DNA from: Pseudomonas arsenicoxydans | GTDB lineage: Bacteria > Pseudomonadota > Gammaproteobacteria > Pseudomonadales > Pseudomonadaceae | Direction of reading: 5' to 3' | Length of the DNA: 64,000 nt | Assembly (NCBI RefSeq): GCF_006438915.1 | Contig: NZ_RCZE01000004.1 | Coordinates: 1 to 64,000 of the forward strand | Part shown: piece by piece, positions 1 to 64,000 of the stretch | How positions within the stretch are numbered: the first letter of the stretch is position 1 | How the letters are laid out: the number at the start of each line of letters is the position of its first letter | Notes under the pieces: model-generated | Database searches by the model: none | The model's input: the letters and a program-made list of their open reading frames with translations, nothing else | What the model was told of the DNA's origin: nothing | Position numbers and translations under genes: made by a program

Positions 1-252
1 ATCGACAACAACGCTGCCGAACGTGCGATCAGGCCCTTCGTCATCGGAAGAAAGAACTGGTTGTTTAGCGACACACCCAAAGGCGCGACGGCCAGTGCTC
101 AACTTTACAGCCTGGTCGAGACTGCCAAAGCCAACGACCAAGAGCCCTATGCGTGGCTGCGCCACGCATTAGAACGGCTGCCACTGGCGACCTCGGTTGA
201 AGATTACGAAGCGCTGTTGCCGTGGAACTGCTCGCCGGCATCGCCTAGCTAA
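1..252 (+). pseudogene. tnpC: IS66-family transposase TnpC, C-terminal fragment (open at left edge)
   Basis: The frame is open from base 1 and ends with TAA at 250-252. It encodes the last 83 or so residues of an IS66-type TnpC. The hallmark DNNAAERAI block is followed by a [14 protein letters not shown] stretch and then by SLVETAKAN and [10 protein letters not shown], ending in NCSPASPS. The 5' part lies outside the window, so I cannot tell whether the copy is complete there. The reading frame is intact within the window, unlike the other IS66 pieces nearby. A typical IS66 right terminal sequence follows. Confidence 0.85.
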
Positions 253-277
253 GCGCGTTACCCATCTTGAAGTCGGT

Positions 278-297
278 GGGGTTTATGGAGCGCTTAC
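278..297 (+). repeat. IS66-type right terminal sequence
   Basis: The segment GGGGTTTATGGAGCGCTTAC lies just past the tnpC stop. Its reverse complement begins GTAAGCGCTCC, as expected for an IS66-group terminal repeat. Close matches follow the tnpC remnants at 2863-2882 and 10931-10948, with a weaker match at 27383-27401. Confidence 0.6.
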
Positions 298-554
298 GTC
301 GACTTGCTAAAATCCATCGACGGCCTTGCCACACTGGGCGAACTGGTCGAACTGAACATTAAAGTCGCAGTATTCGCCCCAAGCTTTTCGTCTTTCTGAA
401 CAAGCCACGTAACCGCGTGAAGATTCTATATTGGGAGCGCAACGGCTTCTGTCTTTGGCTAGAACGCCTTGAGTCTGAGCGATTCAAAACATCGCCCGAT
501 GTCAGCGACGAGGCGATTGTCCTGCCGGGCCCACGCACGACGTTAGTTCGTTGA
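298..554 (+). pseudogene. tnpB: IS66-family TnpB (Orf2), frameshifted remnant
   Basis: Translation from 298 gives VDLLKSIDGLATLGELVEL and then VAVFAP, which matches the middle of IS66 TnpB proteins. It hits TGA near 397. The match resumes one frame over from 396 with [19 protein letters not shown], then [10 protein letters not shown], and ends at TGA 552-554. About 20 N-terminal residues, the start codon and the whole of tnpA are missing. The fragment abuts the terminal repeat of the preceding IS66 piece directly, so this is a junction between two elements or a rearranged one. It is non-functional. Confidence 0.8.
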
Positions 555-579
555 AGCGCAAAAAACGCAGCCAAAAAGC

Positions 580-1003
580 AAGACAGGACGTGCCGACGTC
601 GCGCTGAACCTGATCAACAAGCTTTATGGCGTCGTGCGCGACCTGAAGGAAGCGAACGATGAAGCTCGTAAAACCGGTCGGCCTGAGCGAAGCCTACCGG
701 TGTTGGCTTAATTGAAAAGCTGGATGGACAAGACATAACCACAGGTCAAATCTGAGAACGCCTTTGGCAAGGCCATCGGCTACCTGGCCACTAACTGGAA
801 CAAACTTGAACGGTGCATCGAGGAAGGCTATTTTCCGATCGACAACAATGCCGCCAAACGTGCCATCAAGCCCTTCGTTATCAGAAGAAAGAACTGGTTG
901 TCACCGACACGCCCAATGGCACGGTGGCCAGTGCACAACTTTACAGCTTGGTCGAGACCGCCAAAGCCAACGGCCAAGAGCCCTATGCGTGGCTGCGCCA
1001 CGC
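580..1003 (+). pseudogene. tnpC: IS66-family transposase TnpC, decayed C-terminal half
   Basis: The translated segments [59 protein letters not shown] and DNNAAKRAI follow the order of a TnpC C-terminal half. In-frame stops interrupt them near 709 and 736, and there is a frameshift around 900. After the frameshift the [20 protein letters not shown] segment continues in another frame and the match stops near 1003 without a terminal repeat. This copy is clearly dead. It probably belongs with the tnpB piece just upstream. Confidence 0.8.
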
Positions 1004-1018
1004 AAGGCCAACGATTGA

Positions 1019-1252
1019 TTTTCGGAAGTCGACAGGCTTGGGGTAAAGATACATTTTTTCGACTTTAGCGTCGGGTCGCCTCACGAGGCGCTGGGTCCAG
1101 AAAGATATCGAGAGCACAGCTTCCAGCATCAAATTGCGGCTCTGAATATGGGGTTCAGAGCAGTTACGGAAGAACTACTCGATTGGTCTTGGTCGGGTAA
1201 CAAGCCAGGTCATGTGGGCAGCCATTTTGACGTGGCCGACCCAGCCGGTTGA
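1019..1252 (+). pseudogene. Unidentified C-terminal gene remnant
   Basis: A 77-codon open frame has no start codon of its own and ends with TGA at 1250-1252. Its composition looks protein-like, with segments such as [20 protein letters not shown] and AALNMGFRAVTEELLDW, rather than random. It follows the tnpC debris directly and lies 11 bp from the end of the convergent acyltransferase gene. I do not recognise the family. It is most likely the tail of a gene whose front was removed by the IS66 rearrangement, but it could be chance. Confidence 0.3.
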
Positions 1253-1263
1253 CGGTGTAGATC

Positions 1264-2370
1264 TCACCGATTCGTCTGTGGCGCCTGCGACGGCTTAAAG
1301 TCATAGGTTTTTTTGGTTCGGATGAGCCCTAGCGTTCTCTTGCCAATCTCAAGCCCGTACCTCTCGATGCTGATGTGCACCAAGTAACACATGACCAAAA
1401 GAACCACAAAGATCTGCATGCTCAGCGGCACGAACGCTATTTCAGCCTTTGAAACGACTATTTGTATATAGCCCCACATCCAGTTATGGAACAGATAAAC
1501 TGCATACGTGAGGTTTGATGCAACCCCAATAATTGGCCCGTATTGCATCCGTCCTCTTAAAACCCACCCAGCCACAAAAATTGCCATAGCAAAAATCCCA
1601 TAGTTACTATTCATCCATGTTTGATGGCTTTTCGAAATCGTGAAGAAAAATAATGCAAGCATCGACAGGATTGCAAAGACGCATAGATTTCTTGCCTTTG
1701 TGTTATTTTCGTATATATAAAAGCATGCTCCAATAAAAAGGAATACCCCGTACGTGCTTAAGTAACCACGGGAAAATCCAGGGGCTGATGGAAATTGAGG
1801 TGCAAAAAACATAATCATAGCGGTTATTAAAAAAACAGAAACGGCAATGGTTGGTTTTTGCAAGATAGAAAAATAACGCATCAGTGCCATATAGGCATAA
1901 AAGCAAATTTCAACCCTTAGTGTCCACTCCACGCCCGCCAACGCAAGCGGTGTTCCGAAGAAATCCCCAATCAATAGGAGTCTCGGAATCAATATAGATA
2001 TACTTGGAAGCTCGACGCCATCGATAATTCTTGCGAGCAACGCCTCCGTAATGACCGCGAATATGTAAAGAGGGTAGATTCTGAATACACGCTTGACTAT
2101 GAATTCAGTTGTTATCTCTTTCTGCAAGACATGAGTGATTATGTAGCCAGAGGTCAGGAAGAAAACTATAACGCCTGCCGCGCCCCCAAGACAAAGCGGC
2201 AGTAACACCTCGGCGAGGTACCTGATTGTTATGTGCAGTTTTTGGTTCTGAGATGCAAATTCTAGCTGGTCGTAAAACTTATGCCCGACTAATACGCTAA
2301 TAAACGCAAATATCCGCATGCAGTCTAAAAACACTATGCGGTCTTTTGTTTTTTCATAAGTTGAGGTCAC
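1264..2370 (-). CDS. Acyltransferase 3 family membrane protein (sugar O-acyltransferase)
   Basis: This 368-residue protein has about ten hydrophobic segments. Near the N-terminus it carries RIFAFISVLVGHKFYD, with the single His in the position typical of acyltransferase-3 (OafA/NodX-like) proteins. Such enzymes transfer acetyl or other acyl groups from the cytoplasmic side onto lipid-linked sugars or O-antigen residues. The start is ATG at 2370. The gene is AT-rich compared with the housekeeping genes to the right and is isolated among IS66 debris, which suggests a transferred decoration gene. The substrate cannot be read from sequence. A second member of the family lies at 25909-27087 and also sits next to IS66 debris. 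Confidence 0.85.
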   Translation of the reverse strand: MTSTYEKTKDRIVFLDCMRIFAFISVLVGHKFYDQLEFASQNQKLHITIRYLAEVLLPLCLGGAAGVIVFFLTSGYIITHVLQKEITTEFIVKRVFRIYPLYIFAVITEALLARIIDGVELPSISILIPRLLLIGDFFGTPLALAGVEWTLRVEICFYAYMALMRYFSILQKPTIAVSVFLITAMIMFFAPQFPSAPGFSRGYLSTYGVFLFIGACFYIYENNTKARNLCVFAILSMLALFFFTISKSHQTWMNSNYGIFAMAIFVAGWVLRGRMQYGPIIGVASNLTYAVYLFHNWMWGYIQIVVSKAEIAFVPLSMQIFVVLLVMCYLVHISIERYGLEIGKRTLGLIRTKKTYDFKPSQAPQTNR

Positions 2371-2446
2371 TGCGCTCTCAATTCTTTTGTTAGGAGAAAA
2401 GCAATTATAAACGAATGATACGATTTTTGAATAACCGGAGAAAAAT

Positions 2447-2572
2447 ATGCCAATTACCGCTGCGCAATTGATACGGATCCTGCCGAACGGCGGCCCAGCT
2501 ACCGGCGTTTTTGTTCCTGTCCAGAATACGGCTATGGATCAGCGCGGCATTGTCACGACTACGCAGATCACT
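2447..2572 (+). pseudogene. GH19 endolysin/chitinase gene, 5' fragment fused to IS66 debris
   Basis: ATG at 2447 has a good ribosome site (GGAG eight bases upstream). The next 42 codons start MPITAAQLIRILPN and continue GVFVPVQNTAM. This resembles the N-terminus of glycoside hydrolase 19 endolysins found in Pseudomonas prophages and pyocin regions. The similarity ends at about 2572, where the frame runs straight into IS66 TnpC ([14 protein letters not shown]). The result is a 63-codon chimeric frame ending at 2638. The catalytic domain is absent. The family assignment rests on the short N-terminal motif only. Confidence 0.5.
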
Positions 2573-2835
2573 GGCTATTTGCCGATCGACAACAATGCCG
2601 CCGAACGTGCCATTTGGCCCGTCGTTATCGGAAGGTAAGAACTGGTTGTTCAGCGACACGCCCAAAGGCGCGGTAGACAGTGCACAACTTTACAGCTTGG
2701 TCGAGACCGCCAAAGCCAATGGCTAAGAGCCCCATGTATGGCTGCGCCAAGCACTTGAGTACCTGCCAATGGCGTCTTCGGTTGAGGATTACGAAGCCCT
2801 GGCGCAGTGGAGCTGCTCGCCGGCATCACCTAGCT
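2573..2835 (+). pseudogene. tnpC: IS66-family transposase TnpC, third C-terminal fragment
   Basis: From [14 protein letters not shown] the match to TnpC continues to about 2630, where a one-base change shifts the frame. It resumes as [21 protein letters not shown] stop replaces Gln after KANG (near 2726), and the end reads [15 protein letters not shown] then CSPASPS at 2835. Only the last 90 or so codons are present. It differs from the copies at 1-252 and 580-1003 by many substitutions, so these are not recent duplicates. Confidence 0.8.
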
Positions 2836-2862
2836 GAGCGCTCTGCTCAACTTGAAGTGGGC

Positions 2863-2882
2863 GGGATTTATGTAGCGCTTAC
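2863..2882 (+). repeat. IS66-type right terminal sequence
   Basis: The bases GGATTTATGTAGCGCTTAC closely match the terminal sequence at 278-297. They lie 28 bp beyond the tnpC remnant stop, at the expected place. Confidence 0.5.
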
Positions 2883-2930
2883 GATTTTTCTCCTAATTGG
2901 ATCAAGGCATTTTTGCGTCAAGACATCGCG

Positions 2931-3032
2931 TTTTCGGACAAACTGATCATTGTCATCCTCAAGCAAGCGGAGGTTGGAGACCCAGTGCCAGAGCTGTGCC
3001 GCGAGTACGGAACCAGTCGGTTACCTTCTTAA
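2931..3032 (+). pseudogene. IS3-family OrfA, N-terminal fragment
   Basis: Translation gives FSDKLIIVILKQAEVGDPVP then ELCREYGTSR before a stop at 3030-3032. This is the helix-turn-helix beginning of IS3-family OrfA proteins (the FxxEQIIxILKQAExG...CRExGxS pattern). Only about 33 codons remain and no OrfB is present. The fragment starts about 50 bp beyond the IS66 terminal sequence, so elements have been stacked here. Confidence 0.7.
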
Positions 3033-3099
3033 TACACAACAACAAAATCAGAACACACAATAAAATAAAAAATACGACCCACATAACGCATTTAAAATA

Positions 3100-3132
3100 A
3101 TTGGCTTTTTACCTGCTAGGCAAAAAGCCAAT
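3100..3132 (-). terminator. Rho-independent-type terminator of the 3.1-6.9 kb gene
   Basis: A perfect 11-bp inverted repeat (ATTGGCTTTTT and its complement) surrounds an 11-base loop. It starts 9 bases past the stop codon of the minus-strand gene. On the minus strand it is followed by an AT-rich tail (TATTTTAAA). Confidence 0.7.
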
Positions 3133-3140
3133 TTAGCGAT

Positions 3141-6100
3141 TTAGCGTGTGCTACCACTAACATTTGTTACTGCATATTCAAAGCCTTCGTTTTCACAGAC
3201 CAGGGGAATGATACGTTCTAGTGCATGCAACAGCGAGCCATCATAGGGAAGAGGTTCTGTCGGATACTCTTCCCACTTGAAACACAATTTAACCAGCGGC
3301 GCCAATACTTCTGAGCGAGCCCAGAACATTGTTCCCACCGGAAAATTAATATTTTTAGGCAACGGGTCAAGTGACAAACGTAAAGCCAATTCTTGAGCAG
3401 GTTTTTCGTTTGCATCCCAACCCACAACATTCGAATCATCTGGAAAAATCAATCCAATTTTCGGATTCAAGGACATTTGACCAACGATGACGTCAGCCAT
3501 ATTTCCAACTGCTCCGCCCAGTAAATTATCCAAGAGGAAGTTGAACCATTTTCTACCAACCTCCAAGTCTTTTACATCAACAGTTTTCTTCGTGTGAATA
3601 TGCCCAACAATTTGATAGTTTTGTACAAGCTCTGAACCGAAAGCAGTCAGCAAGGGACCGATGTCTCTGCCTCTATTTGGAACAACTTCAACACAGACAG
3701 CCTCTACGTTACTAGCCTTTAGTAGAGCCAGGATTTCAAGCTTAGCTTCTAACGACGGAGCACTGATAAATAGATCTGGCCTTACCTTGTTTGCCTTCAG
3801 TCTTTGCAAAATTTCCGGGAGTAAATCCGGATAATAGACGTGAATATGAAGCGCTATCTTTGTGTCATCCAACACCTCGCCAACTATTGTTTTTGGCGTC
3901 AACACTGGACGCAGCCATGATCCCTGAGGTTTGCCTGCCTGAAGAAAATGAGCGTACGCATCAATCTCAAGATGGTCGATATTATTCTGTTCAAGGTAGA
4001 TACCCGGATGAAAGCCTGGAAAAGGCTTTTTTCTACCTATTCCACGCACCCAAGAACGCATATACATATAGAGCAAATCGATATTACTAAAGTTCACCCG
4101 ATGAGAATCTCTGAGAAACTCAAAATCGGTCAAATCAGAGTCTTTCACAATCAAAAAATCTGCATGTTCCTGCTTCGTTCTCGCCTCTACAACATGTGCA
4201 ATCCGCTCCAGACTTTCAATATATTTATTCATATCGAAATAATCTTGAGATTTAGAACCACTCTGCCTACCGACGTCAGCTCTCAATTTTTGAGAGTTCG
4301 CTAACGAAAGGACTTTTTCTGCCATTGATACAGTATCCAGATACGGCGCAACACATTCTGCAGCAAGACCGCACGAAGATAAAAAGTCAGCTATACCCGT
4401 AGTTTTATCAAAACACACAATCGGTATGCCGTGGCTGAGTGCATCAATGGCGACATTGGGCAATGGATCCAGTCGCGACGTCAGCAAGAAAATATCGGAG
4501 TTTTCATAAACCGTATCAATTGCGGAGGTTTCGGAAATGAAGAATACATTTTTCTCGAGATTCGCTCTTGCTATCTGATCTGCCAAATAGACAGAGTAGC
4601 CTATGTCGTGATCCGGATTGTAGCCTTGTCCAACCCAGACAAAACGACAGTTTTCACCACCTGGTGCATTGACCACCCTTGCAGCACATTCAATGAAAAG
4701 GTCTACTCCCTTTCTCAGCTGCACATAACCGGCTCCAAGGATTACGACCAGCCCCTCAGCACTGCCATTAGGTCGCATTGCATTTACGATGCGTTGTTGC
4801 TCCCTCTCAATTTCGGAAGAACTAAGGTTCTCAGGAGGTAAAAGGCAGCGACCTTGGGGAAGAATATGCGAATGCCCTTTGTTTAGCTCCGCGTACTCCG
4901 CCTGAGCACTTTTCAATGTAATGTCTGTTGAAAATATCAGCTCACCTGACCAAAAAAGCGCTTCTCGAAATGCATTGCGAGGTCGAGTATTAGCTGCGAA
5001 TTCATGCACTAAACTTATGCAAGGCACAAATCGCTCTGCAAGAGCAGGCAGCACGTATCTGGCTTCGATGCTATTCGCTATTGCGCAATCTATATTGAAC
5101 CGCTCAAGTATCTGTTTTACAACCGCTTTGGTAATGACCGAGTTACTTTTTATCCCCGCGATGGGCCCAATTACAGCAGCACCTGAAGCTAAAAATGCAT
5201 CCTCTAAATCCCCCCCACCAAGAAGAAGGGCGATAACGTTGTACTTCTTAGACAGGTTTATAATTATATTGAGACTTAATATAGGTGCGCCTGTCCTGGA
5301 GGCTTCGTGACTGACAACCAAAAACGTTTTGCGTAATGGATCAATAGACTCGGTCGCACCCCGAACTTCAAGAGTCGGCATGGCTCCCATGCGCCCTTCC
5401 CTTCTACCTGTAGATCGGTAATGCTTCTCAGGATCTACTCCGGAGCTTTTTACATCAGGGTAAAGAGATAGATATAAATCAGCATCAAAGATGACCTCGT
5501 CTTCGATTTCAATAGAAAGCAGACGCCCTTCAATGGCTCCATTCACAAGGAAGTGCTCTTCTGGAGAAACCCCGATAGCAGCCACATCTGAGTTAGCATG
5601 TAAATATTTATTGTACTCAAAGCTAAAATGCTTTGAAAGCACACGTGCAAATGGGTGCTCAACTGCCCCCAAGAGCTTGCGCGCCGCTCGCATAGCTTTC
5701 CAAGGCCGGGAAGAAAATATAATTTTAAGACACTCGGCCAGAACTATAGTTAGCTGATGCTTACTATTCAGTAATACTTCGAACTGATGATGAGCTTCCA
5801 GACTTCGCTCATTCAATAAACGATTCTGTTGCCTCAAGGCAAGATTTTCATCTCGCTGCTTGACCAATTCACGTTTTAACTTCTCCCGTTCATTAAGTAC
5901 AGTAGAAACTTTCACTTCTAGCCCCTTCAGCCGCCCCTCAAGTCCATCAGAAAGCTCACTAAGTCTGGATTGTACGGCCTGAGCATCTTTTATCTGTAGG
6001 AGAAAGTCAGAGATCCTGGCGTGCCGACCTTTAATCATACTTATCCCTTTCAGCGCCACATCGAGTGCATCTTGACTCAATTCGGCTTTACCCTCAGGTA

Positions 6101-6851
6101 CGTCCAAAGGGTAGTTGAAAGCAGCAAAATCTTCAGCATACAAAAGCTTTATCAACTCCGCAGACCTTGGAGTAATAAAGCTTTCGGAATAAGGAATTAG
6201 ACTTTGGTTAGCCCGATTTGTCACAAACGGGGCAACAAACCCATCACCTATAATACCTTCAAGCTCTGCTTCCAGGCGCAAAGTATCTTCCAACTGCGAA
6301 ACAATATCGTACTTTATTAAGTCAGGCCGCAGCAAGGCTACTTGTGGTGTCCAATCCGAATCAGAAAAACTCGGTGCCTCAACCGCCAACAAATACTCAA
6401 GAAAACTTTCAAAAGCATTCGCGATATCAACGGTGCTCGCTATTTTATGACTATAAAACTCATGCTTTACATACCGCTCTATTTGCAATGGCTCACGAAG
6501 TAAAATATTTGCTTGCCAAGCAGAAAATATACGCTCGTAAGGATTACGAACCACCGCAAAACAAAAAACTCCATCAGTGTTAACTAGCTCACCCAACCGG
6601 GACTCGGGAAGACCAGTAACTGATGGAGCAACCAAATGAAAGGTGTCATGGATGGTTAACTCTGGCGTACTCTCTAGACTCTTTAGGTCTTTATTTATGG
6701 CAGGCACATAACCTTCAAGCTTAGCAAACCACCATTTTAATGAAGTGGAGCCTGCTTTCGGCGTGCACACATAAAAAATCTTATACTTTTCAGAGTAGCA
6801 TGAGCTATACCTCATCAACTCCACTTGACCTTTAGAAATAACGCCAAACAT
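3141..6851 (-). CDS. Giant fusion: sulfotransferase, coiled coil, GT4 glycosyltransferase, RgpF-like domain
   Basis: The frame runs to 6899. ATG at 6851 follows AAGGGCGGA and gives 1236 residues; residue numbers here use the longer 1252-residue frame. Residues 40-265 resemble sulfotransferase family 2: TPKAGSTSLKWW fits the 5'-phosphosulfate loop of PAPS enzymes and RNPYERIFSAW the 3'-phosphate site. Residues 290-375 form a heptad-rich coiled coil. Residues 425-505 hold two FDADLYLSLYPDV-type repeats. Residues 525-880 look like a GT4 glycosyltransferase with an E-rich C-terminal lobe. The last 240 residues resemble RgpF of rhamnan synthesis (NRGRDIGPLL, GHIHTKK). It is probably a cytoplasmic multi-enzyme for polymer assembly; sulfation is inferred from the motifs. 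A terminator follows directly. Its sister gene is at 28657-33633. Confidence 0.85.
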   Translation of the reverse strand: MFGVISKGQVELMRYSSCYSEKYKIFYVCTPKAGSTSLKWWFAKLEGYVPAINKDLKSLESTPELTIHDTFHLVAPSVTGLPESRLGELVNTDGVFCFAVVRNPYERIFSAWQANILLREPLQIERYVKHEFYSHKIASTVDIANAFESFLEYLLAVEAPSFSDSDWTPQVALLRPDLIKYDIVSQLEDTLRLEAELEGIIGDGFVAPFVTNRANQSLIPYSESFITPRSAELIKLLYAEDFAAFNYPLDVPEGKAELSQDALDVALKGISMIKGRHARISDFLLQIKDAQAVQSRLSELSDGLEGRLKGLEVKVSTVLNEREKLKRELVKQRDENLALRQQNRLLNERSLEAHHQFEVLLNSKHQLTIVLAECLKIIFSSRPWKAMRAARKLLGAVEHPFARVLSKHFSFEYNKYLHANSDVAAIGVSPEEHFLVNGAIEGRLLSIEIEDEVIFDADLYLSLYPDVKSSGVDPEKHYRSTGRREGRMGAMPTLEVRGATESIDPLRKTFLVVSHEASRTGAPILSLNIIINLSKKYNVIALLLGGGDLEDAFLASGAAVIGPIAGIKSNSVITKAVVKQILERFNIDCAIANSIEARYVLPALAERFVPCISLVHEFAANTRPRNAFREALFWSGELIFSTDITLKSAQAEYAELNKGHSHILPQGRCLLPPENLSSSEIEREQQRIVNAMRPNGSAEGLVVILGAGYVQLRKGVDLFIECAARVVNAPGGENCRFVWVGQGYNPDHDIGYSVYLADQIARANLEKNVFFISETSAIDTVYENSDIFLLTSRLDPLPNVAIDALSHGIPIVCFDKTTGIADFLSSCGLAAECVAPYLDTVSMAEKVLSLANSQKLRADVGRQSGSKSQDYFDMNKYIESLERIAHVVEARTKQEHADFLIVKDSDLTDFEFLRDSHRVNFSNIDLLYMYMRSWVRGIGRKKPFPGFHPGIYLEQNNIDHLEIDAYAHFLQAGKPQGSWLRPVLTPKTIVGEVLDDTKIALHIHVYYPDLLPEILQRLKANKVRPDLFISAPSLEAKLEILALLKASNVEAVCVEVVPNRGRDIGPLLTAFGSELVQNYQIVGHIHTKKTVDVKDLEVGRKWFNFLLDNLLGGAVGNMADVIVGQMSLNPKIGLIFPDDSNVVGWDANEKPAQELALRLSLDPLPKNINFPVGTMFWARSEVLAPLVKLCFKWEEYPTEPLPYDGSLLHALERIIPLVCENEGFEYAVTNVSGSTR

Positions 6852-6935
6852 AACACATCCGCCCTTTATCACATAATTTTTTATATAACAACAAACCATC
6901 TACAGCACTTTAATAATAGGAAACTGACACATGAG

Positions 6936-7181
6936 CTAACAACACCCAGAAAAATCCCTAGTTAATGCTGGAGAGAATCTAAACATCAAAGCATCCATGA
7001 CGCGATAAAACTTATTCGGCTGATAGGTCGACCATAGCCCGCGACCACCAAAAAAAACGCATGATTGTAGATTCATAACGCCAGAGAAATCAACGGCGGA
7101 CCGCTGTTCGGCCGAGGCCATTCTAATCAATTTATGATCTTCAGGGCTTTGCAGCCCCGCCACTTCAAACCCGAATAACAT
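6936..7181 (-). pseudogene. Unidentified C-terminal remnant
   Basis: An 81-codon frame starts at ATG 7181 and ends just upstream of the giant gene. Its sequence (for example MLFGFEVAGLQSPEDHKLIR and LWSTYQPNKFYRVMDAL) looks protein-like but I do not recognise it. It begins exactly where the IS5-type transposase remnant ends, so it may be the surviving 3' end of a gene interrupted by that element. No ribosome-binding site is convincing. Confidence 0.3.
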
Positions 7182-7189
7182 TTTAATTA

Positions 7190-7517
7190 GCGGCCCGAAA
7201 TAAAACGGTGGAGTCACCAAGAATCGGATGGCCCAGCGTGAAACGAGTGAACTGGCGTAGCAAGGCAATTTCATGGAACACACCTTCCATAGTCGGATCA
7301 CTTCAAGAAAAACCAGTTTTGCAGCAATTGAATAGGCAGTACGATCTCTTGAGGATACAACTTACGACCATCACCCACCTTTGGGACAACACGGTTCAAT
7401 CAGCACCACTAATCCGCTCCAGAGCACCACTCCCGCCATTTCAGCCAGAAAGTGTTCACGCCGGGGCTGCTTGCGCTTGCTGGCGTATTCGAAGTCGGAA
7501 CAGCTCATCTGGTTCAT
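7190..7517 (-). pseudogene. IS5-family transposase, decayed N-terminal part
   Basis: Reading from ATG 7517 on the minus strand gives MNQMSCSDFEYASKRKQPRR then REHFLAEM, LVVLIEPCCPK, QLLQNW, HEIALLRQF and LGHPILGDSTVLFR across three frames. This order matches the N-terminal third of IS5-group transposases (FxxAEYAxKRKQTRRExFLxEM, LIxLIEPxYPK, LxQNWFGYSD, RxFxxL). Several stops and frameshifts are present, and the catalytic DDE part is missing. Confidence 0.65.
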
Positions 7518-7525
7518 GCAGGGCT

Positions 7526-7550
7526 CAGGTCAGGTCAGGTAGGGTCAGGT
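7526..7550. repeat. Short tandem CAGGT repeat
   Basis: Five 5-base units (four CAGGT, one AGGGT) lie head to tail, directly upstream of the IS5-type transposase remnant start. No function is apparent. They may be slippage at an old element end. Confidence 0.5.
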
Positions 7551-8244
7551 AGTCATGGCGTATTCAAGCACATCTGTGGACTTGTTCGGAGTTTCTCAAA
7601 CACACCTACGGCAAAAAAACTGCGAAAGATCGACAGTCGGGTGCGCCTCTGACCAAGCGAGTGGAAAGCCTAACAGTCGAACGCGATCACCCCTACGCCC
7701 CAAACAAAGCCTACCTCAGCACGCGAGTGACGATCATGACAAGGCATCGCGCTTCCAGATCATAGGCACTGACGACTGGACCTGAAACTGTATCTGATCA
7801 GCATCGCACTCCATACACTGGCGAACAGTTCGCGTACATCATCACGATCGACTCCCCCTGAATCTCAGCGACGAGTGATCAGACCTAGGCGAGCGATTCG
7901 TGTTCGCCGCCTGATGACCTCAGGTGCATCTTTGGAGCCAGGTAATTGGATGACGGCCAGATCGAAACTGTCGCGGGAAAAATGTACGACCAACTCACCG
8001 CCTTCAAAGAACTGAACCAGGATTATGGAAAGGTTTCCGTTATTTCGTGGCCAGCTGTCAAACTAGCGAAGCAAGGTGGGCTGGTAATAGTCAGCAACCA
8101 GTTTTTTGGATTGCGCTAGGTAAGGTGTGTCGTGATCGGCGCAGGATGCAGTAAAGGGCGTAGTGCATTCATCTGTCGTGTCTCTGCCTCAAAAGCCTGC
8201 ATGGCAAGTGAGAGACAGCACCGAACCAGCGCTATAGCGGTGCA
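7551..8244. other. Gene-poor debris between IS5 remnant and comEA pseudogene
   Basis: I find no intact gene here. The only protein-like stretch is a 57-codon plus-strand frame from TTG 7946 to TAG 8117-8119, containing QIETVAGKMYDQLTAFKELN and then VISWPAVKLAKQGGLVIVSN. I cannot assign it to a family. The rest is short frames with no ribosome sites. The segment is best read as the decayed outer flank of the O-antigen locus. Confidence 0.4.
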
Positions 8245-8549
8245 GTTCACCGCGAGCTTTTCGCGATTCATTTCCAGAATCGCCTTGCCGGTGCCCTTGG
8301 CCTCCAACAACTCACCCACCGACGCAATTGACCTATTACTCTCGCGATAGGCAACAATTGCCTTGGGCTTGGCCTCACCGACTCCGGAGAACTTACGGTA
8401 CAGATCGTCGCGCCCGCCCCATTCAGATCCGAGGGTGCAGCCTTGCAGCATCAACGGGCGGTATCGGTGTCGAACTTGATCACAGGCGCGACAACAGAGG
8501 CACTGGTCATCAGGGCAACAAACAGAGAGTAGAAGTAGCCTGTACCCAT
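8245..8549 (-). pseudogene. comEA: ComEA-like helix-hairpin-helix DNA-binding protein, frameshifted
   Basis: ATG 8549 has a good ribosome site (GGAG, eight bases upstream) and encodes MGTGYFYSLFVALMTSASVV, the signal-peptide region of pseudomonad ComEA-like proteins. That frame stops near 8451. The helix-hairpin-helix domain lies in another frame: FSGVGEAKPKAIVAYRESN, then SVGELLEAKGTGKAILEMNR and EKLAVN. The normal stop after VN is lost, TGA having become TGC. Intact pseudomonad homologs follow wbpM in the same order as here. The family binds DNA in the periplasm or at the membrane, but this copy should be dead. The middle segment is degenerate beyond a single frameshift. Confidence 0.75.
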
Positions 8550-8580
8550 AAGTGACGCTCCATGACATTGATAAGGAAGT

Positions 8581-8599
8581 GCAGCTTTTCCGAAGCTGC
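8581..8599. terminator. Hairpin between wbpM and comEA remnant
   Basis: GCAGCTT and AAGCTGC flank a 5-base spacer, forming a stable short hairpin 64 bp past the wbpM stop. No T-run follows on either strand, so it may be a processing or REP-like hairpin rather than a true terminator. Confidence 0.3.
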
Positions 8600-8662
8600 C
8601 TCCCAAACCTAAACCATGGGGAAATTCTGTCAAAAGTGTGTCCGTTACAGGGTGTGTAACAA

Positions 8663-10657
8663 TCAGGGTTCGAGGCGACGCTGCTGGTAAATCAAGTCGA
8701 CGATTTCACCATCCGGGGCGTAGCCACTGACAGTGTCACGCAGAAGTTGGCGAACCCGCGAATAATCATCCCTCTCAACGGCAGACAGCAACTCCATCAA
8801 CTTGCCTTTAAGCGCTTCCCAAGGCAAATGATCTTCCTTGGCGCTCATGATCATCGGATGCCGGGTAGCCGACACGTTATCGCCGATCAGCAACTCTTCG
8901 TAAAGTTTTTCCCCGGGACGCAGTCCAGTGAACTCAATGGCAATATCGCCGTGCGGGTTTTTCTCCGAGCGAATGCTCAGGCCAGACAGGTGAATCATCT
9001 TCTCTGCCAGCTCGACTATCTTGACCGGCTCGCCCATGTCCAGCACAAACACATCACCGCCCTGCCCCATGGAGCCGGCCTGTATTACCAGCTGTGCCGC
9101 CTCGGGAATAGTCATAAAGTAACGGGTAATCTTCGGATGGGTAACCGTCAAAGGCCCACCCGACTTGATCTGGCTGTGGAAAAGCGGAATAACCGATCCC
9201 GATGATCCCAACACATTACCGAACCGCACCATGGTGAAACGGGTCTTGTTGACCCGGGACACATTGGACTTGCCCCCGAATAACACCGGCGCCAACTCAC
9301 GACTGAGGGCCTGCAAGGTCAATTCGGCCAACCGCTTGGTGCTGCCCATGACATTGGTCGGGCGTACGGCCTTATCGGTCGAGATCAGCACAAAGTTTGC
9401 AACACCCGCCTCTAATGCAGCCTGAGCGGTATTGAGTGTCCCGATCACATTGTTCAGCACACCTTCGGCAATGTTGTGCTCAACCATCGGCACGTGCTTA
9501 TAGGCCGCCGCGTGATAAACCGTGTCCACACTCCAGGTCTTCATTACATCCAGAAGTTTGTGGGGGTGACGAATAGACCCCAGTATCGGCAACAACCGGA
9601 CAGGCAACGACTCACGAGCAATACGATGCTCGAGCTCGGACATAATGCTGTAGAGATTGAATTCACTATGATCGAACAACAATAGCGTGGTTGGCCCCAG
9701 GGAGAAAATCTGACGACAGAGTTCGGAACCGATCGAACCGCCCGCCCCCGTTACCAAAACCGTCTTGCCCTTGACGCATCGAGTCAACAAATCAGGCTGG
9801 GCCGGCACGGAATCCCGCCCCAACAGGTCAGCAATGTCGACTTCCTGAATGTCGTCCACCTTGACCCGACCACTGGCCAGGTCAGTGAAATTCGGAACAC
9901 TGCGCACATGGAGCGGGAAGTCCTCCAGAAAATTGAGAATCTCCCTACGCCGCGCACGAGTCGAAGACGGCAACGCCAGAAGGATTTCCTGAGCACCCGT
10001 CACGTCGATCATCTGCTGAATATGCTTGGGCTTAAAGACCTGCAACCCAGCAATCGAGCGATCCGCGATAGAGGAATCGTCATCGACAAACGCCACAGGA
10101 CGCATCACGCGCCCCATGCGCAACGCTGCAACCAACTGGTTGCCCGCGACGCCAGCTCCATAAATGGCGACCTTGGTCAAACCATCGTCTCGATTGACAA
10201 ACGGTACATGCTGCGCAGCGGTGAACCAATCCCCCATGAAATACTGACGCATGCACAGGCGCAAACCGCCAATGATTACCAGGCTTAGCCACCAATAATT
10301 GAAGATGATAGAGCGCGGCACCACGACGTCGTGATTGCTGTACCAGTAGACCACCACAGCGAGAATCAGCGAGGACAGACTGACTGCCTTGACGATGGCA
10401 ATCAGTGCATCATTACCGAAGTAGCGCATGACAGCGCGGTACATGCCAAAGCGTACGAAAAGGGGAATGGCGATAGTCGAGGCACTGACGAAGAGCCAGA
10501 AATGGACCTTTAGCGGATTGTATACGTCGTCAATACCGAGGCGGACAATAAAGGCCAGCCACAAAGCAACCCACACCAAAACCACATCGGTGGCGACCTG
10601 TAGCAGTCTTTTTTGCCTACGAGGCAAACCCAGCAAAATTATCCGTACTTTATCCAT
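8663..10657 (-). CDS. wbpM: UDP-N-acetylglucosamine 4,6-dehydratase, membrane-anchored (WbpM/CapD family)
   Basis: This 664-residue protein has four to five membrane helices in the first 150 residues. A first Rossmann site (GAGVAGNQL, about 167-175) is followed by the catalytic Rossmann domain (TGAGGSIGSE, about 303-312). The catalytic motif is NVMGSTK, with Met in place of the usual Tyr, as described for WbpM. The enzyme removes water across C4-C6 of UDP-GlcNAc, giving the 4-keto-6-deoxy intermediate for UDP-QuiNAc or UDP-FucNAc. It marks one end of the O-specific-antigen locus in pseudomonads. The WbpV/WbpK-like reductase and WbpL at 36-38 kb are its natural partners. The gene appears intact although both neighbours on the stop side are decayed. 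Confidence 0.95.
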   Translation of the reverse strand: MDKVRIILLGLPRRQKRLLQVATDVVLVWVALWLAFIVRLGIDDVYNPLKVHFWLFVSASTIAIPLFVRFGMYRAVMRYFGNDALIAIVKAVSLSSLILAVVVYWYSNHDVVVPRSIIFNYWWLSLVIIGGLRLCMRQYFMGDWFTAAQHVPFVNRDDGLTKVAIYGAGVAGNQLVAALRMGRVMRPVAFVDDDSSIADRSIAGLQVFKPKHIQQMIDVTGAQEILLALPSSTRARRREILNFLEDFPLHVRSVPNFTDLASGRVKVDDIQEVDIADLLGRDSVPAQPDLLTRCVKGKTVLVTGAGGSIGSELCRQIFSLGPTTLLLFDHSEFNLYSIMSELEHRIARESLPVRLLPILGSIRHPHKLLDVMKTWSVDTVYHAAAYKHVPMVEHNIAEGVLNNVIGTLNTAQAALEAGVANFVLISTDKAVRPTNVMGSTKRLAELTLQALSRELAPVLFGGKSNVSRVNKTRFTMVRFGNVLGSSGSVIPLFHSQIKSGGPLTVTHPKITRYFMTIPEAAQLVIQAGSMGQGGDVFVLDMGEPVKIVELAEKMIHLSGLSIRSEKNPHGDIAIEFTGLRPGEKLYEELLIGDNVSATRHPMIMSAKEDHLPWEALKGKLMELLSAVERDDYSRVRQLLRDTVSGYAPDGEIVDLIYQQRRLEP

Positions 10658-10858
10658 TCAAGCTATCGAGCACGCAGCCCCCTCCTTTTACGCGGTCGTC
10701 GATCAGCATTGTAACCTCAATGACGGCGAGATCGCCCAATACTTGAACATGGCATGGCTCCAGGACGGAGCATTTAGCTGAAAGCGCCGCTATAATTCGC
10801 CCCCTCTGACCGGCCTGCCGGACAGACAACGCACGGACACGAAACTCGCCTAAAAACC

Positions 10859-10948
10859 CGAAACGTTGCTGCCGCGAAACTGCTCGTCGGCAACCATGAG
10901 CTAATCGCTCCGCCCGCTTGCGAACAGGCTATTTATTGGAGCGCTGAC
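10859..10948 (+). repeat. IS66 right-end remnant
   Basis: Translation gives TLLPRNCSSATMS before a stop, matching the [12 protein letters not shown] end of IS66 TnpC. About 40 bp later the bases CTATTTATTGGAGCGCTGAC match the IS66 terminal sequence at 278-297. Only the last 90 or so bases of the element remain, upstream of wbpM. Confidence 0.55.
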
Positions 10949-11329
10949 GATCAGACGCCGTGACTTAACCCAAAACGCGTTTCTGGAGTGAGGGAAATTT
11001 CTTGGGAGTTCACCTCTCAGCGTGGGATGATAGAAAAAGCGCGAATCACCTTACAGATGATTTAACTTACGAGGTCTAGCACACCCGACTCGCTCGACAC
11101 AAGCACTTCTTTTTTGAGCGAATAGCTGAAGCTTGGCATTATAGCGAGCGCGCGCCATACGAAATAGCTGCAGACTTTACGCCCCCTCCGTGCAACAGGG
11201 GGGAGGCACTCTACGTGGAGTACATTCCGCGATCGTAAAAAGCTGGAAACCAGATGGGATGGAAAAAGTGACACTCCCCCCTCCTACAAGATTACAATCA
11301 CTGACTGTTTTGACAACCCGGTGTTTCGA
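10949..11329. other. Non-coding interval between wbpM and wzm
   Basis: The two genes are divergent, so promoters for both should lie in 10658-11329. Apart from the IS66 right end I see no gene here, and no -35/-10 pair convincing enough to report. Confidence 0.4.
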
Positions 11330-12130
11330 ATGCTAAACAACTCAATTACCGCCGCCATGGCAGATATAGCGACGGCTGTAAAGCGCTATTCTCTGGTAGG
11401 CATGCTCGGATGGCAGGATGTACGTCAACGGTATAGGCGCTCGGCTGTCGGACCGTTTTGGCTAACCATCAGCATGGGCGTTATGATTGGTACTATTGGC
11501 CTCGTATTTGGCCAAATATTTAACTCCCCCATGAAAGAATTCCTGCCATTTCTTGCAGCAGGTATGATTTTGTGGAGTTTTATTTCTACCTGCGTGTTAG
11601 AGGGCTGCTCCAGCCTCATCGCCGCAGAAAGCATTATCAAACAACTCCCCATCCCACTATTCGTGCATATTTTACGCACAATATGGCGCAATACTTTGAT
11701 CCTCGCGCACAACATCGTCATTTTCCCGCTTGTGCTGCTGGCTGTTCAAAAACCATTGGGGCTGGAAGCACTGTGGAGTATCCCGGGCTTTGCACTGCTT
11801 GTTCTCAATCTGGCATGGATTAGCTTGATATTGAGCCTTTTATGCGCTCGATATCGCGACCTCCCGCAGATCATTGCGAGCGTCTTGCAAATAGCCTTTT
11901 ATTTGACGCCAATCATGTGGCTTCCAAGCCTGCTACCTGGACGAGCCGGCACCTATTTGCTGGATTTGAACCCCATCTATCATCTCTTACAAATCGTCAG
12001 GGCCCCATTGCTCGGACAGGATGTGAGCACTGTTAGCTGGTGCGTGGCCGGGGGCATGGCTCTGTTTGGCTGGTGCATAGCGATCATCATCTATGGCCTC
12101 TATAAACGTCGCATTGCTTATTGGCTCTAA
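11330..12130 (+). CDS. wzm: O-antigen/polysaccharide ABC exporter, permease subunit
   Basis: This 266-residue integral membrane protein of the ABC-2 type has about six hydrophobic segments. Its N-terminus carries GMLGWQDVRQRYRRSAVGPF, the LGWxDVxxRYRRSxLGPFW signature of Wzm/KpsM-like permeases. With Wzt it moves the undecaprenyl-linked glycan across the inner membrane. GTG 11321 lies in the same frame but ATG 11330 is the more usual start; neither has a strong ribosome site. wzt follows after 13 bp. Its presence shows that the glycan is probably made by the ABC-dependent route, not the Wzx/Wzy route. Confidence 0.9.
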   Translation: MLNNSITAAMADIATAVKRYSLVGMLGWQDVRQRYRRSAVGPFWLTISMGVMIGTIGLVFGQIFNSPMKEFLPFLAAGMILWSFISTCVLEGCSSLIAAESIIKQLPIPLFVHILRTIWRNTLILAHNIVIFPLVLLAVQKPLGLEALWSIPGFALLVLNLAWISLILSLLCARYRDLPQIIASVLQIAFYLTPIMWLPSLLPGRAGTYLLDLNPIYHLLQIVRAPLLGQDVSTVSWCVAGGMALFGWCIAIIIYGLYKRRIAYWL

Positions 12131-12143
12131 GAAGAAAACTATT

Positions 12144-12887
12144 ATGGCTTGTATTGAATTTAATAACGCATGCGTTGATTTCCCAATCTATAACGCAAGT
12201 GCTCGGTCCCTGAAAAAGCGACTGATTCAAGTCGCTACAGGCGGCAAAATCAGTTCCAACGAGCAAGGCCGAGTGATCGTCAGGGCACTGGAAGACCTGA
12301 CTTTTTCCCTCAATGACGGAGACCGCGTTGGATTGCTCGGTCATAACGGAGCGGGCAAAAGTACATTACTCAGACTGCTGAGCGGTGTATACGCCCCCTC
12401 CGCTGGCACCGCCAGTATCAGCGGCGAAGTCGCTTCCCTCATTGATATTTCATTAGGGATAGACCCGGAGGCATCCGGCAGGGAAAACATCTTCATGCGC
12501 GGCATCCTGCTTGGGATGACAAAAAGTGATATTGCAGAAAAACTCGAAGAGATTATTGAGTTTTCAGAACTGGGTGACTTCATTGACATGCCGGTACGCA
12601 CATACTCTTCCGGTATGCACTTGCGCTTGGCCTTTGCGGTATCGACGACCATCAGACCTGAAATATTGATCATGGACGAATGGCTGTCGGTAGGGGACGA
12701 AGGCTTCAAGCACAAAGCAGAAGCTCGGATGAACGAACTGGTCGAAGCCACCAGCATTTTGGTGATAGCCAGCCACTCCCGCGACCTGGTACTGCATACA
12801 TGCAATCGGGTCATTTGGCTGGAGCACGGTAAAATAAAAATGGACTCAGACCCCGAAACAGTTACCCGAGCTTATTTTGGCCACTAA
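12144..12887 (+). CDS. wzt: O-antigen/polysaccharide ABC exporter, ATPase subunit (short form)
   Basis: ATG 12144 follows AAGAAGAAAA and gives 247 residues. Walker A (GHNGAGKST) is at 66-74. The signature YSSGMHLRLAFA and Walker B ILIMDEWLSVGDEGF lie in the second half. The protein ends soon after the H-loop region (VIASHSRDLV). The C-terminal beta-sandwich that lets long Wzt proteins recognise a capped non-reducing end is absent. Short Wzt proteins of this size are known from systems in which export does not depend on end-capping. The gene is coupled to wzm, with no partner downstream. Confidence 0.9.
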   Translation: MACIEFNNACVDFPIYNASARSLKKRLIQVATGGKISSNEQGRVIVRALEDLTFSLNDGDRVGLLGHNGAGKSTLLRLLSGVYAPSAGTASISGEVASLIDISLGIDPEASGRENIFMRGILLGMTKSDIAEKLEEIIEFSELGDFIDMPVRTYSSGMHLRLAFAVSTTIRPEILIMDEWLSVGDEGFKHKAEARMNELVEATSILVIASHSRDLVLHTCNRVIWLEHGKIKMDSDPETVTRAYFGH

Positions 12888-13140
12888 TATTTTCGTTCGC
12901 GTCTGCAACCGTCATTAAGCAAACAAGCCGGCGAACTCATAAAGAATCCACTTTATCAAGTAAAGATAAATGTAGCCTCAGTATGAAAGTAGCCGCTTAG
13001 ACACCGCTGTGTAGGAGCCAACGAGCCCCTCGCAGCAAAATCTCTCGCCAGCTTGTTACAGTGAGCACCGCCCACTCTTCCCTCCCCAATGAACCGAACA
13101 TGGATCCGTTGACTTTGCGCGGATGGTTTTCCAAGGAAGC

Positions 13141-13191
13141 GGATGGTCGCTGGGCATGGGTGAGGTGCGCCCGAAACAAGGCAAATCGTGA
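13141..13191 (+). pseudogene. IS5-family transposase C-terminal scrap
   Basis: The frame reads GWSLGMGEVRPKQGKS and then stops. It resembles the GEVRPKxGK-type tail of IS5-group transposases. It is only 16 codons, so it could be chance. It gains some weight from the IS5-type N-terminal remnant at 7190-7517 in the same locus. Confidence 0.35.
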
Positions 13192-13759
13192 CGCAAGGCT
13201 CGGTGATCCGGCATTTTTAGCTATTCTTTGCGCTGAAAAAAGCTGTAGGGTTTGTCATTTCTACTGGTGACGCATTCAATTAAAGTTGTTCGGAGTTTCC
13301 CTAGGGGACAGAGGGGCAATCGATGATTCTCGACGGTTATTGACGCGCCTCACTCTTTGCGGGGCATCCAATCAGGTTGCGCAAATGAAGTATGAGATGC
13401 GCTATGACCCTGTGAACACAGCATGTCCCGCCAATCAATTCTCCATGAAATAATGTGCTATTCGTGGTATTTTCGCCGGCAAATGAAAGCCTGCAGGCCT
13501 TTTAGGGGACTGGTGAGCAATGGAACTGAAGACCAACGTAAGACGAATCAACGTTTGTTTTACTCGTCAGCGACAGCAGAATTAACGAACTTTGATTCGA
13601 GATACGCGTTTTATGGCACTGATTTTCGGGTGTTGGTGACCTTTCCTGGTGATAGCGGAAACGGTTTCATAAAACGGTCGTTTTTCGAAACTATCCAGAC
13701 GTTGCAGGGGGTTGGGAGCAGCGACTGAGCTGAAGTGCACTTTCTGTTCCGTTGCTCCA

Positions 13760-13770
13760 CCCCCCCCCCC
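13760..13770. repeat. Poly-C tract (11 C) upstream of the UbiA-HAD gene
   Basis: Eleven consecutive C lie 72 bp before the GTG start of the next gene. Tracts of this length are prone to slippage. A TTG codon at 13752 opens a frame through the tract into the gene, but the strong ribosome site at 13842 makes the tract more likely to be untranslated. Confidence 0.6.
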
Positions 13771-13841
13771 TTTTAGTCACCTTTGCTAAGGTCTCCCGTT
13801 GTTTTCCTGTGTTAGCACCCCATGGTCAGGGAAGAATTCTT

Positions 13842-15284
13842 GTGATTGTCGATATTGCACCGCCCGCTCCTCCGCTCATTGTCGATCTCGACGGCACCCT
13901 GCTGCGCTCCGATCTGCTGCTGGAAACAGGTATGGCTTTTGTTCGAAATAAGCCATTGAGCCTATTCCAACCCTTTATTTGGTTGACCAAAGGAAAGGTG
14001 GCTTTAAAGGAAGGCCTCGCCCATGCCACCCATATTGATGTCAGTGTCCTGCCTTTCGATCCTGCGGTCATTGAACTGATTGAAGTCGAGCGGCGTAACG
14101 GTCGGACGGTAGTGCTGGCGACAGCCAGCCATTACAGCCTGGCCGAGCGTATTGCTGAACATCTCCAATTGTTTGACCAGGTGCTAGCTTCTGATAGCGA
14201 GCGAAACCTGTCGGCCCATCGTAAACGCGATCTGTTGGTCGAGCACTTTGGTGAGCGGGGCTTTGATTACGTGGGTAACTCTCATGACGACGTCCCAGTT
14301 TGGGCGGCTGCCCGGAAGGCTTATGTGGTCAATCCGGAATCCGGTGTTGAGCGTGACGCTCGGGCACAGGGCAATGTCGAACAGGTGATTTACTCCAATC
14401 CTTCCAGGCTGAAGGACTGGTTGAAGGCGTTGCGGCTGCACCAGTGGATGAAGAATGCGCTGATTTTCGTACCTCTAATGGCGGCGCATCAACTGACCAA
14501 CCCCATGCTCCTATGGCAGGGAGTATTAGCCTTTCTGTTTTTTGGGCTATGTGCCTCTAGCGTCTATCTACTTAATGACTTGCTGGATCTCGCCGATGAC
14601 CGGCATCATCACTCCAAACGGCATCGTCCATTTGCCGCTGGACGATTGTCGATCAAATCCGGGCTACAGCTCTTTCCCATATTATTGGTTGGCGCTTTTT
14701 CAGGGGCTGCATGGCTTCTGCCTTGGGAGTTTTCCGGAACCCTCATTGCATACTACATATTAACTCTCGCCTATTCGCTGTCATTGAAACGACAGATGGC
14801 TATCGATGTGATCGCCCTGGCTGCGCTTTATACCCTGCGAATCATAGCTGGCGCGGCAGCATTCAATTTGGAACTGACATTCTGGATACTGGCGTTCTCG
14901 ACGTTCATGTTCCTGAGCCTCGCACTCGTTAAGCGCTACGCAGAACTGCGCGAAGCAAGACGCAAGGGCGATACCGGGAAAACCCGTGGGCGAGGCTACT
15001 ATCCCGCCGACCTGGAAATGATTTCCTCGCTGGGCGCGTCTTCCGGTTATCTAGCGGTAATGGTATTGGCTCTGTACATCCATGATCAGGCTACAACCGG
15101 GCTTTATGCTCACCCGCAAGTGATCTGGCTAGCCTGCCCGCTGCTTTTGTTCTGGATCACACGAGTATGGATGCTCACACATCGCGGGCAAATGCATGAT
15201 GACCCTGTAGTGTTCGCCATCCGCGACCGCAGCAGTCTCGTGGTTGGCGCTTTGTTTGGACTGGTGTTCTGGGTGGCAACATGA
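13842..15284 (+). CDS. HAD phosphatase-UbiA fusion: probable polyprenyl-phosphate phosphoribosyltransferase
   Basis: GTG 13842 follows GGGAAG at good spacing and gives 480 residues. An upstream TTG start at 13752 would add 30 residues across the poly-C run. Residues 1-190 are HAD-like, with VDLDGTLLRSD near the N-terminus and GNSHDDVPVW as motif IV. Residues 195-480 are a UbiA membrane prenyltransferase. They contain NDLLDLADD with SKRHRPFAAG just after, and later RQMAIDVIALAALYTLRIIAG, one residue beyond what I quote in short form elsewhere. These match decaprenyl-phosphate phosphoribosyltransferases, which join phosphoribosyl pyrophosphate to polyprenyl phosphate. The HAD part could remove the 5'-phosphate (inference). 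It overlaps the DprE1-like gene by ATGA. Confidence 0.85.
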   Translation: MIVDIAPPAPPLIVDLDGTLLRSDLLLETGMAFVRNKPLSLFQPFIWLTKGKVALKEGLAHATHIDVSVLPFDPAVIELIEVERRNGRTVVLATASHYSLAERIAEHLQLFDQVLASDSERNLSAHRKRDLLVEHFGERGFDYVGNSHDDVPVWAAARKAYVVNPESGVERDARAQGNVEQVIYSNPSRLKDWLKALRLHQWMKNALIFVPLMAAHQLTNPMLLWQGVLAFLFFGLCASSVYLLNDLLDLADDRHHHSKRHRPFAAGRLSIKSGLQLFPILLVGAFSGAAWLLPWEFSGTLIAYYILTLAYSLSLKRQMAIDVIALAALYTLRIIAGAAAFNLELTFWILAFSTFMFLSLALVKRYAELREARRKGDTGKTRGRGYYPADLEMISSLGASSGYLAVMVLALYIHDQATTGLYAHPQVIWLACPLLLFWITRVWMLTHRGQMHDDPVVFAIRDRSSLVVGALFGLVFWVAT

Positions 15285-16594
15285 GCCGTCCGCTGTACTC
15301 TTGGGGATGCTATCCCCATGCCCCGCAGACTGCACACGTTTGCAGCTGGCGTAGCGAAGTCGAGGCTCTGCGCGATGGAGTGGTCGCCACGCATGGGAGC
15401 ACTCTGCCGTATGGCAACGGACGTAGTTATGGAGACAGCTGCCTGGCCGCGAGCGATCAGGTGTTGCACATACCAGCCATGGATCGCTTCATCCGGGTTG
15501 ATTGGCAGCAGGGAACCGTGCAAGCAGAGGCAGGTGTAACCCTCGCCGAGATCCTGGCGATTGCCATCCCGCAGGGCTGGTTTCTTTCGGTCACGCCTGG
15601 TACCCAGTTCGCCACCTTGGGCGGGGCGATTGCTAACGATGTGCACGGCAAAAATCATCACCTACGCGGCACCTTTGGCAAACATGTGCATAGCTTTGGT
15701 TTGTTGCGTCATGGCCAAGAGTTGCTGACATGCTCCCCAACTGAAAATACCGAGCTGTATGCTGCCAGCATCGGTGGCCTGGGCCTGACTGGCGTCATCA
15801 TCTGGGCGAAAATCCAGTTGATGCCGATCCGTTCCTGCCAGATCGACAGCACCGTAGTGCGCTTCGACAATCTGGCCGGGTTCTTTGCTCTATCTGCCGA
15901 ACTAGATCATCAGCATGAGTACAGCGTGGCCTGGATCGATTGCCTGGCCAAAGGCGCTAAAACCGGGCGCGGCGTTTTCATTATTGGTGATCATGCTTGC
16001 TATGGGTCACTGGAGGTCGATGAACGTCAGAAACTGCATGTCCCCCTGACTCCACCGGTTTCCTTGATCAACAACCTGTCCCTGCGCGCCTTCAATGAGG
16101 CCTATTGGCGGATGCATCCAGCCACTCGCGCTCGCAAGTGGAGTAGCTACGAGCCGTTCTTCTACCCATTGGATCGCATCCTGCATTGGAACCGCATCTA
16201 TGGGCGCAAGGGCTTCCAGCAGTACCAGTGCGTTATACCTGATGCGGTGGCCGAGGTGGCCATGCGTGAGCTGCTGGCCGCCATTGCCGATTCCGGCCAA
16301 GGCTCGTTCCTCGCGGTGCTCAAACGCTGTGGTAACATCATTTCGCCAGGCTTATTGTCTTTCCCCCTGCCGGGCACCTCGCTAGCCCTGGATTTCCCTC
16401 ACACGGCAGACTTGGCTGCGCTGTTCCTCCGCCTGGATGCCATTGTGCATGAGGCCGGTGGCCGTCTGTATCCAGCAAAAGATGCCCATATGAGCGGCAG
16501 TGACTTTCGCCAAGCCTACCCGGCTTGGGAGCAACTGGAAGCCCTGCGCGATCCTTCCCTAATGTCCCGCTTCTGGAAACGAGTCACTGCATGA
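15281..16594 (+). CDS. DprE1-like FAD-dependent polyprenylphosphoryl-ribose 2'-oxidase
   Basis: This 437-residue protein has an N-terminal FAD-binding domain. It contains YGNGRSYGDSCLA, which matches the DprE1 nucleotide-binding loop, and VTPGTQFATLGGAIANDVHG. The C-terminal part has LSFPLPGTSLALDFP and GGRLYPAKDAHMS. These align with the substrate domain of mycobacterial DprE1, including the catalytic Lys (here Lys400). The residue at the place of the benzothiazinone-reactive Cys387 is Ala369. In the known pathway DprE1 oxidises C2' of decaprenylphosphoryl ribose and DprE2 then reduces it to the arabinose epimer. ATGA overlaps at both ends couple it to its neighbours. Confidence 0.88.
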   Translation: MSRPLYSWGCYPHAPQTAHVCSWRSEVEALRDGVVATHGSTLPYGNGRSYGDSCLAASDQVLHIPAMDRFIRVDWQQGTVQAEAGVTLAEILAIAIPQGWFLSVTPGTQFATLGGAIANDVHGKNHHLRGTFGKHVHSFGLLRHGQELLTCSPTENTELYAASIGGLGLTGVIIWAKIQLMPIRSCQIDSTVVRFDNLAGFFALSAELDHQHEYSVAWIDCLAKGAKTGRGVFIIGDHACYGSLEVDERQKLHVPLTPPVSLINNLSLRAFNEAYWRMHPATRARKWSSYEPFFYPLDRILHWNRIYGRKGFQQYQCVIPDAVAEVAMRELLAAIADSGQGSFLAVLKRCGNIISPGLLSFPLPGTSLALDFPHTADLAALFLRLDAIVHEAGGRLYPAKDAHMSGSDFRQAYPAWEQLEALRDPSLMSRFWKRVTA

Positions 16595-17331
16595 AAAAGG
16601 TTTTGATCATTGGGGCTACCTCATCCATTGCCACTGCTTGCGCGCGCTTGTGGGCCGAGCAGGGAAATGAGTTCTTCCTGGTTGCCCGTAACAACGAGAA
16701 GCTGGAGCAGACCGCCGCCGATCTTCGTGCTCGCGGCGCCAAGGCTGTCACTCTGCATAATATGGAAGCTACTGATTTTGCCGCACACCCAGCGATGCTT
16801 GCGAGCTGCCTGGGCTCTTTGCAGCAAATCGATATTGCTCTGATCGCCCATGGCACCTTGCCTGACCAGAAAGCCTGTGAGCAGGATGTCGGCATGGCGC
16901 TGCAGGAGTTTTCCAACAATGGAACGTCGGTAATTGCCCTGATGACTCTGTTGGCCAACCAGTTCGAAAGACAGCATTGCGGCACCCTCGCGGTGATTTC
17001 CTCGGTAGCTGGTGATCGTGGTCGCCCGTCCAACTATTTATACGGTACCGCCAAGGCTGCGGTTTCCACCTTTTGCGAAGGTCTACGAGCACGTCTGTTC
17101 AAGGTCGGTGTCCACGTCATCGACATCAGGCCGGGCTTTGTCGATACACCGATGACTCAAGGGCTGCCGTTACCGGCTGCGCTGGTGGCCAAGCCTGAGC
17201 AGGTTGCCCACCGCATCGTCAAAGGTATCGAGCATAAAGTTGACGTCCTCTACACCCCGGGGTTTTGGGCATTGATTATGACTATCATTAAGTCAATTCC
17301 TGGTGTGATTTTCAAAAGAATTAATATTTAA
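16591..17331 (+). CDS. DprE2-like SDR reductase (polyprenylphosphoryl-2-keto-ribose reductase)
   Basis: ATG 16591 overlaps the oxidase stop (ATGA) and gives 246 residues. A longer frame from 16525 is only read-back into the oxidase gene. The protein is a short-chain dehydrogenase with IIGATSSIATACARLWAEQG as the dinucleotide loop, an ISSVAGDRG strand and YGTAKAA as the YxxxK catalytic pair. Its place right after the DprE1-like gene supports a role as the NADH-dependent partner that completes epimerisation to the arabinofuranosyl donor. The gene is moderate in GC. The next gene, 32 bp downstream, is strikingly AT-rich, so a block boundary probably lies here. Confidence 0.85.
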   Translation: MKKVLIIGATSSIATACARLWAEQGNEFFLVARNNEKLEQTAADLRARGAKAVTLHNMEATDFAAHPAMLASCLGSLQQIDIALIAHGTLPDQKACEQDVGMALQEFSNNGTSVIALMTLLANQFERQHCGTLAVISSVAGDRGRPSNYLYGTAKAAVSTFCEGLRARLFKVGVHVIDIRPGFVDTPMTQGLPLPAALVAKPEQVAHRIVKGIEHKVDVLYTPGFWALIMTIIKSIPGVIFKRINI

Positions 17332-17363
17332 ATTTTTTTATCTTAAAGTTCTGGAAGTTTTTT

Positions 17364-19739
17364 GTGAATACGTCAAATATAAGAAAAACCAACAATAGGT
17401 ATTTTTTTTGCTTCGCAAGTTGGTTTGTCAGGATTTGGTTGCTGGCTGCAATGTTATTTGTTTTTGTTCCAGTATCTCCAACAATGCCTGCTAAAAGCCT
17501 TGATCCGTCATGGACTTTCGGAATGAATCAAGCAGTGTCCCAATCTCTCGGTATTGGGACAGATATAGTATTTACGTTTGGGCCATACTCATCTGTCTAT
17601 ACGCATGCATATCACCCAGCCACTGATCTAATGATGCTCAGTGGAGGTTTATATTTGGCATTGATTTGTTGGGCATGTTTGGTTTTTTTGGCAAAAAAAA
17701 ATAGCCTTTTTTTACTATTGTCTTTTTGTGTCGTGTTTTCGGGTTTGATGTATTCGCGTGATGCCTTGATGTTTTTCTTACCACTTCTTGTGGGGTTATC
17801 TGCGTTTAAGTTTTGCTCATTGCGCAGCCATCTATCCAATGATAGACGCTCGGTGAATTTTTTAGCCTTGGTATTTTTTTCGTCACTTGGTTTTTTACCT
17901 TTGATGAAGGGGAGCTTTTTAGTTTCGTGCGTAGCAGTATCTCTTTTATGCGCGGCTCTTTTTTTATTTAAAAAGCGCCGTACGCTAGCGCTGATTTGCC
18001 TAGTATCTCCTTTGTGCTCAATGTTTTTTTTCTGGCTGGTTTCTGGTCAGCCTATTGCTGGACTATCAAGTTATCTTATAAATATGGCCCCGATTGTTTC
18101 TGGTTATACAGAAGCGATGGCTTTAGATGGAAATACAGCCGAGGTATACGTATATATAGCAGCCTCACTAATGTTACTGCTCTTTGTTTTTATTAAATCG
18201 GAAAATTATATTCCATCCAAAATTTTTTTGGTGTGTATGTATTGTGTGTTTTTGTTCCTGTCATTTAAGGCTGGTTTCGTAAGGCACGATGGGCATGCCT
18301 TGGCGGCCGGCTTGTCGATATTGCTTGCGGGTCTATCGACTCTCTTCTTATTCAACAAACGCTCCTCTATTTTTTTTATCGCTCCTTCATTGATAGCTAG
18401 CTTTTATATTTGTAGTCATTATGTGCAGTCATCGCCTAACGTCGTAATAAATGATATATATTCGAATTTCTCGTCAGTATGGAGAGGGCTTGAAAGAAGG
18501 GTTGCGTTGGAAAATTGGCCGCGTAGTGCTTTTGATGATTCGGTGGAATCGTTGCGAACAGAAGCAAATTTTCCAATGCTAAAAGGAACGTCTGATATAT
18601 ATTCATTTAATCAGTCTTACTTGATAGCCTCAGGTAATAATTGGGCGCCACGCCCTGTTTTTCAGAGCTACTCTGCTTATAACTCAGTTCTTGCAGAGTT
18701 GAACAAGCAATATCTTGCCGGAAAAGATTCTCCAGCTAATATTATTTTTAGAGTTGAGCCAATAGATCTGAGGATGCCGTCAACCGAGGACGGAGCAAGC
18801 TGGCCTATATTGATGACGAATTACCGGCCTACGCACCTTAAAAATGACTTTTTGTTTTTGGAGAAAAATAAAAAAACCGAAGACGTTAGCGCATCATCAT
18901 TTAGCGTTATGAACGGCAAGTACAACTTTGGGGATACTGTTGAATTACCAGTTTCAGATCAGCCGCTATTTGCTAAAATTGAAATAACCCCAACAATCAT
19001 TGGGCGATTGGCGAGTATTTTATTCAAGCCAAGCCAACTGCAATTAACAGTTAAGCTGGGTAATGGTGAAAAGAAACAGTATCGTATCATTTCCGGCATG
19101 GCCAAGTCAGGCTTTATAGTTTCACCCCTAATAGAAGACACTCTTGATTTCAGTATGCTGTATGCGGATCCAGAGTTTTTAGACGAGAAGACTGTTAAAT
19201 CAATATCTATTTCCCCGAAAGAAGGCAGTAGTATGTTTTGGGAAAATGAATATGCGATATCATTAACCAAGATCAAACCGGAACTTTCTGGCGACATTTC
19301 TAAGATCTATGATCTTGACGATTTTGAAAGCTCCGTATCAGTAAATAATATTACTCAGTCAGAGCAGTGTAACGGTGGCATTGATATGATTAACAGTATC
19401 ATACCAATACCAGAGCATATTGATATAAAGAGATTTATACGCATTAATGGCTGGCTTCTTTCATATAATGGGAAAGGAATCCTTCCTGAAGAAACCTATG
19501 TTGTGTTTACTGATAGCGAACATAAACAAAAATTTCTTAAGGTTCGAGCAGTATCGCGCGAGGATATTGGGGTTGCCTATAAAAACCCTGAACTTAATAT
19601 GTCAGGGTATACTTCGATCGCTGATGTATCGTCCCTGCATGGCGAGTATGTTATAGGGCTGGCGATGAAAATTTCCGGCAAAATTGAGATATGCCCTCAG
19701 TTTAAAATTAAAGCGACTATCGGTAAGCCCCATCGATGA
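17364..19739 (+). CDS. Polytopic membrane protein, candidate GT-C glycosyltransferase, with C-terminal beta domain
   Basis: GTG 17364 follows GGAAG and gives 791 residues. One helix near the N-terminus precedes a periplasm-type loop (DPSWTFGMNQAV, FTFGPYSS). Some ten more hydrophobic segments reach to residue 350 or so, and a long soluble part follows to the end. The shape fits GT-C enzymes that use polyprenyl-phosphate sugars, but I recognise no named family. The last 120 residues (from CNGGIDM to CPQF) resemble the C-terminus of the 20063-21994 product. The gene is markedly AT-rich. Its stop overlaps the truncated epimerase by ATGA. Given the DprE-type genes upstream, an arabinofuranosyltransferase is a reasonable guess. 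Confidence 0.7.
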   Translation: MNTSNIRKTNNRYFFCFASWFVRIWLLAAMLFVFVPVSPTMPAKSLDPSWTFGMNQAVSQSLGIGTDIVFTFGPYSSVYTHAYHPATDLMMLSGGLYLALICWACLVFLAKKNSLFLLLSFCVVFSGLMYSRDALMFFLPLLVGLSAFKFCSLRSHLSNDRRSVNFLALVFFSSLGFLPLMKGSFLVSCVAVSLLCAALFLFKKRRTLALICLVSPLCSMFFFWLVSGQPIAGLSSYLINMAPIVSGYTEAMALDGNTAEVYVYIAASLMLLLFVFIKSENYIPSKIFLVCMYCVFLFLSFKAGFVRHDGHALAAGLSILLAGLSTLFLFNKRSSIFFIAPSLIASFYICSHYVQSSPNVVINDIYSNFSSVWRGLERRVALENWPRSAFDDSVESLRTEANFPMLKGTSDIYSFNQSYLIASGNNWAPRPVFQSYSAYNSVLAELNKQYLAGKDSPANIIFRVEPIDLRMPSTEDGASWPILMTNYRPTHLKNDFLFLEKNKKTEDVSASSFSVMNGKYNFGDTVELPVSDQPLFAKIEITPTIIGRLASILFKPSQLQLTVKLGNGEKKQYRIISGMAKSGFIVSPLIEDTLDFSMLYADPEFLDEKTVKSISISPKEGSSMFWENEYAISLTKIKPELSGDISKIYDLDDFESSVSVNNITQSEQCNGGIDMINSIIPIPEHIDIKRFIRINGWLLSYNGKGILPEETYVVFTDSEHKQKFLKVRAVSREDIGVAYKNPELNMSGYTSIADVSSLHGEYVIGLAMKISGKIEICPQFKIKATIGKPHR

Positions 19740-20005
19740 ATAATTCAATTATTTTACCTGGCGGAGCATGTTTGGTTGGCCAAAATCTAGTCGTTCGTCT
19801 CAAGACCAAGGGCGACACTAATATCGTCGTACTCGACAAGCATCTCCCAAACATGGCTGTACTTCGACAGGTAGAATCAGAAATTACTGTCGAGTATCCT
19901 GACCTGGCAGAGTCTGACGGCAGGCAAAGACACATGGCTGGAGGGGATGTCGTCGTCATGCTACAGGCGCAGATTGGTGGCAATGACTATGTATCGCGCT
20001 TCTGA
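19736..20005 (+). pseudogene. Truncated duplicate of the NAD-dependent epimerase
   Basis: ATG 19736 overlaps the preceding stop. The 89-residue product begins IILPGGACLVGQNLVVRL and includes [14 protein letters not shown]. It parallels the first 100 residues of the intact epimerase at 21991 ([32 protein letters not shown]). Similarity ends at 20005, and the catalytic YxxxK region is absent. About ten residues are also missing after EYPDLAE. The dinucleotide loop has Cys for Gly. It marks the end of an older copy of a GT-C plus epimerase module. Confidence 0.85.
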
Positions 20006-20062
20006 TCATTAGGAACGTGCCGCAATTCATATTCAAATTTTTGCACAGACTGGGGTAGACCC

Positions 20063-21994
20063 TTGAAGTTATTCAAGTTGGCAGATAATGAGCTGCTGAT
20101 CGAGCGCAGTATCAAATGCATTGCCGTATTGACGGTGCTTTATGCGACCTATCTGGCGTTTCGTTTTTCGGGGCAGCCATTGCTCGAATTGTTCGGCTTT
20201 CGCCAGACCCAAACAGCGCTGACCTCCTTCTGGTTCATCAAGGAGGGCGTTAAGTTCGCCTACGAAACACCTGTCTCCGGCGCCCCCTGGTCAATCCCGT
20301 TTGAATTCCCGTTCTATCAGGCGCTGGTGGCGCTGATCAGCAAGGTCACCAGCGTCGACCTGGACAAAGTCGGCAGGATCGTTTCTTTCGGGTTCTTGGT
20401 GCTGTGCCTGCTGCCGGCTCGCTCCATCTGCCATTCGTTGAAGCTAGCCCCGCGCACCTTCTACATTTTCGCCGGTCTGCTGTTCTCCAGCCCTCTTTAC
20501 CTGTTCTGGGGTCGCACCTTCATGATCGAGACAGTGGCGGTGTTCTTCGCCGTTGCCGCGATTAAGTATTTCCTCGATTTCCTGGCCACAGGTCGCCACC
20601 GGGATGCGATTTATTTCACCACTCTGATTTCGCTTTCGATCCTGCAAAAAGCCACCACAGGCCTGCCGGTGCTGGCGGTGATGGCACTGGTGTTCCTCGT
20701 ACACGAAATCCAGCGCAACGGGGACCTGTTCAAGGTCATCAGTGCACGCAACATCACCTTGGGCATTCTGCTGTTCGCGCTGCCCATCGTGTTCGGGGTT
20801 GCCTGGACCCACTACACTGACGTGCTCAAGAACCAGAATGAATTCGGCAGCGCCCTGACGTCCAGCGCGCTCTCGACATGGAACTGGGGTACTTTGCCTC
20901 AACGCTTTTCCAAGCTGTTGTATGGCGAGGTCATCTGGTCACGCATCGTCAAGGGCAACCTTTCAGGCGTCTTCGGCATCGCAATCATCTGTTGCGCCCT
21001 GTTGATGGCACGCGACACCAGAACTCGCCTGGTGGTGCTGACGAGTTGCGTCCTGGCACTGCTGCCCCTGTTCATTTTCACCAATCTTCACCTGATCCAT
21101 CCCTACTACCAGTCGGCCAGCGTCATTTTCATCATCTTTGCCCTGGCCGTGGCGCTGTCCCAAGGCCTCGCTCAGCCGCAGTCTCGCCTGTGGATATTGG
21201 GGCTGTTCGTAGCGTTGCTGGCCAATAACTACAGCACCTTCGCACAAGGGTATGGCGAAAAACTGCGGCAGAAGATTGACCTGAGCAACTCCAGAGACCT
21301 GCTGGTGGCTGACGCACTGAAGCACAACATGAAGGACGGCGAGGCGTTTACCCTGTACGGCAACGACTGGAGTTCGTCGATCGCCTACTACGCAAAACAC
21401 AAGTCATTCACCATTGCCAACTTCTTCAAGGATCTGGACAAGACCATCGAATCCCCCGAGACTTTCCTGGGTGGCGCGCCCCTCGGCGCGGTAGTCGCGT
21501 GCCCGCCGGTTGAGAAACCCAGCCTTGGCCAATTGGTTAACCAGCAACACAAAGACGGTCAGTGGAAGGTCGCCGAAGTATCAGGCTGCTACGTCAGCCT
21601 GCCACAGACAAACGTAGGCCTGGACCTACCGAAGGTTACAGCGCAATGCATTGGCAGCCTCGACTTCGCGAACCCGACCACGCAGAAGCTCGTAGGCGCC
21701 ATTGAAGCCAAGGGCTGGACCGTCGTGGATGTGGCCCGCAACCAGCTGCCGTCACAGGTCTACATCATCCTCACCGATGCCCACCAGAACGTGCGCTACT
21801 ATAATGCGACCCAGTACGCACGCCCTGATGTAAACGACTTCTTCAAAAAATCCGACCTTGGCAACGCCGGCTTCGGCCGCGTTATCGACACCCGCGACCT
21901 CAAGGGCAGCTATGCAGTTGGCGTGGCCCGCGTGGTAGGCAAGGAGCTGCAGTTGTGCCAATTTCACAAAGACATCCAGGTTGACCCGCAATGA
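20063..21994 (+). CDS. GT-C glycosyltransferase-like membrane protein (PMT/ArnT type) with C-terminal beta domain
   Basis: TTG 20063 is the only start that keeps the whole N-terminal helix; a weak GGGGT lies before it. The protein has 643 residues. The first periplasmic loop carries FGFRQTQTALTSFWF, as in a subgroup of PMT-like glycosyltransferases, where charged residues in this loop act in catalysis. About ten helices follow, then a soluble C-terminal domain. Its last 110 residues (CIGSLDF to CQFHKD) share a pattern with the 17364-19739 product: GW, YxxxTD, RxDV, GY/F, YxxGxA and CxQF. GC is much higher than in that gene. The stop overlaps the epimerase ATG. Confidence 0.75.
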   Translation: MKLFKLADNELLIERSIKCIAVLTVLYATYLAFRFSGQPLLELFGFRQTQTALTSFWFIKEGVKFAYETPVSGAPWSIPFEFPFYQALVALISKVTSVDLDKVGRIVSFGFLVLCLLPARSICHSLKLAPRTFYIFAGLLFSSPLYLFWGRTFMIETVAVFFAVAAIKYFLDFLATGRHRDAIYFTTLISLSILQKATTGLPVLAVMALVFLVHEIQRNGDLFKVISARNITLGILLFALPIVFGVAWTHYTDVLKNQNEFGSALTSSALSTWNWGTLPQRFSKLLYGEVIWSRIVKGNLSGVFGIAIICCALLMARDTRTRLVVLTSCVLALLPLFIFTNLHLIHPYYQSASVIFIIFALAVALSQGLAQPQSRLWILGLFVALLANNYSTFAQGYGEKLRQKIDLSNSRDLLVADALKHNMKDGEAFTLYGNDWSSSIAYYAKHKSFTIANFFKDLDKTIESPETFLGGAPLGAVVACPPVEKPSLGQLVNQQHKDGQWKVAEVSGCYVSLPQTNVGLDLPKVTAQCIGSLDFANPTTQKLVGAIEAKGWTVVDVARNQLPSQVYIILTDAHQNVRYYNATQYARPDVNDFFKKSDLGNAGFGRVIDTRDLKGSYAVGVARVVGKELQLCQFHKDIQVDPQ

Positions 21995-22941
21995 CCTCTA
22001 TTAATACAAATGAACGTATCATCCTGCCCGGCGGTGCCGGGCTGGTCGGGCAGAATCTGGTGGCGCGTCTCAAGGCCAAGGGCTACAGCAATATCGTGGT
22101 CATCGACAAGCACCGCGAAAACCTGGCGATCCTCAAGCGCGTGCAGCCTGATGTGACCACTATTTTTGGTGACCTGTCCGCGCCCGGCGAATGGCAACAG
22201 GCCTTCGCGGGTGCCAATGTGGTCGTCATGCTGCAGGCACAGATCGGTGGTATTGACTATCAGGAATTCGTCAAGAACAACGTTGATGCCACCCGCCTGA
22301 TTCTTGAACAGATCAAACTGCACAGCATCGACTATCTGGTGCACATCAGCTCTTCGGTGGTCGAATCGGTGGCCGACGACTTCTACACTAAAAGCAAAAT
22401 AGCCCAGGAAAAGATGGTGCTGGAAAGCGGCATCCCCTGCCCGGTGCTGCGCCCGACCCTCATGTTCGGCTGGTTTGACCGCAAGCACCTGGGCTGGCTG
22501 TCGCGCTTCATGAAGAAGGTTCCGGTCTTCCCGATTCCTGGTCATGGCCGCTACATGCGCCAGCCGTTGTATGTGGGCGATTTCTGCAATGTCATCATCA
22601 GCTGCATACAGAACCGTGTGCGCGACGGTGTCTATAACGTATCGGGGCACGAAAAAGTCGACTACATCGATATCATTCGTGAAATCAAGCGTGCCACCGG
22701 TGCCAAAGCCCTGATCGCGCGCATCCCCTACGGCCTTTTCTACAGCCTGATCTGGACGTGGAGCCTGTTCGACAAGAACCCTCCCTTCACCACCCAGCAA
22801 CTGGCGGCACTCAGCGCCAAGGACGAATTCGAGGTCAATGACTGGCCCGGCACCTTCGGCGTGACCTACACGCCGTTTGCCAAGGCGATAAACGAAACAT
22901 TCAACGACCCCACTTACGGCAAAGTGGTTCTGGAGTTTTGA
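21991..22941 (+). CDS. NAD-dependent epimerase/dehydratase (extended SDR)
   Basis: This 316-residue protein has the Rossmann loop [10 protein letters not shown] near residue 12, an [14 protein letters not shown] strand with the catalytic pair in YTKSK, and a PLYVGDF segment typical of extended SDRs. Its nucleotide-sugar or lipid-sugar substrate is not evident. It overlaps the GT-C gene by ATGA and is followed two bases later by the FAD enzyme. A truncated relative lies at 19736-20005. Because both copies sit directly behind a GT-C-type gene, the two functions are probably linked. Confidence 0.82.
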
Positions 22942-22943
22942 CG

Positions 22944-24230
22944 ATGGGACAAAGAGTCGCCGTGCTAGGCGCCGGCCCCATGGGCCTCGCAGTGGCCTAC
23001 CAGTTGGCCAGGGACGGGCATAAACCCGTGGTATTCGAGGCCGATGACCGTGTGGGTGGAATGACCGCTGCGTTCGATTTCTCGGGCACCACCATCGAGC
23101 GCTACTACCACTTCCACTGCATTTCTGACCATGCCTTCCTGAAGGTACTGGACGAGTTGGGCTTGGCGTCGAAAATGCGCTGGGTCGAAACCAAAATGGG
23201 CTATTGGTATCAGAACCGCTTGCAGCCTTGGGGCAACCCCATTGCTCTGCTCAAGTTCAAGGGCCTGAGCCTGACAGCCAAGTTCCGTTATGGCCTGCAC
23301 GCATTCCTGTCCACCAAGAGAAATGACTGGAAGCCCCTGGACAACGTCGAAGCCACGGGCTGGATCAAGCGCTGGGTCGGGGCCGAGGCTTGGGAAGTGC
23401 TATGGAAGCGCCTGTTCGACTACAAGTTCTACCATTACACCGATAACCTCTCGGCAGCCTGGATCTGGAGCCGCATTCGCCGCATAGGCCGCTCGCGCTA
23501 TAGCCTGTTCCGCGAAAAACTCGGCTACCTGGAGGGAGGTTCTGACACCCTGTTGCAGGCACTGAAGGCCGACATCGAAAAACACGGCGGCATCATTTGC
23601 CTGAAGTCACCGGTCAATCGCGTGATCATCGAACACGGCAAGGTTCAGGGTGTGGTCTGCGGGGGAGAAATCCAGCGCTTCGACAAGGTCATCAGCACCG
23701 TGCCGCTGCCCTACGTGCCCGCCCTGATGCCGGACCTGCCGCAGGACATTCTCGCGCGCTTTGCAGCCCTCAAGAACGTCGCGGTAGTCTGCGTGATCGC
23801 CAAGCTGCGCAAGCCTCTGACCGAGAACTTCTGGCTCAATACCAACGACCCCGAAATGGATATCCCGGGACTGGTCGAATACACCAACCTGCGCCCAATG
23901 AACGAACACATTGTCTATGTACCGTTCTACATGCCTGGTGAGCATCCTAAGTTTGCCGAACCGGACCAGGCATTCCTCGACAAGGTACAACGTTACCTGA
24001 AGAAGATTAATCCGGATCTACGCGACGAGGATTTCATTGAGCTACGTGCCAGTCGTTACCGCTATGCGCAACCTATCTGTGATCCTGGTTACTTGAACAG
24101 GCTTCCGCCTGTGTCCCTGCCAATCAAGGGGCTGTGGGTTGCTGATACGTCCTACTACTATCCTGAGGATCGAGGGATTTCTGAAAGTATCGATTTCGGC
24201 CGACAGATGGCACGGGATATAAATAAATGA
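22944..24230 (+). CDS. FAD/NAD(P)-binding oxidoreductase (amine-oxidase/UDP-galactopyranose-mutase-like fold)
   Basis: ATG 22944 has GGAG ten bases upstream and gives 428 residues. An in-frame TTG at 22938 overlaps the epimerase stop and is less likely. The N-terminus has [19 protein letters not shown] and then [13 protein letters not shown], the two-part FAD-binding signature. The C-terminus has [20 protein letters not shown], the second FAD contact. The middle is Trp/Tyr-rich ([15 protein letters not shown]). Relatives include protoporphyrinogen-oxidase-like and mutase-like enzymes in polysaccharide loci. The exact reaction is unknown. The stop overlaps gtrA by ATGA. Confidence 0.8.
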
Positions 24231-24646
24231 TTCGGTTTTTCTTTACAAAACAGTTTATTGGATTTCTGGCCGTGGGTGGATTAGCCGCATTACTCCATTG
24301 GCTTTCAAGAATTGCGCTGAGTAATTGGCTACCATTCGCATGGGCGGTCGCGGGTGCATATTTTATTGGAATGCTAGTTGCCTTTACACTTAATAGCTTT
24401 TTTGTATTTCATAAATCAGATAAACCCAAGCACAAGCAGGCGCGTGATTTTGTCATTATAAATATTTCATTTTTTCCAGTTGTTTGGATTGCCTCAATTA
24501 AAATAAACGATCTATTGAAGCATCTCGGATTTTCGGTACACACGGAAACCATTGCACATGGAATCGCGGTAGCAATTCCAATGTTTGCAACTTTTCTGAT
24601 TTACAAATTATTTGCATTTAAGGATACAAATTATGGAAAGTCGTGA
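24227..24646 (+). CDS. GtrA family membrane protein (candidate flippase for a polyprenyl-P-sugar)
   Basis: This 139-residue protein has four hydrophobic segments and starts [20 protein letters not shown], the usual GtrA opening. GtrA proteins accompany GT-C transferases in O-antigen glucosylation and are thought to flip the lipid-linked monosaccharide. Here it follows a donor-synthesis pathway and two GT-C-type proteins, so it could flip the arabinosyl lipid (inference). The gene is AT-rich, unlike the gene before it. It overlaps the next gene by 14 bp. Confidence 0.85.
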
Positions 24647-25298
24647 CCTATCGAGTCTTTATAAAATACGCTTTGCCGAGGAGGAACTGCCACGGAAGAA
24701 TGCTATTTGGAAGGTTATTTGTAATGACTTTATCCAGCAATTTATAAAACCGTCAGACACAGTGGTTGATGTAGCTTGTGGATACGGGGAATTCCTGAAT
24801 AACATAGCGGCAAAGAGAAAAATCGCTGTCGACTTAAATCCTGACGCAAAAATGTTCTTGGGATCAGATATTGAATTCCACCAGTGCATGGCAACGGATA
24901 TCGGATCTGTTATAAAAGAAGATGCTGATATTGTTTTTACTTCAAATTTCCTTGAGCACTTACCAAACAAAAATATACTTGACAAATTTTTAGATCAGGT
25001 CCTGCTAGCTCTTAAGCCAGGAGGTAAATACATAATTCTCGGCCCCAATCTTAGATATTTACCTGGCGAGTATTGGGACTTTTATGATCATCATTTAGGG
25101 CTAACACATTTGTCGCTAAGTGAAGCTTTGAAACTAAGAGGGTTTAATGTAGATGTTTGCATTGATCGTTTTCTTCCATATACAACCCAAGGGGCATTAC
25201 CCTCTCACCCATGGCTCGTTAAAATGTATTTAAAGGCACCTGCGGCATGGAAAATACTAGGCAAGCAGTTTTTTATAGTTGCTCATAAGCCGCTTTAA
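24633..25298 (+). CDS. SAM-dependent methyltransferase (class I)
   Basis: ATG 24633 follows AAGGATAC and gives 221 residues. A start at 24612 has no ribosome site. The SAM-binding motif is VVDVACGYGEFLNNIA with DLNPDAK as the acidic second strand. Later VFTSNFLEHLPN and KPGGKYIILGPN are typical post-motifs of Methyltransf_11-like enzymes. It is the last gene of the coupled plus-strand operon. Methylation of a sugar hydroxyl or of a lipid-linked sugar is plausible but not shown. Confidence 0.8.
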   Translation: MESRDLSSLYKIRFAEEELPRKNAIWKVICNDFIQQFIKPSDTVVDVACGYGEFLNNIAAKRKIAVDLNPDAKMFLGSDIEFHQCMATDIGSVIKEDADIVFTSNFLEHLPNKNILDKFLDQVLLALKPGGKYIILGPNLRYLPGEYWDFYDHHLGLTHLSLSEALKLRGFNVDVCIDRFLPYTTQGALPSHPWLVKMYLKAPAAWKILGKQFFIVAHKPL

Positions 25299-25321
25299 TA
25301 TTTTCTCTTACGGCGCCACTG

Positions 25322-25349
25322 TGTCGCATAATTCCTAACTTGTGCGACA
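25322..25349. repeat. 28-bp imperfect palindrome, copy 1
   Basis: TGTCGCATAAT, a 10-base spacer and TGCGACA make a 28-bp unit with 7-bp inverted arms. An aligned second copy lies at 25395-25422. GTAATGCCCC follows this copy by a few bases, and a similar TGTGCGAC...AATGCCCC string occurs at 25444-25462. The structure resembles a recombinase core site or element end. Confidence 0.5.
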
Positions 25350-25394
25350 ACTGTAATGCCCCGGATTTATTTGCGATGACCCATCACATGTAGC

Positions 25395-25422
25395 TGTCGC
25401 ATAATGGCATGATGCTGCGACC
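25395..25422. repeat. 28-bp imperfect palindrome, copy 2
   Basis: TGTCGCATAAT, ten bases and TGCGACC align without gaps to copy 1 at 25322-25349; the spacers differ. It lies in the non-coding stretch after the methyltransferase gene. Confidence 0.5.
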
Positions 25423-25908
25423 CTAGCCTGCCACGGCTAATCATGTGCGACGACAATGCCCCACACTAGTGCCCGGTAACAACTGAGGGGGAAGCTTGCT
25501 TCCCTCTTCAGTTGGCGTCTTTAGTCATAATCCAATTTTTCGTAACATTCAAAGTGCCTATCTGATCCCGGATGCTGTGCTCCCTATTCCCTCAGGAACC
25601 AGCTCGTCATGATGAGACACGACGCTAAAGTCGAACAGGTCTATTTGTATCCAAAACGAGTCAATTACGAACCTATCGATAGCCTAACCCTCCCCCTACT
25701 AAACTGGTCACCATGTTCACGCCCCCCTCTGCGCTTTTCGTGACCATCAACAAAAACGACAACCGCGTGTAAATTTTGTAATGCGGAGCGAGACGACTTC
25801 AACGGTAGTACAATTCCCCAGAGCTATTGGCCCGAGCTAGCCAAAACCAATAAATATGCCTATTATCGCGCTTTTATAGATTTAAACGACAAATACTCAG
25901 GGCATGAC
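25423..25908. other. Non-coding interval before the second acyltransferase
   Basis: No gene is visible. Besides the palindromes upstream it holds the start of an IS66 tnpB at 25609-25670, and a short hairpin near 25485-25515 (GAGGGGGAAGC...GCTTCCCTCTTC) that could terminate the operon ending at 25298. Confidence 0.4.
25609..25670 (+). pseudogene. tnpB: IS66-family TnpB, N-terminal fragment
   Basis: ATG ATG at 25609 is followed by RHDAKVEQVYLYPKRVNY. This matches the [20 protein letters not shown] beginning of IS66 TnpB. Similarity ends after about 20 codons. It is the part missing from the tnpB remnant at 298-554, but in a different place of the locus. Confidence 0.65.
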
Positions 25909-27087
25909 ATGTCAGCAAAATTGGAACACGGAAGCAATAGACTATTCCCTCTTGAAGCCTACAGGGGAATAGCTGCATTTATTGTCCTTGTACACCATTT
26001 TTTTTTAGGGTTTTCCCCATACACAACTGGATTATTAGTACGAAACCAAGACAGCTTGGTGGGGCAGCCATTTTTTGCTCTTTTTAACGGTACAGCGGCT
26101 GTCGGCTTTTTCTTTACCCTTTCCGGCTTCGTTTTGTGCTGGTCCTATTTCAATCACGAGAGCCCACAAAAACTTCTCCTGGCATTTCTTAAGAGATTCC
26201 CGAGACTCGCAGCCATTGTAACCATTAGCACTGTCGCAAGTTACTGCTTATTCAAGCTTAATTTTTATTACTTCCATGAGGCCTCCAAACTAAGTTTGAG
26301 CCCATGGCTTGCGACATTTGCTAACGGATGGAAACCAGAGTTTGAGCCGAGCTTTTGGGAGGCGCTATGGCAAGGAATGACAACTTTTTTTACAGGAGAA
26401 GTCAACTACAATACAAACCTTTGGACTATGAAATTCGAGTTTTTCGGCAGTTTGATTGTCTTTATGCTTGCCTGCTTTATTTCTGCAATACTCGAATACC
26501 GCTACCTTATTTATGCTTTTTTAGTTATTTCAATATCAGCACTATTTTATAATACCTTCATGCTCCCCTTTGTTGCCGGTACATTTCTTTCTGTTTATCT
26601 GGCCAAAAACAAACATGAAATCCCCCTCCATACTTCCATAGCGCTGATTATTTTCGGGCTATACATGCTCGGATATATGATCCCAGAAAAATCATATGCA
26701 TGGGCTTCAGCCATCCCGGATATTATGAAAGTGCACACCCAAACCTTGCTCCACACACTGGGTTCCGCCTGCATAATATTCGCAACCATGAGCAATCAAA
26801 AGGTGTTTAAAACCCTCAACGGTAAGTTTTTAAGAGGCATTGGAAAAATCAGTTTTCCACTCTATCTTATCCATACACTTGTGATTTGCTCGTTATCAAG
26901 CTACGTATATGTCAAACTTGCAGCTTACGGAATGAGCAATACAAAAAGTTTAATTATCGTATTTATTGTCACCGCTACCACTTCAATAGCACTAGCAATA
27001 CCACTCTCTCGTTTTGATGACTGGTGGGTTAAACAGGTTAATGCAATCACACGAAAACTCTTGAAAGACAAACAATTAGTCCAATGA
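25909..27087 (+). CDS. Acyltransferase 3 family membrane protein
   Basis: This 392-residue protein has about ten hydrophobic segments. It starts LFPLEAYRGIAAFIVLVHHF, the typical acyltransferase-3 opening with the catalytic His pair. It also has FTLSGFVLCW and, near the end, LYLIHTLVICS. It probably O-acylates a sugar of the surface glycan. ATG 25909 has AGGG about seven bases upstream. The gene is AT-rich, stands alone, and converges with the epimerase at 27420-28388. It lies between an IS66 tnpB fragment and an IS66-like terminal sequence. It is only distantly related to the acyltransferase at 1264-2370. Confidence 0.88.
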   Translation: MSAKLEHGSNRLFPLEAYRGIAAFIVLVHHFFLGFSPYTTGLLVRNQDSLVGQPFFALFNGTAAVGFFFTLSGFVLCWSYFNHESPQKLLLAFLKRFPRLAAIVTISTVASYCLFKLNFYYFHEASKLSLSPWLATFANGWKPEFEPSFWEALWQGMTTFFTGEVNYNTNLWTMKFEFFGSLIVFMLACFISAILEYRYLIYAFLVISISALFYNTFMLPFVAGTFLSVYLAKNKHEIPLHTSIALIIFGLYMLGYMIPEKSYAWASAIPDIMKVHTQTLLHTLGSACIIFATMSNQKVFKTLNGKFLRGIGKISFPLYLIHTLVICSLSSYVYVKLAAYGMSNTKSLIIVFIVTATTSIALAIPLSRFDDWWVKQVNAITRKLLKDKQLVQ

Positions 27088-27419
27088 ACTCCACCCTGTA
27101 AGACGCGCTTATCGATCGCTGACAAATCAGTTACAGGCGCGTAAATAATCTTTCACGGACGGCAGGAAATATAGAAACAAAAACGCCGATTTTATTGATG
27201 ATGTTCGCGGGTGCAAACATATCTAACAAATCGGCGCTCTTATACGTAATATTCTGGAAGGGTTTTCGTTCGTCACAACCCAGCCGGATGGTGACCATTT
27301 AGAGATCAGTTTGACGCCTCATCCCCCCGCCTTTGAAGCCTTAAAGATCGTAGCCGCCCCATAAGCTCACCTTCCAAGAAGCGGGCTTATGGAGTGTTTA
27401 CATCAATAAATCAATGTTC
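27088..27419. other. Interval between convergent genes, with weak IS66 end
   Basis: No intact gene. The frame ending at 27361-27363 (VTTQPDGDHLEISLTPHPP, then FEALKIVAAP) is protein-like but unidentified. A degenerate IS66-type terminal sequence follows at 27383-27401. Confidence 0.35.
27383..27401 (+). repeat. Degenerate IS66-type right terminal sequence
   Basis: GGGCTTATGGAGTGTTTAC differs from the 278-297 copy at about three of 19 positions. No recognisable tnpC precedes it, so the call is tentative. Confidence 0.35.
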
Positions 27420-28388
27420 TTATTCCGGATTTTCCAATAACCAAGCGGCAAAGCGCTCCAGCCCATGATCGAAACTCACGGCAGGACCCCACCCTAAAGA
27501 CTGTTTGGCACGCTCTATATCCAGGATACTGACAGGCACGTCAAACCCACGACCCGACACGTAATGACGACTTACATCTCGCCCCGTGACCCGCTCGATA
27601 ACATCAAGTACTTCATTGAGACTATGTCCGCGCCCTGAACCGATGTTGAACACGTGTTCTTCACCGGATCGCGCCAACGATGCCAACAGCGCTTGCACCA
27701 CATCAGAGACGTGTATGTAGTCACGCACTACCGTGCCATCACCCCAAATCTCAACCGTCTCGCCACGCAGGGCTTTACCAAGAAATACGGCAACCGCGCC
27801 TTGGCTGGCATAGGTGCGCTGCCCCTCACCAAACGGGTTTGCAAGACGTAGGACAGTATAGTCAAGGCCGTGTAAGCGATGAAAAAGCGCCAGATACTTC
27901 TCAATCGCCAACTTGGCAATTCCATAGGAACAGGCCGGGTCAGTCGCATGGGTTTCTGGAATAGGTACTTGTGTAGGGTCTCCATACACCGTGCCACCAG
28001 AGGAGATAAAAATAATCTTCCTCAGGCCGGACTTCACCGCGAGGTTTAGCAGACGGATGGTCGCAACGACATTGCTCTCCACATCGAAGACGGGATCAGC
28101 ATTTGAAGACTTGGGGAGTGTAGTAGACACCAGGTGATAGCAAACATCGCAACCTTCCAATGCCTTGGCGACTTCGGCCTCACTGGTGAAGTCTCCTTCG
28201 CAAAGCTCGAAATTAGGATGATTGAAGTGGGATTCACCCAACGGCACCACATTGGGACGATCGAAACAGCGCACAAAATGCCCCTGATCGAGCAATGCGT
28301 CTATCAAATGGGTGCCTATGAAACCACGCCCCCCCAACACCAGGGACCGTTTAACAGGATTAGGGGAAGTGTTCTCGGAATTATTCAA
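27420..28388 (-). CDS. NAD-dependent sugar epimerase/dehydratase (GalE-like extended SDR)
   Basis: TTG 28388 follows a near-perfect ribosome site (GGAGGG, six bases before). It gives 322 residues; a frame extending to 28484 lacks such a signal. The protein has LVLGGRGFIGTHLIDALL at the N-terminus, the FISSGGTVYGDP strand, and YGIAK as the YxxxK pair. It resembles UDP-glucose 4-epimerase-type enzymes. It is probably the last gene of the minus-strand O-antigen block and lies 268 bp after the giant fusion gene. The nucleotide sugar it acts on is not evident. Confidence 0.85.
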   Translation of the reverse strand: MNNSENTSPNPVKRSLVLGGRGFIGTHLIDALLDQGHFVRCFDRPNVVPLGESHFNHPNFELCEGDFTSEAEVAKALEGCDVCYHLVSTTLPKSSNADPVFDVESNVVATIRLLNLAVKSGLRKIIFISSGGTVYGDPTQVPIPETHATDPACSYGIAKLAIEKYLALFHRLHGLDYTVLRLANPFGEGQRTYASQGAVAVFLGKALRGETVEIWGDGTVVRDYIHVSDVVQALLASLARSGEEHVFNIGSGRGHSLNEVLDVIERVTGRDVSRHYVSGRGFDVPVSILDIERAKQSLGWGPAVSFDHGLERFAAWLLENPE

Positions 28389-28656
28389 CGTTGCCCTCCA
28401 GCGCTTGATATGGTTGAAACTGCTGCCTTGTGCAGCAGCAGACAAGGCGTGCGCGACCTGCCCCATCCTTGGCAACCATTGCAACGACCTACACTTTATT
28501 ATTTACAGGAACACATTCTGACGGCTAATGATACGTCAAGAGAGGCGGCTTACCAAATTGCCGGAGACACCCGTCTCGCACTCAGTACAGGCTTGGCAAT
28601 CAGCCAGACCTGCCCCTATGAGCCCTCCCTTTAACGCTAGCTGTCCTGCCGTCCTG

Positions 28657-31600
28657 CTACAGGTCTTGGACAGCTATGCCGGAGCCTTCGGCCTTCGCCG
28701 ACTCTGCCCTGGTCTGCTGAATGTCACGCTCGAATAAACGAAGATATTGAGAGGCAACGGCGTCAATTCGATATCGACTGGAAACGTCTTTTACCAAGCC
28801 GACGGCTTCCTGGTATTTCCGTTCATCTGTCGCGAACGCTGCAATCACGCTGGCCGTGCTCTCGATTGGGACGACCCAATCTTCCAGCCCGATAATCTCC
28901 CCGGCAACGCCGCTCTCTATCGTCAACATGTTTTTGATGTCGCCTACGTCTGTGGCAATGTATGGCTTGCCGGCAAACAGACAATCGACAATGGTCAGAG
29001 GGAAACTCTCAGACCTGAAGGTCGACAACATGATGCCCATGTCCGCGGCAGCATAATGACCTACGGAGTTATCACTAAAGCCAGCCAGGTAAACAAAGTC
29101 CGGCGCACCTGCTTGACAGTACTCATCGTACACCAGGCCATTACCGACCAATATAATACGGATGTCCCGACCGGAAAGTGATCGCGCACGTTCTACCGCC
29201 TGGATAGCTTCGCCCCAGCCTTTATCGGGAATTGCCCGACTGACACAACACAATACAAAAGCATCTTCCGGTATGCCCATCTGCACGCGCGAGATTGGAA
29301 CGATTTCCGGTGGCTGCAACCCGTTTGGAACCTTGACGAAACGGGGAGAAGACTTGTCGTACAGTGAGATGTCTGAGAAAGGAACAAGATTCTTCTCAGC
29401 GGTGTAGACCCATGTACTGACACCTTTGTCAGCAATGCGCAACTGTTCATCCGTCACTCCATTGCCATGTTCAATCATCCCGTGCAGAGCAGCCACGTGG
29501 GCGCCAAGCTCGGAAAAAACATCCGGGACATCGACCGGGTACTTCTGAACGTACCACTGGTGGCTATTAAGTGCTTCAATTCCGAAATCATGAATGATCT
29601 CTTTCACTGATTCGATATTCGACGTCTCGATCACCGGCACGTCGTTTCTCAGCATTTTTCGAACACCGTCTTCGCGTTTTGGTATCCCGGCGCTAAACAA
29701 GGAGACGGAAATACCTTGGCGCTTAAACTCGTTTGCCAGTCTAATCGGAAGAATTTCGGCTCCGCCCGGATAGAAGCCGATGGTCGAAACCATCACGTTC
29801 GGCAGTCGATCAGCCCTCGCACGAACAATCGAATCATGGTCGTACCAGCGTAAAAACTCTTCTGCGGAGCCCCCGACGTAGTGGTCATACAACTTCTTGC
29901 TGGCTTCCTCGCAAGCCTCAAGCACCGACATCGGAACATTGTAGAGGGACTGGACCGTCCTGTTCGCCACCCCGAGCTCGCGATAAAAGACCTCTCTGCG
30001 ATAAGTGGAGTTGGCCGTACTTGCATAATGCCGACGGAAAAAGTTTGTACCCTCAGTGGAGTAAGCAATCTTTCCGCCGCGCAGGATGTGCAAATAGAAG
30101 ACCCAATCACCCGCAACTTTCATTGATAGCCACGACGGATCATCCAACAGCGGCATATCAACGGGACGCTTGAAAATCACGCCACTGGCATTGGGTATTG
30201 TATTTTTAATACCCAACGCCGAGCGCACTTCGTTATGCGCCGTGCTGACATAGGAACCGGCCCATTTATTCGCACACTCCAGATCACTTACATAGTTAAG
30301 GAACTGGTCCGGCATAACGACTTCGTCCGTGGTTACGAACTCACATTTCGAGTACGCAAGCATGACCGCTTCGTCATCAAAACAACTAACTAGCGCCTCC
30401 AGGAAACGCTCATCACAGTAATCATCGCTTTCAGCGACCCATACCAGGTCGCCTGTGGCCGCCTTGATCCCCTTAGCCCACTGATGAAAAACGCCGCCAG
30501 AATTCGTCTCATTGAACAACAAGCGCGTTACATCGGGGTACTTTTCCGCATAATCAGTTAACACCGAACGGCTGTCATCAGTCGAACAGTCATCCATCAG
30601 GATGACTTCTATATTCTTGTAAGTCTGCCCATAAATACTATCCAGCCGACGAGCGAGATAGCTCTCGTGATTATAATTTGGAACAATTACCGAAATTTTC
30701 GGCATAACGACACTGGAGTCAATATCCAGCAGAGCGCGTGTTGTTTCGTTCAACCGACCAAAACCGGTGGTACTGTCTGGCTCAACGTAAAGTCCTTCCT
30801 GCCAATTGTTCCAGGCATTCACGAACAGTAGACGGCGATCCTCGGGGAGCGCCTTTCTCGCGCCCCTGATCGCCGCGTCAAGCCAACGCCCATAGTCACG
30901 AATGTGAAAGCGCGAATAAACCAGAGGAGAATATTGTTTAATCGCAGTTTCATCACGCCCTAATGAAATAGCGTGGAAAACCGGAGTAGCGCGAAGATGT
31001 GCCTTCTGTGCGCGCACGATTCCTTGCGAAGCAATAAGGTTATACGGAACAGTATCTATACCATTCTTGTTTTGCGGTGGAAATACGCCAGTTTCGCCCG
31101 GCACAGGATCTGCAGAAAGATCAAGCACTGCGTCACACAAACCATCCAGGTCCTGCGCCAACTCTTCCGAACCCGCAAAACCAAACTGAGCAATCAAGTA
31201 CACGCCGTCACACAGTTCATTCAATCGCTCACGGAGCTTGCGAATTGAAGCAAGTATGTCTTCGTCATACTCATTGAGCTTAACCACGATGACGGGGCGC
31301 TCACCAACCTGAACACATCGCTTATCAGCTAGAACTGCAACAACAGGCGTAATCAAGTTGTTTGATAGACCGTCCTGATGCAAATCTATTTGAATGCAGA
31401 AATTAAAGTCGATTTCCGTATGGGCAAGAAAGGTATCCAGAGGCTGTGGCGACACTTGCGCAACCGAATCTGCACTCAGCTTGAAACAAAAGCCGAAAAA
31501 GCCATGACTCTTGGCACTGAGTGCCTGCTGGGTGAGCACACTCCCGTCCAACGAATCATACAACCCAAGCGTTTTATCAGGGCGTGATCGCTGCGGATTA

Positions 31601-33633
31601 CCCTTGGAAGCGAATCTGGCGCTACGCAACGCCTCCCAGTCAGGCGACACATAGAACGCAAGTAACTTGATGTCGCTGTTCACTTCACCAAAACAGATGT
31701 CGTTTTCGTGATTAATGAGTGCGTCCGGTACCGCTATTCTATGCTCCGCCGAGCCAGTGACAATGTAATGCCAAAGCGGGTTGAGACCAATGTGTTGAAT
31801 GTCTTTGTAAAGTGCGAGGTAGGCGCGCGTATCAAAGTCCATGGACGGATTTCTGCCTTCGCGCCAGCCCTGTTCACAGTAGTGCCTGAGCGGATCTACG
31901 GAGACCTGCTCTACATCGCTGTACATCGCAAGGTAGTACTTCTCGTCGAACAGTCCTGACTTTTTGACGGCTTCGATCTGAGCCTCAAGCACAGCATTGA
32001 GTACCGGTATCGGTGTATATTCTCCATACGGCTTGAAAACCGCATTACGCCCGACGGGACGACGCTTGACCGCCGTCGTCTCGGAACTGCGAGCTGGCAA
32101 TCTGATTGGACGACCTTCGAGCTGGCCGCATTGAATATAGTGAAGCAGCGGATGTACCTGAGCCTCGGCAACATCAGGGTTGGCCAACAGATAATCCGAA
32201 GGACTGAAAGCGGCGCAAGGATTGCGATTTTCTATCCAACCCTTAAGCATGTAGTGCTTGAGTGGGTCAGTGCCTTTTGCACGAACTTCTGCATTACTGG
32301 CCAGGTAATAATCCGGATCAAACAACCCGCTTTCTTGAATCTCACGAAGCGTATTTTCGTTATAAAGCTCTCGACGACGCCTTAACGAGTCAACAAATTT
32401 ACTCCATGTCAGCGTCCTGACGTTATGGACGGACTCTCGCATAAACCCCGTAACTATGCGCACAGGCAAGGTTAAACGCCAGGAATGCGAAAAGAGTAAC
32501 GCATTGAGTTCCTGCTGCGTCTTGAGCAGATCAGCCTTGAGACTAATACTCTCTTTTTCGTGATCAACCAAAACGGCTTTGAGGTCGACTAACTGCCTGT
32601 TGAGCACACCCACCGATTGCTCAAAACTTGCAATATGTCGGTCCCGCTTAACCAAAGAACCCATAAGCTCTTTTAACTGCGATTCACGTTCAAACAGGGT
32701 CGGATTCAATGACGCAATTCGCTGATTCAAATCCTCGATCTGTTGAGTCAAGTCTTGGATTTGAAGGGTGCGCGCATCTATTTTTTGCCGACTTTCCCGA
32801 ATCAGCCTGGCTGCGTCAAACGCGAGATCCAACTGCTCTACCGAAAACGCTTCTGTAGATTCTGGTATCTGCCGATCATACTCGAAGACATCAAAATCTT
32901 CGGCATATAACTCTTCAATCAAACTCGCACTTCGCTCCGTAATAAAAGCCGGAAGGAAGGGAATGACATTTTCACTTGGCGAAGGCTCTGCGAAAGGATC
33001 GGTGGCCTGCTCACCGAAGTGCTCCGATAATGCTTTATGGAGTCCAGAGGCGTTTTCAATTTTGACCAACAAGGAATAATTGATCAAATCCGGACGCAAT
33101 AGCGTGGCTTGAGGCGCCCAAAAATCCTTCTCAGGTGAAGATCCGCGATTGCTTGCGAGATACTCCAGAAACGCCTCAAAAGCCGAAGCAACATCCGCTA
33201 CGCTTTTTACTGGCTGCTGTAACAACTCAAACTTTGGATACAATGCGACCTGCTGTGGATCTTGCAACAGTATTTTCGACTGCCATGCAGAAAAGATACG
33301 CTTGTAAGGGTTTCGTACGGCGGCAAATCGAAAATATGTATCAGAGAGAAGGGATTCCAAAAGGTCGTCCATTTCGAGCCCGCTGACATGGGGCGCAACC
33401 TTGTGAAACTCGTGAACAATCTGATCAGAATTACTTCCCGCAGCCTCACCAACTGCACGCAAGGCCTGCGAAAAACCTTCCAGTGACGCAAACCACCACT
33501 TCAGGGAAGTACTCGCAACCTTGGGGGTACTAACGTATAAAATCTTGTACTTCTCGGAACGAAGGCTGTTCCACTTGAGATAGTCGAAGACTTTTTGTTT
33601 GTCCACTGATGACAAATCACTAATATTTAGCAT
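28657..33633 (-). CDS. Giant fusion: sulfotransferase, coiled coil, repeats, WbsX-like, GT2 and GT4 domains
   Basis: ATG 33633, or TTG 33642 closer to an AGGA, gives about 1660 residues. Residues 30-265 are a sulfotransferase-like domain (STPKVASTSLKWWF for the phosphosulfate loop, RNPYKRIFSAW for the 3'-phosphate site). Residues 285-395 are a coiled coil ending in HSWRLTLPVR. About 430-650 hold four FDxxYYLxxxxDV...DPLxHY repeats. A WbsX-like domain follows (KLLAFYVSPDW to FVNAWNNWQEGLYVEPD). A GT2 domain comes next (ISVIVPNYNHESYLARRLDS, WVAESDDYCDE). The last 370 residues form a GT4 domain (GFYPGGAEILPIRLANEF, FRSESFPLTIVDCLFAGKPY). It probably builds and sulfates part of the O-chain in the cytoplasm. 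It shares its first 400 residues' plan with the 3.1-6.9 kb gene. Confidence 0.88.
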   Translation of the reverse strand: MLNISDLSSVDKQKVFDYLKWNSLRSEKYKILYVSTPKVASTSLKWWFASLEGFSQALRAVGEAAGSNSDQIVHEFHKVAPHVSGLEMDDLLESLLSDTYFRFAAVRNPYKRIFSAWQSKILLQDPQQVALYPKFELLQQPVKSVADVASAFEAFLEYLASNRGSSPEKDFWAPQATLLRPDLINYSLLVKIENASGLHKALSEHFGEQATDPFAEPSPSENVIPFLPAFITERSASLIEELYAEDFDVFEYDRQIPESTEAFSVEQLDLAFDAARLIRESRQKIDARTLQIQDLTQQIEDLNQRIASLNPTLFERESQLKELMGSLVKRDRHIASFEQSVGVLNRQLVDLKAVLVDHEKESISLKADLLKTQQELNALLFSHSWRLTLPVRIVTGFMRESVHNVRTLTWSKFVDSLRRRRELYNENTLREIQESGLFDPDYYLASNAEVRAKGTDPLKHYMLKGWIENRNPCAAFSPSDYLLANPDVAEAQVHPLLHYIQCGQLEGRPIRLPARSSETTAVKRRPVGRNAVFKPYGEYTPIPVLNAVLEAQIEAVKKSGLFDEKYYLAMYSDVEQVSVDPLRHYCEQGWREGRNPSMDFDTRAYLALYKDIQHIGLNPLWHYIVTGSAEHRIAVPDALINHENDICFGEVNSDIKLLAFYVSPDWEALRSARFASKGNPQRSRPDKTLGLYDSLDGSVLTQQALSAKSHGFFGFCFKLSADSVAQVSPQPLDTFLAHTEIDFNFCIQIDLHQDGLSNNLITPVVAVLADKRCVQVGERPVIVVKLNEYDEDILASIRKLRERLNELCDGVYLIAQFGFAGSEELAQDLDGLCDAVLDLSADPVPGETGVFPPQNKNGIDTVPYNLIASQGIVRAQKAHLRATPVFHAISLGRDETAIKQYSPLVYSRFHIRDYGRWLDAAIRGARKALPEDRRLLFVNAWNNWQEGLYVEPDSTTGFGRLNETTRALLDIDSSVVMPKISVIVPNYNHESYLARRLDSIYGQTYKNIEVILMDDCSTDDSRSVLTDYAEKYPDVTRLLFNETNSGGVFHQWAKGIKAATGDLVWVAESDDYCDERFLEALVSCFDDEAVMLAYSKCEFVTTDEVVMPDQFLNYVSDLECANKWAGSYVSTAHNEVRSALGIKNTIPNASGVIFKRPVDMPLLDDPSWLSMKVAGDWVFYLHILRGGKIAYSTEGTNFFRRHYASTANSTYRREVFYRELGVANRTVQSLYNVPMSVLEACEEASKKLYDHYVGGSAEEFLRWYDHDSIVRARADRLPNVMVSTIGFYPGGAEILPIRLANEFKRQGISVSLFSAGIPKREDGVRKMLRNDVPVIETSNIESVKEIIHDFGIEALNSHQWYVQKYPVDVPDVFSELGAHVAALHGMIEHGNGVTDEQLRIADKGVSTWVYTAEKNLVPFSDISLYDKSSPRFVKVPNGLQPPEIVPISRVQMGIPEDAFVLCCVSRAIPDKGWGEAIQAVERARSLSGRDIRIILVGNGLVYDEYCQAGAPDFVYLAGFSDNSVGHYAAADMGIMLSTFRSESFPLTIVDCLFAGKPYIATDVGDIKNMLTIESGVAGEIIGLEDWVVPIESTASVIAAFATDERKYQEAVGLVKDVSSRYRIDAVASQYLRLFERDIQQTRAESAKAEGSGIAVQDL

Positions 33634-33642
33634 ATGCGTCAA

Positions 33643-34111
33643 AAAATCCTATGGGCATGCTGACTCTCAGCAACGCACTTCCAAACGAGTAAATTATCTG
33701 CACCAATACGAACACCCTGTAAGACGGCTACTACCATAGCCCTACATAAAAGGGTAACACTTGCAAATGACCACTCCCTGGTTCCAGCGACGACTTTACG
33801 TCGACGACGTTAGCCCCCTTTGGCCGAGCGAACCACAAACGCGGTCGCTGACCCGGAGCTAACAAGCGCGAAACCAACCAAAACTGATTTATAACATTTT
33901 TCGGTCTTAACATTCAAAATAGCTCAGAAATGCCGGGTTCCTCACCTATGGCTTAGCCGCAGCGCCCAACAAAAAAGGCTCAGGCCGCTACCGTCAAGAG
34001 CGAAAAACACCTCAAAACCATGCACGCACCCGGTGGTCTGAATCATTGACGGGAGGCACCTGACCTAGGCCGGCGCCCCTCACGAACCAGCCATATTTGC
34101 TTATTTAAAGG
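33643..34111. other. Non-coding interval upstream of the giant fusion gene
   Basis: About 470 bp with no supported gene. Frames here are short and lack ribosome sites. A promoter for the giant gene could lie in the AT-rich stretch at 33880-33920, but I see no clear -35/-10 pair. Confidence 0.4.
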
Positions 34112-36049
34112 TCAGGTATAACTCTTACACATTTTCACTGCGTGATTCTTGGCAATATAATAAGCTTCATGCAACTGCATATGCCGCTCCACTCGTACAG
34201 AGGGGTCACCAGGCGTTCTAAACAAAGACGTTGTTTTTGGCACATAAGCAAACTTATTGCCATAACCATATCGCAACCAAAGGTTCCAGTCTTCGAGACT
34301 GCTCATATCGGTTTGAAATCCACCGCGTTGCAAGTAGAGATCCTTTTGAAAAAGGAGAGACTGGATCGCTATAAAGTTGTGATCCAACAGAACATCATAG
34401 TCATATTCTTGCTTGAGAATCGGAGGTACAGCATGACTAACCTCAAAATATTGCCCTTCCACGCCACTGGCAACAGTACCGACTTCCAGCGCCAATGAGT
34501 AGGCCGCTACCGCGTTAGAATCTTTCGCCAACGCACCAACGAGCACCTCGACATGATCCGCGAAAAGCAAATCATCATCATCGAGAAACATGCAGTATTT
34601 TCCGGCTGCCTTTTCCAAACCATAATTACCGGTCACCGAACGACCGACCTTATCGAGGGAGTAGTAACTAACATTCATTCCTTGCGGAAATTCAAAATCA
34701 GCCACAACCGAGCTCATCGTAGAACCGCCATCCTCAACGACTATCAACTCAATATTCGGGTACGTCTGATTACACACAGACATCATGGACTGCCTGAGAA
34801 ACTCTCCTCGATTCTTGTAAGTTCGAGTAACCACAGTAACAAGAGGGTAATCGGCCAATGGCTCACCCACCTCCCAGAACGCCCCATCCCTGATCATTTC
34901 ATAATCAAAGCCCCTGAAAGGGAAATAGCAGTTTTCACTCGGTCCCTTGCCCCGCATAAAATACCGAGCTTTCTTAAATATCACACCGAAGTTTCTGAAC
35001 ACATCGCGACGGGCGCCAGCATAGGGTTCTGGACGGAGCAAAAGCAGGCACTGCAAGATAAAGCCACCCACCCTATCGCTCAAATTGCCATAGCGTAGCC
35101 TGATATAAGCATTGGCCAGCGTGCTGCCGGTATACTGAATCGGTTTTACATGATGCTCATGTTCATAGGTGTAATGATAGACGACGGCGGACGGGCAATA
35201 CTTGAGTTGGTATCCATAGGACCTGAAGCGATAGGAAAGCTCGACGTCTTCGCCATACATGAAGATCTCGCGCTCGTATCCACCGACTTCAATATAAGCC
35301 GACCTTCTTACTAGTACGCAAGCATGGGACGACCAGTTGGTTTCCAACGTTACCGGATCGTAATATTTAGGGTGCTCATAAGGTGCTTGCCTCAACTCCC
35401 AGGATGCCACCTCATCCTTGGCATCAGCCAACGCAGCGGCCACCACAGTGGTTATAGAGTCTTTGGCAAAAACGATATCCACATTACTAACAAGAAAATA
35501 CTCAGAGCGCCCTTTATGGATTGCCTTTTCATGCCCGGCACCAAACCCGACATTGCCGCCTTCCAGAATGTCGAAACCAGCCACTTCCTGACCAAGCAAC
35601 GCCTGCCAACGCTGCAATGCTTCGAGTGTGCTATCCGAAGATCCGTTATCAACAAAGAACATATTTAATTTGCTGAGCGGGTAACTTTGCGCCTTTAACG
35701 ACTCAAAAAAACCATCAACCCACTTGCCACTATTGAACGTCACCACCGACACATCAATAACTGGTTGCGCCTGCGCGATCGACGAGTTCTGGAGCCGTGA
35801 GAAACGACGATTCAATATAGACTGTATAGCTTTGGTATTATTTCGCGAATTAATCACTAACATTATGTTTTCGCGCAAACGCTTGAAAAACAGATGTATA
35901 CGAACACGAATCCACACGAGGAAAGGAAACTTTTGGTAAATGGGCCGAATTAACGCCTTAGACTTGCTCAAAAAAGAGCGCAGCCCTCGAGAAAAACGCG
36001 TTACGACTTGCCAGATTTTTGAAGCAACCATACCCAATAAACCACTCAT
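34112..36049 (-). CDS. Two-domain GT2 glycosyltransferase
   Basis: ATG 36049 has GGGAG nine bases upstream and gives 645 residues. The frame extends to 36319, but that part overlaps wbpL and reads like out-of-frame sequence. After a basic amphipathic N-terminus, the first GT2 domain has VIDVSVVTFNSGKWVDGFFE, VDNGSSDSTLE and SNVDIVF as the DxD-type site, plus FMYGEDVELSYR. The second has LVTVVTRTYKNRGEFLRQS, VVEDGGS and MFLDDDDLLF. Both look catalytic. Such tandem GT2 proteins often add two different sugars in rhamnose-containing chains. The gene lies downstream of wbpL in the same direction. Confidence 0.87.
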   Translation of the reverse strand: MSGLLGMVASKIWQVVTRFSRGLRSFLSKSKALIRPIYQKFPFLVWIRVRIHLFFKRLRENIMLVINSRNNTKAIQSILNRRFSRLQNSSIAQAQPVIDVSVVTFNSGKWVDGFFESLKAQSYPLSKLNMFFVDNGSSDSTLEALQRWQALLGQEVAGFDILEGGNVGFGAGHEKAIHKGRSEYFLVSNVDIVFAKDSITTVVAAALADAKDEVASWELRQAPYEHPKYYDPVTLETNWSSHACVLVRRSAYIEVGGYEREIFMYGEDVELSYRFRSYGYQLKYCPSAVVYHYTYEHEHHVKPIQYTGSTLANAYIRLRYGNLSDRVGGFILQCLLLLRPEPYAGARRDVFRNFGVIFKKARYFMRGKGPSENCYFPFRGFDYEMIRDGAFWEVGEPLADYPLVTVVTRTYKNRGEFLRQSMMSVCNQTYPNIELIVVEDGGSTMSSVVADFEFPQGMNVSYYSLDKVGRSVTGNYGLEKAAGKYCMFLDDDDLLFADHVEVLVGALAKDSNAVAAYSLALEVGTVASGVEGQYFEVSHAVPPILKQEYDYDVLLDHNFIAIQSLLFQKDLYLQRGGFQTDMSSLEDWNLWLRYGYGNKFAYVPKTTSLFRTPGDPSVRVERHMQLHEAYYIAKNHAVKMCKSYT

Positions 36050-36186
36050 TAAATCGAACTCCCTAACCAATGCAACTTCGCGACCTGCAAATATCACAAC
36101 ATCAGCGGCAAGTACATCCCTAGACACTCTACAAGAGAGGCGACCATTGCAAACCTGTGCTGATATGTGTTTATGACGCTTTTTAA

Positions 36187-37206
36187 TTACACTACTTGCT
36201 CCGACTCTCCAGCTTTGTAGGTGCGTGCGACAATTATCAGCGGAGCATAAGCTACGACCATACCAAAAAACCCGGAAATCCACCCACATGCTACAGCGAT
36301 CGATAACGGCATAAGCCATACAAAATTAATAGTGATCGATGCCAGCATTACTGTTTTATGGCTACGGTGCTTGCGAGAGGCGTATTGGTAACCATGACTG
36401 CGGTGGGCTTCATAAACTTTTTCACCTCGCAAAAGTCTGCGCATCAGGGTCCATGTTGCATCAACAATGAAAACGCCAAGCATGATCAACCAGCTCCAGA
36501 GCAACTCGGGCGACTTGGAGGCTGCCTCAATGGACATCCCTGCCAATACAACCCCCAAAAAACCGCTGCCTGCATCTCCCATGAAAATTTTCGCCGGCGG
36601 ATAGTTCCAACAGAGAAAACCCGCGACCGCTGCCACCAGAGCCAGAGGCCCCCACGCCAGTTCGAGGTTTGCGCCAAACCAATAGACCAGCAACATTGCG
36701 AGGCAGACACTGATCGCTTCAGCACTGGCCAAGCCGTCAATTCCATCCATGAAGTTGTATAGATTCAGCATCCAAACCAAATACAGCACAAACAAAATAT
36801 TCCCAATCCACCCTGGATCAAGGGTGACGCCAAAGATCGTGACGGCAGGAGAGCCTCCCAGCCAATATAACGCCCATACCGAGGCGGCAAAATGGCCTAA
36901 TAGGCGCCACCTTGCAGCGATATGCCCATGATCATCGGCAAAACCAATAAGCGCGACCAGCAAGCCGCTCCCGAGCAAACCAACGAGCGTCGCCACGCTC
37001 ATCAAATCAAGACCGCGTAGGATCAGAAGCGCCAACAGAAAGGAAATAACAATAGCTACACCTCCACCCCGAGGAGTAGGCACAGAGTGAGAACTGCGCT
37101 CGTTTGGTGTATCCATCAAGCTATTGGCCAAAGCATAACGACGCAAAACAAGCGTCAGCCCCCAGGAAACAACGAATACGGCAAGTAGCAGCCACAAAAA
37201 AGTCAT
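36187..37206 (-). CDS. wbpL: Undecaprenyl-phosphate N-acetylhexosamine-1-phosphate transferase
   Basis: This 339-residue polytopic protein has about ten helices. It has DTPNERSSHSVPTPRGGGVA near residue 37, the Mg-binding pattern of WecA/WbpL enzymes. NLYNFMDGIDGLASAEA carries the key Asp pair, MGDAGSGFLG the next motif, and AHRSHGYQYASRKHRSHK the basic loop near the end. It transfers UDP-FucNAc, UDP-QuiNAc or UDP-GlcNAc phosphate to undecaprenyl phosphate and starts O-antigen synthesis. Its ATG overlaps the stop of the reductase upstream, so the sugar supply and the initiating step are coupled. WbpL is the standard initiator in pseudomonad O-antigen loci. Confidence 0.93.
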   Translation of the reverse strand: MTFLWLLLAVFVVSWGLTLVLRRYALANSLMDTPNERSSHSVPTPRGGGVAIVISFLLALLILRGLDLMSVATLVGLLGSGLLVALIGFADDHGHIAARWRLLGHFAASVWALYWLGGSPAVTIFGVTLDPGWIGNILFVLYLVWMLNLYNFMDGIDGLASAEAISVCLAMLLVYWFGANLELAWGPLALVAAVAGFLCWNYPPAKIFMGDAGSGFLGVVLAGMSIEAASKSPELLWSWLIMLGVFIVDATWTLMRRLLRGEKVYEAHRSHGYQYASRKHRSHKTVMLASITINFVWLMPLSIAVACGWISGFFGMVVAYAPLIIVARTYKAGESEQVV

Positions 37207-38165
37207 TTCGTTTGCGCGTCCAGATAGTGACCTGCGGTTTGGCGCATGGCTTCATCCATGTTGATGGGCGGTGTCCACCCCAATAATTCACGATTTTTGC
37301 TGATGTCGACCTGCAATGACCCGCAGATCCGTTGAGCAACGGATTGCTTTCTCAATGCCGAAGCCGCCACTATCAGCAACCACTCTGGCAAGGGCAAGAG
37401 CCAGGCCTTCGTCCCGAGCGCATTGCCCAGGCGACGTAGCATTTCAGTTGTGGACAAGTCCTGGCCATCACTGACCAGAAAGGTTTGATTCGCTGCGGCA
37501 GGATGATCGATACAGGTGATTACAAGGTCCACCAGGTTTCCAATCGCCACAAGGCTACGCTGATTCCGGACCGCTCCCAACGGTAACGGAATACCTTTGT
37601 TGAGCCAGCGCAGCATACTCAGAAAATTGGCTTTAACCCCCGCCCCATAGATCAATGGCGGGCGAATAATCACCACTTCCATTCCGGTTTCACGAGCAAG
37701 TTGTCTCAGGCCTTGTTCAGCCTCGTGCTTGGACACGCCATAAGGATCCACCGGGGCCGGAGTATCGTCAGCCTTGAACGGCTTGCCTGGCAGGGTGCTT
37801 TCGCCATTGACCTTGATCGAACTGATAAAGATGAAGCGTTTGACCCCCGATGCAGCGGCGCGCTTTGCCAACCGAAGAGTGCCCTCCACATTGACCTTGC
37901 GAAATTCGGCCAAGGCATCAGAAGCGATTTCGTTCATCACGTGAACTCTGGCCGCCGCGTGGACGACCACACTTACATCCTTCAACTCAGGCAAGGCTTC
38001 AGGATCATTCAGATCAAAGGGTTCAACCGGGCATAAACCCTGTAACCGGGTGGGACTGCGAGCAGCTGCGATCGGAGCGAACTGTTTGTCCGCCAACATC
38101 CTGAAAACCAGCGCCTCACCCACGAAACCGCCTGCCCCCGTGACCAATACCTTTGGGGCTGTCAT
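37203..38165 (-). CDS. WbpV/WbpK-like UDP-4-keto-sugar reductase (extended SDR)
   Basis: ATG 38165 overlaps the upstream stop by ATGA and gives 320 residues. The protein has VLVTGAGGFVGEALVFRML at the N-terminus, FIFISSIKVNGES, and YGVSK as the catalytic YxxxK. In pseudomonads this type reduces the 4-keto-6-deoxy product of WbpM to UDP-D-QuiNAc (WbpV) or UDP-D-FucNAc (WbpK). It sits directly before wbpL, which would use the product. The sequence alone does not tell me which epimer is formed. Confidence 0.85.
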   Translation of the reverse strand: MTAPKVLVTGAGGFVGEALVFRMLADKQFAPIAAARSPTRLQGLCPVEPFDLNDPEALPELKDVSVVVHAAARVHVMNEIASDALAEFRKVNVEGTLRLAKRAAASGVKRFIFISSIKVNGESTLPGKPFKADDTPAPVDPYGVSKHEAEQGLRQLARETGMEVVIIRPPLIYGAGVKANFLSMLRWLNKGIPLPLGAVRNQRSLVAIGNLVDLVITCIDHPAAANQTFLVSDGQDLSTTEMLRRLGNALGTKAWLLPLPEWLLIVAASALRKQSVAQRICGSLQVDISKNRELLGWTPPINMDEAMRQTAGHYLDAQTK

Positions 38166-39085
38166 TGAGCTTTGTTTCCTATCAACGCGGTGAACCAACA
38201 GATAAAAAAGAAGAAAATCTTGTCCCGTACCCGGCGCCTGCATTGCCAGGCACTGAAGGACAGTTTCATCAGTTCCGTACGCCGTAATTGCAGCAAGACG
38301 CCTTCAAAGGGCTTCGCCCCCTGTCCCACCAGATCTGCAATCAGCTGAACTTGACCGAACCACCAGCCGTCATGAATGGTTTTGTAACGAGCGATCAACG
38401 GACTCAGGCCCGTGTTGGCACCGACCTGATTACGCTCGTGCTGCCGGTAATCCATGCTGGGTAACGGGTCGATATACCAACGGTAACCATGACTGCGCGC
38501 AAAGGCGTAGCAATACCAGTCATGCAAAGTTACGCCTTGCAGTTGCTGCCAGTTGGCAAGCATCGAGCCTTTCAAGGCTTCTACCAGGTTTTTTCTAAAT
38601 ACATACGTGCAGCCAGGCCCGGCTGCCTCGAACAAAAAATCCCAGGCGACCTGATGCTGCGCCTTGTCCAGCAGCAAGGTTCTGCCGTTTGGCCAGAACG
38701 CCGTCACGTTACTGGAGTAGGCATCTACTCTTCGTGCCTGCAGCGCCTGGGTTGCTCTGTGCAGCTTGTCGGGATACCAGATGTCGTCCTGGTCGGCAAA
38801 GGCGATGAAGTCATAGCCATCGAAGTCAACGTCCCGGATCAACCGAAAGAAGTTGCGCGATGCTCCGCCGAAGCGGTTGGCATCCGGAAGCACTACAACG
38901 GCTGGATGCTCAGCCGCATAAGCCTTACACCACGCCTCGGTGCCGTCAGTAGAGGGGTCGACGCTAATGTGCAGGGTAACGTCGACCGATAACTGGCCGA
39001 GAATCGAGACCAGTTGCTCCTCAATCCACCGCATTCCGTTGTACGCAGCCAGCAAAACTGCAACCTTGGGACGTTTTACTGGCAT
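38162..39085 (-). CDS. GT2 family glycosyltransferase (probable rhamnosyltransferase)
   Basis: ATG 39085 has AGGA five bases upstream and gives 307 residues. The frame to 39184 runs into rmlA. The GT-A fold is marked by KVAVLLAAYNGMRWIEEQL, VDPSTDGTEAW and FIAFADQDDIWYPDK, with DQDD as the metal site. QWQQLQG then LHDWYCYAFA fits the acceptor region of RfbF/RfbN-like rhamnosyltransferases. Its position right after rmlBDA fits a transfer from dTDP-rhamnose. It overlaps the next gene by ATGA. Confidence 0.85.
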   Translation of the reverse strand: MPVKRPKVAVLLAAYNGMRWIEEQLVSILGQLSVDVTLHISVDPSTDGTEAWCKAYAAEHPAVVVLPDANRFGGASRNFFRLIRDVDFDGYDFIAFADQDDIWYPDKLHRATQALQARRVDAYSSNVTAFWPNGRTLLLDKAQHQVAWDFLFEAAGPGCTYVFRKNLVEALKGSMLANWQQLQGVTLHDWYCYAFARSHGYRWYIDPLPSMDYRQHERNQVGANTGLSPLIARYKTIHDGWWFGQVQLIADLVGQGAKPFEGVLLQLRRTELMKLSFSAWQCRRRVRDKIFFFFICWFTALIGNKAQ

Positions 39086-39140
39086 GCTATTCCTGCTTGC
39101 ACGGATTAAAACACTAGGTTTGAAAGTAAATCCTCTCGAC

Positions 39141-40031
39141 TCAGAGGGAATCCAAATCCAGCAGTTTTTGCAGGTACTGACCATAGCCAGTTTTCTTCAG
39201 TCTATCGGCCTGAGCGCCCAACTGTTCAGCGGTAATCCAACCGTTGGTGTAGGCGATCTCCTCCAGGCAGGCCACTTTCAAGCCTTGACGCTGCTCGATC
39301 GTGTGCACGAAGTGACTGGCCTCGAGCAACGAGTCGTGAGTCCCCGTGTCCAGCCAGGCAAAGCCGCGCCCGAGCATTTCTACATTGAGGGTGTTCTGCT
39401 CGAGGTAGACGCGGTTAACGTCGGTGATTTCCAACTCGCCACGCTCGGACGGCTTAATGCTCTTGGCAATCTTGACAACATCATTGTCGTAGAAGTAAAG
39501 GCCGGTCACTGCATAGTTGGATTTTGGCTTCAGCGGTTTCTCTTCAATGCTAAGAGCGCGACCGGTTTTATCGAACTCGACAACACCGAAGCGCTCCGGG
39601 TCGGAGACGTGGTAGCCAAATACAGTAGCGCCATGTTGTTGAGAGCTGGCGGAACGCAGGTTGTCCGAGAAATGCTGACCGTAAAAGATGTTGTCGCCCA
39701 GGATCAGGCAGCAAGGATCTTCCCCGATGAACTCTTCGCCAATGATGAAGGCTTGTGCCAGACCATCCGGACTAGGTTGTTCGGCATAGGTCAGCTTGAT
39801 GCCGTAAAGGCTGCCGTCACCCAGCAATTTGCGAAAACATGGCAAGTCTTCAGGCGTAGAGATAATCAGGATTTCGCGCATGCCCGCAAGCATCAGCACC
39901 GACAGCGGATAGAAGATCATCGGCTTGTCGTAGATCGGCAGCATCTGCTTGGAAACACCGAGGGTCAACGGATGCAGACGAGTGCCCGAGCCGCCAGCGA
40001 GGATGATGCCTTTACGATTTGTCGTGGTCAT
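39141..40031 (-). CDS. rmlA: Glucose-1-phosphate thymidylyltransferase
   Basis: This 296-residue protein starts with [20 protein letters not shown] and then [18 protein letters not shown], the nucleotide-binding signature of Rml[20 protein letters not shown] and [16 protein letters not shown] are also present. It makes dTDP-glucose from dTTP and glucose-1-phosphate, the first step toward dTDP-L-rhamnose. Its ATG overlaps the rmlD stop. In many bacteria rmlC follows; here a GT2 gene does. Confidence 0.96.
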
Positions 40032-40924
40032 TTGTTCAGAACTTCCCTAAGCATTCGAGTTACACCACTTTGCCAATCCGGCAAGTGTAGAGAAAAATTG
40101 TCGCGCAGCTTCTGAGTATTCAAGCGCGAATTCAGGGGGCGACGTGCGGGTGTTGGATAAGCGGTCGTTTCGATCGGGTTAATCGCCATTACGGCGAGCT
40201 TTTCATGATCGTTGGCTTTGGCGAATTCGATCACGTAGCTGGCATAGCCGTGCCAGGAAACTTCACCGTGGGCAGCCAAATGGTACAAACCCGATAGCTC
40301 GGGACGGTGCAAAATCTGCTGAATGGTCAACGCTGTTACGTCGGCAATCAGGTCTGCGCCCGTTGGAGCTCCAATCTGGTCGGCGATAACGCTTAAGGTT
40401 TCGCGATCCTTGGCCAAACGCAGCATGGTTTTGGCGAAGTTGTTGCCGCGAGCGCCATAGACCCAACTGGTGCGAAAGATCAAATGCTTGCAGCCAGAGG
40501 CTGTTATCGCCTGTTCGCCAGCCAGCTTGCTGGCGCCGTAGTGATTGACCGGGGCGACGGGATCGGTTTCTTGCCACGCCGCCGAACCCTGCCCACTGAA
40601 CACATAGTCAGTCGAGTAATGAATCAACCAAGCGCCCAGGGATGCAGCCTCTTCAGCCATGACCCCACTTGCCTGACCGTTCACGCGGTCGGCCAACTCA
40701 GGCTCGGACTCAGCTTTATCGACGGCAGTGTAAGCCGCGGCATTGACGATAACGTCGGGCTTGACCTTGCGGATCGTCGCACGCAATGCATCGACGTCAG
40801 CCAAGTCGCCACACAAGCCATCAACCGCATGACGATCCAGGGCAATCAATTCGCCAAGCGGCGCAAGGGAGCGCTGCAGCTCCCAGCCCACCTGTCCGTT
40901 TTTCCCTAGCAGGAGGATCTTCAT
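40028..40924 (-). CDS. rmlD: dTDP-4-dehydrorhamnose reductase
   Basis: This 298-residue protein begins [20 protein letters not shown], with the RmlD Rossmann loop. It has [24 protein letters not shown] and YGASKLAGE as the YxxxK pair, and [14 protein letters not shown]. It performs the last reduction to dTDP-L-rhamnose. Its start overlaps rmlB by ATGA and its stop overlaps rmlA, so the three genes are translationally linked. Confidence 0.96.
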
Positions 40925-41997
40925 GCCTTGCTCGAGCGATCACTATAGTTCTGGTCAATCCATTGCTGATAGCTGCCGCTCTTCACGTGAGCAACCCACT
41001 CAGTATTAGTGAGGTACCACTCGACAGTCTTGCGGATGCCGGTTTCGAAAGTCTCTTCTGGCGTCCAACCTAGCTCGCGCTGGATTTTGCTGGCGTCGAT
41101 GGCGTAACGCTGATCGTGACCAGGACGATCCTGAACGTATGTAATCAGGCTGGCATGTGGCCGATAGGCAGAATCCGGACGCAATTCGTCGAGCAGTGCA
41201 CACAAGGTGTTTACGACTTCGATGTTTTGTTTTTCGTTATGGCCACCAATGTTGTACGTCTCGCCGATAACGCCTTCGGTCACGACTTTGTACAGTGCGC
41301 GCGCGTGGTCTTCGACGTACAGCCAGTCACGGACCTGATTACCCTTGCCGTAGACCGGCAGGGGCTTGCCTTCCAGCGCATTCAGAATGATCAGCGGGAT
41401 TAACTTTTCAGGGAAGTGGCATGGGCCATAGTTGTTCGAGCAATTGGTGACCAGGGTCGGCAAGCCATAAGTACGGCTCCAGGCGCGAACCAGGTGATCG
41501 GAACTGGCCTTGCTCGCGGAGTACGGCGAGCTTGGCTGATAAGGCGTTGTTTCGGTGAAGAGGTCTTCCGGACCTTCAAGGTCTCCGTAAACTTCATCAG
41601 TCGAAATGTGGTGGAAGCGGAAGCTGGCTTTACGCGCATCATCCAGCGCTGCCCAGTAGTGGCGCGCAGCTTCGAGGAGGGTGTAGGTGCCAATAATGTT
41701 GGTCTGGATGAATTCGGACGGTCCGGAGATCGAGCGATCAACGTGGGACTCTGCGGCCAGGTGCATGATGGCATCCGGCTGGTGTTCACGCAGGACACGG
41801 TCGATTTGATCACGATCGCAAATATCGACACGTTCGAATGCATAGCGCGGGTTTGCGCTGACTTCGGCCAACGACTCGAGATTGCCGGCATAAGTCAGCT
41901 TATCGACGTTAACGACAGAGTCGGTGGTGTTGCCAATGATATGACGGATGACTGCTGAGCCAATGAACCCGGCGCCACCGGTTACTAGAATTTTCAC
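40921..41997 (-). CDS. rmlB: dTDP-glucose 4,6-dehydratase
   Basis: GTG 41997 gives the family's usual start, [20 protein letters not shown], and 358 residues. An in-frame start at 42036 would add 13 residues not seen in the family. The protein has [25 protein letters not shown] with the catalytic Asp-Glu pair, and [13 protein letters not shown] as YxxxK. It converts dTDP-glucose to the 4-keto-6-deoxy form. It is the first gene of the minus-strand O-antigen block that starts after the ihfB/lapA-like genes. A candidate promoter lies about 150 bp upstream. Confidence 0.96.
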
Positions 41998-42143
41998 GCG
42001 AAACCATACCCTTTGAGTAACTGACAGGGCCGGCAACCGAGCGCTGTCTAATCCATGAATGCAAAAGCCAGCATCAAGCCAAGGCTTCTGACAGAGTCAG
42101 CCTGAACCGATGTGGGAATGTGCCACTATCGGATAAGCCCAGC

Positions 42144-42172
42144 ATTTTACAGCTTAATGAAGATTTTACTAA
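42144..42172 (-). promoter_or_regulatory. Candidate sigma-70-type promoter for rmlB
   Basis: On the minus strand TTAGTA and TAAAAT are separated by 17 bases, about 150 bp before rmlB. The -10 matches five of six bases but the -35 only about three. It is placed in the only sizeable gap before the O-antigen block. Confidence 0.3.
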
Positions 42173-42225
42173 TGGATATGGACAAGCTGTGAAGCAAATT
42201 CGACAGACCCCTTTTGTTTGCCTTA

Positions 42226-42465
42226 TCAGACAAGGCGCTTGCGGGAGACTCTGGACGCACGTCCCAGAAGCCACGCAAATAACGGCCCGATCAGCATGCC
42301 AATCAGTAGCGTAAGAACTATTAACAATGACACCGGCAGTTGAGGACCAGCCCAGCCAAGGAACAACAATGAAACCGACTGTTGATTCTCGAGAACAAAG
42401 GCCAATACCGCCAGAACCAGCACCAGAACAAATACAACAAGGAGTACACGCTTGAAATTACGCAT
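42226..42465 (-). CDS. LapA/YciS-like small membrane protein (DUF1049)
   Basis: This 79-residue protein has two hydrophobic helices. The first is VLLVVFVLVLVLAVLAFVLE; the second lies around residues 43-66. They are joined by an ENQQSVSLLFLGW loop, which is the DUF1049 pattern, and a basic tail follows (GRASRVSRKRLV). It starts 11 bp after the ihfB stop, as in other gammaproteobacteria, where the YciS protein acts with YciM in lipopolysaccharide control. In many pseudomonads a wzz gene follows at this point; here rmlB does. Confidence 0.88.
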   Translation of the reverse strand: MRNFKRVLLVVFVLVLVLAVLAFVLENQQSVSLLFLGWAGPQLPVSLLIVLTLLIGMLIGPLFAWLLGRASRVSRKRLV

Positions 42466-42476
42466 GCGTCAAACCT

Positions 42477-42785
42477 TTAGTTATGGAGGCCAAAACCTTC
42501 CTCCTCTTCCTCGTTAACCCGATCACGCAATTCCTTGCCCGGCTTGAAATGCGGCACGAATTTGCCATCCAGACTCACCGACTGGCCAGTCTTCGGATTA
42601 CGGCCAACGCGTGGTGCGCGGTAGTGCAGGGAAAAGCTGCCAAAACCACGGATCTCAATCCGATCTCCAGTGGCCAGGCATTGGGACATTTGCTCAAGCA
42701 TGGTCTTGATAGCCAGCTCCACATCCTTGGATGAGAGCAGCCCTTGATGGGTGACAATTCGTTCGATCAACTCCGACTTCGTCAT
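42477..42785 (-). CDS. ihfB: Integration host factor subunit beta
   Basis: This 102-residue protein starts with [20 protein letters not shown] and has [20 protein letters not shown], then RNPKTGQSV, the DNA-bending beta-arm signature of IHF/HU proteins. The C-terminus is a short acidic tail ([12 protein letters not shown]), as in pseudomonad HimD. It pairs with IhfA to bend DNA in recombination and in sigma-54 transcription. It is the usual left boundary gene of the O-antigen locus. Confidence 0.97.
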
Positions 42786-42933
42786 ATTTTTCCCTTCTTT
42801 TTCAAGCAGCTAGGAAAAGCGCTTCAAAGGTTTTAGCATGCTCGAAAGAATTTGAACAGCCCGAGTTTTCACATATATATTCAAGCCCCGGCGGATGCCA
42901 TATAAAAACCCGACTCCCCGGTAGAACCCCCTG

Positions 42934-43212
42934 TCACCGACAGATAACCAACATGGTCCGCGTCAGGTAACCCGCCGGATTGAAGCCAAAAGGAAATTCG
43001 TCTTCATCCTTGACGTCATCCGACCTCGCCACGACCTTATACCCCGCAGCCTTACATTCCCTGTCCGCACGCTTGCGACACTTCTCCCACCCGGACCCCA
43101 GCCCGGAACAATCAATTTCTATACCACTGACCCCGCGCACGACATGGGTCTTGGCATTAGTGGTACAACCCGCCAATGTCAGTAATGCTATTGCGACAAT
43201 GAGCTTGTTCAT
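42934..43212 (-). CDS. Small putative lipoprotein
   Basis: This 92-residue protein has a short signal peptide ending in the lipobox LAGC (Cys16). The mature part has four more Cys residues (EIDCSG, KCRKRADREC and VICR), and a KVVARSDDVKDEDE acidic stretch. I recognise it only as a small pseudomonad outer-membrane or periplasmic lipoprotein of unknown role. It lies alone between rpsA and ihfB. Confidence 0.75.
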   Translation of the reverse strand: MNKLIVAIALLTLAGCTTNAKTHVVRGVSGIEIDCSGLGSGWEKCRKRADRECKAAGYKVVARSDDVKDEDEFPFGFNPAGYLTRTMLVICR

Positions 43213-43384
43213 TCACTTCCTTATGCCGGGTGCCTTGCCCGACTGTCGTTCACTTCAGGCTAAAGGTTAGCTGCAAACAAACGATTGATCCGATTAAAGA
43301 AAGAGACAGCTTATCGGGGATGTTGGTTTCACCAGCGACCACTACAACCAAAAAGCATCGGCAACCCCGTCAAATCGCAGACAC

Positions 43385-43413
43385 AAAAAAGGGCGACCGA
43401 AGTCGCCCTTTTT
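43385..43413 (-). terminator. Rho-independent terminator of rpsA
   Basis: GGGCGAC-CGAA-GTCGCCC is flanked by A6 on one side and T5 on the other. It works in either direction. It begins 18 bases after the rpsA stop. Confidence 0.88.
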
Positions 43414-43430
43414 CTATGGTCGGACAGAAC

Positions 43431-45122
43431 TTAGTTCTGTTTTTCCATTTGTGCACGCAACAGGTCGCCCAGAGTGGTAGGACCAGCAGCGACGCTATCC
43501 GTAGGCTTGTCTTTCAAGCTTTGGATGGCTTCTTTCTCTTCAGCATCGTCTTTCGACTTGATGGAGAGCTGGATTACACGGCTCTTGCGGTCAACGCTGA
43601 TGATCTTGGCTTCTACTTCCTGGCCTTCTTTCAGAACGTTACGCGCGTCTTCAACGCGGTCACGGCTGATTTCGGAGGCTTTCAGAGTCGCTTCGATATC
43701 GTCGGCCAGAGTGATGATGGCGCCTTTAGCGTCAACTTCTTTCACGATGCCTTTAACGATTGCGCCTTTGTCGTTCTCTTGAACGTACTCGGAGAACGGA
43801 TCGCTTTCCAGTTGCTTGATACCCAGGGAGATACGCTCGCGCTCTGGGTCAACCGACAGGATAACGGTGTCCAGCTCGTCGCCCTTCTTGAAGCGGCGAA
43901 CGGCTTCTTCGCCCACTTCGTTCCAGGAGATGTCGGACAGGTGAACCAGACCGTCGATGCCGCCGTCCAGACCAATGAAGATACCGAAATCGGTGATCGA
44001 CTTGATGGTGCCGGAGATTTTATCGCCCTTGTTGAACTGGCCAGAGAAATCTTCCCATGGGTTAGATTTGCACTGCTTGATGCCGAGGGAGATACGACGA
44101 CGCTCTTCGTCGATGTCCAGAACCATAACTTCCACTTCGTCGCCGACTTGTACGACTTTCGAAGGGTGGATGTTCTTGTTGGTCCAGTCCATTTCGGAAA
44201 CGTGTACCAGGCCTTCAACGCCTTCTTCCAGCTCAGCGAAGCAGCCGTAGTCGGTCAGGTTGGTTACACGAGCGGTAACGCGAGTGCTTTCTGGGTAACG
44301 GGCTTTGATAGCAACCCATGGATCTTCGCCCAGTTGCTTGAGGCCCAGGGAAACACGATTGCGTTCGCGATCGTACTTCAGAACCTTGACATCGATCTCG
44401 TCGCCAACGTTGACGATTTCGGAAGGATGCTTGATACGCTTCCAAGCCATGTCGGTAATGTGCAGCAGGCCATCGACGCCACCCAGATCGACGAATGCGC
44501 CGTAATCGGTGAGGTTTTTGACGATACCTTTGACTTGTTGACCTTCCTGCAGGGATTCCAGCAGAGCTTCACGCTCGGCGGAGTTCTCGGCTTCGAGGAC
44601 GCTGCGACGGGAAACGACAACGTTGTTGCGTTTCTGGTCGAGTTTGATGACCTTGAATTCCAGCTCTTTGCCTTCCAGGTGCGTAGTATCGCGCACAGGA
44701 CGGACGTCAACCAGAGAACCTGGCAGGAACGCACGGATGCCGTTAACGTCGACAGTGAAGCCGCCTTTAACCTTACCGTTGATAACGCCCTTGACCACTT
44801 CTTCGGCTGCGAAGGCTGCTTCCAGAACAATCCAGCATTCAGCGCGCTTGGCTTTTTCACGGGACAGCTTGGTTTCACCAAAGCCGTCTTCAACCGAGTC
44901 CAGAGCAACGTGAACTTCGTCACCGACGTTGATGTTCAGTTCGCCAGCGTCGTTGTAGAACTGCTCAAGCGGGATGAGTGCTTCAGACTTCAGGCCAGCG
45001 TGAACGGTTACCCAGCGAGCCTGGTAATCGATATCAACGATAACACCGGTGATGATGGAGCCTGCCTGAAGGTTCAGGGTTTTTAGGCTTTCTTCAAAGA
45101 GTTCCGCAAAGCTTTCGCTCAT
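43431..45122 (-). CDS. rpsA: 30S ribosomal protein S1
   Basis: This 563-residue protein contains six S1 RNA-binding repeats, visible as recurring GDEVxVxVLxxDxERxRISLGxKQ patterns. It starts [20 protein letters not shown], as in pseudomonads. It binds mRNA on the small subunit and helps start translation. ATG 45122 is preceded by AGGAATTAAA. It lies downstream of cmk, with a hairpin between them. The codon use is clearly that of a highly expressed gene, which creates a long antisense open frame with no coding meaning. Confidence 0.98.
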
Positions 45123-45194
45123 TTTAATTCCTGTTGATGAGGGCGAAGACTACGCCCATCTCCACACCCCAGACGGTATGGGTTAGTTTCATTT

Positions 45195-45240
45195 AAAAGA
45201 AGCCACCGCAGGACTATGACTGGTCCCCTGCGGCCTTCTT
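45195..45240 (-). terminator. Hairpin terminator between cmk and rpsA
   Basis: AAGAAGGCCGCAGG and its near complement enclose a 14-base loop, starting three bases after the cmk stop. On the minus strand TTTT follows. It may attenuate read-through into rpsA. Confidence 0.7.
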
Positions 45241-45242
45241 GG

Positions 45243-45932
45243 TCACCCGGCGATATCGCGAATGGCGATCTCGCTCATGATGCGTTCCAGCACCTGATCG
45301 ATGGATAATTCCGTGGAATCCAGCTGTATGGCGTCAGCCGCCGGTTTGAGCGGGGCTACCGCTCGCTGGGTGTCACGCTCATCGCGGACACGTATCTCAT
45401 CTAGCAGACTCGACAGACTAACACCATCGACTTTGCCCTTCAACTGCAAGTATCGACGGCGCGCACGCTCCTCGGCACTGGCAGTGAGGAATATCTTCAA
45501 GGGCGCGTCCGGAAACACCACCGTGCCCATATCTCGGCCATCGGCCACCAGCCCCGGCATTTCCTGGAAAGCACGCTGGCGTTGCAGCAGCGCCTCGCGT
45601 ACGGCGGGCAATGCCGCGACCTGGGAGGCACCGGCGCCAACACTTTCAGTACGAATCACATCACTGACTTCGTCGCCCTCGAGAATGATTCGCTGCAGTT
45701 GACCGTCCGTCGCGGCGATGAACTGCACGTCCAGATGCGCCGCGAGCGCCTTCAGCAACTCTTCATTGGTCAGATCAACACCATGATTGTGCGCAGCGAA
45801 CGCCAGCAACCGGTACAGCGCACCGGAATCCAGCAGATTCCAGCCCAGACGCTTCGCCAGTATCCCGGCGATCGTGCCTTTACCGGAACCGCTCGGGCCA
45901 TCGATGGTAATGACTGGCGACTTGTTGATCAC
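45243..45932 (-). CDS. cmk: Cytidylate kinase
   Basis: This 229-residue protein has the P-loop GPSGSGKGT near residue 13, LLDSGALYR for substrate, [15 protein letters not shown] and [12 protein letters not shown] for the lid. It phosphorylates CMP and dCMP. The start is GTG 45932, overlapping the aroA stop (GTGA). A cmk placed between aroA and rpsA is standard in proteobacteria. Confidence 0.97.
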
Positions 45933-48172
45933 GACTGAGCCTCTTCAGCAACCCGGATACCGACCTGCGCACACAGCGCGAGGAAGTTCGGGAACGACGT
46001 CGCGACGTTGGCGCAATCATGGATGCGGATCGGTGCAGTAGCGCGCAGCGATGCAACGCTGAATGCCATGGCAATCCGGTGGTCGCCATGACCATGCACT
46101 TCGCCGCCGCCGATCTGGCCGCCGTCGATGATGATGCCATCCGGGGTCGGTTCGCATTTGACGCCCAGTGCCAGCAAGCCATCGGCCATAACCTGAATCC
46201 GGTCCGACTCCTTGACCCGCAGCTCTTCAGCACCACGCAATACCGTGCGCCCTTCGGCACAGGCCGCGGCCACGAACAGCACCGGGAATTCGTCGATGGC
46301 CAGTGGAACCAGGGCCTCGGGAATCTCGATACCTTTAAGTTTAGCTGCACGTACGCGCAAATCCGCGACCGGTTCGCCGCCGACTTCCCGCTGGTTTTCC
46401 AGAGTGATATCACCACCCATCAGGCGCAGGATGTCGATCACGCCGGTACGGGTCGGGTTGATGCCAACGTGTTCGAGCACCAGTTCCGAACCTTCGGCGA
46501 TCGACGCAGCCACCAGGAAGAACGCGGAGGACGAGATGTCGCCCGGCACTTCGATGTGGGTCGCGGTCAGCTTGTGCCCGGACTCGACCGATGCGGTAGC
46601 GCCGCTGACGCTGACCGGATAGCCAAAACCTTGCAGCATGCGCTCGGTGTGGTCGCGCGTCGGTGCAGGCTCGGTGACGGTGGTCTTGCCTTCAGCGTAC
46701 AGACCCGCCAACAGCAGGCAGGATTTAACCTGGGCGCTGGCCATCGGCATGGTGTAGGTCAAACCCTTGAGCGTGTTGCCGCCACGAATGGTCATCGGTG
46801 GACGGCCTTCAGCCGCCGTCTCGATCACGGCGCCCATTTCACGCAGCGGATTGGCCACGCGATTCATCGGGCGCTTGGACAGCGAAGCGTCACCGGTCAG
46901 GGTGCTGTCGAAGCTCTGCGCAGCCAACAGGCCAGACAACAGACGCATCGAAGTGCCGGAGTTGCCCAGATAGATCGGGCCAGGTGCCGGCTTCAAACCC
47001 TGCAGGCCGACACCGTGAATGGTCACGCGACCATGGTGCGGACCTTCGATCACAACGCCCATGTCGCGGAAGGCTTGCAGGGTCGCCAGAGCGTCTTCGC
47101 CCTCAAGGAAGCCTTCGACTTCGGTGACGCCTTCGGCCAGGGAGCCAAGCATGATCGAACGGTGGGAAATCGATTTATCGCCCGGTACACGAATCCGCCC
47201 AGTCAGGCGGCCACCAGGTTGTGCCAGGAAAATCAGGTCGTTGGAGTTCATAGCGTCCACATAGGCCCGGCGGGCCAGGATTTTACTGAAATGCTCGCGG
47301 GCAACCCGGGCGCGAGTGAACACGCCCAACAATTGGTGCCCATCCCCTGCATCGACCGCGTCGCGCAAGGCGTCGAGGTCGCTGCGAAATGTATCGAGTG
47401 TGCGCAGGACAGCTTCGCGGTTGGCGAGGAAGATGTCGTGCCACATGACCGGGTCGCTCCCCGCGATTCTTGTGAAATCGCGGAAACCGCCGGCAGCGTA
47501 ACGGAAGATCTCAAGGTTTTCATTGCGCTTGGCCAACGAATCGACCAAACCGAACGCCAGCAGGTGCGGCAAATGGCTGGTCGCCGCCAACACTTCATCG
47601 TGGCGCTCGACCTGCATGTGCTCGACATCGGCGCCCAATTCGCGCCACAAACGGTCGACCACTGCCAACGCGGCCGGATCGGTTTGCTCCAGCGGCGTCA
47701 GAATCACTTTATGACGACGGAACAGTTCGGCGTTGGAGGCTTCCACCCCGCTCTGCTCGGAACCGGCAATCGGATGCCCCGGCACAAAACGCGACGGCAT
47801 GCCCCCAAACGCTTCGGTCGCCGCACGGACGACATTGCCTTTGGCGCTGCCCACATCAGTCAGAATCGCCGACCCCAGATCCATTGCGGCCAGGCGTACC
47901 AGCATTTTTTCCATGGCCAGGATCGGGATGGCCAATTGAATCACGTCAGCGCCCTGGCAAGCAGCGGCCAGGTCTTCTTCGCAGCGATCCACCACGCCCA
48001 ACTCGACCGCCAGCTTGCGCGACTGCGGATCGAGATCGACCCCGACCACTTCGCGGCACAGGCCGCTTTCACGCATACCCTTGGCGAACGAACCACCGAT
48101 CAATCCCAGACCGACCACCACCAGGCGACCGATCATAGGTGCAGCAGATTGCAGTGCAGTGACATCAACCAC
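45929..48172 (-). CDS. tyrA-aroA: Bifunctional prephenate/cyclohexadienyl dehydrogenase and EPSP synthase
   Basis: This 747-residue fusion starts at GTG 48172; an ATG 12 codons later ([20 protein letters not shown]) is possible. Residues 13-300 are TyrA, with the NAD loop GLGLIGGS and a [10 protein letters not shown] catalytic segment. Residues about 310-747 are AroA, with [20 protein letters not shown] then [18 protein letters not shown], and KESDRIQ near the end. It serves tyrosine synthesis and the shikimate pathway. The fusion is characteristic of Pseudomonas. The start overlaps the hisC stop and the stop overlaps cmk. Confidence 0.96.
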
Positions 48173-49277
48173 GAGCCAGGACCTTGGTCAGCGCCTCTAG
48201 GAAGCGGCTGTTTTCCGCCGGCAAACCGACGGTGATGCGCAGGTGGTTCGGCATGCCGTAGTTGGCCACCGGACGCACGATCACGCCTTCGCGCAACAAG
48301 CCCTGAAACACTGGTGCAGCCACGCGACCGAGATCAACGCAAATGAAGTTGCCCTTGGACGGGATCCAGCTCAGACCCAACTCACGGAAACCGGCTTCCA
48401 GTTGCAGCATGCCGGACTCGTTCAGGCGACGGCTTTGCGCCAGATAGTCGAGGTCTTGCAGCGCAGCGCACGCAGCGGCCAAGGCCAGGCTGTTAACGTT
48501 GAACGGTTGACGCACACGGTTCAGCACGTCCGCGACCACGGCGGTGGACAAGCCATAACCGACCCGCAACGCCGCCAAACCGTAGGCCTTGGAGAACGTA
48601 CGCGAAACCAGCAGGTTCGGATAAGCCGCCAGATAATCCAGGCCATCCGGCAAATCGCTGCCCTCGGCGTATTCGATGTAGGCCTCGTCCAGCACCACCA
48701 GCACATGCGCTGGAACATCCTGCAGGAATTCATCCAGCGCCTCAGCAGCGAACCAGGTGCCGGTCGGGTTGTTCGGGTTGGCAATAAAGACCACGCGAGT
48801 TTCGGCATCGATCGCCGCCAGCATGCCCGACAGGTCATGCCCCCAGTCTTTGGCCGGAATCACTTTGGCCTGGGCACCGACGGCCTGGGTCACGATCGGA
48901 TAGACCGCAAACGCGTGCTCGCTGAACACGGCATTGAGGCCCGGCGCCAGATAGGCGCGCGCGACCAGTTCCAGAATGTCATTGGAGCCGTTGCCCAGCG
49001 TCACTTGATTCAGTTCGACGCGGCACTGCTCGGCCAACAAGGTCTTGAGCGCAAAACCATTGCCGTCCGGGTACCGGGTCAGTTCAGACAGCGCATTCTG
49101 AATCGCCGTCAGTGCCTTGGGGCTCGCGCCCAACGGGTTTTCATTGCTGGCCAGTTTGACGATGCTGGCTGGATCAAGGTCCAGCTCGCGCGCCAGTTCG
49201 TCCACAGGCTTGCCCGGGACGTACGGCGAAAGTTGTTGCACGCCTGGCTGTGCCAGGGCGAGGAAGTCATCACTCAT
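48165..49277 (-). CDS. hisC: Histidinol-phosphate aminotransferase (aromatic block paralog)
   Basis: This 370-residue PLP enzyme starts with ATG 49277 after AAGGGG. It has LASNENPLGASPKAL, FIANPNNPTGTW, DEAYIEYA and SRTFSKAYGLAALRVGYG, where Lys in FSKA binds PLP. In pseudomonads this copy lies between pheA and tyrA/aroA (hisC2) and can also act on aromatic keto acids. Its stop overlaps the next start by eight bases. Confidence 0.94.
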   Translation of the reverse strand: MSDDFLALAQPGVQQLSPYVPGKPVDELARELDLDPASIVKLASNENPLGASPKALTAIQNALSELTRYPDGNGFALKTLLAEQCRVELNQVTLGNGSNDILELVARAYLAPGLNAVFSEHAFAVYPIVTQAVGAQAKVIPAKDWGHDLSGMLAAIDAETRVVFIANPNNPTGTWFAAEALDEFLQDVPAHVLVVLDEAYIEYAEGSDLPDGLDYLAAYPNLLVSRTFSKAYGLAALRVGYGLSTAVVADVLNRVRQPFNVNSLALAAACAALQDLDYLAQSRRLNESGMLQLEAGFRELGLSWIPSKGNFICVDLGRVAAPVFQGLLREGVIVRPVANYGMPNHLRITVGLPAENSRFLEALTKVLARG

Positions 49278-49287
49278 TTGCTACCCC

Positions 49288-50382
49288 TTAGAGAACTGCT
49301 TTCGGGTAGGAACCCAGCACTTTGAGTGCCACTGCTTCCTGACTGATTTTTTCCAGTACACCTTTGATCAACGGATCGCGATGGTGACCGACGAAGTCGA
49401 TGAAGAACACGTAGGTCCATTTACCGCTGCGCGAAGGACGCGTCTCGATTCGAGTCAGGTCGATACCGTTGTCATGGAACGGCACCAGCAACTCGTGAAG
49501 CGCGCCCGGTTTGTTGCTCATGGAGACGATGATCGAGGTCTTGTCGTCGCCAGTCGGCGGCACTTCCTGGCTGCCGATCATCAGGAATCGCGTGGAGTTA
49601 TCCGGACGATCCTCGATTTTCTCGGCCAGACGGGTCAACCCGTACAGGCCTGCCGCCATGTCGCCGGCAATCGCCGCCGAGTTCCACTCACCTTTAACCC
49701 GCTTGGCCGCTTCGGCATTGCTGGACACCGCCACGCGTTCGACATTCGGGTAATGAGCATCCAGCCACTTGCGGCACTGGGCCAGCGATTGGGCATGGGA
49801 ATAGATGCGGCTGATGCTGTCGGTCTTGGTGTTCTCACCGACCAACAGGTGGTGGTGAATCCGCAACTCGACTTCGCCACAGATGACCATGTCGTGTTCG
49901 AGGAAGCTGTCGAGGGTGTGGTTGACCGCGCCCTCAGTGGAGTTTTCCACCGGGACCACGCCAAAGTTCACCGCACCGGCCGCCACTTCTCGGAACACTT
50001 CGTCGATCGCCGCCATCGGCTTGCTGATCACCGCATGGCCGAAGTGTTTCATGGCTGCGGCTTGGGTGAACGTGCCTTCAGGGCCGAGGTAAGCCACTTT
50101 CAGCGGCTGCTCGAGCGCCAGGCACGAGGACATGATTTCGCGGAACAACCGCGCCATCTCTTCGTTGCCCAGCGGCCCTTTATTACGCTCCATCACACGC
50201 TTGAGCACCTGAGCTTCACGCTCAGGACGATAGAACACCGGCACTTCGCCTTCGGCCAGCGAGGCCATCTTTACTCGCGCAACTTCCTGGGCGCAGCGTG
50301 CGCGCTCACTGATCAGCTCCAGGACTTTAGTGTCCAGGGCATCAATGCGGACGCGCAGTGCCTTGAGTTCTTGCTCAGACAT
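49288..50382 (-). CDS. pheA: Chorismate mutase/prephenate dehydratase
   Basis: This 364-residue protein has three parts. Residues 1-95 are an AroQ chorismate mutase (LRVRIDALDTKVLELISERA). Residues 95-270 are prephenate dehydratase, with GPEGTFTQAAAMKHFG, PVENSTEGAVNHTLD and the catalytic STRFLMIG. Residues 280-364 are an ACT regulatory domain with KPGALHELL and an ETRPSR motif, where phenylalanine usually binds. It makes phenylpyruvate. Its ATG overlaps the serC stop (TAATG). Confidence 0.97.
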   Translation of the reverse strand: MSEQELKALRVRIDALDTKVLELISERARCAQEVARVKMASLAEGEVPVFYRPEREAQVLKRVMERNKGPLGNEEMARLFREIMSSCLALEQPLKVAYLGPEGTFTQAAAMKHFGHAVISKPMAAIDEVFREVAAGAVNFGVVPVENSTEGAVNHTLDSFLEHDMVICGEVELRIHHHLLVGENTKTDSISRIYSHAQSLAQCRKWLDAHYPNVERVAVSSNAEAAKRVKGEWNSAAIAGDMAAGLYGLTRLAEKIEDRPDNSTRFLMIGSQEVPPTGDDKTSIIVSMSNKPGALHELLVPFHDNGIDLTRIETRPSRSGKWTYVFFIDFVGHHRDPLIKGVLEKISQEAVALKVLGSYPKAVL

Positions 50383-51467
50383 TAGCCGTGTTCCTTCTCG
50401 AACTCTGCCATGTACGAAACCAGTGCGTTGACCGCAACGATGTCGACGGCGTTATAGATGGAGGCACGCATGCCGCCCACGGAACGGTGACCCTTGAGGT
50501 TCAACAGGCCACGCTCGTCGGCACCGGCCAGGAACGGCTTGTCCAGACGGTCGTCAGCCAGACGGAACGGCACGTTCATCCACGAGCGGTCCGGCAGGTT
50601 GATCGGGTTGCTGTACAAGCCGCTGGCGTCGATGAAGTCATACAGCGTGCGCTGCTTCACTTCATTGAGCTTGCCGATGGCTTCAACACCGCCCTGCTCT
50701 TTCAGCCACTCGAACACCAGGCCGGACAAGTACCAGGCCAGGGTCGGCGGGGTGTTGTACATCGAACCGTTATCGGCCGCGACCTTGTAGTTGAGCATGG
50801 TCGGGCACAGGGAACGGGCGTGACCCAGCAGGTCTTCGCGAACGATGTTGACCACGATGCCGCTCGGGCCGATGTTTTTCTGGGCGCCGGCGTAGATCAT
50901 GCCGAAACGCGAAACATCGACCGGGCGCGACAGGATGTCCGAGGACATGTCGGCCACCAGCGGAACGTCACCGGTTTCTGGAATCCACTGGAATTCCAGG
51001 CCGCCGATGGTTTCGTTCGGCGCGTAGTGAACGTAGGCCGCGTCTTTCGACAGGTTCCATTCGTTCTGACCAGGGATAGCGAAATAGTCGTAAGGCTTGG
51101 CGGTCGCAGCGACATTCACGTTGCCGTAGCGCGAAGCTTCTTCGATGGCTTTCTGCGACCAGATACCGGTGTCGATATAGTCGGCAGTACCGTTTTCCGG
51201 CAACAGGTTCAGTGGAATCTGAGCAAATTGCTGGCTGGCGCCGCCTTGCAGAAACAGCACTTTATAGTTCGAGGGGATATTTAGCAGATCACGCAGATCC
51301 TGCTCGGCCTTGGTGGCGATGGACACGAACTCATCACTGCGATGGCTCATTTCCATGACCGACAGGCCCTTGCCGTGCCAGTCAAGGAGTTCACCCTGGG
51401 CGCGCTGCAGGACAGCTTCGGGAAGTGCCGCAGGACCGGCACAGAAGTTATAGGCTCTCTTGCTCAC
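50382..51467 (-). CDS. serC: Phosphoserine aminotransferase
   Basis: GTG 51467 gives the family's usual start, MSKRAYNFCAGPAALPEAVL, and 361 residues. A frame to 51497 adds ten unlikely residues. The protein has LLDWHGKGLSVMEMSHRSDE, LFLQGGASQQF, and YAGAQKNIGPSG with the PLP lysine. It makes 3-phosphoserine and also serves pyridoxine synthesis. It is transcribed with pheA and lies downstream of gyrA behind a REP pair. Confidence 0.96.
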   Translation of the reverse strand: MSKRAYNFCAGPAALPEAVLQRAQGELLDWHGKGLSVMEMSHRSDEFVSIATKAEQDLRDLLNIPSNYKVLFLQGGASQQFAQIPLNLLPENGTADYIDTGIWSQKAIEEASRYGNVNVAATAKPYDYFAIPGQNEWNLSKDAAYVHYAPNETIGGLEFQWIPETGDVPLVADMSSDILSRPVDVSRFGMIYAGAQKNIGPSGIVVNIVREDLLGHARSLCPTMLNYKVAADNGSMYNTPPTLAWYLSGLVFEWLKEQGGVEAIGKLNEVKQRTLYDFIDASGLYSNPINLPDRSWMNVPFRLADDRLDKPFLAGADERGLLNLKGHRSVGGMRASIYNAVDIVAVNALVSYMAEFEKEHG

Positions 51468-51525
51468 ATCCAATCTCGCTCTGATTTGGTAGGTCATGCA
51501 AACTTATCAGTCGACGCAGATCCAA

Positions 51526-51615
51526 TGTGGGAGCGGGCTTGCTCGCGAAGGCGGTGTAACAGACGACATCGATGCTGAATGTCAGTCCGTCTTCGCGAGC
51601 AAGCCCGCTCCCACA
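51526..51615. repeat. REP pair in inverted orientation (gyrA-serC)
   Basis: TGTGGGAGCGGGCTTGCTCG at 51526 and its complement ending at 51615 form a two-REP unit of the type common in fluorescent pseudomonads. Each REP is itself a hairpin. It lies between the gyrA terminator and serC. Confidence 0.85.
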
Positions 51616-51650
51616 CTCGATCTCCATGGGCGCCGAAATTTCAATACGGA

Positions 51651-51692
51651 CAAACAACAAGGGGGCGAATTCTCATCCGCCCCCTGTTTGTT
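51651..51692 (-). terminator. Terminator of gyrA
   Basis: AACAGGGGGCG and CGCCCCCTTGTT form a strong stem directly after the gyrA stop, with A/T-rich flanks on both sides. Confidence 0.75.
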
Positions 51693-51695
51693 CGC

Positions 51696-54350
51696 TTACT
51701 CTTGTGGCTCTTCGTCAGCGGCGGCATCGAGTTGCTGATCGTCAACAACGTCGTCGATCACGACTTCGCCGATGAACTCTGCACCCTCTTCGCCTTCCAG
51801 CTCTTCACCTTCGACTTCCGATGGCTCTTGAACCCGCTCCAGACCGACCAGTGTTTCATCGCTGGCCAGCTTGATCAGGGTCACGCCCTGGGTGTTACGA
51901 CCCAGGCTGGACACTTCGTCGACACGGGTACGAACCAGGGTGCCCTGGTCGGAAATCAGCATGATTTCCTCGCCATCCAGCACCTGGACCGCGCCGACCA
52001 GACGGCCGTTACGGTCGTTGCTGACCATGGCGATAACGCCCTGACCACCACGTTTGTACTCTGGGAACTCGGTGATCGCCGTACGCTTGCCGAAACCACG
52101 CGCCGAAGCGGTGAGGATCTGGCTGCCTTCTTCCGGGATCAGCATGGAAATCAGCTTCTGGCCTTCCGGCAGACGCATGCCGCGGACACCGCGAGCGGTA
52201 CGGCCCATGGCGCGAACGTCGGTTTCCTTGAAGCGAGTGACCTTGCCGCCGTCGGAGAACAGCATGACTTCGCGCTCGCCATCGGTAATGGCAGCGGAAA
52301 TCAGCACGTCACCTTCGTCCAGCTCCAGCGCGATCAGACCAACGCTGCGCTGACGGCTGAAGGATTCCAGCGGGGTCTTCTTCACGGTGCCTTTGGCGGT
52401 CGCCATGAAGATGAAGTGACCTTCGGTGTAATCCTCGACCGGCAGCATGGTGGTGATGTATTCATCACTGTCCAGCGGCAGCAGGTTGACCAGCGGACGA
52501 CCACGGGCAGCGCGGGACGCTTCCGGGATTTCGTAGGTTTTCAGCCAGTACACTTTGCCCTTGCTGGAGAACAGCAGCAGCGTGGTGTGGCTGTTGGCGA
52601 CCAGCAGGTGAGCGATGTAGTCCTCATCTTTAACGCCGGTCGCTGATTTGCCTTTACCGCCACGACGCTGAGCCTGGTACGCAGCCAATGGCTGGGTCTT
52701 GGCATAGCCACCGTGGGAGATGGTCACGACGCGCTCTTCTTCCGGGATCATGTCACCCAGGGTCAGGTCGAGACGGGCATCGAGGATCTCGGTGCGACGC
52801 ACATCGCCGTATTCGGCGCGGATCACTTCCAGTTCTTCGCGGATCACTTCCATCAGGCGCGTGGCGCTGTTGAGGATGCGGATCAGCTCGCCAATCTGGT
52901 TGAGGATCTCTTGATACTCGGCCAGCAGCTTTTCGTGTTCCAGGCCGGTCAGGCGGTGCAAACGCAGTTCCAGAATGGCTTGCGCCTGTTCTGGCGACAG
53001 GAAGTACTTGCCTTCGCGCAGACCGTATTGCGGGTCCAGGGTCTCTGGACGGCACGAATCGGCCCCGGCACGCTCAACCATCGCAACCACGGCGGAAGAT
53101 TCCCACGCGGTTTTGATCAACGCTTCCTTGGCTTCCGACGGCGTTGGCGAAGCCTTGATCAGCGCGATGACCGGGTCGATGTTCGACAGGGCAACCGCTT
53201 GACCTTCCAGAATGTGACCGCGTTCGCGGGCTTTACGCAGTTCGAACACGGTACGGCGGGTAACGACTTCGCGACGGTGACGAACGAAGGCTTCCAACAG
53301 GTCCTTGAGGTTCAGGATCCGCGGACGGCCGTCGATCAACGCAACGATGTTGATACCGAACACCGCTTGCAACTGGGTCTGGGCGTAGAGGTTGTTGAGG
53401 ATCACCTCAGGCACTTCGCCGCGACGCAGTTCGATCACGACGCGCATACCGTCCTTGTCGGACTCGTCGCGCAGCTCGGTGATGCCTTCAAGCTTCTTCT
53501 CTTTGACCAGCTCGGCGATCTTCTCGATCAGACGGGCCTTGTTGAGCTGGTAAGGGAGTTCGGTGATGACGATTTGCTGACGGCCACCGACCTTGTCGAT
53601 GTCTTCGATCGTCGAGCGGGCGCGCATGTAAATGCGCCCGCGACCGGTGCGGTAGGCTTCGATGATGCCGGCGCGACCGTTGATGATCGCGGCGGTCGGG
53701 AAGTCCGGACCGGGGATGTATTGCATCAGCTCATCGATGGTCAACTCAGGGTTGTCGATGAGGGCCAGGCAACCGTCGATGACTTCACCGAGGTTGTGCG
53801 GCGGAATATTGGTCGCCATGCCCACGGCGATACCGCTGGAGCCGTTGACCAACAGGTTGGGAATACGGGTCGGCATGACCGCCGGGATCATTTCGGTGCC
53901 GTCGTAGTTCGGCACCCAGTCCACGGTTTCTTTATGCAGGTCAGCCAGCAGCTCGTGCGCCAGCTTGGTCATGCGCACTTCGGTGTATCGCATGGCCGCG
54001 GCGTTGTCGCCGTCCACCGAACCGAAGTTGCCTTGACCGTCTACCAGCAAATAACGCAGCGAGAACGGCTGCGCCATGCGGACGATGGTGTCGTACACCG
54101 CGGTATCACCGTGCGGGTGATACTTACCGATGACGTCACCGACAACACGGGCAGATTTCTTGTACGGCTTGTTGAAGTCGTTGCCCAGCTCGCTCATCGC
54201 GAACAGCACACGCCGGTGCACGGGCTTCAAGCCATCGCGCGCATCCGGCAGGGCCCGCCCGACAATTACGCTCATTGCGTAGTCGAGGTAGGACTGCTTC
54301 AGCTCGTCTTCGATATTGACCGGGAGGATTTCTTTGGCCAGTTCGCCCAT
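51696..54350 (-). CDS. gyrA: DNA gyrase subunit A
   Basis: ATG 54350 gives the standard start [20 protein letters not shown] and 884 residues. The frame reaches 54434 but the extra part is not family-like. Tyr122 (AAAMRYTE) is the DNA-cleaving residue. The quinolone region reads HGDTAVYDT, with Thr83 and Asp87, the usual wild-type state in Pseudomonas. The C-terminal domain has the gyrase box QRRGGKG. An acidic tail ends the protein. It acts with GyrB to introduce negative supercoils. It is transcribed toward serC. Confidence 0.98.
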
Positions 54351-54797
54351 GAGAAGCTCGATTCCTTTTTCTGGTGAAACTTCGTCACATCCATATGGGA
54401 CGAACGAAGCTCGCCGCTGCAGGCTGAGTGCCATACACCGACTTACGACAAATCAACAAGATTAACCATGGATTTGCGCAGTAAAGACAACCCCGCGGGA
54501 CTGCCTCGGAAAACGCCGGATGTTATCACAAGAGCCGCCACGCACCTATCCCCCAGACGCGCATGGAGCATAGTTAGTTGACCGGTGACAGGCTTCAGGG
54601 AGACGAGAGGGGCTTAGAGCTGCAATGAATGCAGATTTCGTAGATTAATGAGGGTTATTTGGTGACTGTGAGAGCCTCTTCGCGAGCAAGCCCGCTCCCA
54701 CATTGGTTCAGTGATGTGCCCGAGATCATAGACTCACATCAATCAATTGTGGGAGCGGGCTTGCTCGCGAAGACGATTTATCAGGCGCCAGAGATCT
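54351..54797. other. Non-coding interval upstream of gyrA
   Basis: It contains the gyrA promoter region (54351-54540, no clear -35/-10 pair) and an inverted REP pair (54678-54772). No gene is seen. Confidence 0.5.
54678..54772. repeat. REP pair in inverted orientation (mtnA-gyrA)
   Basis: CTTCGCGAGCAAGCCCGCTC at 54678 and the complementary form at 54748-54772 make a two-REP unit like that at 51526-51615. Confidence 0.85.
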
Positions 54798-55874
54798 TTA
54801 ATGCAGACGCTTACGGCACATCAACTGCGCCATCTTCGCCGTATCCGGCCGCTCGACAATGCCTTTTTCCGTGACGATCACGTCGATCAAGTCCGCCGGG
54901 GTCACATCGAACACCGGGTTGAACGCATCGACATCCGCCCCGATCCGCTTGCCCCCGACCTCCAGCAACTCGCGGCCATCGCGTTCTTCAATAGGGATTT
55001 CATCACCACTGGCCAGGTTCATGTCGATGGTCGAACTCGGCGCCACCACCATGAAGCGCACGCCGTGGTGCATGGCGTTGACCGCCAGCTGATAGGTGCC
55101 GATCTTGTTCGCCACATCGCCGTTGGCCGTGATGCGGTCGGCGCCGACGATCACCCAGGTCACGCCTTTGGTTTTCATGATGTGTGCGGCAGCGGAGTCG
55201 GCATTCAGGGTCACGGGAATACCCTCATTGGCCAGCTCCCACGCGGTCAGACGCGAGCCTTGGAGCCACGGCCGGGTTTCATCGGCGTAAACGCGCTCGA
55301 CCATGCCTTCGATAAAGGCCCCGCGAATCACACCCAGCGCCGTGCCGAAGCCGCCGGTGGCCAGCGCGCCCGTGTTGCAGTGGGTCAGGATCGCTTGTGC
55401 ATTGCCCTGATGCTTGCGGATCAGATCCACACCCAGTTGGGCCATGGTCAGGTTGGCTTCGCGATCACTTTCGTGAATGGCAATGGCCTCCGCCTCCAGC
55501 GCCGCCAGCGGGTCTGCGTCTCCCTTGAGACGGTCCAGGCGGTCGCGCATGCGACTCAGGGCCCAGAATAGATTCACCGCGGTTGGACGGGAATCGGCCA
55601 GCACCGCGTAATCCTCTTCCCACGCGGCCTGCCAGTCACCGCCCTCGGCAATCCGTGCGCGAGCCGACAGCACCATGGCATACGCCGCACTGATGCCAAT
55701 CGCTGGCGCGCCGCGCACTACCATCGACCGAATGGCCTCGGCAACACCGGCTGCACTGGTGTAGGCGATCCAGGTTTCTTCGAAAGGCAAAATACGCTGA
55801 TCCAGCAGGTACAGGGCGCCATCACGCCAATCGATGGCCTTCACTTTCTCCGCAGCCAACAGTCGATCGCGCAT
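54798..55874 (-). CDS. mtnA: S-methyl-5-thioribose-1-phosphate isomerase
   Basis: ATG 55874 follows GGGGTGTGGG and gives 358 residues. The frame up to 55952 runs into the divergent promoter. The protein has [50 protein letters not shown] and [20 protein letters not shown], the MtnA signatures with the catalytic Cys and Asp. It converts methylthioribose-1-phosphate to methylthioribulose-1-phosphate in methionine salvage. It is divergent from mtaD, another methylthioadenosine enzyme. Confidence 0.95.
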
Positions 55875-55982
55875 CCCACACCCCGCACTCAAGCACAAAA
55901 GCCGCCGATTATAGCGATCCCCCCGCGAAGACGCTCGGGTATACTTCGCCATCCTTTACAAAAGCACTGGAACCGACCCTCG

Positions 55983-57317
55983 ATGCCGAACACTGCCGCT
56001 GCGCTCGACCTGTTATTGCTGCCGACCTGGCTGGTACCCGTCGAACCCGCTGGCGTTGTCCTCAAAGAGCATGGCCTGGGCATCCGTGACGGACGCATCG
56101 TCTTTATCGGCCCACGCTCGGCTGCGTTGAAGCTTAACGCAACTGAAGTGCGCGAGTTGCCGGACATGCTGCTCAGCCCCGGCCTGATCAATGCCCACGG
56201 TCACGCGGCCATGACGCTGTTTCGTGGCCTGGCCGATGATCTGCCGCTGATGACCTGGCTGGAAAACCACATCTGGCCGGCCGAAGCCAAATGGGTCGAT
56301 GAAACCTTCGTACGGGATGGCACGGACCTGGCCATCGCCGAACAGATCAAAGGTGGCATCACCTGCTTCTCTGACATGTATTTCTTCCCGAAGGTTGCCA
56401 GCGAACGCGTGCATAACAGCGGTATTCGCGCGCAAATCGCCATTCCGATCCTCGATTTCCCGATTCCGGGCGCCAGCACGGCGGACGAAGCCATTCGTCA
56501 GGGCGTGGAATTGTTTGGCGATCTCAAGCACCACGAACGCATCAAAATCACCTTCGGCCCCCATGCGCCTTACACCGTTGGCGATGAAAACCTGGAAAAA
56601 ATCCGGGTGATCGCCGAAGAGCTGGACGCCTCGATCCACATGCACGTACATGAAACCGCCTTCGAAGTGCAGCAATCGCTTGAGCAGCGCGGGGAACGCC
56701 CGCTGGCTCGCCTTGGCCGCCTGGGTTTGCTCGGGCCGCGCTTCCAGGCCGTTCACATGACCCAGATCAGCGATGAAGACCTGGTGATGCTGGTAGAAAG
56801 CAACACCAATGTGATTCATTGCCCGGAATCCAATCTCAAGCTGGCCAGCGGATTTTGCCCGGTCGAGCGCTTGTGGCAGGCCGGCGTCAATGTGGCCGTG
56901 GGCACCGACGGTGCCGCCAGTAACAACGATCTCGACCTGCTCGGTGAAACCCGCACCGCTGCGTTACTGGCCAAGGCCGTCGCCGGCTCGGCCACCGCGC
57001 TGGATGCTCATCGCGCCTTGCGCATGGCCACGCTCAATGGCGCCCGCGCGCTGGGGATCGAGGCTGAAACCGGCTCACTGGAAATCGGCAAAGCGGCAGA
57101 TATCGTCGCGTTTGACCTGTCCGGCCTGGCGCAGCAACCGGTCTACGACCCGGTTTCGCAGTTGATCTACGCCACCGGCCGGGACTGCGTGAAACACCTT
57201 TGGGTCGCCGGCAAGCAGTTGCTGGATGACCGACGCCTGACCCGCATGGATGAAGAACAGCTCTGCGCCGCCGCCAAGGCCTGGGGCCAGCGCATCAGTG
57301 GCCGTACCGAATCGTAA
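55983..57317 (+). CDS. mtaD: 5-methylthioadenosine/S-adenosylhomocysteine deaminase-type amidohydrolase
   Basis: This 444-residue protein of the TRZ/ATZ amidohydrolase family has [20 protein letters not shown], with the metal-binding Hx[25 protein letters not shown] and [14 protein letters not shown] with the catalytic Asp. It deaminates methylthioadenosine or S-adenosylhomocysteine to the inosine forms. In Pseudomonas methylthioadenosine goes through this deaminase before MtnP and MtnA, which fits the divergent mtnA. ubiG follows after 58 bp. Confidence 0.93.
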
Positions 57318-57375
57318 GATCCCCGGACCATAAAACCGGGGCAACAGGATTTTTCAAGTTTTAGAGGACTGAACC

Positions 57376-58074
57376 ATGAGCAACGTCGACTACGCAGAAA
57401 TCGCCAAATTCGAAGCCCTGGCCCATCGTTGGTGGGACCGTGAAAGCGAGTTCAAGCCGCTTCACGACATCAACCCGCTGCGGGTCAACTGGATTGACGA
57501 GCGCGTCAACCTGGCCGGCAAGAAGGTGCTGGACGTCGGTTGCGGCGGCGGGATCCTGAGCGAGGCCATGGCCCAGCGCGGCGCCACCGTCATGGGCATC
57601 GACATGGGCGAAGCACCGCTCGCGGTCGCGCAGCTGCATCAGCTTGAGTCGGGCGTGAACGTTGAGTACCGGCAGATCACCGCCGAAGGCCTCGCCGAAG
57701 AAATGCCCGAGCAGTTCGACGTCGTCACCTGCCTGGAAATGCTCGAGCACGTACCGGATCCATCGTCGGTCATTCGTGCCTGCTTCCGCATGGTCAAACC
57801 CGGCGGCCAGGTGTTCTTCTCCACCATCAACCGCAACCCGAAGGCGTACCTGTTCGCCATCGTCGGCGCTGAATACATCATGAAACTGCTGCCGCGCGGC
57901 ACGCACGACTTCAAGAAGTTCATCCGCCCTTCCGAGCTCGGCGCCTGGAGCCGCATGGCCGGCCTGACCGTCAAGGACATCATCGGCCTGACGTACAACC
58001 CGCTGACCAAGCACTACAAACTGGCTGCCGACGTGGACGTCAACTACATGATCCAGACCCTGCGCGAGGAGTAA
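57376..58074 (+). CDS. ubiG: Ubiquinone biosynthesis O-methyltransferase
   Basis: This 232-residue protein begins with [20 protein letters not shown], then [19 protein letters not shown] for SAM binding and [13 protein letters not shown], all UbiG signatures. It performs both O-methylation steps of ubiquinone synthesis at the membrane. ATG follows AGAGGACTGAACC. mupP starts four bases after its stop. Confidence 0.97.
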
Positions 58075-58078
58075 GCCG

Positions 58079-58750
58079 ATGCGTATCAGAGCAGTCCTTT
58101 TTGACATGGACGGCACGCTGCTCGACACCGCGCCAGACTTTATTGCTATCTGCCAGGCAATGCGTGCCGATCGTGGCTTGCCGCCGATGAATGACAAGCA
58201 TATCCGTGACGAGATTTCCGGCGGCGCCAAGGCAATGGTCGCCGTGACCTTCTCGATGGACCCGGAATCGCCGGGCTTTGAAGTGCTGCGACTCGAATTC
58301 CTTGAGCGTTATCTGGCCGGGTGCGCAGTTCACAGCAAACTCTTCGATGGCATGGGCGAATTGCTCGCCGATATCGAGAAGGCCAACCTGATCTGGGGCG
58401 TGGTGACCAACAAGCCGCTGCGTTTCGCCGAGCCGATCATGCAGCAACTGGGGCTGGCCGAGCGCTCTGCACTGCTGATCTGCCCGGACCACGTGAAGAA
58501 CAGCAAGCCAGACCCGGAGCCGCTGATTCTGGCGTGCAAGATGCTCGACCTGGACCCGGCCAGCGTGTTGTTTGTCGGCGATGACCTGCGCGACATCGAA
58601 TCGGGCCGCGATGCCGGCACCAAGACCGCCGCGGTGACCTACGGCTACATTCACCCCGACGACAACCCGCGTCACTGGGGCGCGGACGTGGTGGTGGATC
58701 ACCCGCTGGAGTTGCGCAAGGTTCTCGATAGCGCTTTGTGCAGTTGCTGA
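58079..58750 (+). CDS. mupP: N-acetylmuramic acid 6-phosphate phosphatase (HAD)
   Basis: This 223-residue HAD enzyme has [15 protein letters not shown] as motif [14 protein letters not shown] as motif II and [16 protein letters not shown] as motif IV. Next to ubiG it was long called a phosphoglycolate phosphatase. In Pseudomonas this gene is known as MupP of peptidoglycan recycling, affecting AmpC induction and fosfomycin tolerance. It is in one unit with ubiG. A REP pair follows. Confidence 0.92.
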
Positions 58751-58764
58751 GCCGAACGAATTTT

Positions 58765-58897
58765 TGTGGCGAGGGAGCTTGCTCCCGCTGGGGTGCGAAG
58801 CGCCCCCTCTAGCTACCACCGTAGTCTGTCAGGCACACCGCATTTGCAGGTTTCACGACTGCTGCGCAGCCGAGCGGGAGCAAGCTCCCTCGCCACA
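58765..58897. repeat. REP pair, second sequence class
   Basis: TGTGGCGAGGGAGCTTGCTC at 58765 and its complement ending at 58897 form an inverted pair. The core GGGAGCTTGCTCCC differs from the GGGAGCGGGCTTGCTCGC class elsewhere in the window. Confidence 0.85.
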
Positions 58898-58941
58898 GGT
58901 TCGGTGTTCGCCTTATTGTTGAATTGTGTTGAGGTTTTCTT

Positions 58942-59682
58942 ATGTTTGATTATTCCGCTCGCCCCGAATTGCTCAAGGACCGGGTCATTCTGGTCACCGG
59001 TGCCGGCCGTGGCATCGGCGCGGCGGCTGCGAAAACCTACGCAGCCCATGGCGCCACTGTCTTGCTGCTGGGCAAGACCGAAGCCAACCTGACTCAGGTG
59101 TATGACGAAATCGAAGCGGCCGGGCATCCTCAGCCGGCGGTGATCCCGTTCAACCTGGAGACCGCCCTGCCCCATCAGTACGACGAACTGGCGGCGATGA
59201 TCGAGACCGAGTTCGGTCATCTCGACGGCTTGCTGCACAACGCATCGATCATCGGCCCGCGCACGCCGATCGAACAGCTGTCCGGCGAAAACTTCATGCG
59301 TGTCATGCACGTCAACGTCAACGCCATGTTCATGCTCACCAGCACCCTGCTGCCATTGCTCAAGCTGTCGCAGGACGCCTCAGTGGTGTTCACCTCCAGC
59401 AGTGTCGGTCGCAAGGGCCGCGCGTACTGGGGCGCTTATGGCGTGTCCAAATTTGCCACCGAAGGCCTGATGCAAACCCTGGCCGACGAAGTGGACACCG
59501 TGGCCCCGGTCCGCTCCAACAGCATCAACCCGGGCGCCACGCGAACCAGCATGCGGGCCCAGGCTTACCCAGGGGAAAATCCGCTCAACAACCCGACCCC
59601 CGAGGAGATCATGCCGGTCTACCTCTACCTGATGGGCCCGGACAGCACTGGCATCAATGGCCAGACGTTCAATGCCCAGTAA
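58942..59682 (+). CDS. YciK-type short-chain dehydrogenase
   Basis: This 246-residue SDR has ILVTGAGRGIGAAAAKTYAA as the dinucleotide loop, HNASIIGP, TSSSVGRKGRAYWGAY, and YGVSKFA as the YxxxK pair. The C-terminal MRAQAYPGENP region is typical for the YciK group, whose substrate is not known. It usually follows mupP in Pseudomonas, and here they are separated by the REP pair. Confidence 0.92.
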   Translation: MFDYSARPELLKDRVILVTGAGRGIGAAAAKTYAAHGATVLLLGKTEANLTQVYDEIEAAGHPQPAVIPFNLETALPHQYDELAAMIETEFGHLDGLLHNASIIGPRTPIEQLSGENFMRVMHVNVNAMFMLTSTLLPLLKLSQDASVVFTSSSVGRKGRAYWGAYGVSKFATEGLMQTLADEVDTVAPVRSNSINPGATRTSMRAQAYPGENPLNNPTPEEIMPVYLYLMGPDSTGINGQTFNAQ

Positions 59683-60053
59683 CACCGTGCGTCGCTTTTG
59701 TGCCGTGCCGATTTTCCGGCGCGGCACTCAAAGTGAGTCGTAACTACTCCCCTCCCAGTCAAACAACCGCCGCCCCTTTTTGTTAAAAAAACACAAAGCC
59801 CGACTTAACTCTATGTTTTTTATAGTTTTTTATTCGAATGAACCGAATGGCACGACTTTCGCTCTAAATTTCTTCAGACACGCAGAGTGAAAGCAAACAG
59901 GCGGGCGCCGGAGTCGATACGTTACTAATCTTCGGCAAAGCGGACTAAACTTGCGCCAACTGTCCCAAGGGACTGATGGACCAGTATGACGCGCAGCCCA
60001 AAGCCGCTCTCACCCAGCCTGTAAGACAGCTTTACCGCTTAGGGGCACGCCAT
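59683..60053. other. Non-coding interval before the diguanylate cyclase
   Basis: A GC-rich hairpin (11-bp stem with one G-U pair, 59700-59728) follows yciK and probably ends that transcript. The AT-rich stretch at 59780-59850 is the likely promoter area of the next gene. No gene is seen; the frame start at 59976 has no ribosome site. Confidence 0.5.
59700..59728 (+). terminator. Hairpin after yciK-type gene
   Basis: GTGCCGTGCCG and CGGCGCGGCAC pair across ATTTTC/C. No T-run follows, so termination is possible but not certain. Confidence 0.4.
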
Positions 60054-60980
60054 ATGAAATCACCTTCCCAGACCAACGCAATTGACTTCGATAGCGCCAA
60101 ATTGCAACGCCTGGGATTTGGTCAGCAACCTCCTCTCCTGGAACGGCCTGTCAGCCTTGCGCAATTGCGCCAGCAATTGGGTCAGCAGTTGCAAACCAGC
60201 CTTGAGCCACAACGCATTCTCGGACTTTTCTTCCGAGAAGTTCAGCGCCTGGTGCCACTGGATGCTTTGAGCTATCGGCATCAGGCCAGCGACCTGCGCC
60301 TGGAGTTTGGTCAGCGCGGCCATCACTCGGTCAGTTACAACCTCAGCCATGAAGGCGAGCAGCTGGGTGAACTGGTCTTCCGCCGCAATCAGCGTTTCAG
60401 CGAGCTTGATCAAGGCAATCTGGAGTCGTTGCTGTCGGCACTGCTGTTCCCGATGCGCAATGCTCTGCTTTACCGAGCGGCCACGCAAAGTGCATTGCGC
60501 GACCCATTGACCGATACCGGCAACCGCATCGCCATGGATCAGACCCTGGAACGCGAAATCGAGATGTCACGACGCCACCTGATGCCGTTGTCACTGCTGA
60601 TGCTGGACATTGACCACTTCAAAAACGTCAACGACAGTTATGGCCACAATGCCGGCGATGACGTGCTCAAGGCAGTCGCCAGCGCGATCAAGAACCAGCT
60701 GCGCAATGTCGACATGGTGTTCCGCTTTGGCGGCGAAGAGTTCCTGATCCTGCTCTCCAACACCACTCGAGAAGCTGCCGCCATGGTCGGTGAACGACTG
60801 CGGGTGGCGGCTCAGGCTCAGGACTATCGGGCGGATGGCAATGCGGTTGAGCTGACGGTCAGCCTCGGGTGTTCGACCCTGCTGCCGGGTGAGTCTGCCG
60901 AGAGCTTGTTGCGAAGAGCTGACAGCGCGCTGTATGTCGCCAAGCGAGAGGGGCGTAATCGGTTGACGATGGCGGGTTGA
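60054..60980 (+). CDS. GGDEF diguanylate cyclase
   Basis: ATG 60054 follows AGGGG and gives 308 residues. The frame from 59976 lacks a ribosome site. Residues 1-130 look like a divergent GAF/sensor domain. The GGDEF domain follows, with DPLTDTGNRIAMDQ, LMLDIDHFKNVNDSYGHNAG and RFGGEEFLIL as the active site. RNVD lies five residues before GGEEF, so the inhibitory I-site is present. It should make c-di-GMP in the cytoplasm; no membrane helix is seen. Confidence 0.9.
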   Translation: MKSPSQTNAIDFDSAKLQRLGFGQQPPLLERPVSLAQLRQQLGQQLQTSLEPQRILGLFFREVQRLVPLDALSYRHQASDLRLEFGQRGHHSVSYNLSHEGEQLGELVFRRNQRFSELDQGNLESLLSALLFPMRNALLYRAATQSALRDPLTDTGNRIAMDQTLEREIEMSRRHLMPLSLLMLDIDHFKNVNDSYGHNAGDDVLKAVASAIKNQLRNVDMVFRFGGEEFLILLSNTTREAAAMVGERLRVAAQAQDYRADGNAVELTVSLGCSTLLPGESAESLLRRADSALYVAKREGRNRLTMAG

Positions 60981-61004
60981 GTTTTCGCAACACCGCATAA
61001 CCAA

Positions 61005-61028
61005 TGTGGGAGCAAGCCCGCTCCCACA
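61005..61028. terminator. Perfect hairpin between convergent genes (single REP-type)
   Basis: TGTGGGAGC-AAGCCC-GCTCCCACA lies 24 bp after the cyclase stop and 28 bp after the end of the convergent gene. It is a REP-like unit that could end both transcripts; on the plus strand TTTGG follows. Confidence 0.6.
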
Positions 61029-61055
61029 TTTGGTTTGTGTTGTCTTTAAACCCGT

Positions 61056-61850
61056 TTAGCTTTCCGCCAGCGCCAGACGCTCACGCGTCAACGGTGCCTT
61101 TTCCGAATGCTCCAGTTGCATGCAGCGCTCCAGAAACAGGTGCATGTAGTCGTAGCTCTTGCAGACGGCCTGACGCAGTTCCACTTGCAATGACTTGCTC
61201 GGGTTCATGCCCGCCAGGGTGCAGATGATTTCCAGCGCCTCCCACGGATGGGCATCGTCGTACTGGGCGTGCATCTTCAACCACTTCATCGCGCGTTTGC
61301 GATCTTCTTCCGGGAACGCCGCGGCGTAGACGCCACTGGAGCAGACCAGCGCCGACCACTCGCCGGTTGCGCCTTCAATGGCGTAGTTGGTCGCGGCGAT
61401 GGCGACGATCAGCGAATCCGCCGAACTGGTGTGCCAGCACCAATGGCTCAGGGCGTGAAGTTCAGGGGGAACTTGCTGCGCTTGCAAGTCTTCAAGGCTG
61501 ACGCCGTGAGCCCGGCTCCAGTGCACCCAGTAATCGGCATGGTTCAATTCCACACGAATATTGCGCATCAGCCAGCGACGCGCCATGTCTTCACCAGGAT
61601 GGCGGGCAAAGCGGGTCTTGGTCAGGTTTTGTGCCATGTATAACGCGAACTGTTCAACGACCGGCCAGCCACCGATAAGGTACTGACGCATGGTCTTAGC
61701 GCTGAGCTTGTTATCTCGCATGCGCTGATACAGTTCGTGTTCGACAACCCGGCGCTTACTCTCGCTGCAATCCTTGATGAGCTGTTGCGCCCAGGCAGGA
61801 TAACTTGCAGCTTCCATGAGTGGTCCGGTTCGGTTGAATGTGTCGATCAC
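61056..61850 (-). CDS. TenA/PqqC-fold protein
   Basis: GTG 61850 has AAGGAG seven bases upstream and gives 264 residues. ATG 61817 is also possible. The protein is all-helical, with YLIGGWPVVEQFALYMAQNL, NIRVELNHADYWVHW, and AIAATNYAIEGATGEW. This matches the TenA/PqqC/iron-containing-oxygenase superfamily, in which His and Glu residues bind iron. Members act on thiamine breakdown products, PQQ precursors or fatty acids. The specific role here is unknown. It is 45 bp downstream of the GGDEF-EAL gene in the same direction. Confidence 0.8.
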   Translation of the reverse strand: MIDTFNRTGPLMEAASYPAWAQQLIKDCSESKRRVVEHELYQRMRDNKLSAKTMRQYLIGGWPVVEQFALYMAQNLTKTRFARHPGEDMARRWLMRNIRVELNHADYWVHWSRAHGVSLEDLQAQQVPPELHALSHWCWHTSSADSLIVAIAATNYAIEGATGEWSALVCSSGVYAAAFPEEDRKRAMKWLKMHAQYDDAHPWEALEIICTLAGMNPSKSLQVELRQAVCKSYDYMHLFLERCMQLEHSEKAPLTRERLALAES

Positions 61851-61895
61851 TGTCGGGCTCCTTTTGATTGTGATTGTTCGGATCAGCAAGAGATT

Positions 61896-64000
61896 TCAAC
61901 GGAACGTGCCCGGGGCCTTGAACAACAAAGGCTGAGGCCGGGCAGGACGACTTTGCAAACTATCGCAGGTAAACAGATGCGGGCGTTCAATCACATACCC
62001 TTGAGCGAAATCGACCCCGATTTCCAGCAATGCCTGCTCGATCTGGGGTGACTCTACAAACTCGGCAATCGTGCGCTTACCCATGACATGGCCGATGTGG
62101 TTGATCACTTCGACCATTGCGCGGTTAATCGGGTCGTCCAGCATGTCCTTTACGAAACTCCCATCGATCTTCAAGAAGTCTACAGGCAAATGTTTCAAGT
62201 AAGCGAACGAGGACATTCCGGCGCAAAAGTCATCTAGCGAAAAGTGACAACCTAAACCTTTGAGCTCATTGATAAATCTGATTGCACTGCCCAAATTGGA
62301 AATTGCACTGGTTTCAGTGATTTCAAAACAAATCATTTCAGGCGGAATGGAATAGTTAACAAACTGTTCACGCAGGAAGTCCAGAAACGCCTCATCTCCG
62401 ATAGTAGTGCCTGACAGATTAATCGCACACATGGCCAGCGGCCCCTTGCGCTGTTCGGCCATGCATTGGGCAATGATCTTGAAGACGTTCTCCACCACCC
62501 AACGATCGAGTGCAGTCATCAGACCGTAACGCTCCGCCGCCGGAATAAAACTGTCCGGCAGGATCATGCGGCCGGCTTCGTCATGCAGGCGCAACAGGAT
62601 TTCGATATGCCCGCCTCCGCGCTCGGTATGCCCCAGCGGTGCGATTTCCTGGGAGTACAGGCAAAAGCGATCCTCTTCCAGCGCCATGTGCAGACGCTGG
62701 ACCCAGGCCATCTCGCCAAAGCGCAGCGACAGTTCCGAGTCATCGGCGTGATAGACCTGAACCCGGTTGCGGCCTTTTTCCTTGGCCATGTAACACGCCA
62801 TATCCGCCGCACGCAGCGAGGCTTCGAGGGAGGTTGGCGTTTGCGCGAGATGAACAAGCCCGATGCTCACCGTCGTCACGAAGGGCCGGCCTTTCCAGAC
62901 AAAGTGCAGGTTCTGCACGGTCTGGCGCAGACTCTCGGCAATCTTGTCGGCCGCTTCCGGTGGGCAGTTTTCCAGCAAGATGCCGAACTCGTCGCCACCG
63001 AGACGGGCGAGGGTGTCGCCTTCGCGCAAGCCCGATTGCAACAGGGCGCAGATATGCCGCAGCAACTCATCGCCCGCCGCATGGCCGCAGGTGTCGTTGA
63101 CCAGTTTGAATTGATCCAGATCGAGAAACATCAGGGCATGACGCCCGGAATGCCGCGTCAGGTTGTGCAATGCCTGCTCCAGCCGGAACTCGAACTCGCG
63201 GCGGTTCGCGAGCCCGGTCAAGGCGTCATGAGTTGCCTGCCAGGACAGGTTGGCAATGTATTGGCGCTCCTGCGTCATGTCATGCAACACCAGCACGGTG
63301 CCGCTGACCTTGCCCGCATTGCGAATCGGCGAGCCAACCAGCGTCACCGACACCGTGCTGCCATCCAGACGCTGAATCAGCTTTGAATGTTCGCTGCCCC
63401 CGCTGAGCTGACCGCTCAGAATATGTTCGATCAACGTGAAACCATCAGCCTGGGCGTTTTCATCCAGCAAGTTGAACAATGCCGCCAAAGGCAAACCCGT
63501 CGCCTGTTCGGCTTTCCAGTGGGTCAGCGCCTCGGCGGCGGGGTTCATGTAGGCGATAGCGCCTTCGACATCCGTGGTGATCACCCCATCGCCAATGGAT
63601 TGCAAGGTGATCTGCGCCCGGTCTTTTTCCAGTTGCAGCGCCTCGGCGAATTCATGGCGCTGCCTGAGCAACTTGTGGGTACGCAGCAACGCCAGCGCGA
63701 TCAGGCCCAGCGCCGTGGCAAGGTTGGTCACCAGCAGCAACCGGAGAATCAAGCGCGAGCCCTCGCCCAATGCATCGCTGAATGCCTTGGCGGCCGGCGT
63801 CACCGCATCGTTGATGGCGAATATCCGGTCCTTCCAGCGCCGAATATCGTCGGTCGAGGTCTGATTGCCACTAATTTGCCGATGCATCTCCTGCGCGACG
63901 TCATCAAGTTTCAGCAGGTACGCGTCTCCCACCGTCCAGCGGTCGATGGCTTTTTCGAGGTAGGTGAAATGACGGAAATTGAGGTAAAGCCAGATCAGGC
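61896..64000 (-). CDS. PAS-GGDEF-EAL signalling protein (5' end outside window)
   Basis: The frame is open to base 64000 (LIWLYLNFRHFTYLEKAIDR and on), so the N-terminus lies beyond the window; GTG 63932 is an internal codon. Visible parts are a periplasmic-type helical stretch, a membrane helix (LILRLLLVTNLATALGLIAL), and a PAS domain (SIGDGVITTDVEGAIAYMNP). Next come GGDEF (RLGGDEF, with the REGD I-site before it) and EAL. The EAL domain has EILLRL in place of ExLLR, INLSG, FEITET, LDDFCAGMSSF and LKIDGSFV. The key motifs of both domains look intact. It probably turns c-di-GMP over in response to a membrane signal. Confidence 0.92.
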   Translation of the reverse strand, partial: LIWLYLNFRHFTYLEKAIDRWTVGDAYLLKLDDVAQEMHRQISGNQTSTDDIRRWKDRIFAINDAVTPAAKAFSDALGEGSRLILRLLLVTNLATALGLIALALLRTHKLLRQRHEFAEALQLEKDRAQITLQSIGDGVITTDVEGAIAYMNPAAEALTHWKAEQATGLPLAALFNLLDENAQADGFTLIEHILSGQLSGGSEHSKLIQRLDGSTVSVTLVGSPIRNAGKVSGTVLVLHDMTQERQYIANLSWQATHDALTGLANRREFEFRLEQALHNLTRHSGRHALMFLDLDQFKLVNDTCGHAAGDELLRHICALLQSGLREGDTLARLGGDEFGILLENCPPEAADKIAESLRQTVQNLHFVWKGRPFVTTVSIGLVHLAQTPTSLEASLRAADMACYMAKEKGRNRVQVYHADDSELSLRFGEMAWVQRLHMALEEDRFCLYSQEIAPLGHTERGGGHIEILLRLHDEAGRMILPDSFIPAAERYGLMTALDRWVVENVFKIIAQCMAEQRKGPLAMCAINLSGTTIGDEAFLDFLREQFVNYSIPPEMICFEITETSAISNLGSAIRFINELKGLGCHFSLDDFCAGMSSFAYLKHLPVDFLKIDGSFVKDMLDDPINRAMVEVINHIGHVMGKRTIAEFVESPQIEQALLEIGVDFAQGYVIERPHLFTCDSLQSRPARPQPLLFKAPGTFR

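Follow-up and report, generated by a model that had tools for sequence, protein, structure and literature searches.

O-chain terminators of ABC-export systems, as presented in the available parts of three reports, place the enzyme that modifies the chain end at the distal tip of a coiled coil, and this enzyme is coupled to a reader on Wzt (PMC11231755, PMC10629545, PMC3482155). The caps recorded for this export route in the available sections of two of these sources comprise methyl, methylphosphate and Kdo, pyruvate being a candidate (PMC11231755, PMC10629545), and the accessible text of the 2023 terminator paper, in which the 2019 terminator census is cited, names these four groups and contains no word starting with 'sulf' (PMC10629545). 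A search of literature titles and abstract openings, with most subscription journals and the 2019 terminator census outside its scope, found no description of a sulfotransferase as an O-chain terminator. Here we describe two proteins, G1 and G2, encoded in a 64,000-nucleotide stretch of Pseudomonas arsenicoxydans DNA (the window), in which a sulfotransferase head is joined to glycosyltransferase tails. They share with WbdD of E. coli O9a an end-modifying enzyme on a coiled coil, the ABC pathway and, at the level of the family, a Wzt reader (PMC3482155, in part). WbdD is a methyltransferase-kinase with a coiled-coil ruler, and G1 and G2 have a sulfotransferase instead; moreover, unlike WbdD, they carry glycosyltransferases fused in the same chain and the window has no intact reader, the comparison being one of layout. 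ORF6 of Klebsiella pneumoniae O7 and WbbB of O12 do have terminator head, coiled coil and polymerising glycosyltransferases in one polypeptide, as G1 and G2 do, according to the available portion of their description (PMC11231755); they are again likened by layout, and their caps, methylphosphate and Kdo, are unlike the sulfate predicted here. In K. pneumoniae O1/O2-type export, as far as the accessible text describes it, export is uncoupled from the cap and the transporter tolerates varied chains (PMC10629545), an arrangement that the window appears to share, except that it retains two terminator-like proteins.

G1 (3141..6899, 1252 aa) and G2 (28657..33642, 1661 aa, with a TTG start as listed) are single open frames on the minus strand. 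The initial annotation had placed them at 3141-6851 and 28657-33633; both genes are real, no strand had been stated for them, and their 5' ends had been drawn short, by 48 and 9 bases. It was right to see a sulfotransferase domain at the start of each: Pfam finds Sulfotransfer_2 (PF03567, cut-off 22 bits) at residues 35-264 of G1 (6108..6797, 59 bits, also recovered by a genome search) and at residues 26-256 of G2 (32875..33567, 72 bits, likewise recovered), with no third match in the 6.7-Mb genome at an E value of 0.001. The motifs it had named are present as TPKAGSTSLKWWF and RNPYERIFSAW in G1 and as TPKVASTSLKWWF and RNPYKRIFSAW in G2, and residues 27-511 of G1 align with G2 at 37% identity (E 7.8e-73). 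A coiled coil had been proposed for both proteins; its signal is clear in G2 and weak in G1. In G2 the head is joined to a long predicted coiled coil, a single helix at residues 268-384 (32491..32841) with pLDDT mostly 82-92 in the structure prediction and a heptad signal reached by none of 2000 shuffles. The corresponding region of G1 (residues 290-378, 5766..6032) is proline-free with a weak heptad-band signal, matched by 63 of 2000 shuffles (119 of 2000 for a non-coil control stretch). The FDxxYYL...DPxxHY repeats said to follow the coil were found in their long form, under the pattern used, once in G1 (at 471) and four times in G2 (at 441, 479, 565 and 603; repeat region 31723..32322). The tails diverge as had been described, with Pfam matches to GT4 (residues 709-879, 4263..4775) and RgpF (residues 1010-1239, 3183..3872) in G1, and to WbsX (residues 760-965), GT2 (residues 984-1093) and GT4 (residues 1462-1583) in G2, where the best stretches lie at 30748..31365, 30364..30693 and 28894..29259, respectively; all of these parts are read from the minus strand.

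The lysine (K), threonine (T), serine (S) and tryptophan (W) of the head motif are invariant in 121 of 121 heads and are kept in both G1 and G2, as is the first motif arginine, present in 118 of the 121; we take these residues to have roles in PAPS binding. When the predicted head was compared with solved structures, 50 of 50 rows among the matches listed were sulfotransferases, the match being moderate and the model containing no ligand. Heparan sulfate 2-O- and 6-O-sulfotransferases, listed with bound PAP, were the best of these matches. A head profile run against the sequences of solved structures gave nothing useful (best E 0.92).

Scoring of 7991 candidates yielded 159 related proteins. 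The same head occurs among them on several glycosyltransferase tails, namely WbsX-GT2-GT4, GT4-RgpF, GT2-only and GT4 (precomputed domains, among the 120 of 159 relatives listed). A head-pattern search gave 46 loci, 42 of which were used (L008-L049), four distant actinobacterial loci (L050-L053, 26-28% identity) being excluded; weak head matches in ten further genus genomes (E 2e-7 to 7e-4) were not counted. In 26 of the 42 loci the head gene is preceded, on its own strand and with no more than two genes in between, by a Wzt of 451-503 aa bearing the reader domain Wzt_C; L012, of Pseudomonas frederiksbergensis 36C6, and L042, of P. nitroreducens, are examples from environmental strains. Short Wzt proteins without a reader are found in six loci (L008-L011, L032, L035) and no Wzt was seen near the head in the other ten, so that 16 of 42 head loci have no visible reader, which is the main loose end of the family reading. 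Among 30 Wzt scanned, 26 matched Wzt_C, the window's Wzt being the named non-matcher and the other three being taken as the short Wzt of L008, L032 and L035; the 26 matches comprise 25 of the 26 reader loci and an extra Wzt of L012, L015 being counted by its likeness to L014. The reader accompanying sulfotransferase heads (sulfo-type) is thus Wzt_C by profile, and its profile A4 also touched 2r5o at E 0.006, with an unrelated chain close behind at 0.008.

The genes between Wzt and head do not form one accessory family, as domain types differ among the ten scanned: Methyltransf_24 in four (L017, L023, L028, L039), Sulfotransfer_4 in L033, a sub-threshold GDSL match in L016 and no match in four. 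Genes of about 190-237 aa in this place (L016:9287-9970, L020:9289-9963, L026:9291-10004, and those of L017, L023, L028, L033 and L039), some of them GDSL/SGNH-like by eye, possibly encode a second cap enzyme. In L012 a second Wzt of 456 aa (1665-3035) is followed by a 1247-aa protein (3028-6771) whose N-terminus resembles by eye a hexapeptide-repeat acyltransferase, perhaps pointing to an acetyl cap. Head proteins with no recognisable Wzt nearby occur in L029 (9992-11134, 380 aa, among genes that are respiratory-type by eye) and in L044-L048, the large ones in Planctomycetota; they may reflect either a different role of the head or a fragmentation of the loci.

Wzt_C is present in 180 of 398 genus genomes, and we hand-picked 20 regions without a head match (L117-L136, Wzt frames of 448-500 aa) for comparison. 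In 20 of 20 of these head-less loci the gene after Wzt_C is, or starts with, a methyltransferase, nine being called by Pfam and eleven by 54-96% identity to those nine. In 18 of them the methyltransferase heads a protein of 713-1615 aa; in L128 and L129 it is a separate gene of 315-329 aa, and in L126 and L134 the methyltransferase-headed proteins have WbsX and RgpF tail domains. These Pseudomonas methyltransferases therefore occupy the same slot as the sulfotransferase head, with different chemistry and a different reader class. In a tree built from the C-terminal regions of Wzt, one branch (support 99; 100/99 with an extra row added) separated 26 sulfo rows from 21 methyl rows, the latter from 20 loci, one of which has two Wzt; the second Wzt of L135 was labelled methyl by its locus, its own next gene being part of another transporter pair, and the L012 Wzt at 1665-3035, whose neighbour has neither head type, was excluded from the class counts. 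The split does not follow taxonomy, because 16 of the 26 sulfo rows are from outside Pseudomonas and all methyl rows are from the window's genus. In a tree of 67 readers the methyl rows stayed together on one side (100/98). The ATPase parts split likewise (support 89), with a mean identity between classes of 0.593 as against 0.167 for the readers. Judged by sequence, sulfo-type readers form a separate class. Their conserved basic residues (five, as against one in the methyl-type) were left out of the argument since the sulfo set is more alike overall, with 62 conserved columns compared with 18.

A second sulfotransferase-like head, with the motif HRSGTS, was found by searching with the head in 24 of 398 genus genomes; 13 of 14 such heads match Sulfotransfer_3 at E 0.01 (best 3.4e-11), that of L145 falling below the cut-off. 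A reader lay within the 1.5-kb flanks at 13 of 29 second-family places and was sulfo-type in 13 of 13; no reader was seen within such flanks at the other 16. Conversely, the sulfo-reader profile matched 27 of the 398 genomes, where the adjoining protein was a Sulfotransfer_2 head in 7 (the window's fragment included), a second-family head in 14 (at a distance of 2.3 kb in G020), a Sulfotransfer_1 protein in 1 and a DUF4915 protein in 5; no methyltransferase-headed giant was seen beside a sulfo-type reader in these 27. The DUF4915 proteins after sulfo-type readers (L201:4465-5457, L203:3041-7147, L204:3086-5719, L205:3249-7445, L206:5408-9604) contain PF16261 in 4 of 4 scanned, L206 being assigned by a look-alike N-terminus. 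In G027 a separate methyltransferase-like gene stands between reader and DUF4915 protein, and in two cases APS kinase or CysNC is encoded near the latter, which may belong to sulfate-cap chemistry. The Sulfotransfer_1 protein (SULT-like; L207:3071-4117) directly follows a Wzt with a distant sulfo-type reader and is a possible third sulfotransferase family in the slot.

Genes for PAPS synthesis accompany some of these clusters. APS kinase or CysNC is encoded in the fetched DNA of 12 of the 42 loci, every one among the 26 with a reader (12/26 compared with 0/16 readerless loci, p 0.001, a generous value because there are near copies among the 12, in L013-L015, L033-L034 and L036 and L038, and some readerless loci are short). 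Neither was found in the 20 methyl-type loci, and one or other is present in 3 of 9 further sulfo-reader or second-family regions. On the conjugative E. coli plasmid NZ_CP147085.1, from river water, rml genes, wzm, a sulfo-type Wzt and a head protein form one cluster together with cysD, cysN, an SLC13 permease gene and cysC; head matches were found in 3 of 72,556 plasmid records, this plasmid being the only one matching over 80% of the head. An RND-type permease gene (L209:5120-8269), given in PLSDB as a predicted resistance gene at 43.6% identity, precedes the cluster. For the window itself, an APS kinase search was negative, in agreement with the initial annotation, which had counted missing PAPS-synthesis genes against sulfate capping. 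This is true of the locus but appears to be a local matter: 12 of the 42 related loci have a copy in the cluster, and the strain's genome contains a full APS kinase match within a 635-aa frame plus a partial one.

The window encodes a transporter on the plus strand, with wzm (11321..12130) and wzt (12093..12887) both recognised by Pfam. Its Wzt has 264 aa and no Wzt_C, as had been noted, and a profile search found no Wzt_C match anywhere in the strain's genome. We assume that the K. pneumoniae O1/O2-type Wzt likewise has no reader. Between this transporter and G1 lies a dehydratase gene (Polysacc_synt_2; 8663..10657, minus strand), presumably wbpM, and what we take, from reading the sequence, to be rmlA, rmlD and rmlB for dTDP-rhamnose are found at 39141..42036 on the minus strand. 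Genes for a UbiA-family protein (PRK08238), a DprE1-like oxidase, an SDR-like protein and two large membrane proteins follow wzt at 13752..21994 (plus strand); they resemble pentofuranose side-chain systems, as these are described in part of one source (PMC11127046), and are likely a D-arabinofuranose side-chain cassette of the O-antigen.

Directly upstream of G1, on the minus strand, a fragment of a sulfo-type reader domain (6906..7205) was found by the sulfo-reader profile at 4e-17; it is matched by 25 of 26 sulfo-type Wzt and by 0 of 22 other Wzt, and no accompanying ATPase part was found. Its best matches (L040, L042, L049) are also the nearest relatives of the G1 tail (57-58%). A 121-aa frame at 6936-7301 was considered as a separate working reader and rejected; it has no Pfam match and the frame of the match region contains a stop, and for these reasons we call the reader broken. 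The nearest reader-bearing relatives of G2 by head identity (57-62%) are L012-L015, and in L012-L014 about 3.2 kb with wzm and a reader-bearing wzt occupy the place of the window's gap of about 0.4 kb (33643..34111), between the preceding glycosyltransferase gene and the G2 homologue in L012 and L013; no similarity to this wzm-wzt stretch was found inside the gap. The flanking genes are those of a protein with two GT2 stretches upstream (34112..36319, minus strand) and of an NAD-dependent epimerase downstream (27420..28484, minus strand), the latter also found after the G2 homologue in L008, L012 and L013. Before wbpM, L012 and L013 have SGNH-like, FAD-type (by eye) and APS kinase genes, and the window has the reader-less wzm/wzt and the side-chain cassette. 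Wzt_C is found in none of the six clade genomes of the genus sample either, and from all these observations together we infer that the reader was lost in the window clade rather than gained elsewhere. The initial annotation had held the missing recognition domain against a capping role; the domain is indeed missing from the window, apparently through a local loss.

The remnants of G354 and G135 were ruled out as G1 orthologues, matching G1 at just 32-39%; the tail proteins of G236 and G336 are about 35% alike and have a truncated second-family head. In these last two clade members an intact coil-GT4 tail either has the truncated head in front of it or carries it (G336, L114:10231-10683; G236, L137:2407-5790); G178 has a longer head (L208:3249-6854).

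Among seven clade copies of G2, dN/dS was 0.205 for the head, 0.220 for the coil and 0.154 for the repeats, compared with 0.123, 0.068 and 0.084 for the WbsX, GT2 and GT4 parts of the tail. Low divergence raises dN/dS, and it is therefore the contrast between head and tail, not the absolute value, that is the point. In reader-bearing pairs the values were 0.06-0.11 for the head and 0.05-0.14 for the tail, with saturation in two of the comparisons and an overlap of one tail (L036, L038) with the head. With region limits set by hand and clade pairs treated as independent without a tree check, head and tail differed in constraint in three clade pairs (p 0.0008; window against L110 alone, p 0.12) and did not in two reader-bearing sets (p 0.47 and 0.89). 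The head is under relaxed constraint in the window clade, in a contrast with the tail unlike that of the tested reader-bearing pairs. Its frame is open in 7 of 7 clade copies of G2, and these copies, like G1, retain the lysine, threonine, histidine, arginine and serine of the motifs.

The best explanation, to which we assign a probability of roughly 0.65, is that G1 and G2 have an O-chain terminator layout with a sulfotransferase head and that the reader has been lost in the window strain. The head would move sulfate from PAPS to the growing end of an ABC-exported O-chain built by the tail glycosyltransferases, and the predicted coiled coil would act as a ruler, setting the point at which the chain end comes within reach of the head. 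Across the family the sulfo-type Wzt_C on the transporter would then recognise the sulfated end, and by this reading finished chains alone would leave the cell. The sulfate-capping ruler proposed in the initial annotation is therefore well supported for the family, where reader-bearing Wzt beside the head, the methyltransferase slot, the shared reader class and the PAPS genes all bear on it, and sulfate capping is there likely; a working cap in the window strain is not similarly supported and stays uncertain. In this strain the reader half was apparently lost, with the transporter beside G2 missing and the reader before G1 broken; polymerisation by the tails probably continues, capping by the heads may do so too, and export would no longer be cap-dependent. 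As a reader, a defining part of such systems, was looked for and is absent, we class G1 and G2 as terminator-like proteins that lack a checkpoint, not as a working capped system.

A serious competitor for the window strain, held at somewhat below even odds, is that the heads are left-overs and the tail glycosyltransferases alone are functional. The absence of Wzt_C from the genome, the broken reader, the relatives' wzm-wzt and APS kinase missing beside G2, the relaxed head constraint and, in G236 and G336, intact tails preceded by truncated heads of the second family all fit such decay, but the clade heads still show dN/dS of about 0.2, open frames and the motif residues named above, and in recombinants a terminated chain can leave through a transporter that is not coupled to a cap, according to the accessible part of one study (PMC10629545). 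It is very improbable that the fused head lacks PAPS chemistry and is instead a scaffold or a nucleotide-binding fold: the structural match is indeed moderate and the model has no ligand, yet the PAPS motif residues are conserved, the listed structure matches are sulfotransferases throughout and PAPS-making genes lie inside the clusters.

Two further alternatives concern the family. Sulfated bacterial capsular polysaccharides can carry sulfate within the repeat. Such polymers are on record (PMC11641403, PMC11766843), and the head might correspondingly sulfate residues inside the repeat unit during polymerisation, with the adjoining reader recognising a sulfated backbone; a cluster APS kinase, and once a full cysD-cysN-cysC set with a permease, would fit a large sulfate demand as readily as a single sulfate on each chain. 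We regard this as unlikely, given a head that takes the methyltransferase slot, sits at the distal end of a predicted coiled coil and has the reader gene just upstream, a layout that in the known systems, as far as the available text covers them, goes with modification at the chain end (PMC11231755, PMC10629545). It is also doubtful, to a slightly greater degree, that reader class tracks the head merely by co-travel of wzt with its neighbour, the reader being blind to sulfate. The ATPase part does split by head type too; against this, the readers have diverged between classes far more than the ATPase parts, and the sulfo class turns up again next to a second sulfotransferase family, which has different motifs and was found via the head and not the reader. 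We thus retain the terminator reading, in which, by analogy, a sulfate cap built like the known methyl and methylphosphate terminators is the best reading of the head.

It is reasonably probable, in our estimate, that sulfate provides another widespread cap for ABC-exported bacterial surface glycans, served by a separate reader class, PAPS genes in the cluster, at least two sulfotransferase families recruited to the terminator slot and a self-sufficient plasmid form, and that the window clade escaped the checkpoint by reader loss while keeping its fused polymerases. If so, the sulfate cap, paired with a reader to match, would give many bacterial surfaces an additional, charged end group, cap reading would become testable across reader classes of strongly different sequence, and cap chemistry could be predicted from genomes by reader type. 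With the reader gone and constraint lower on the head than on the tail, the window clade would then be a natural experiment.
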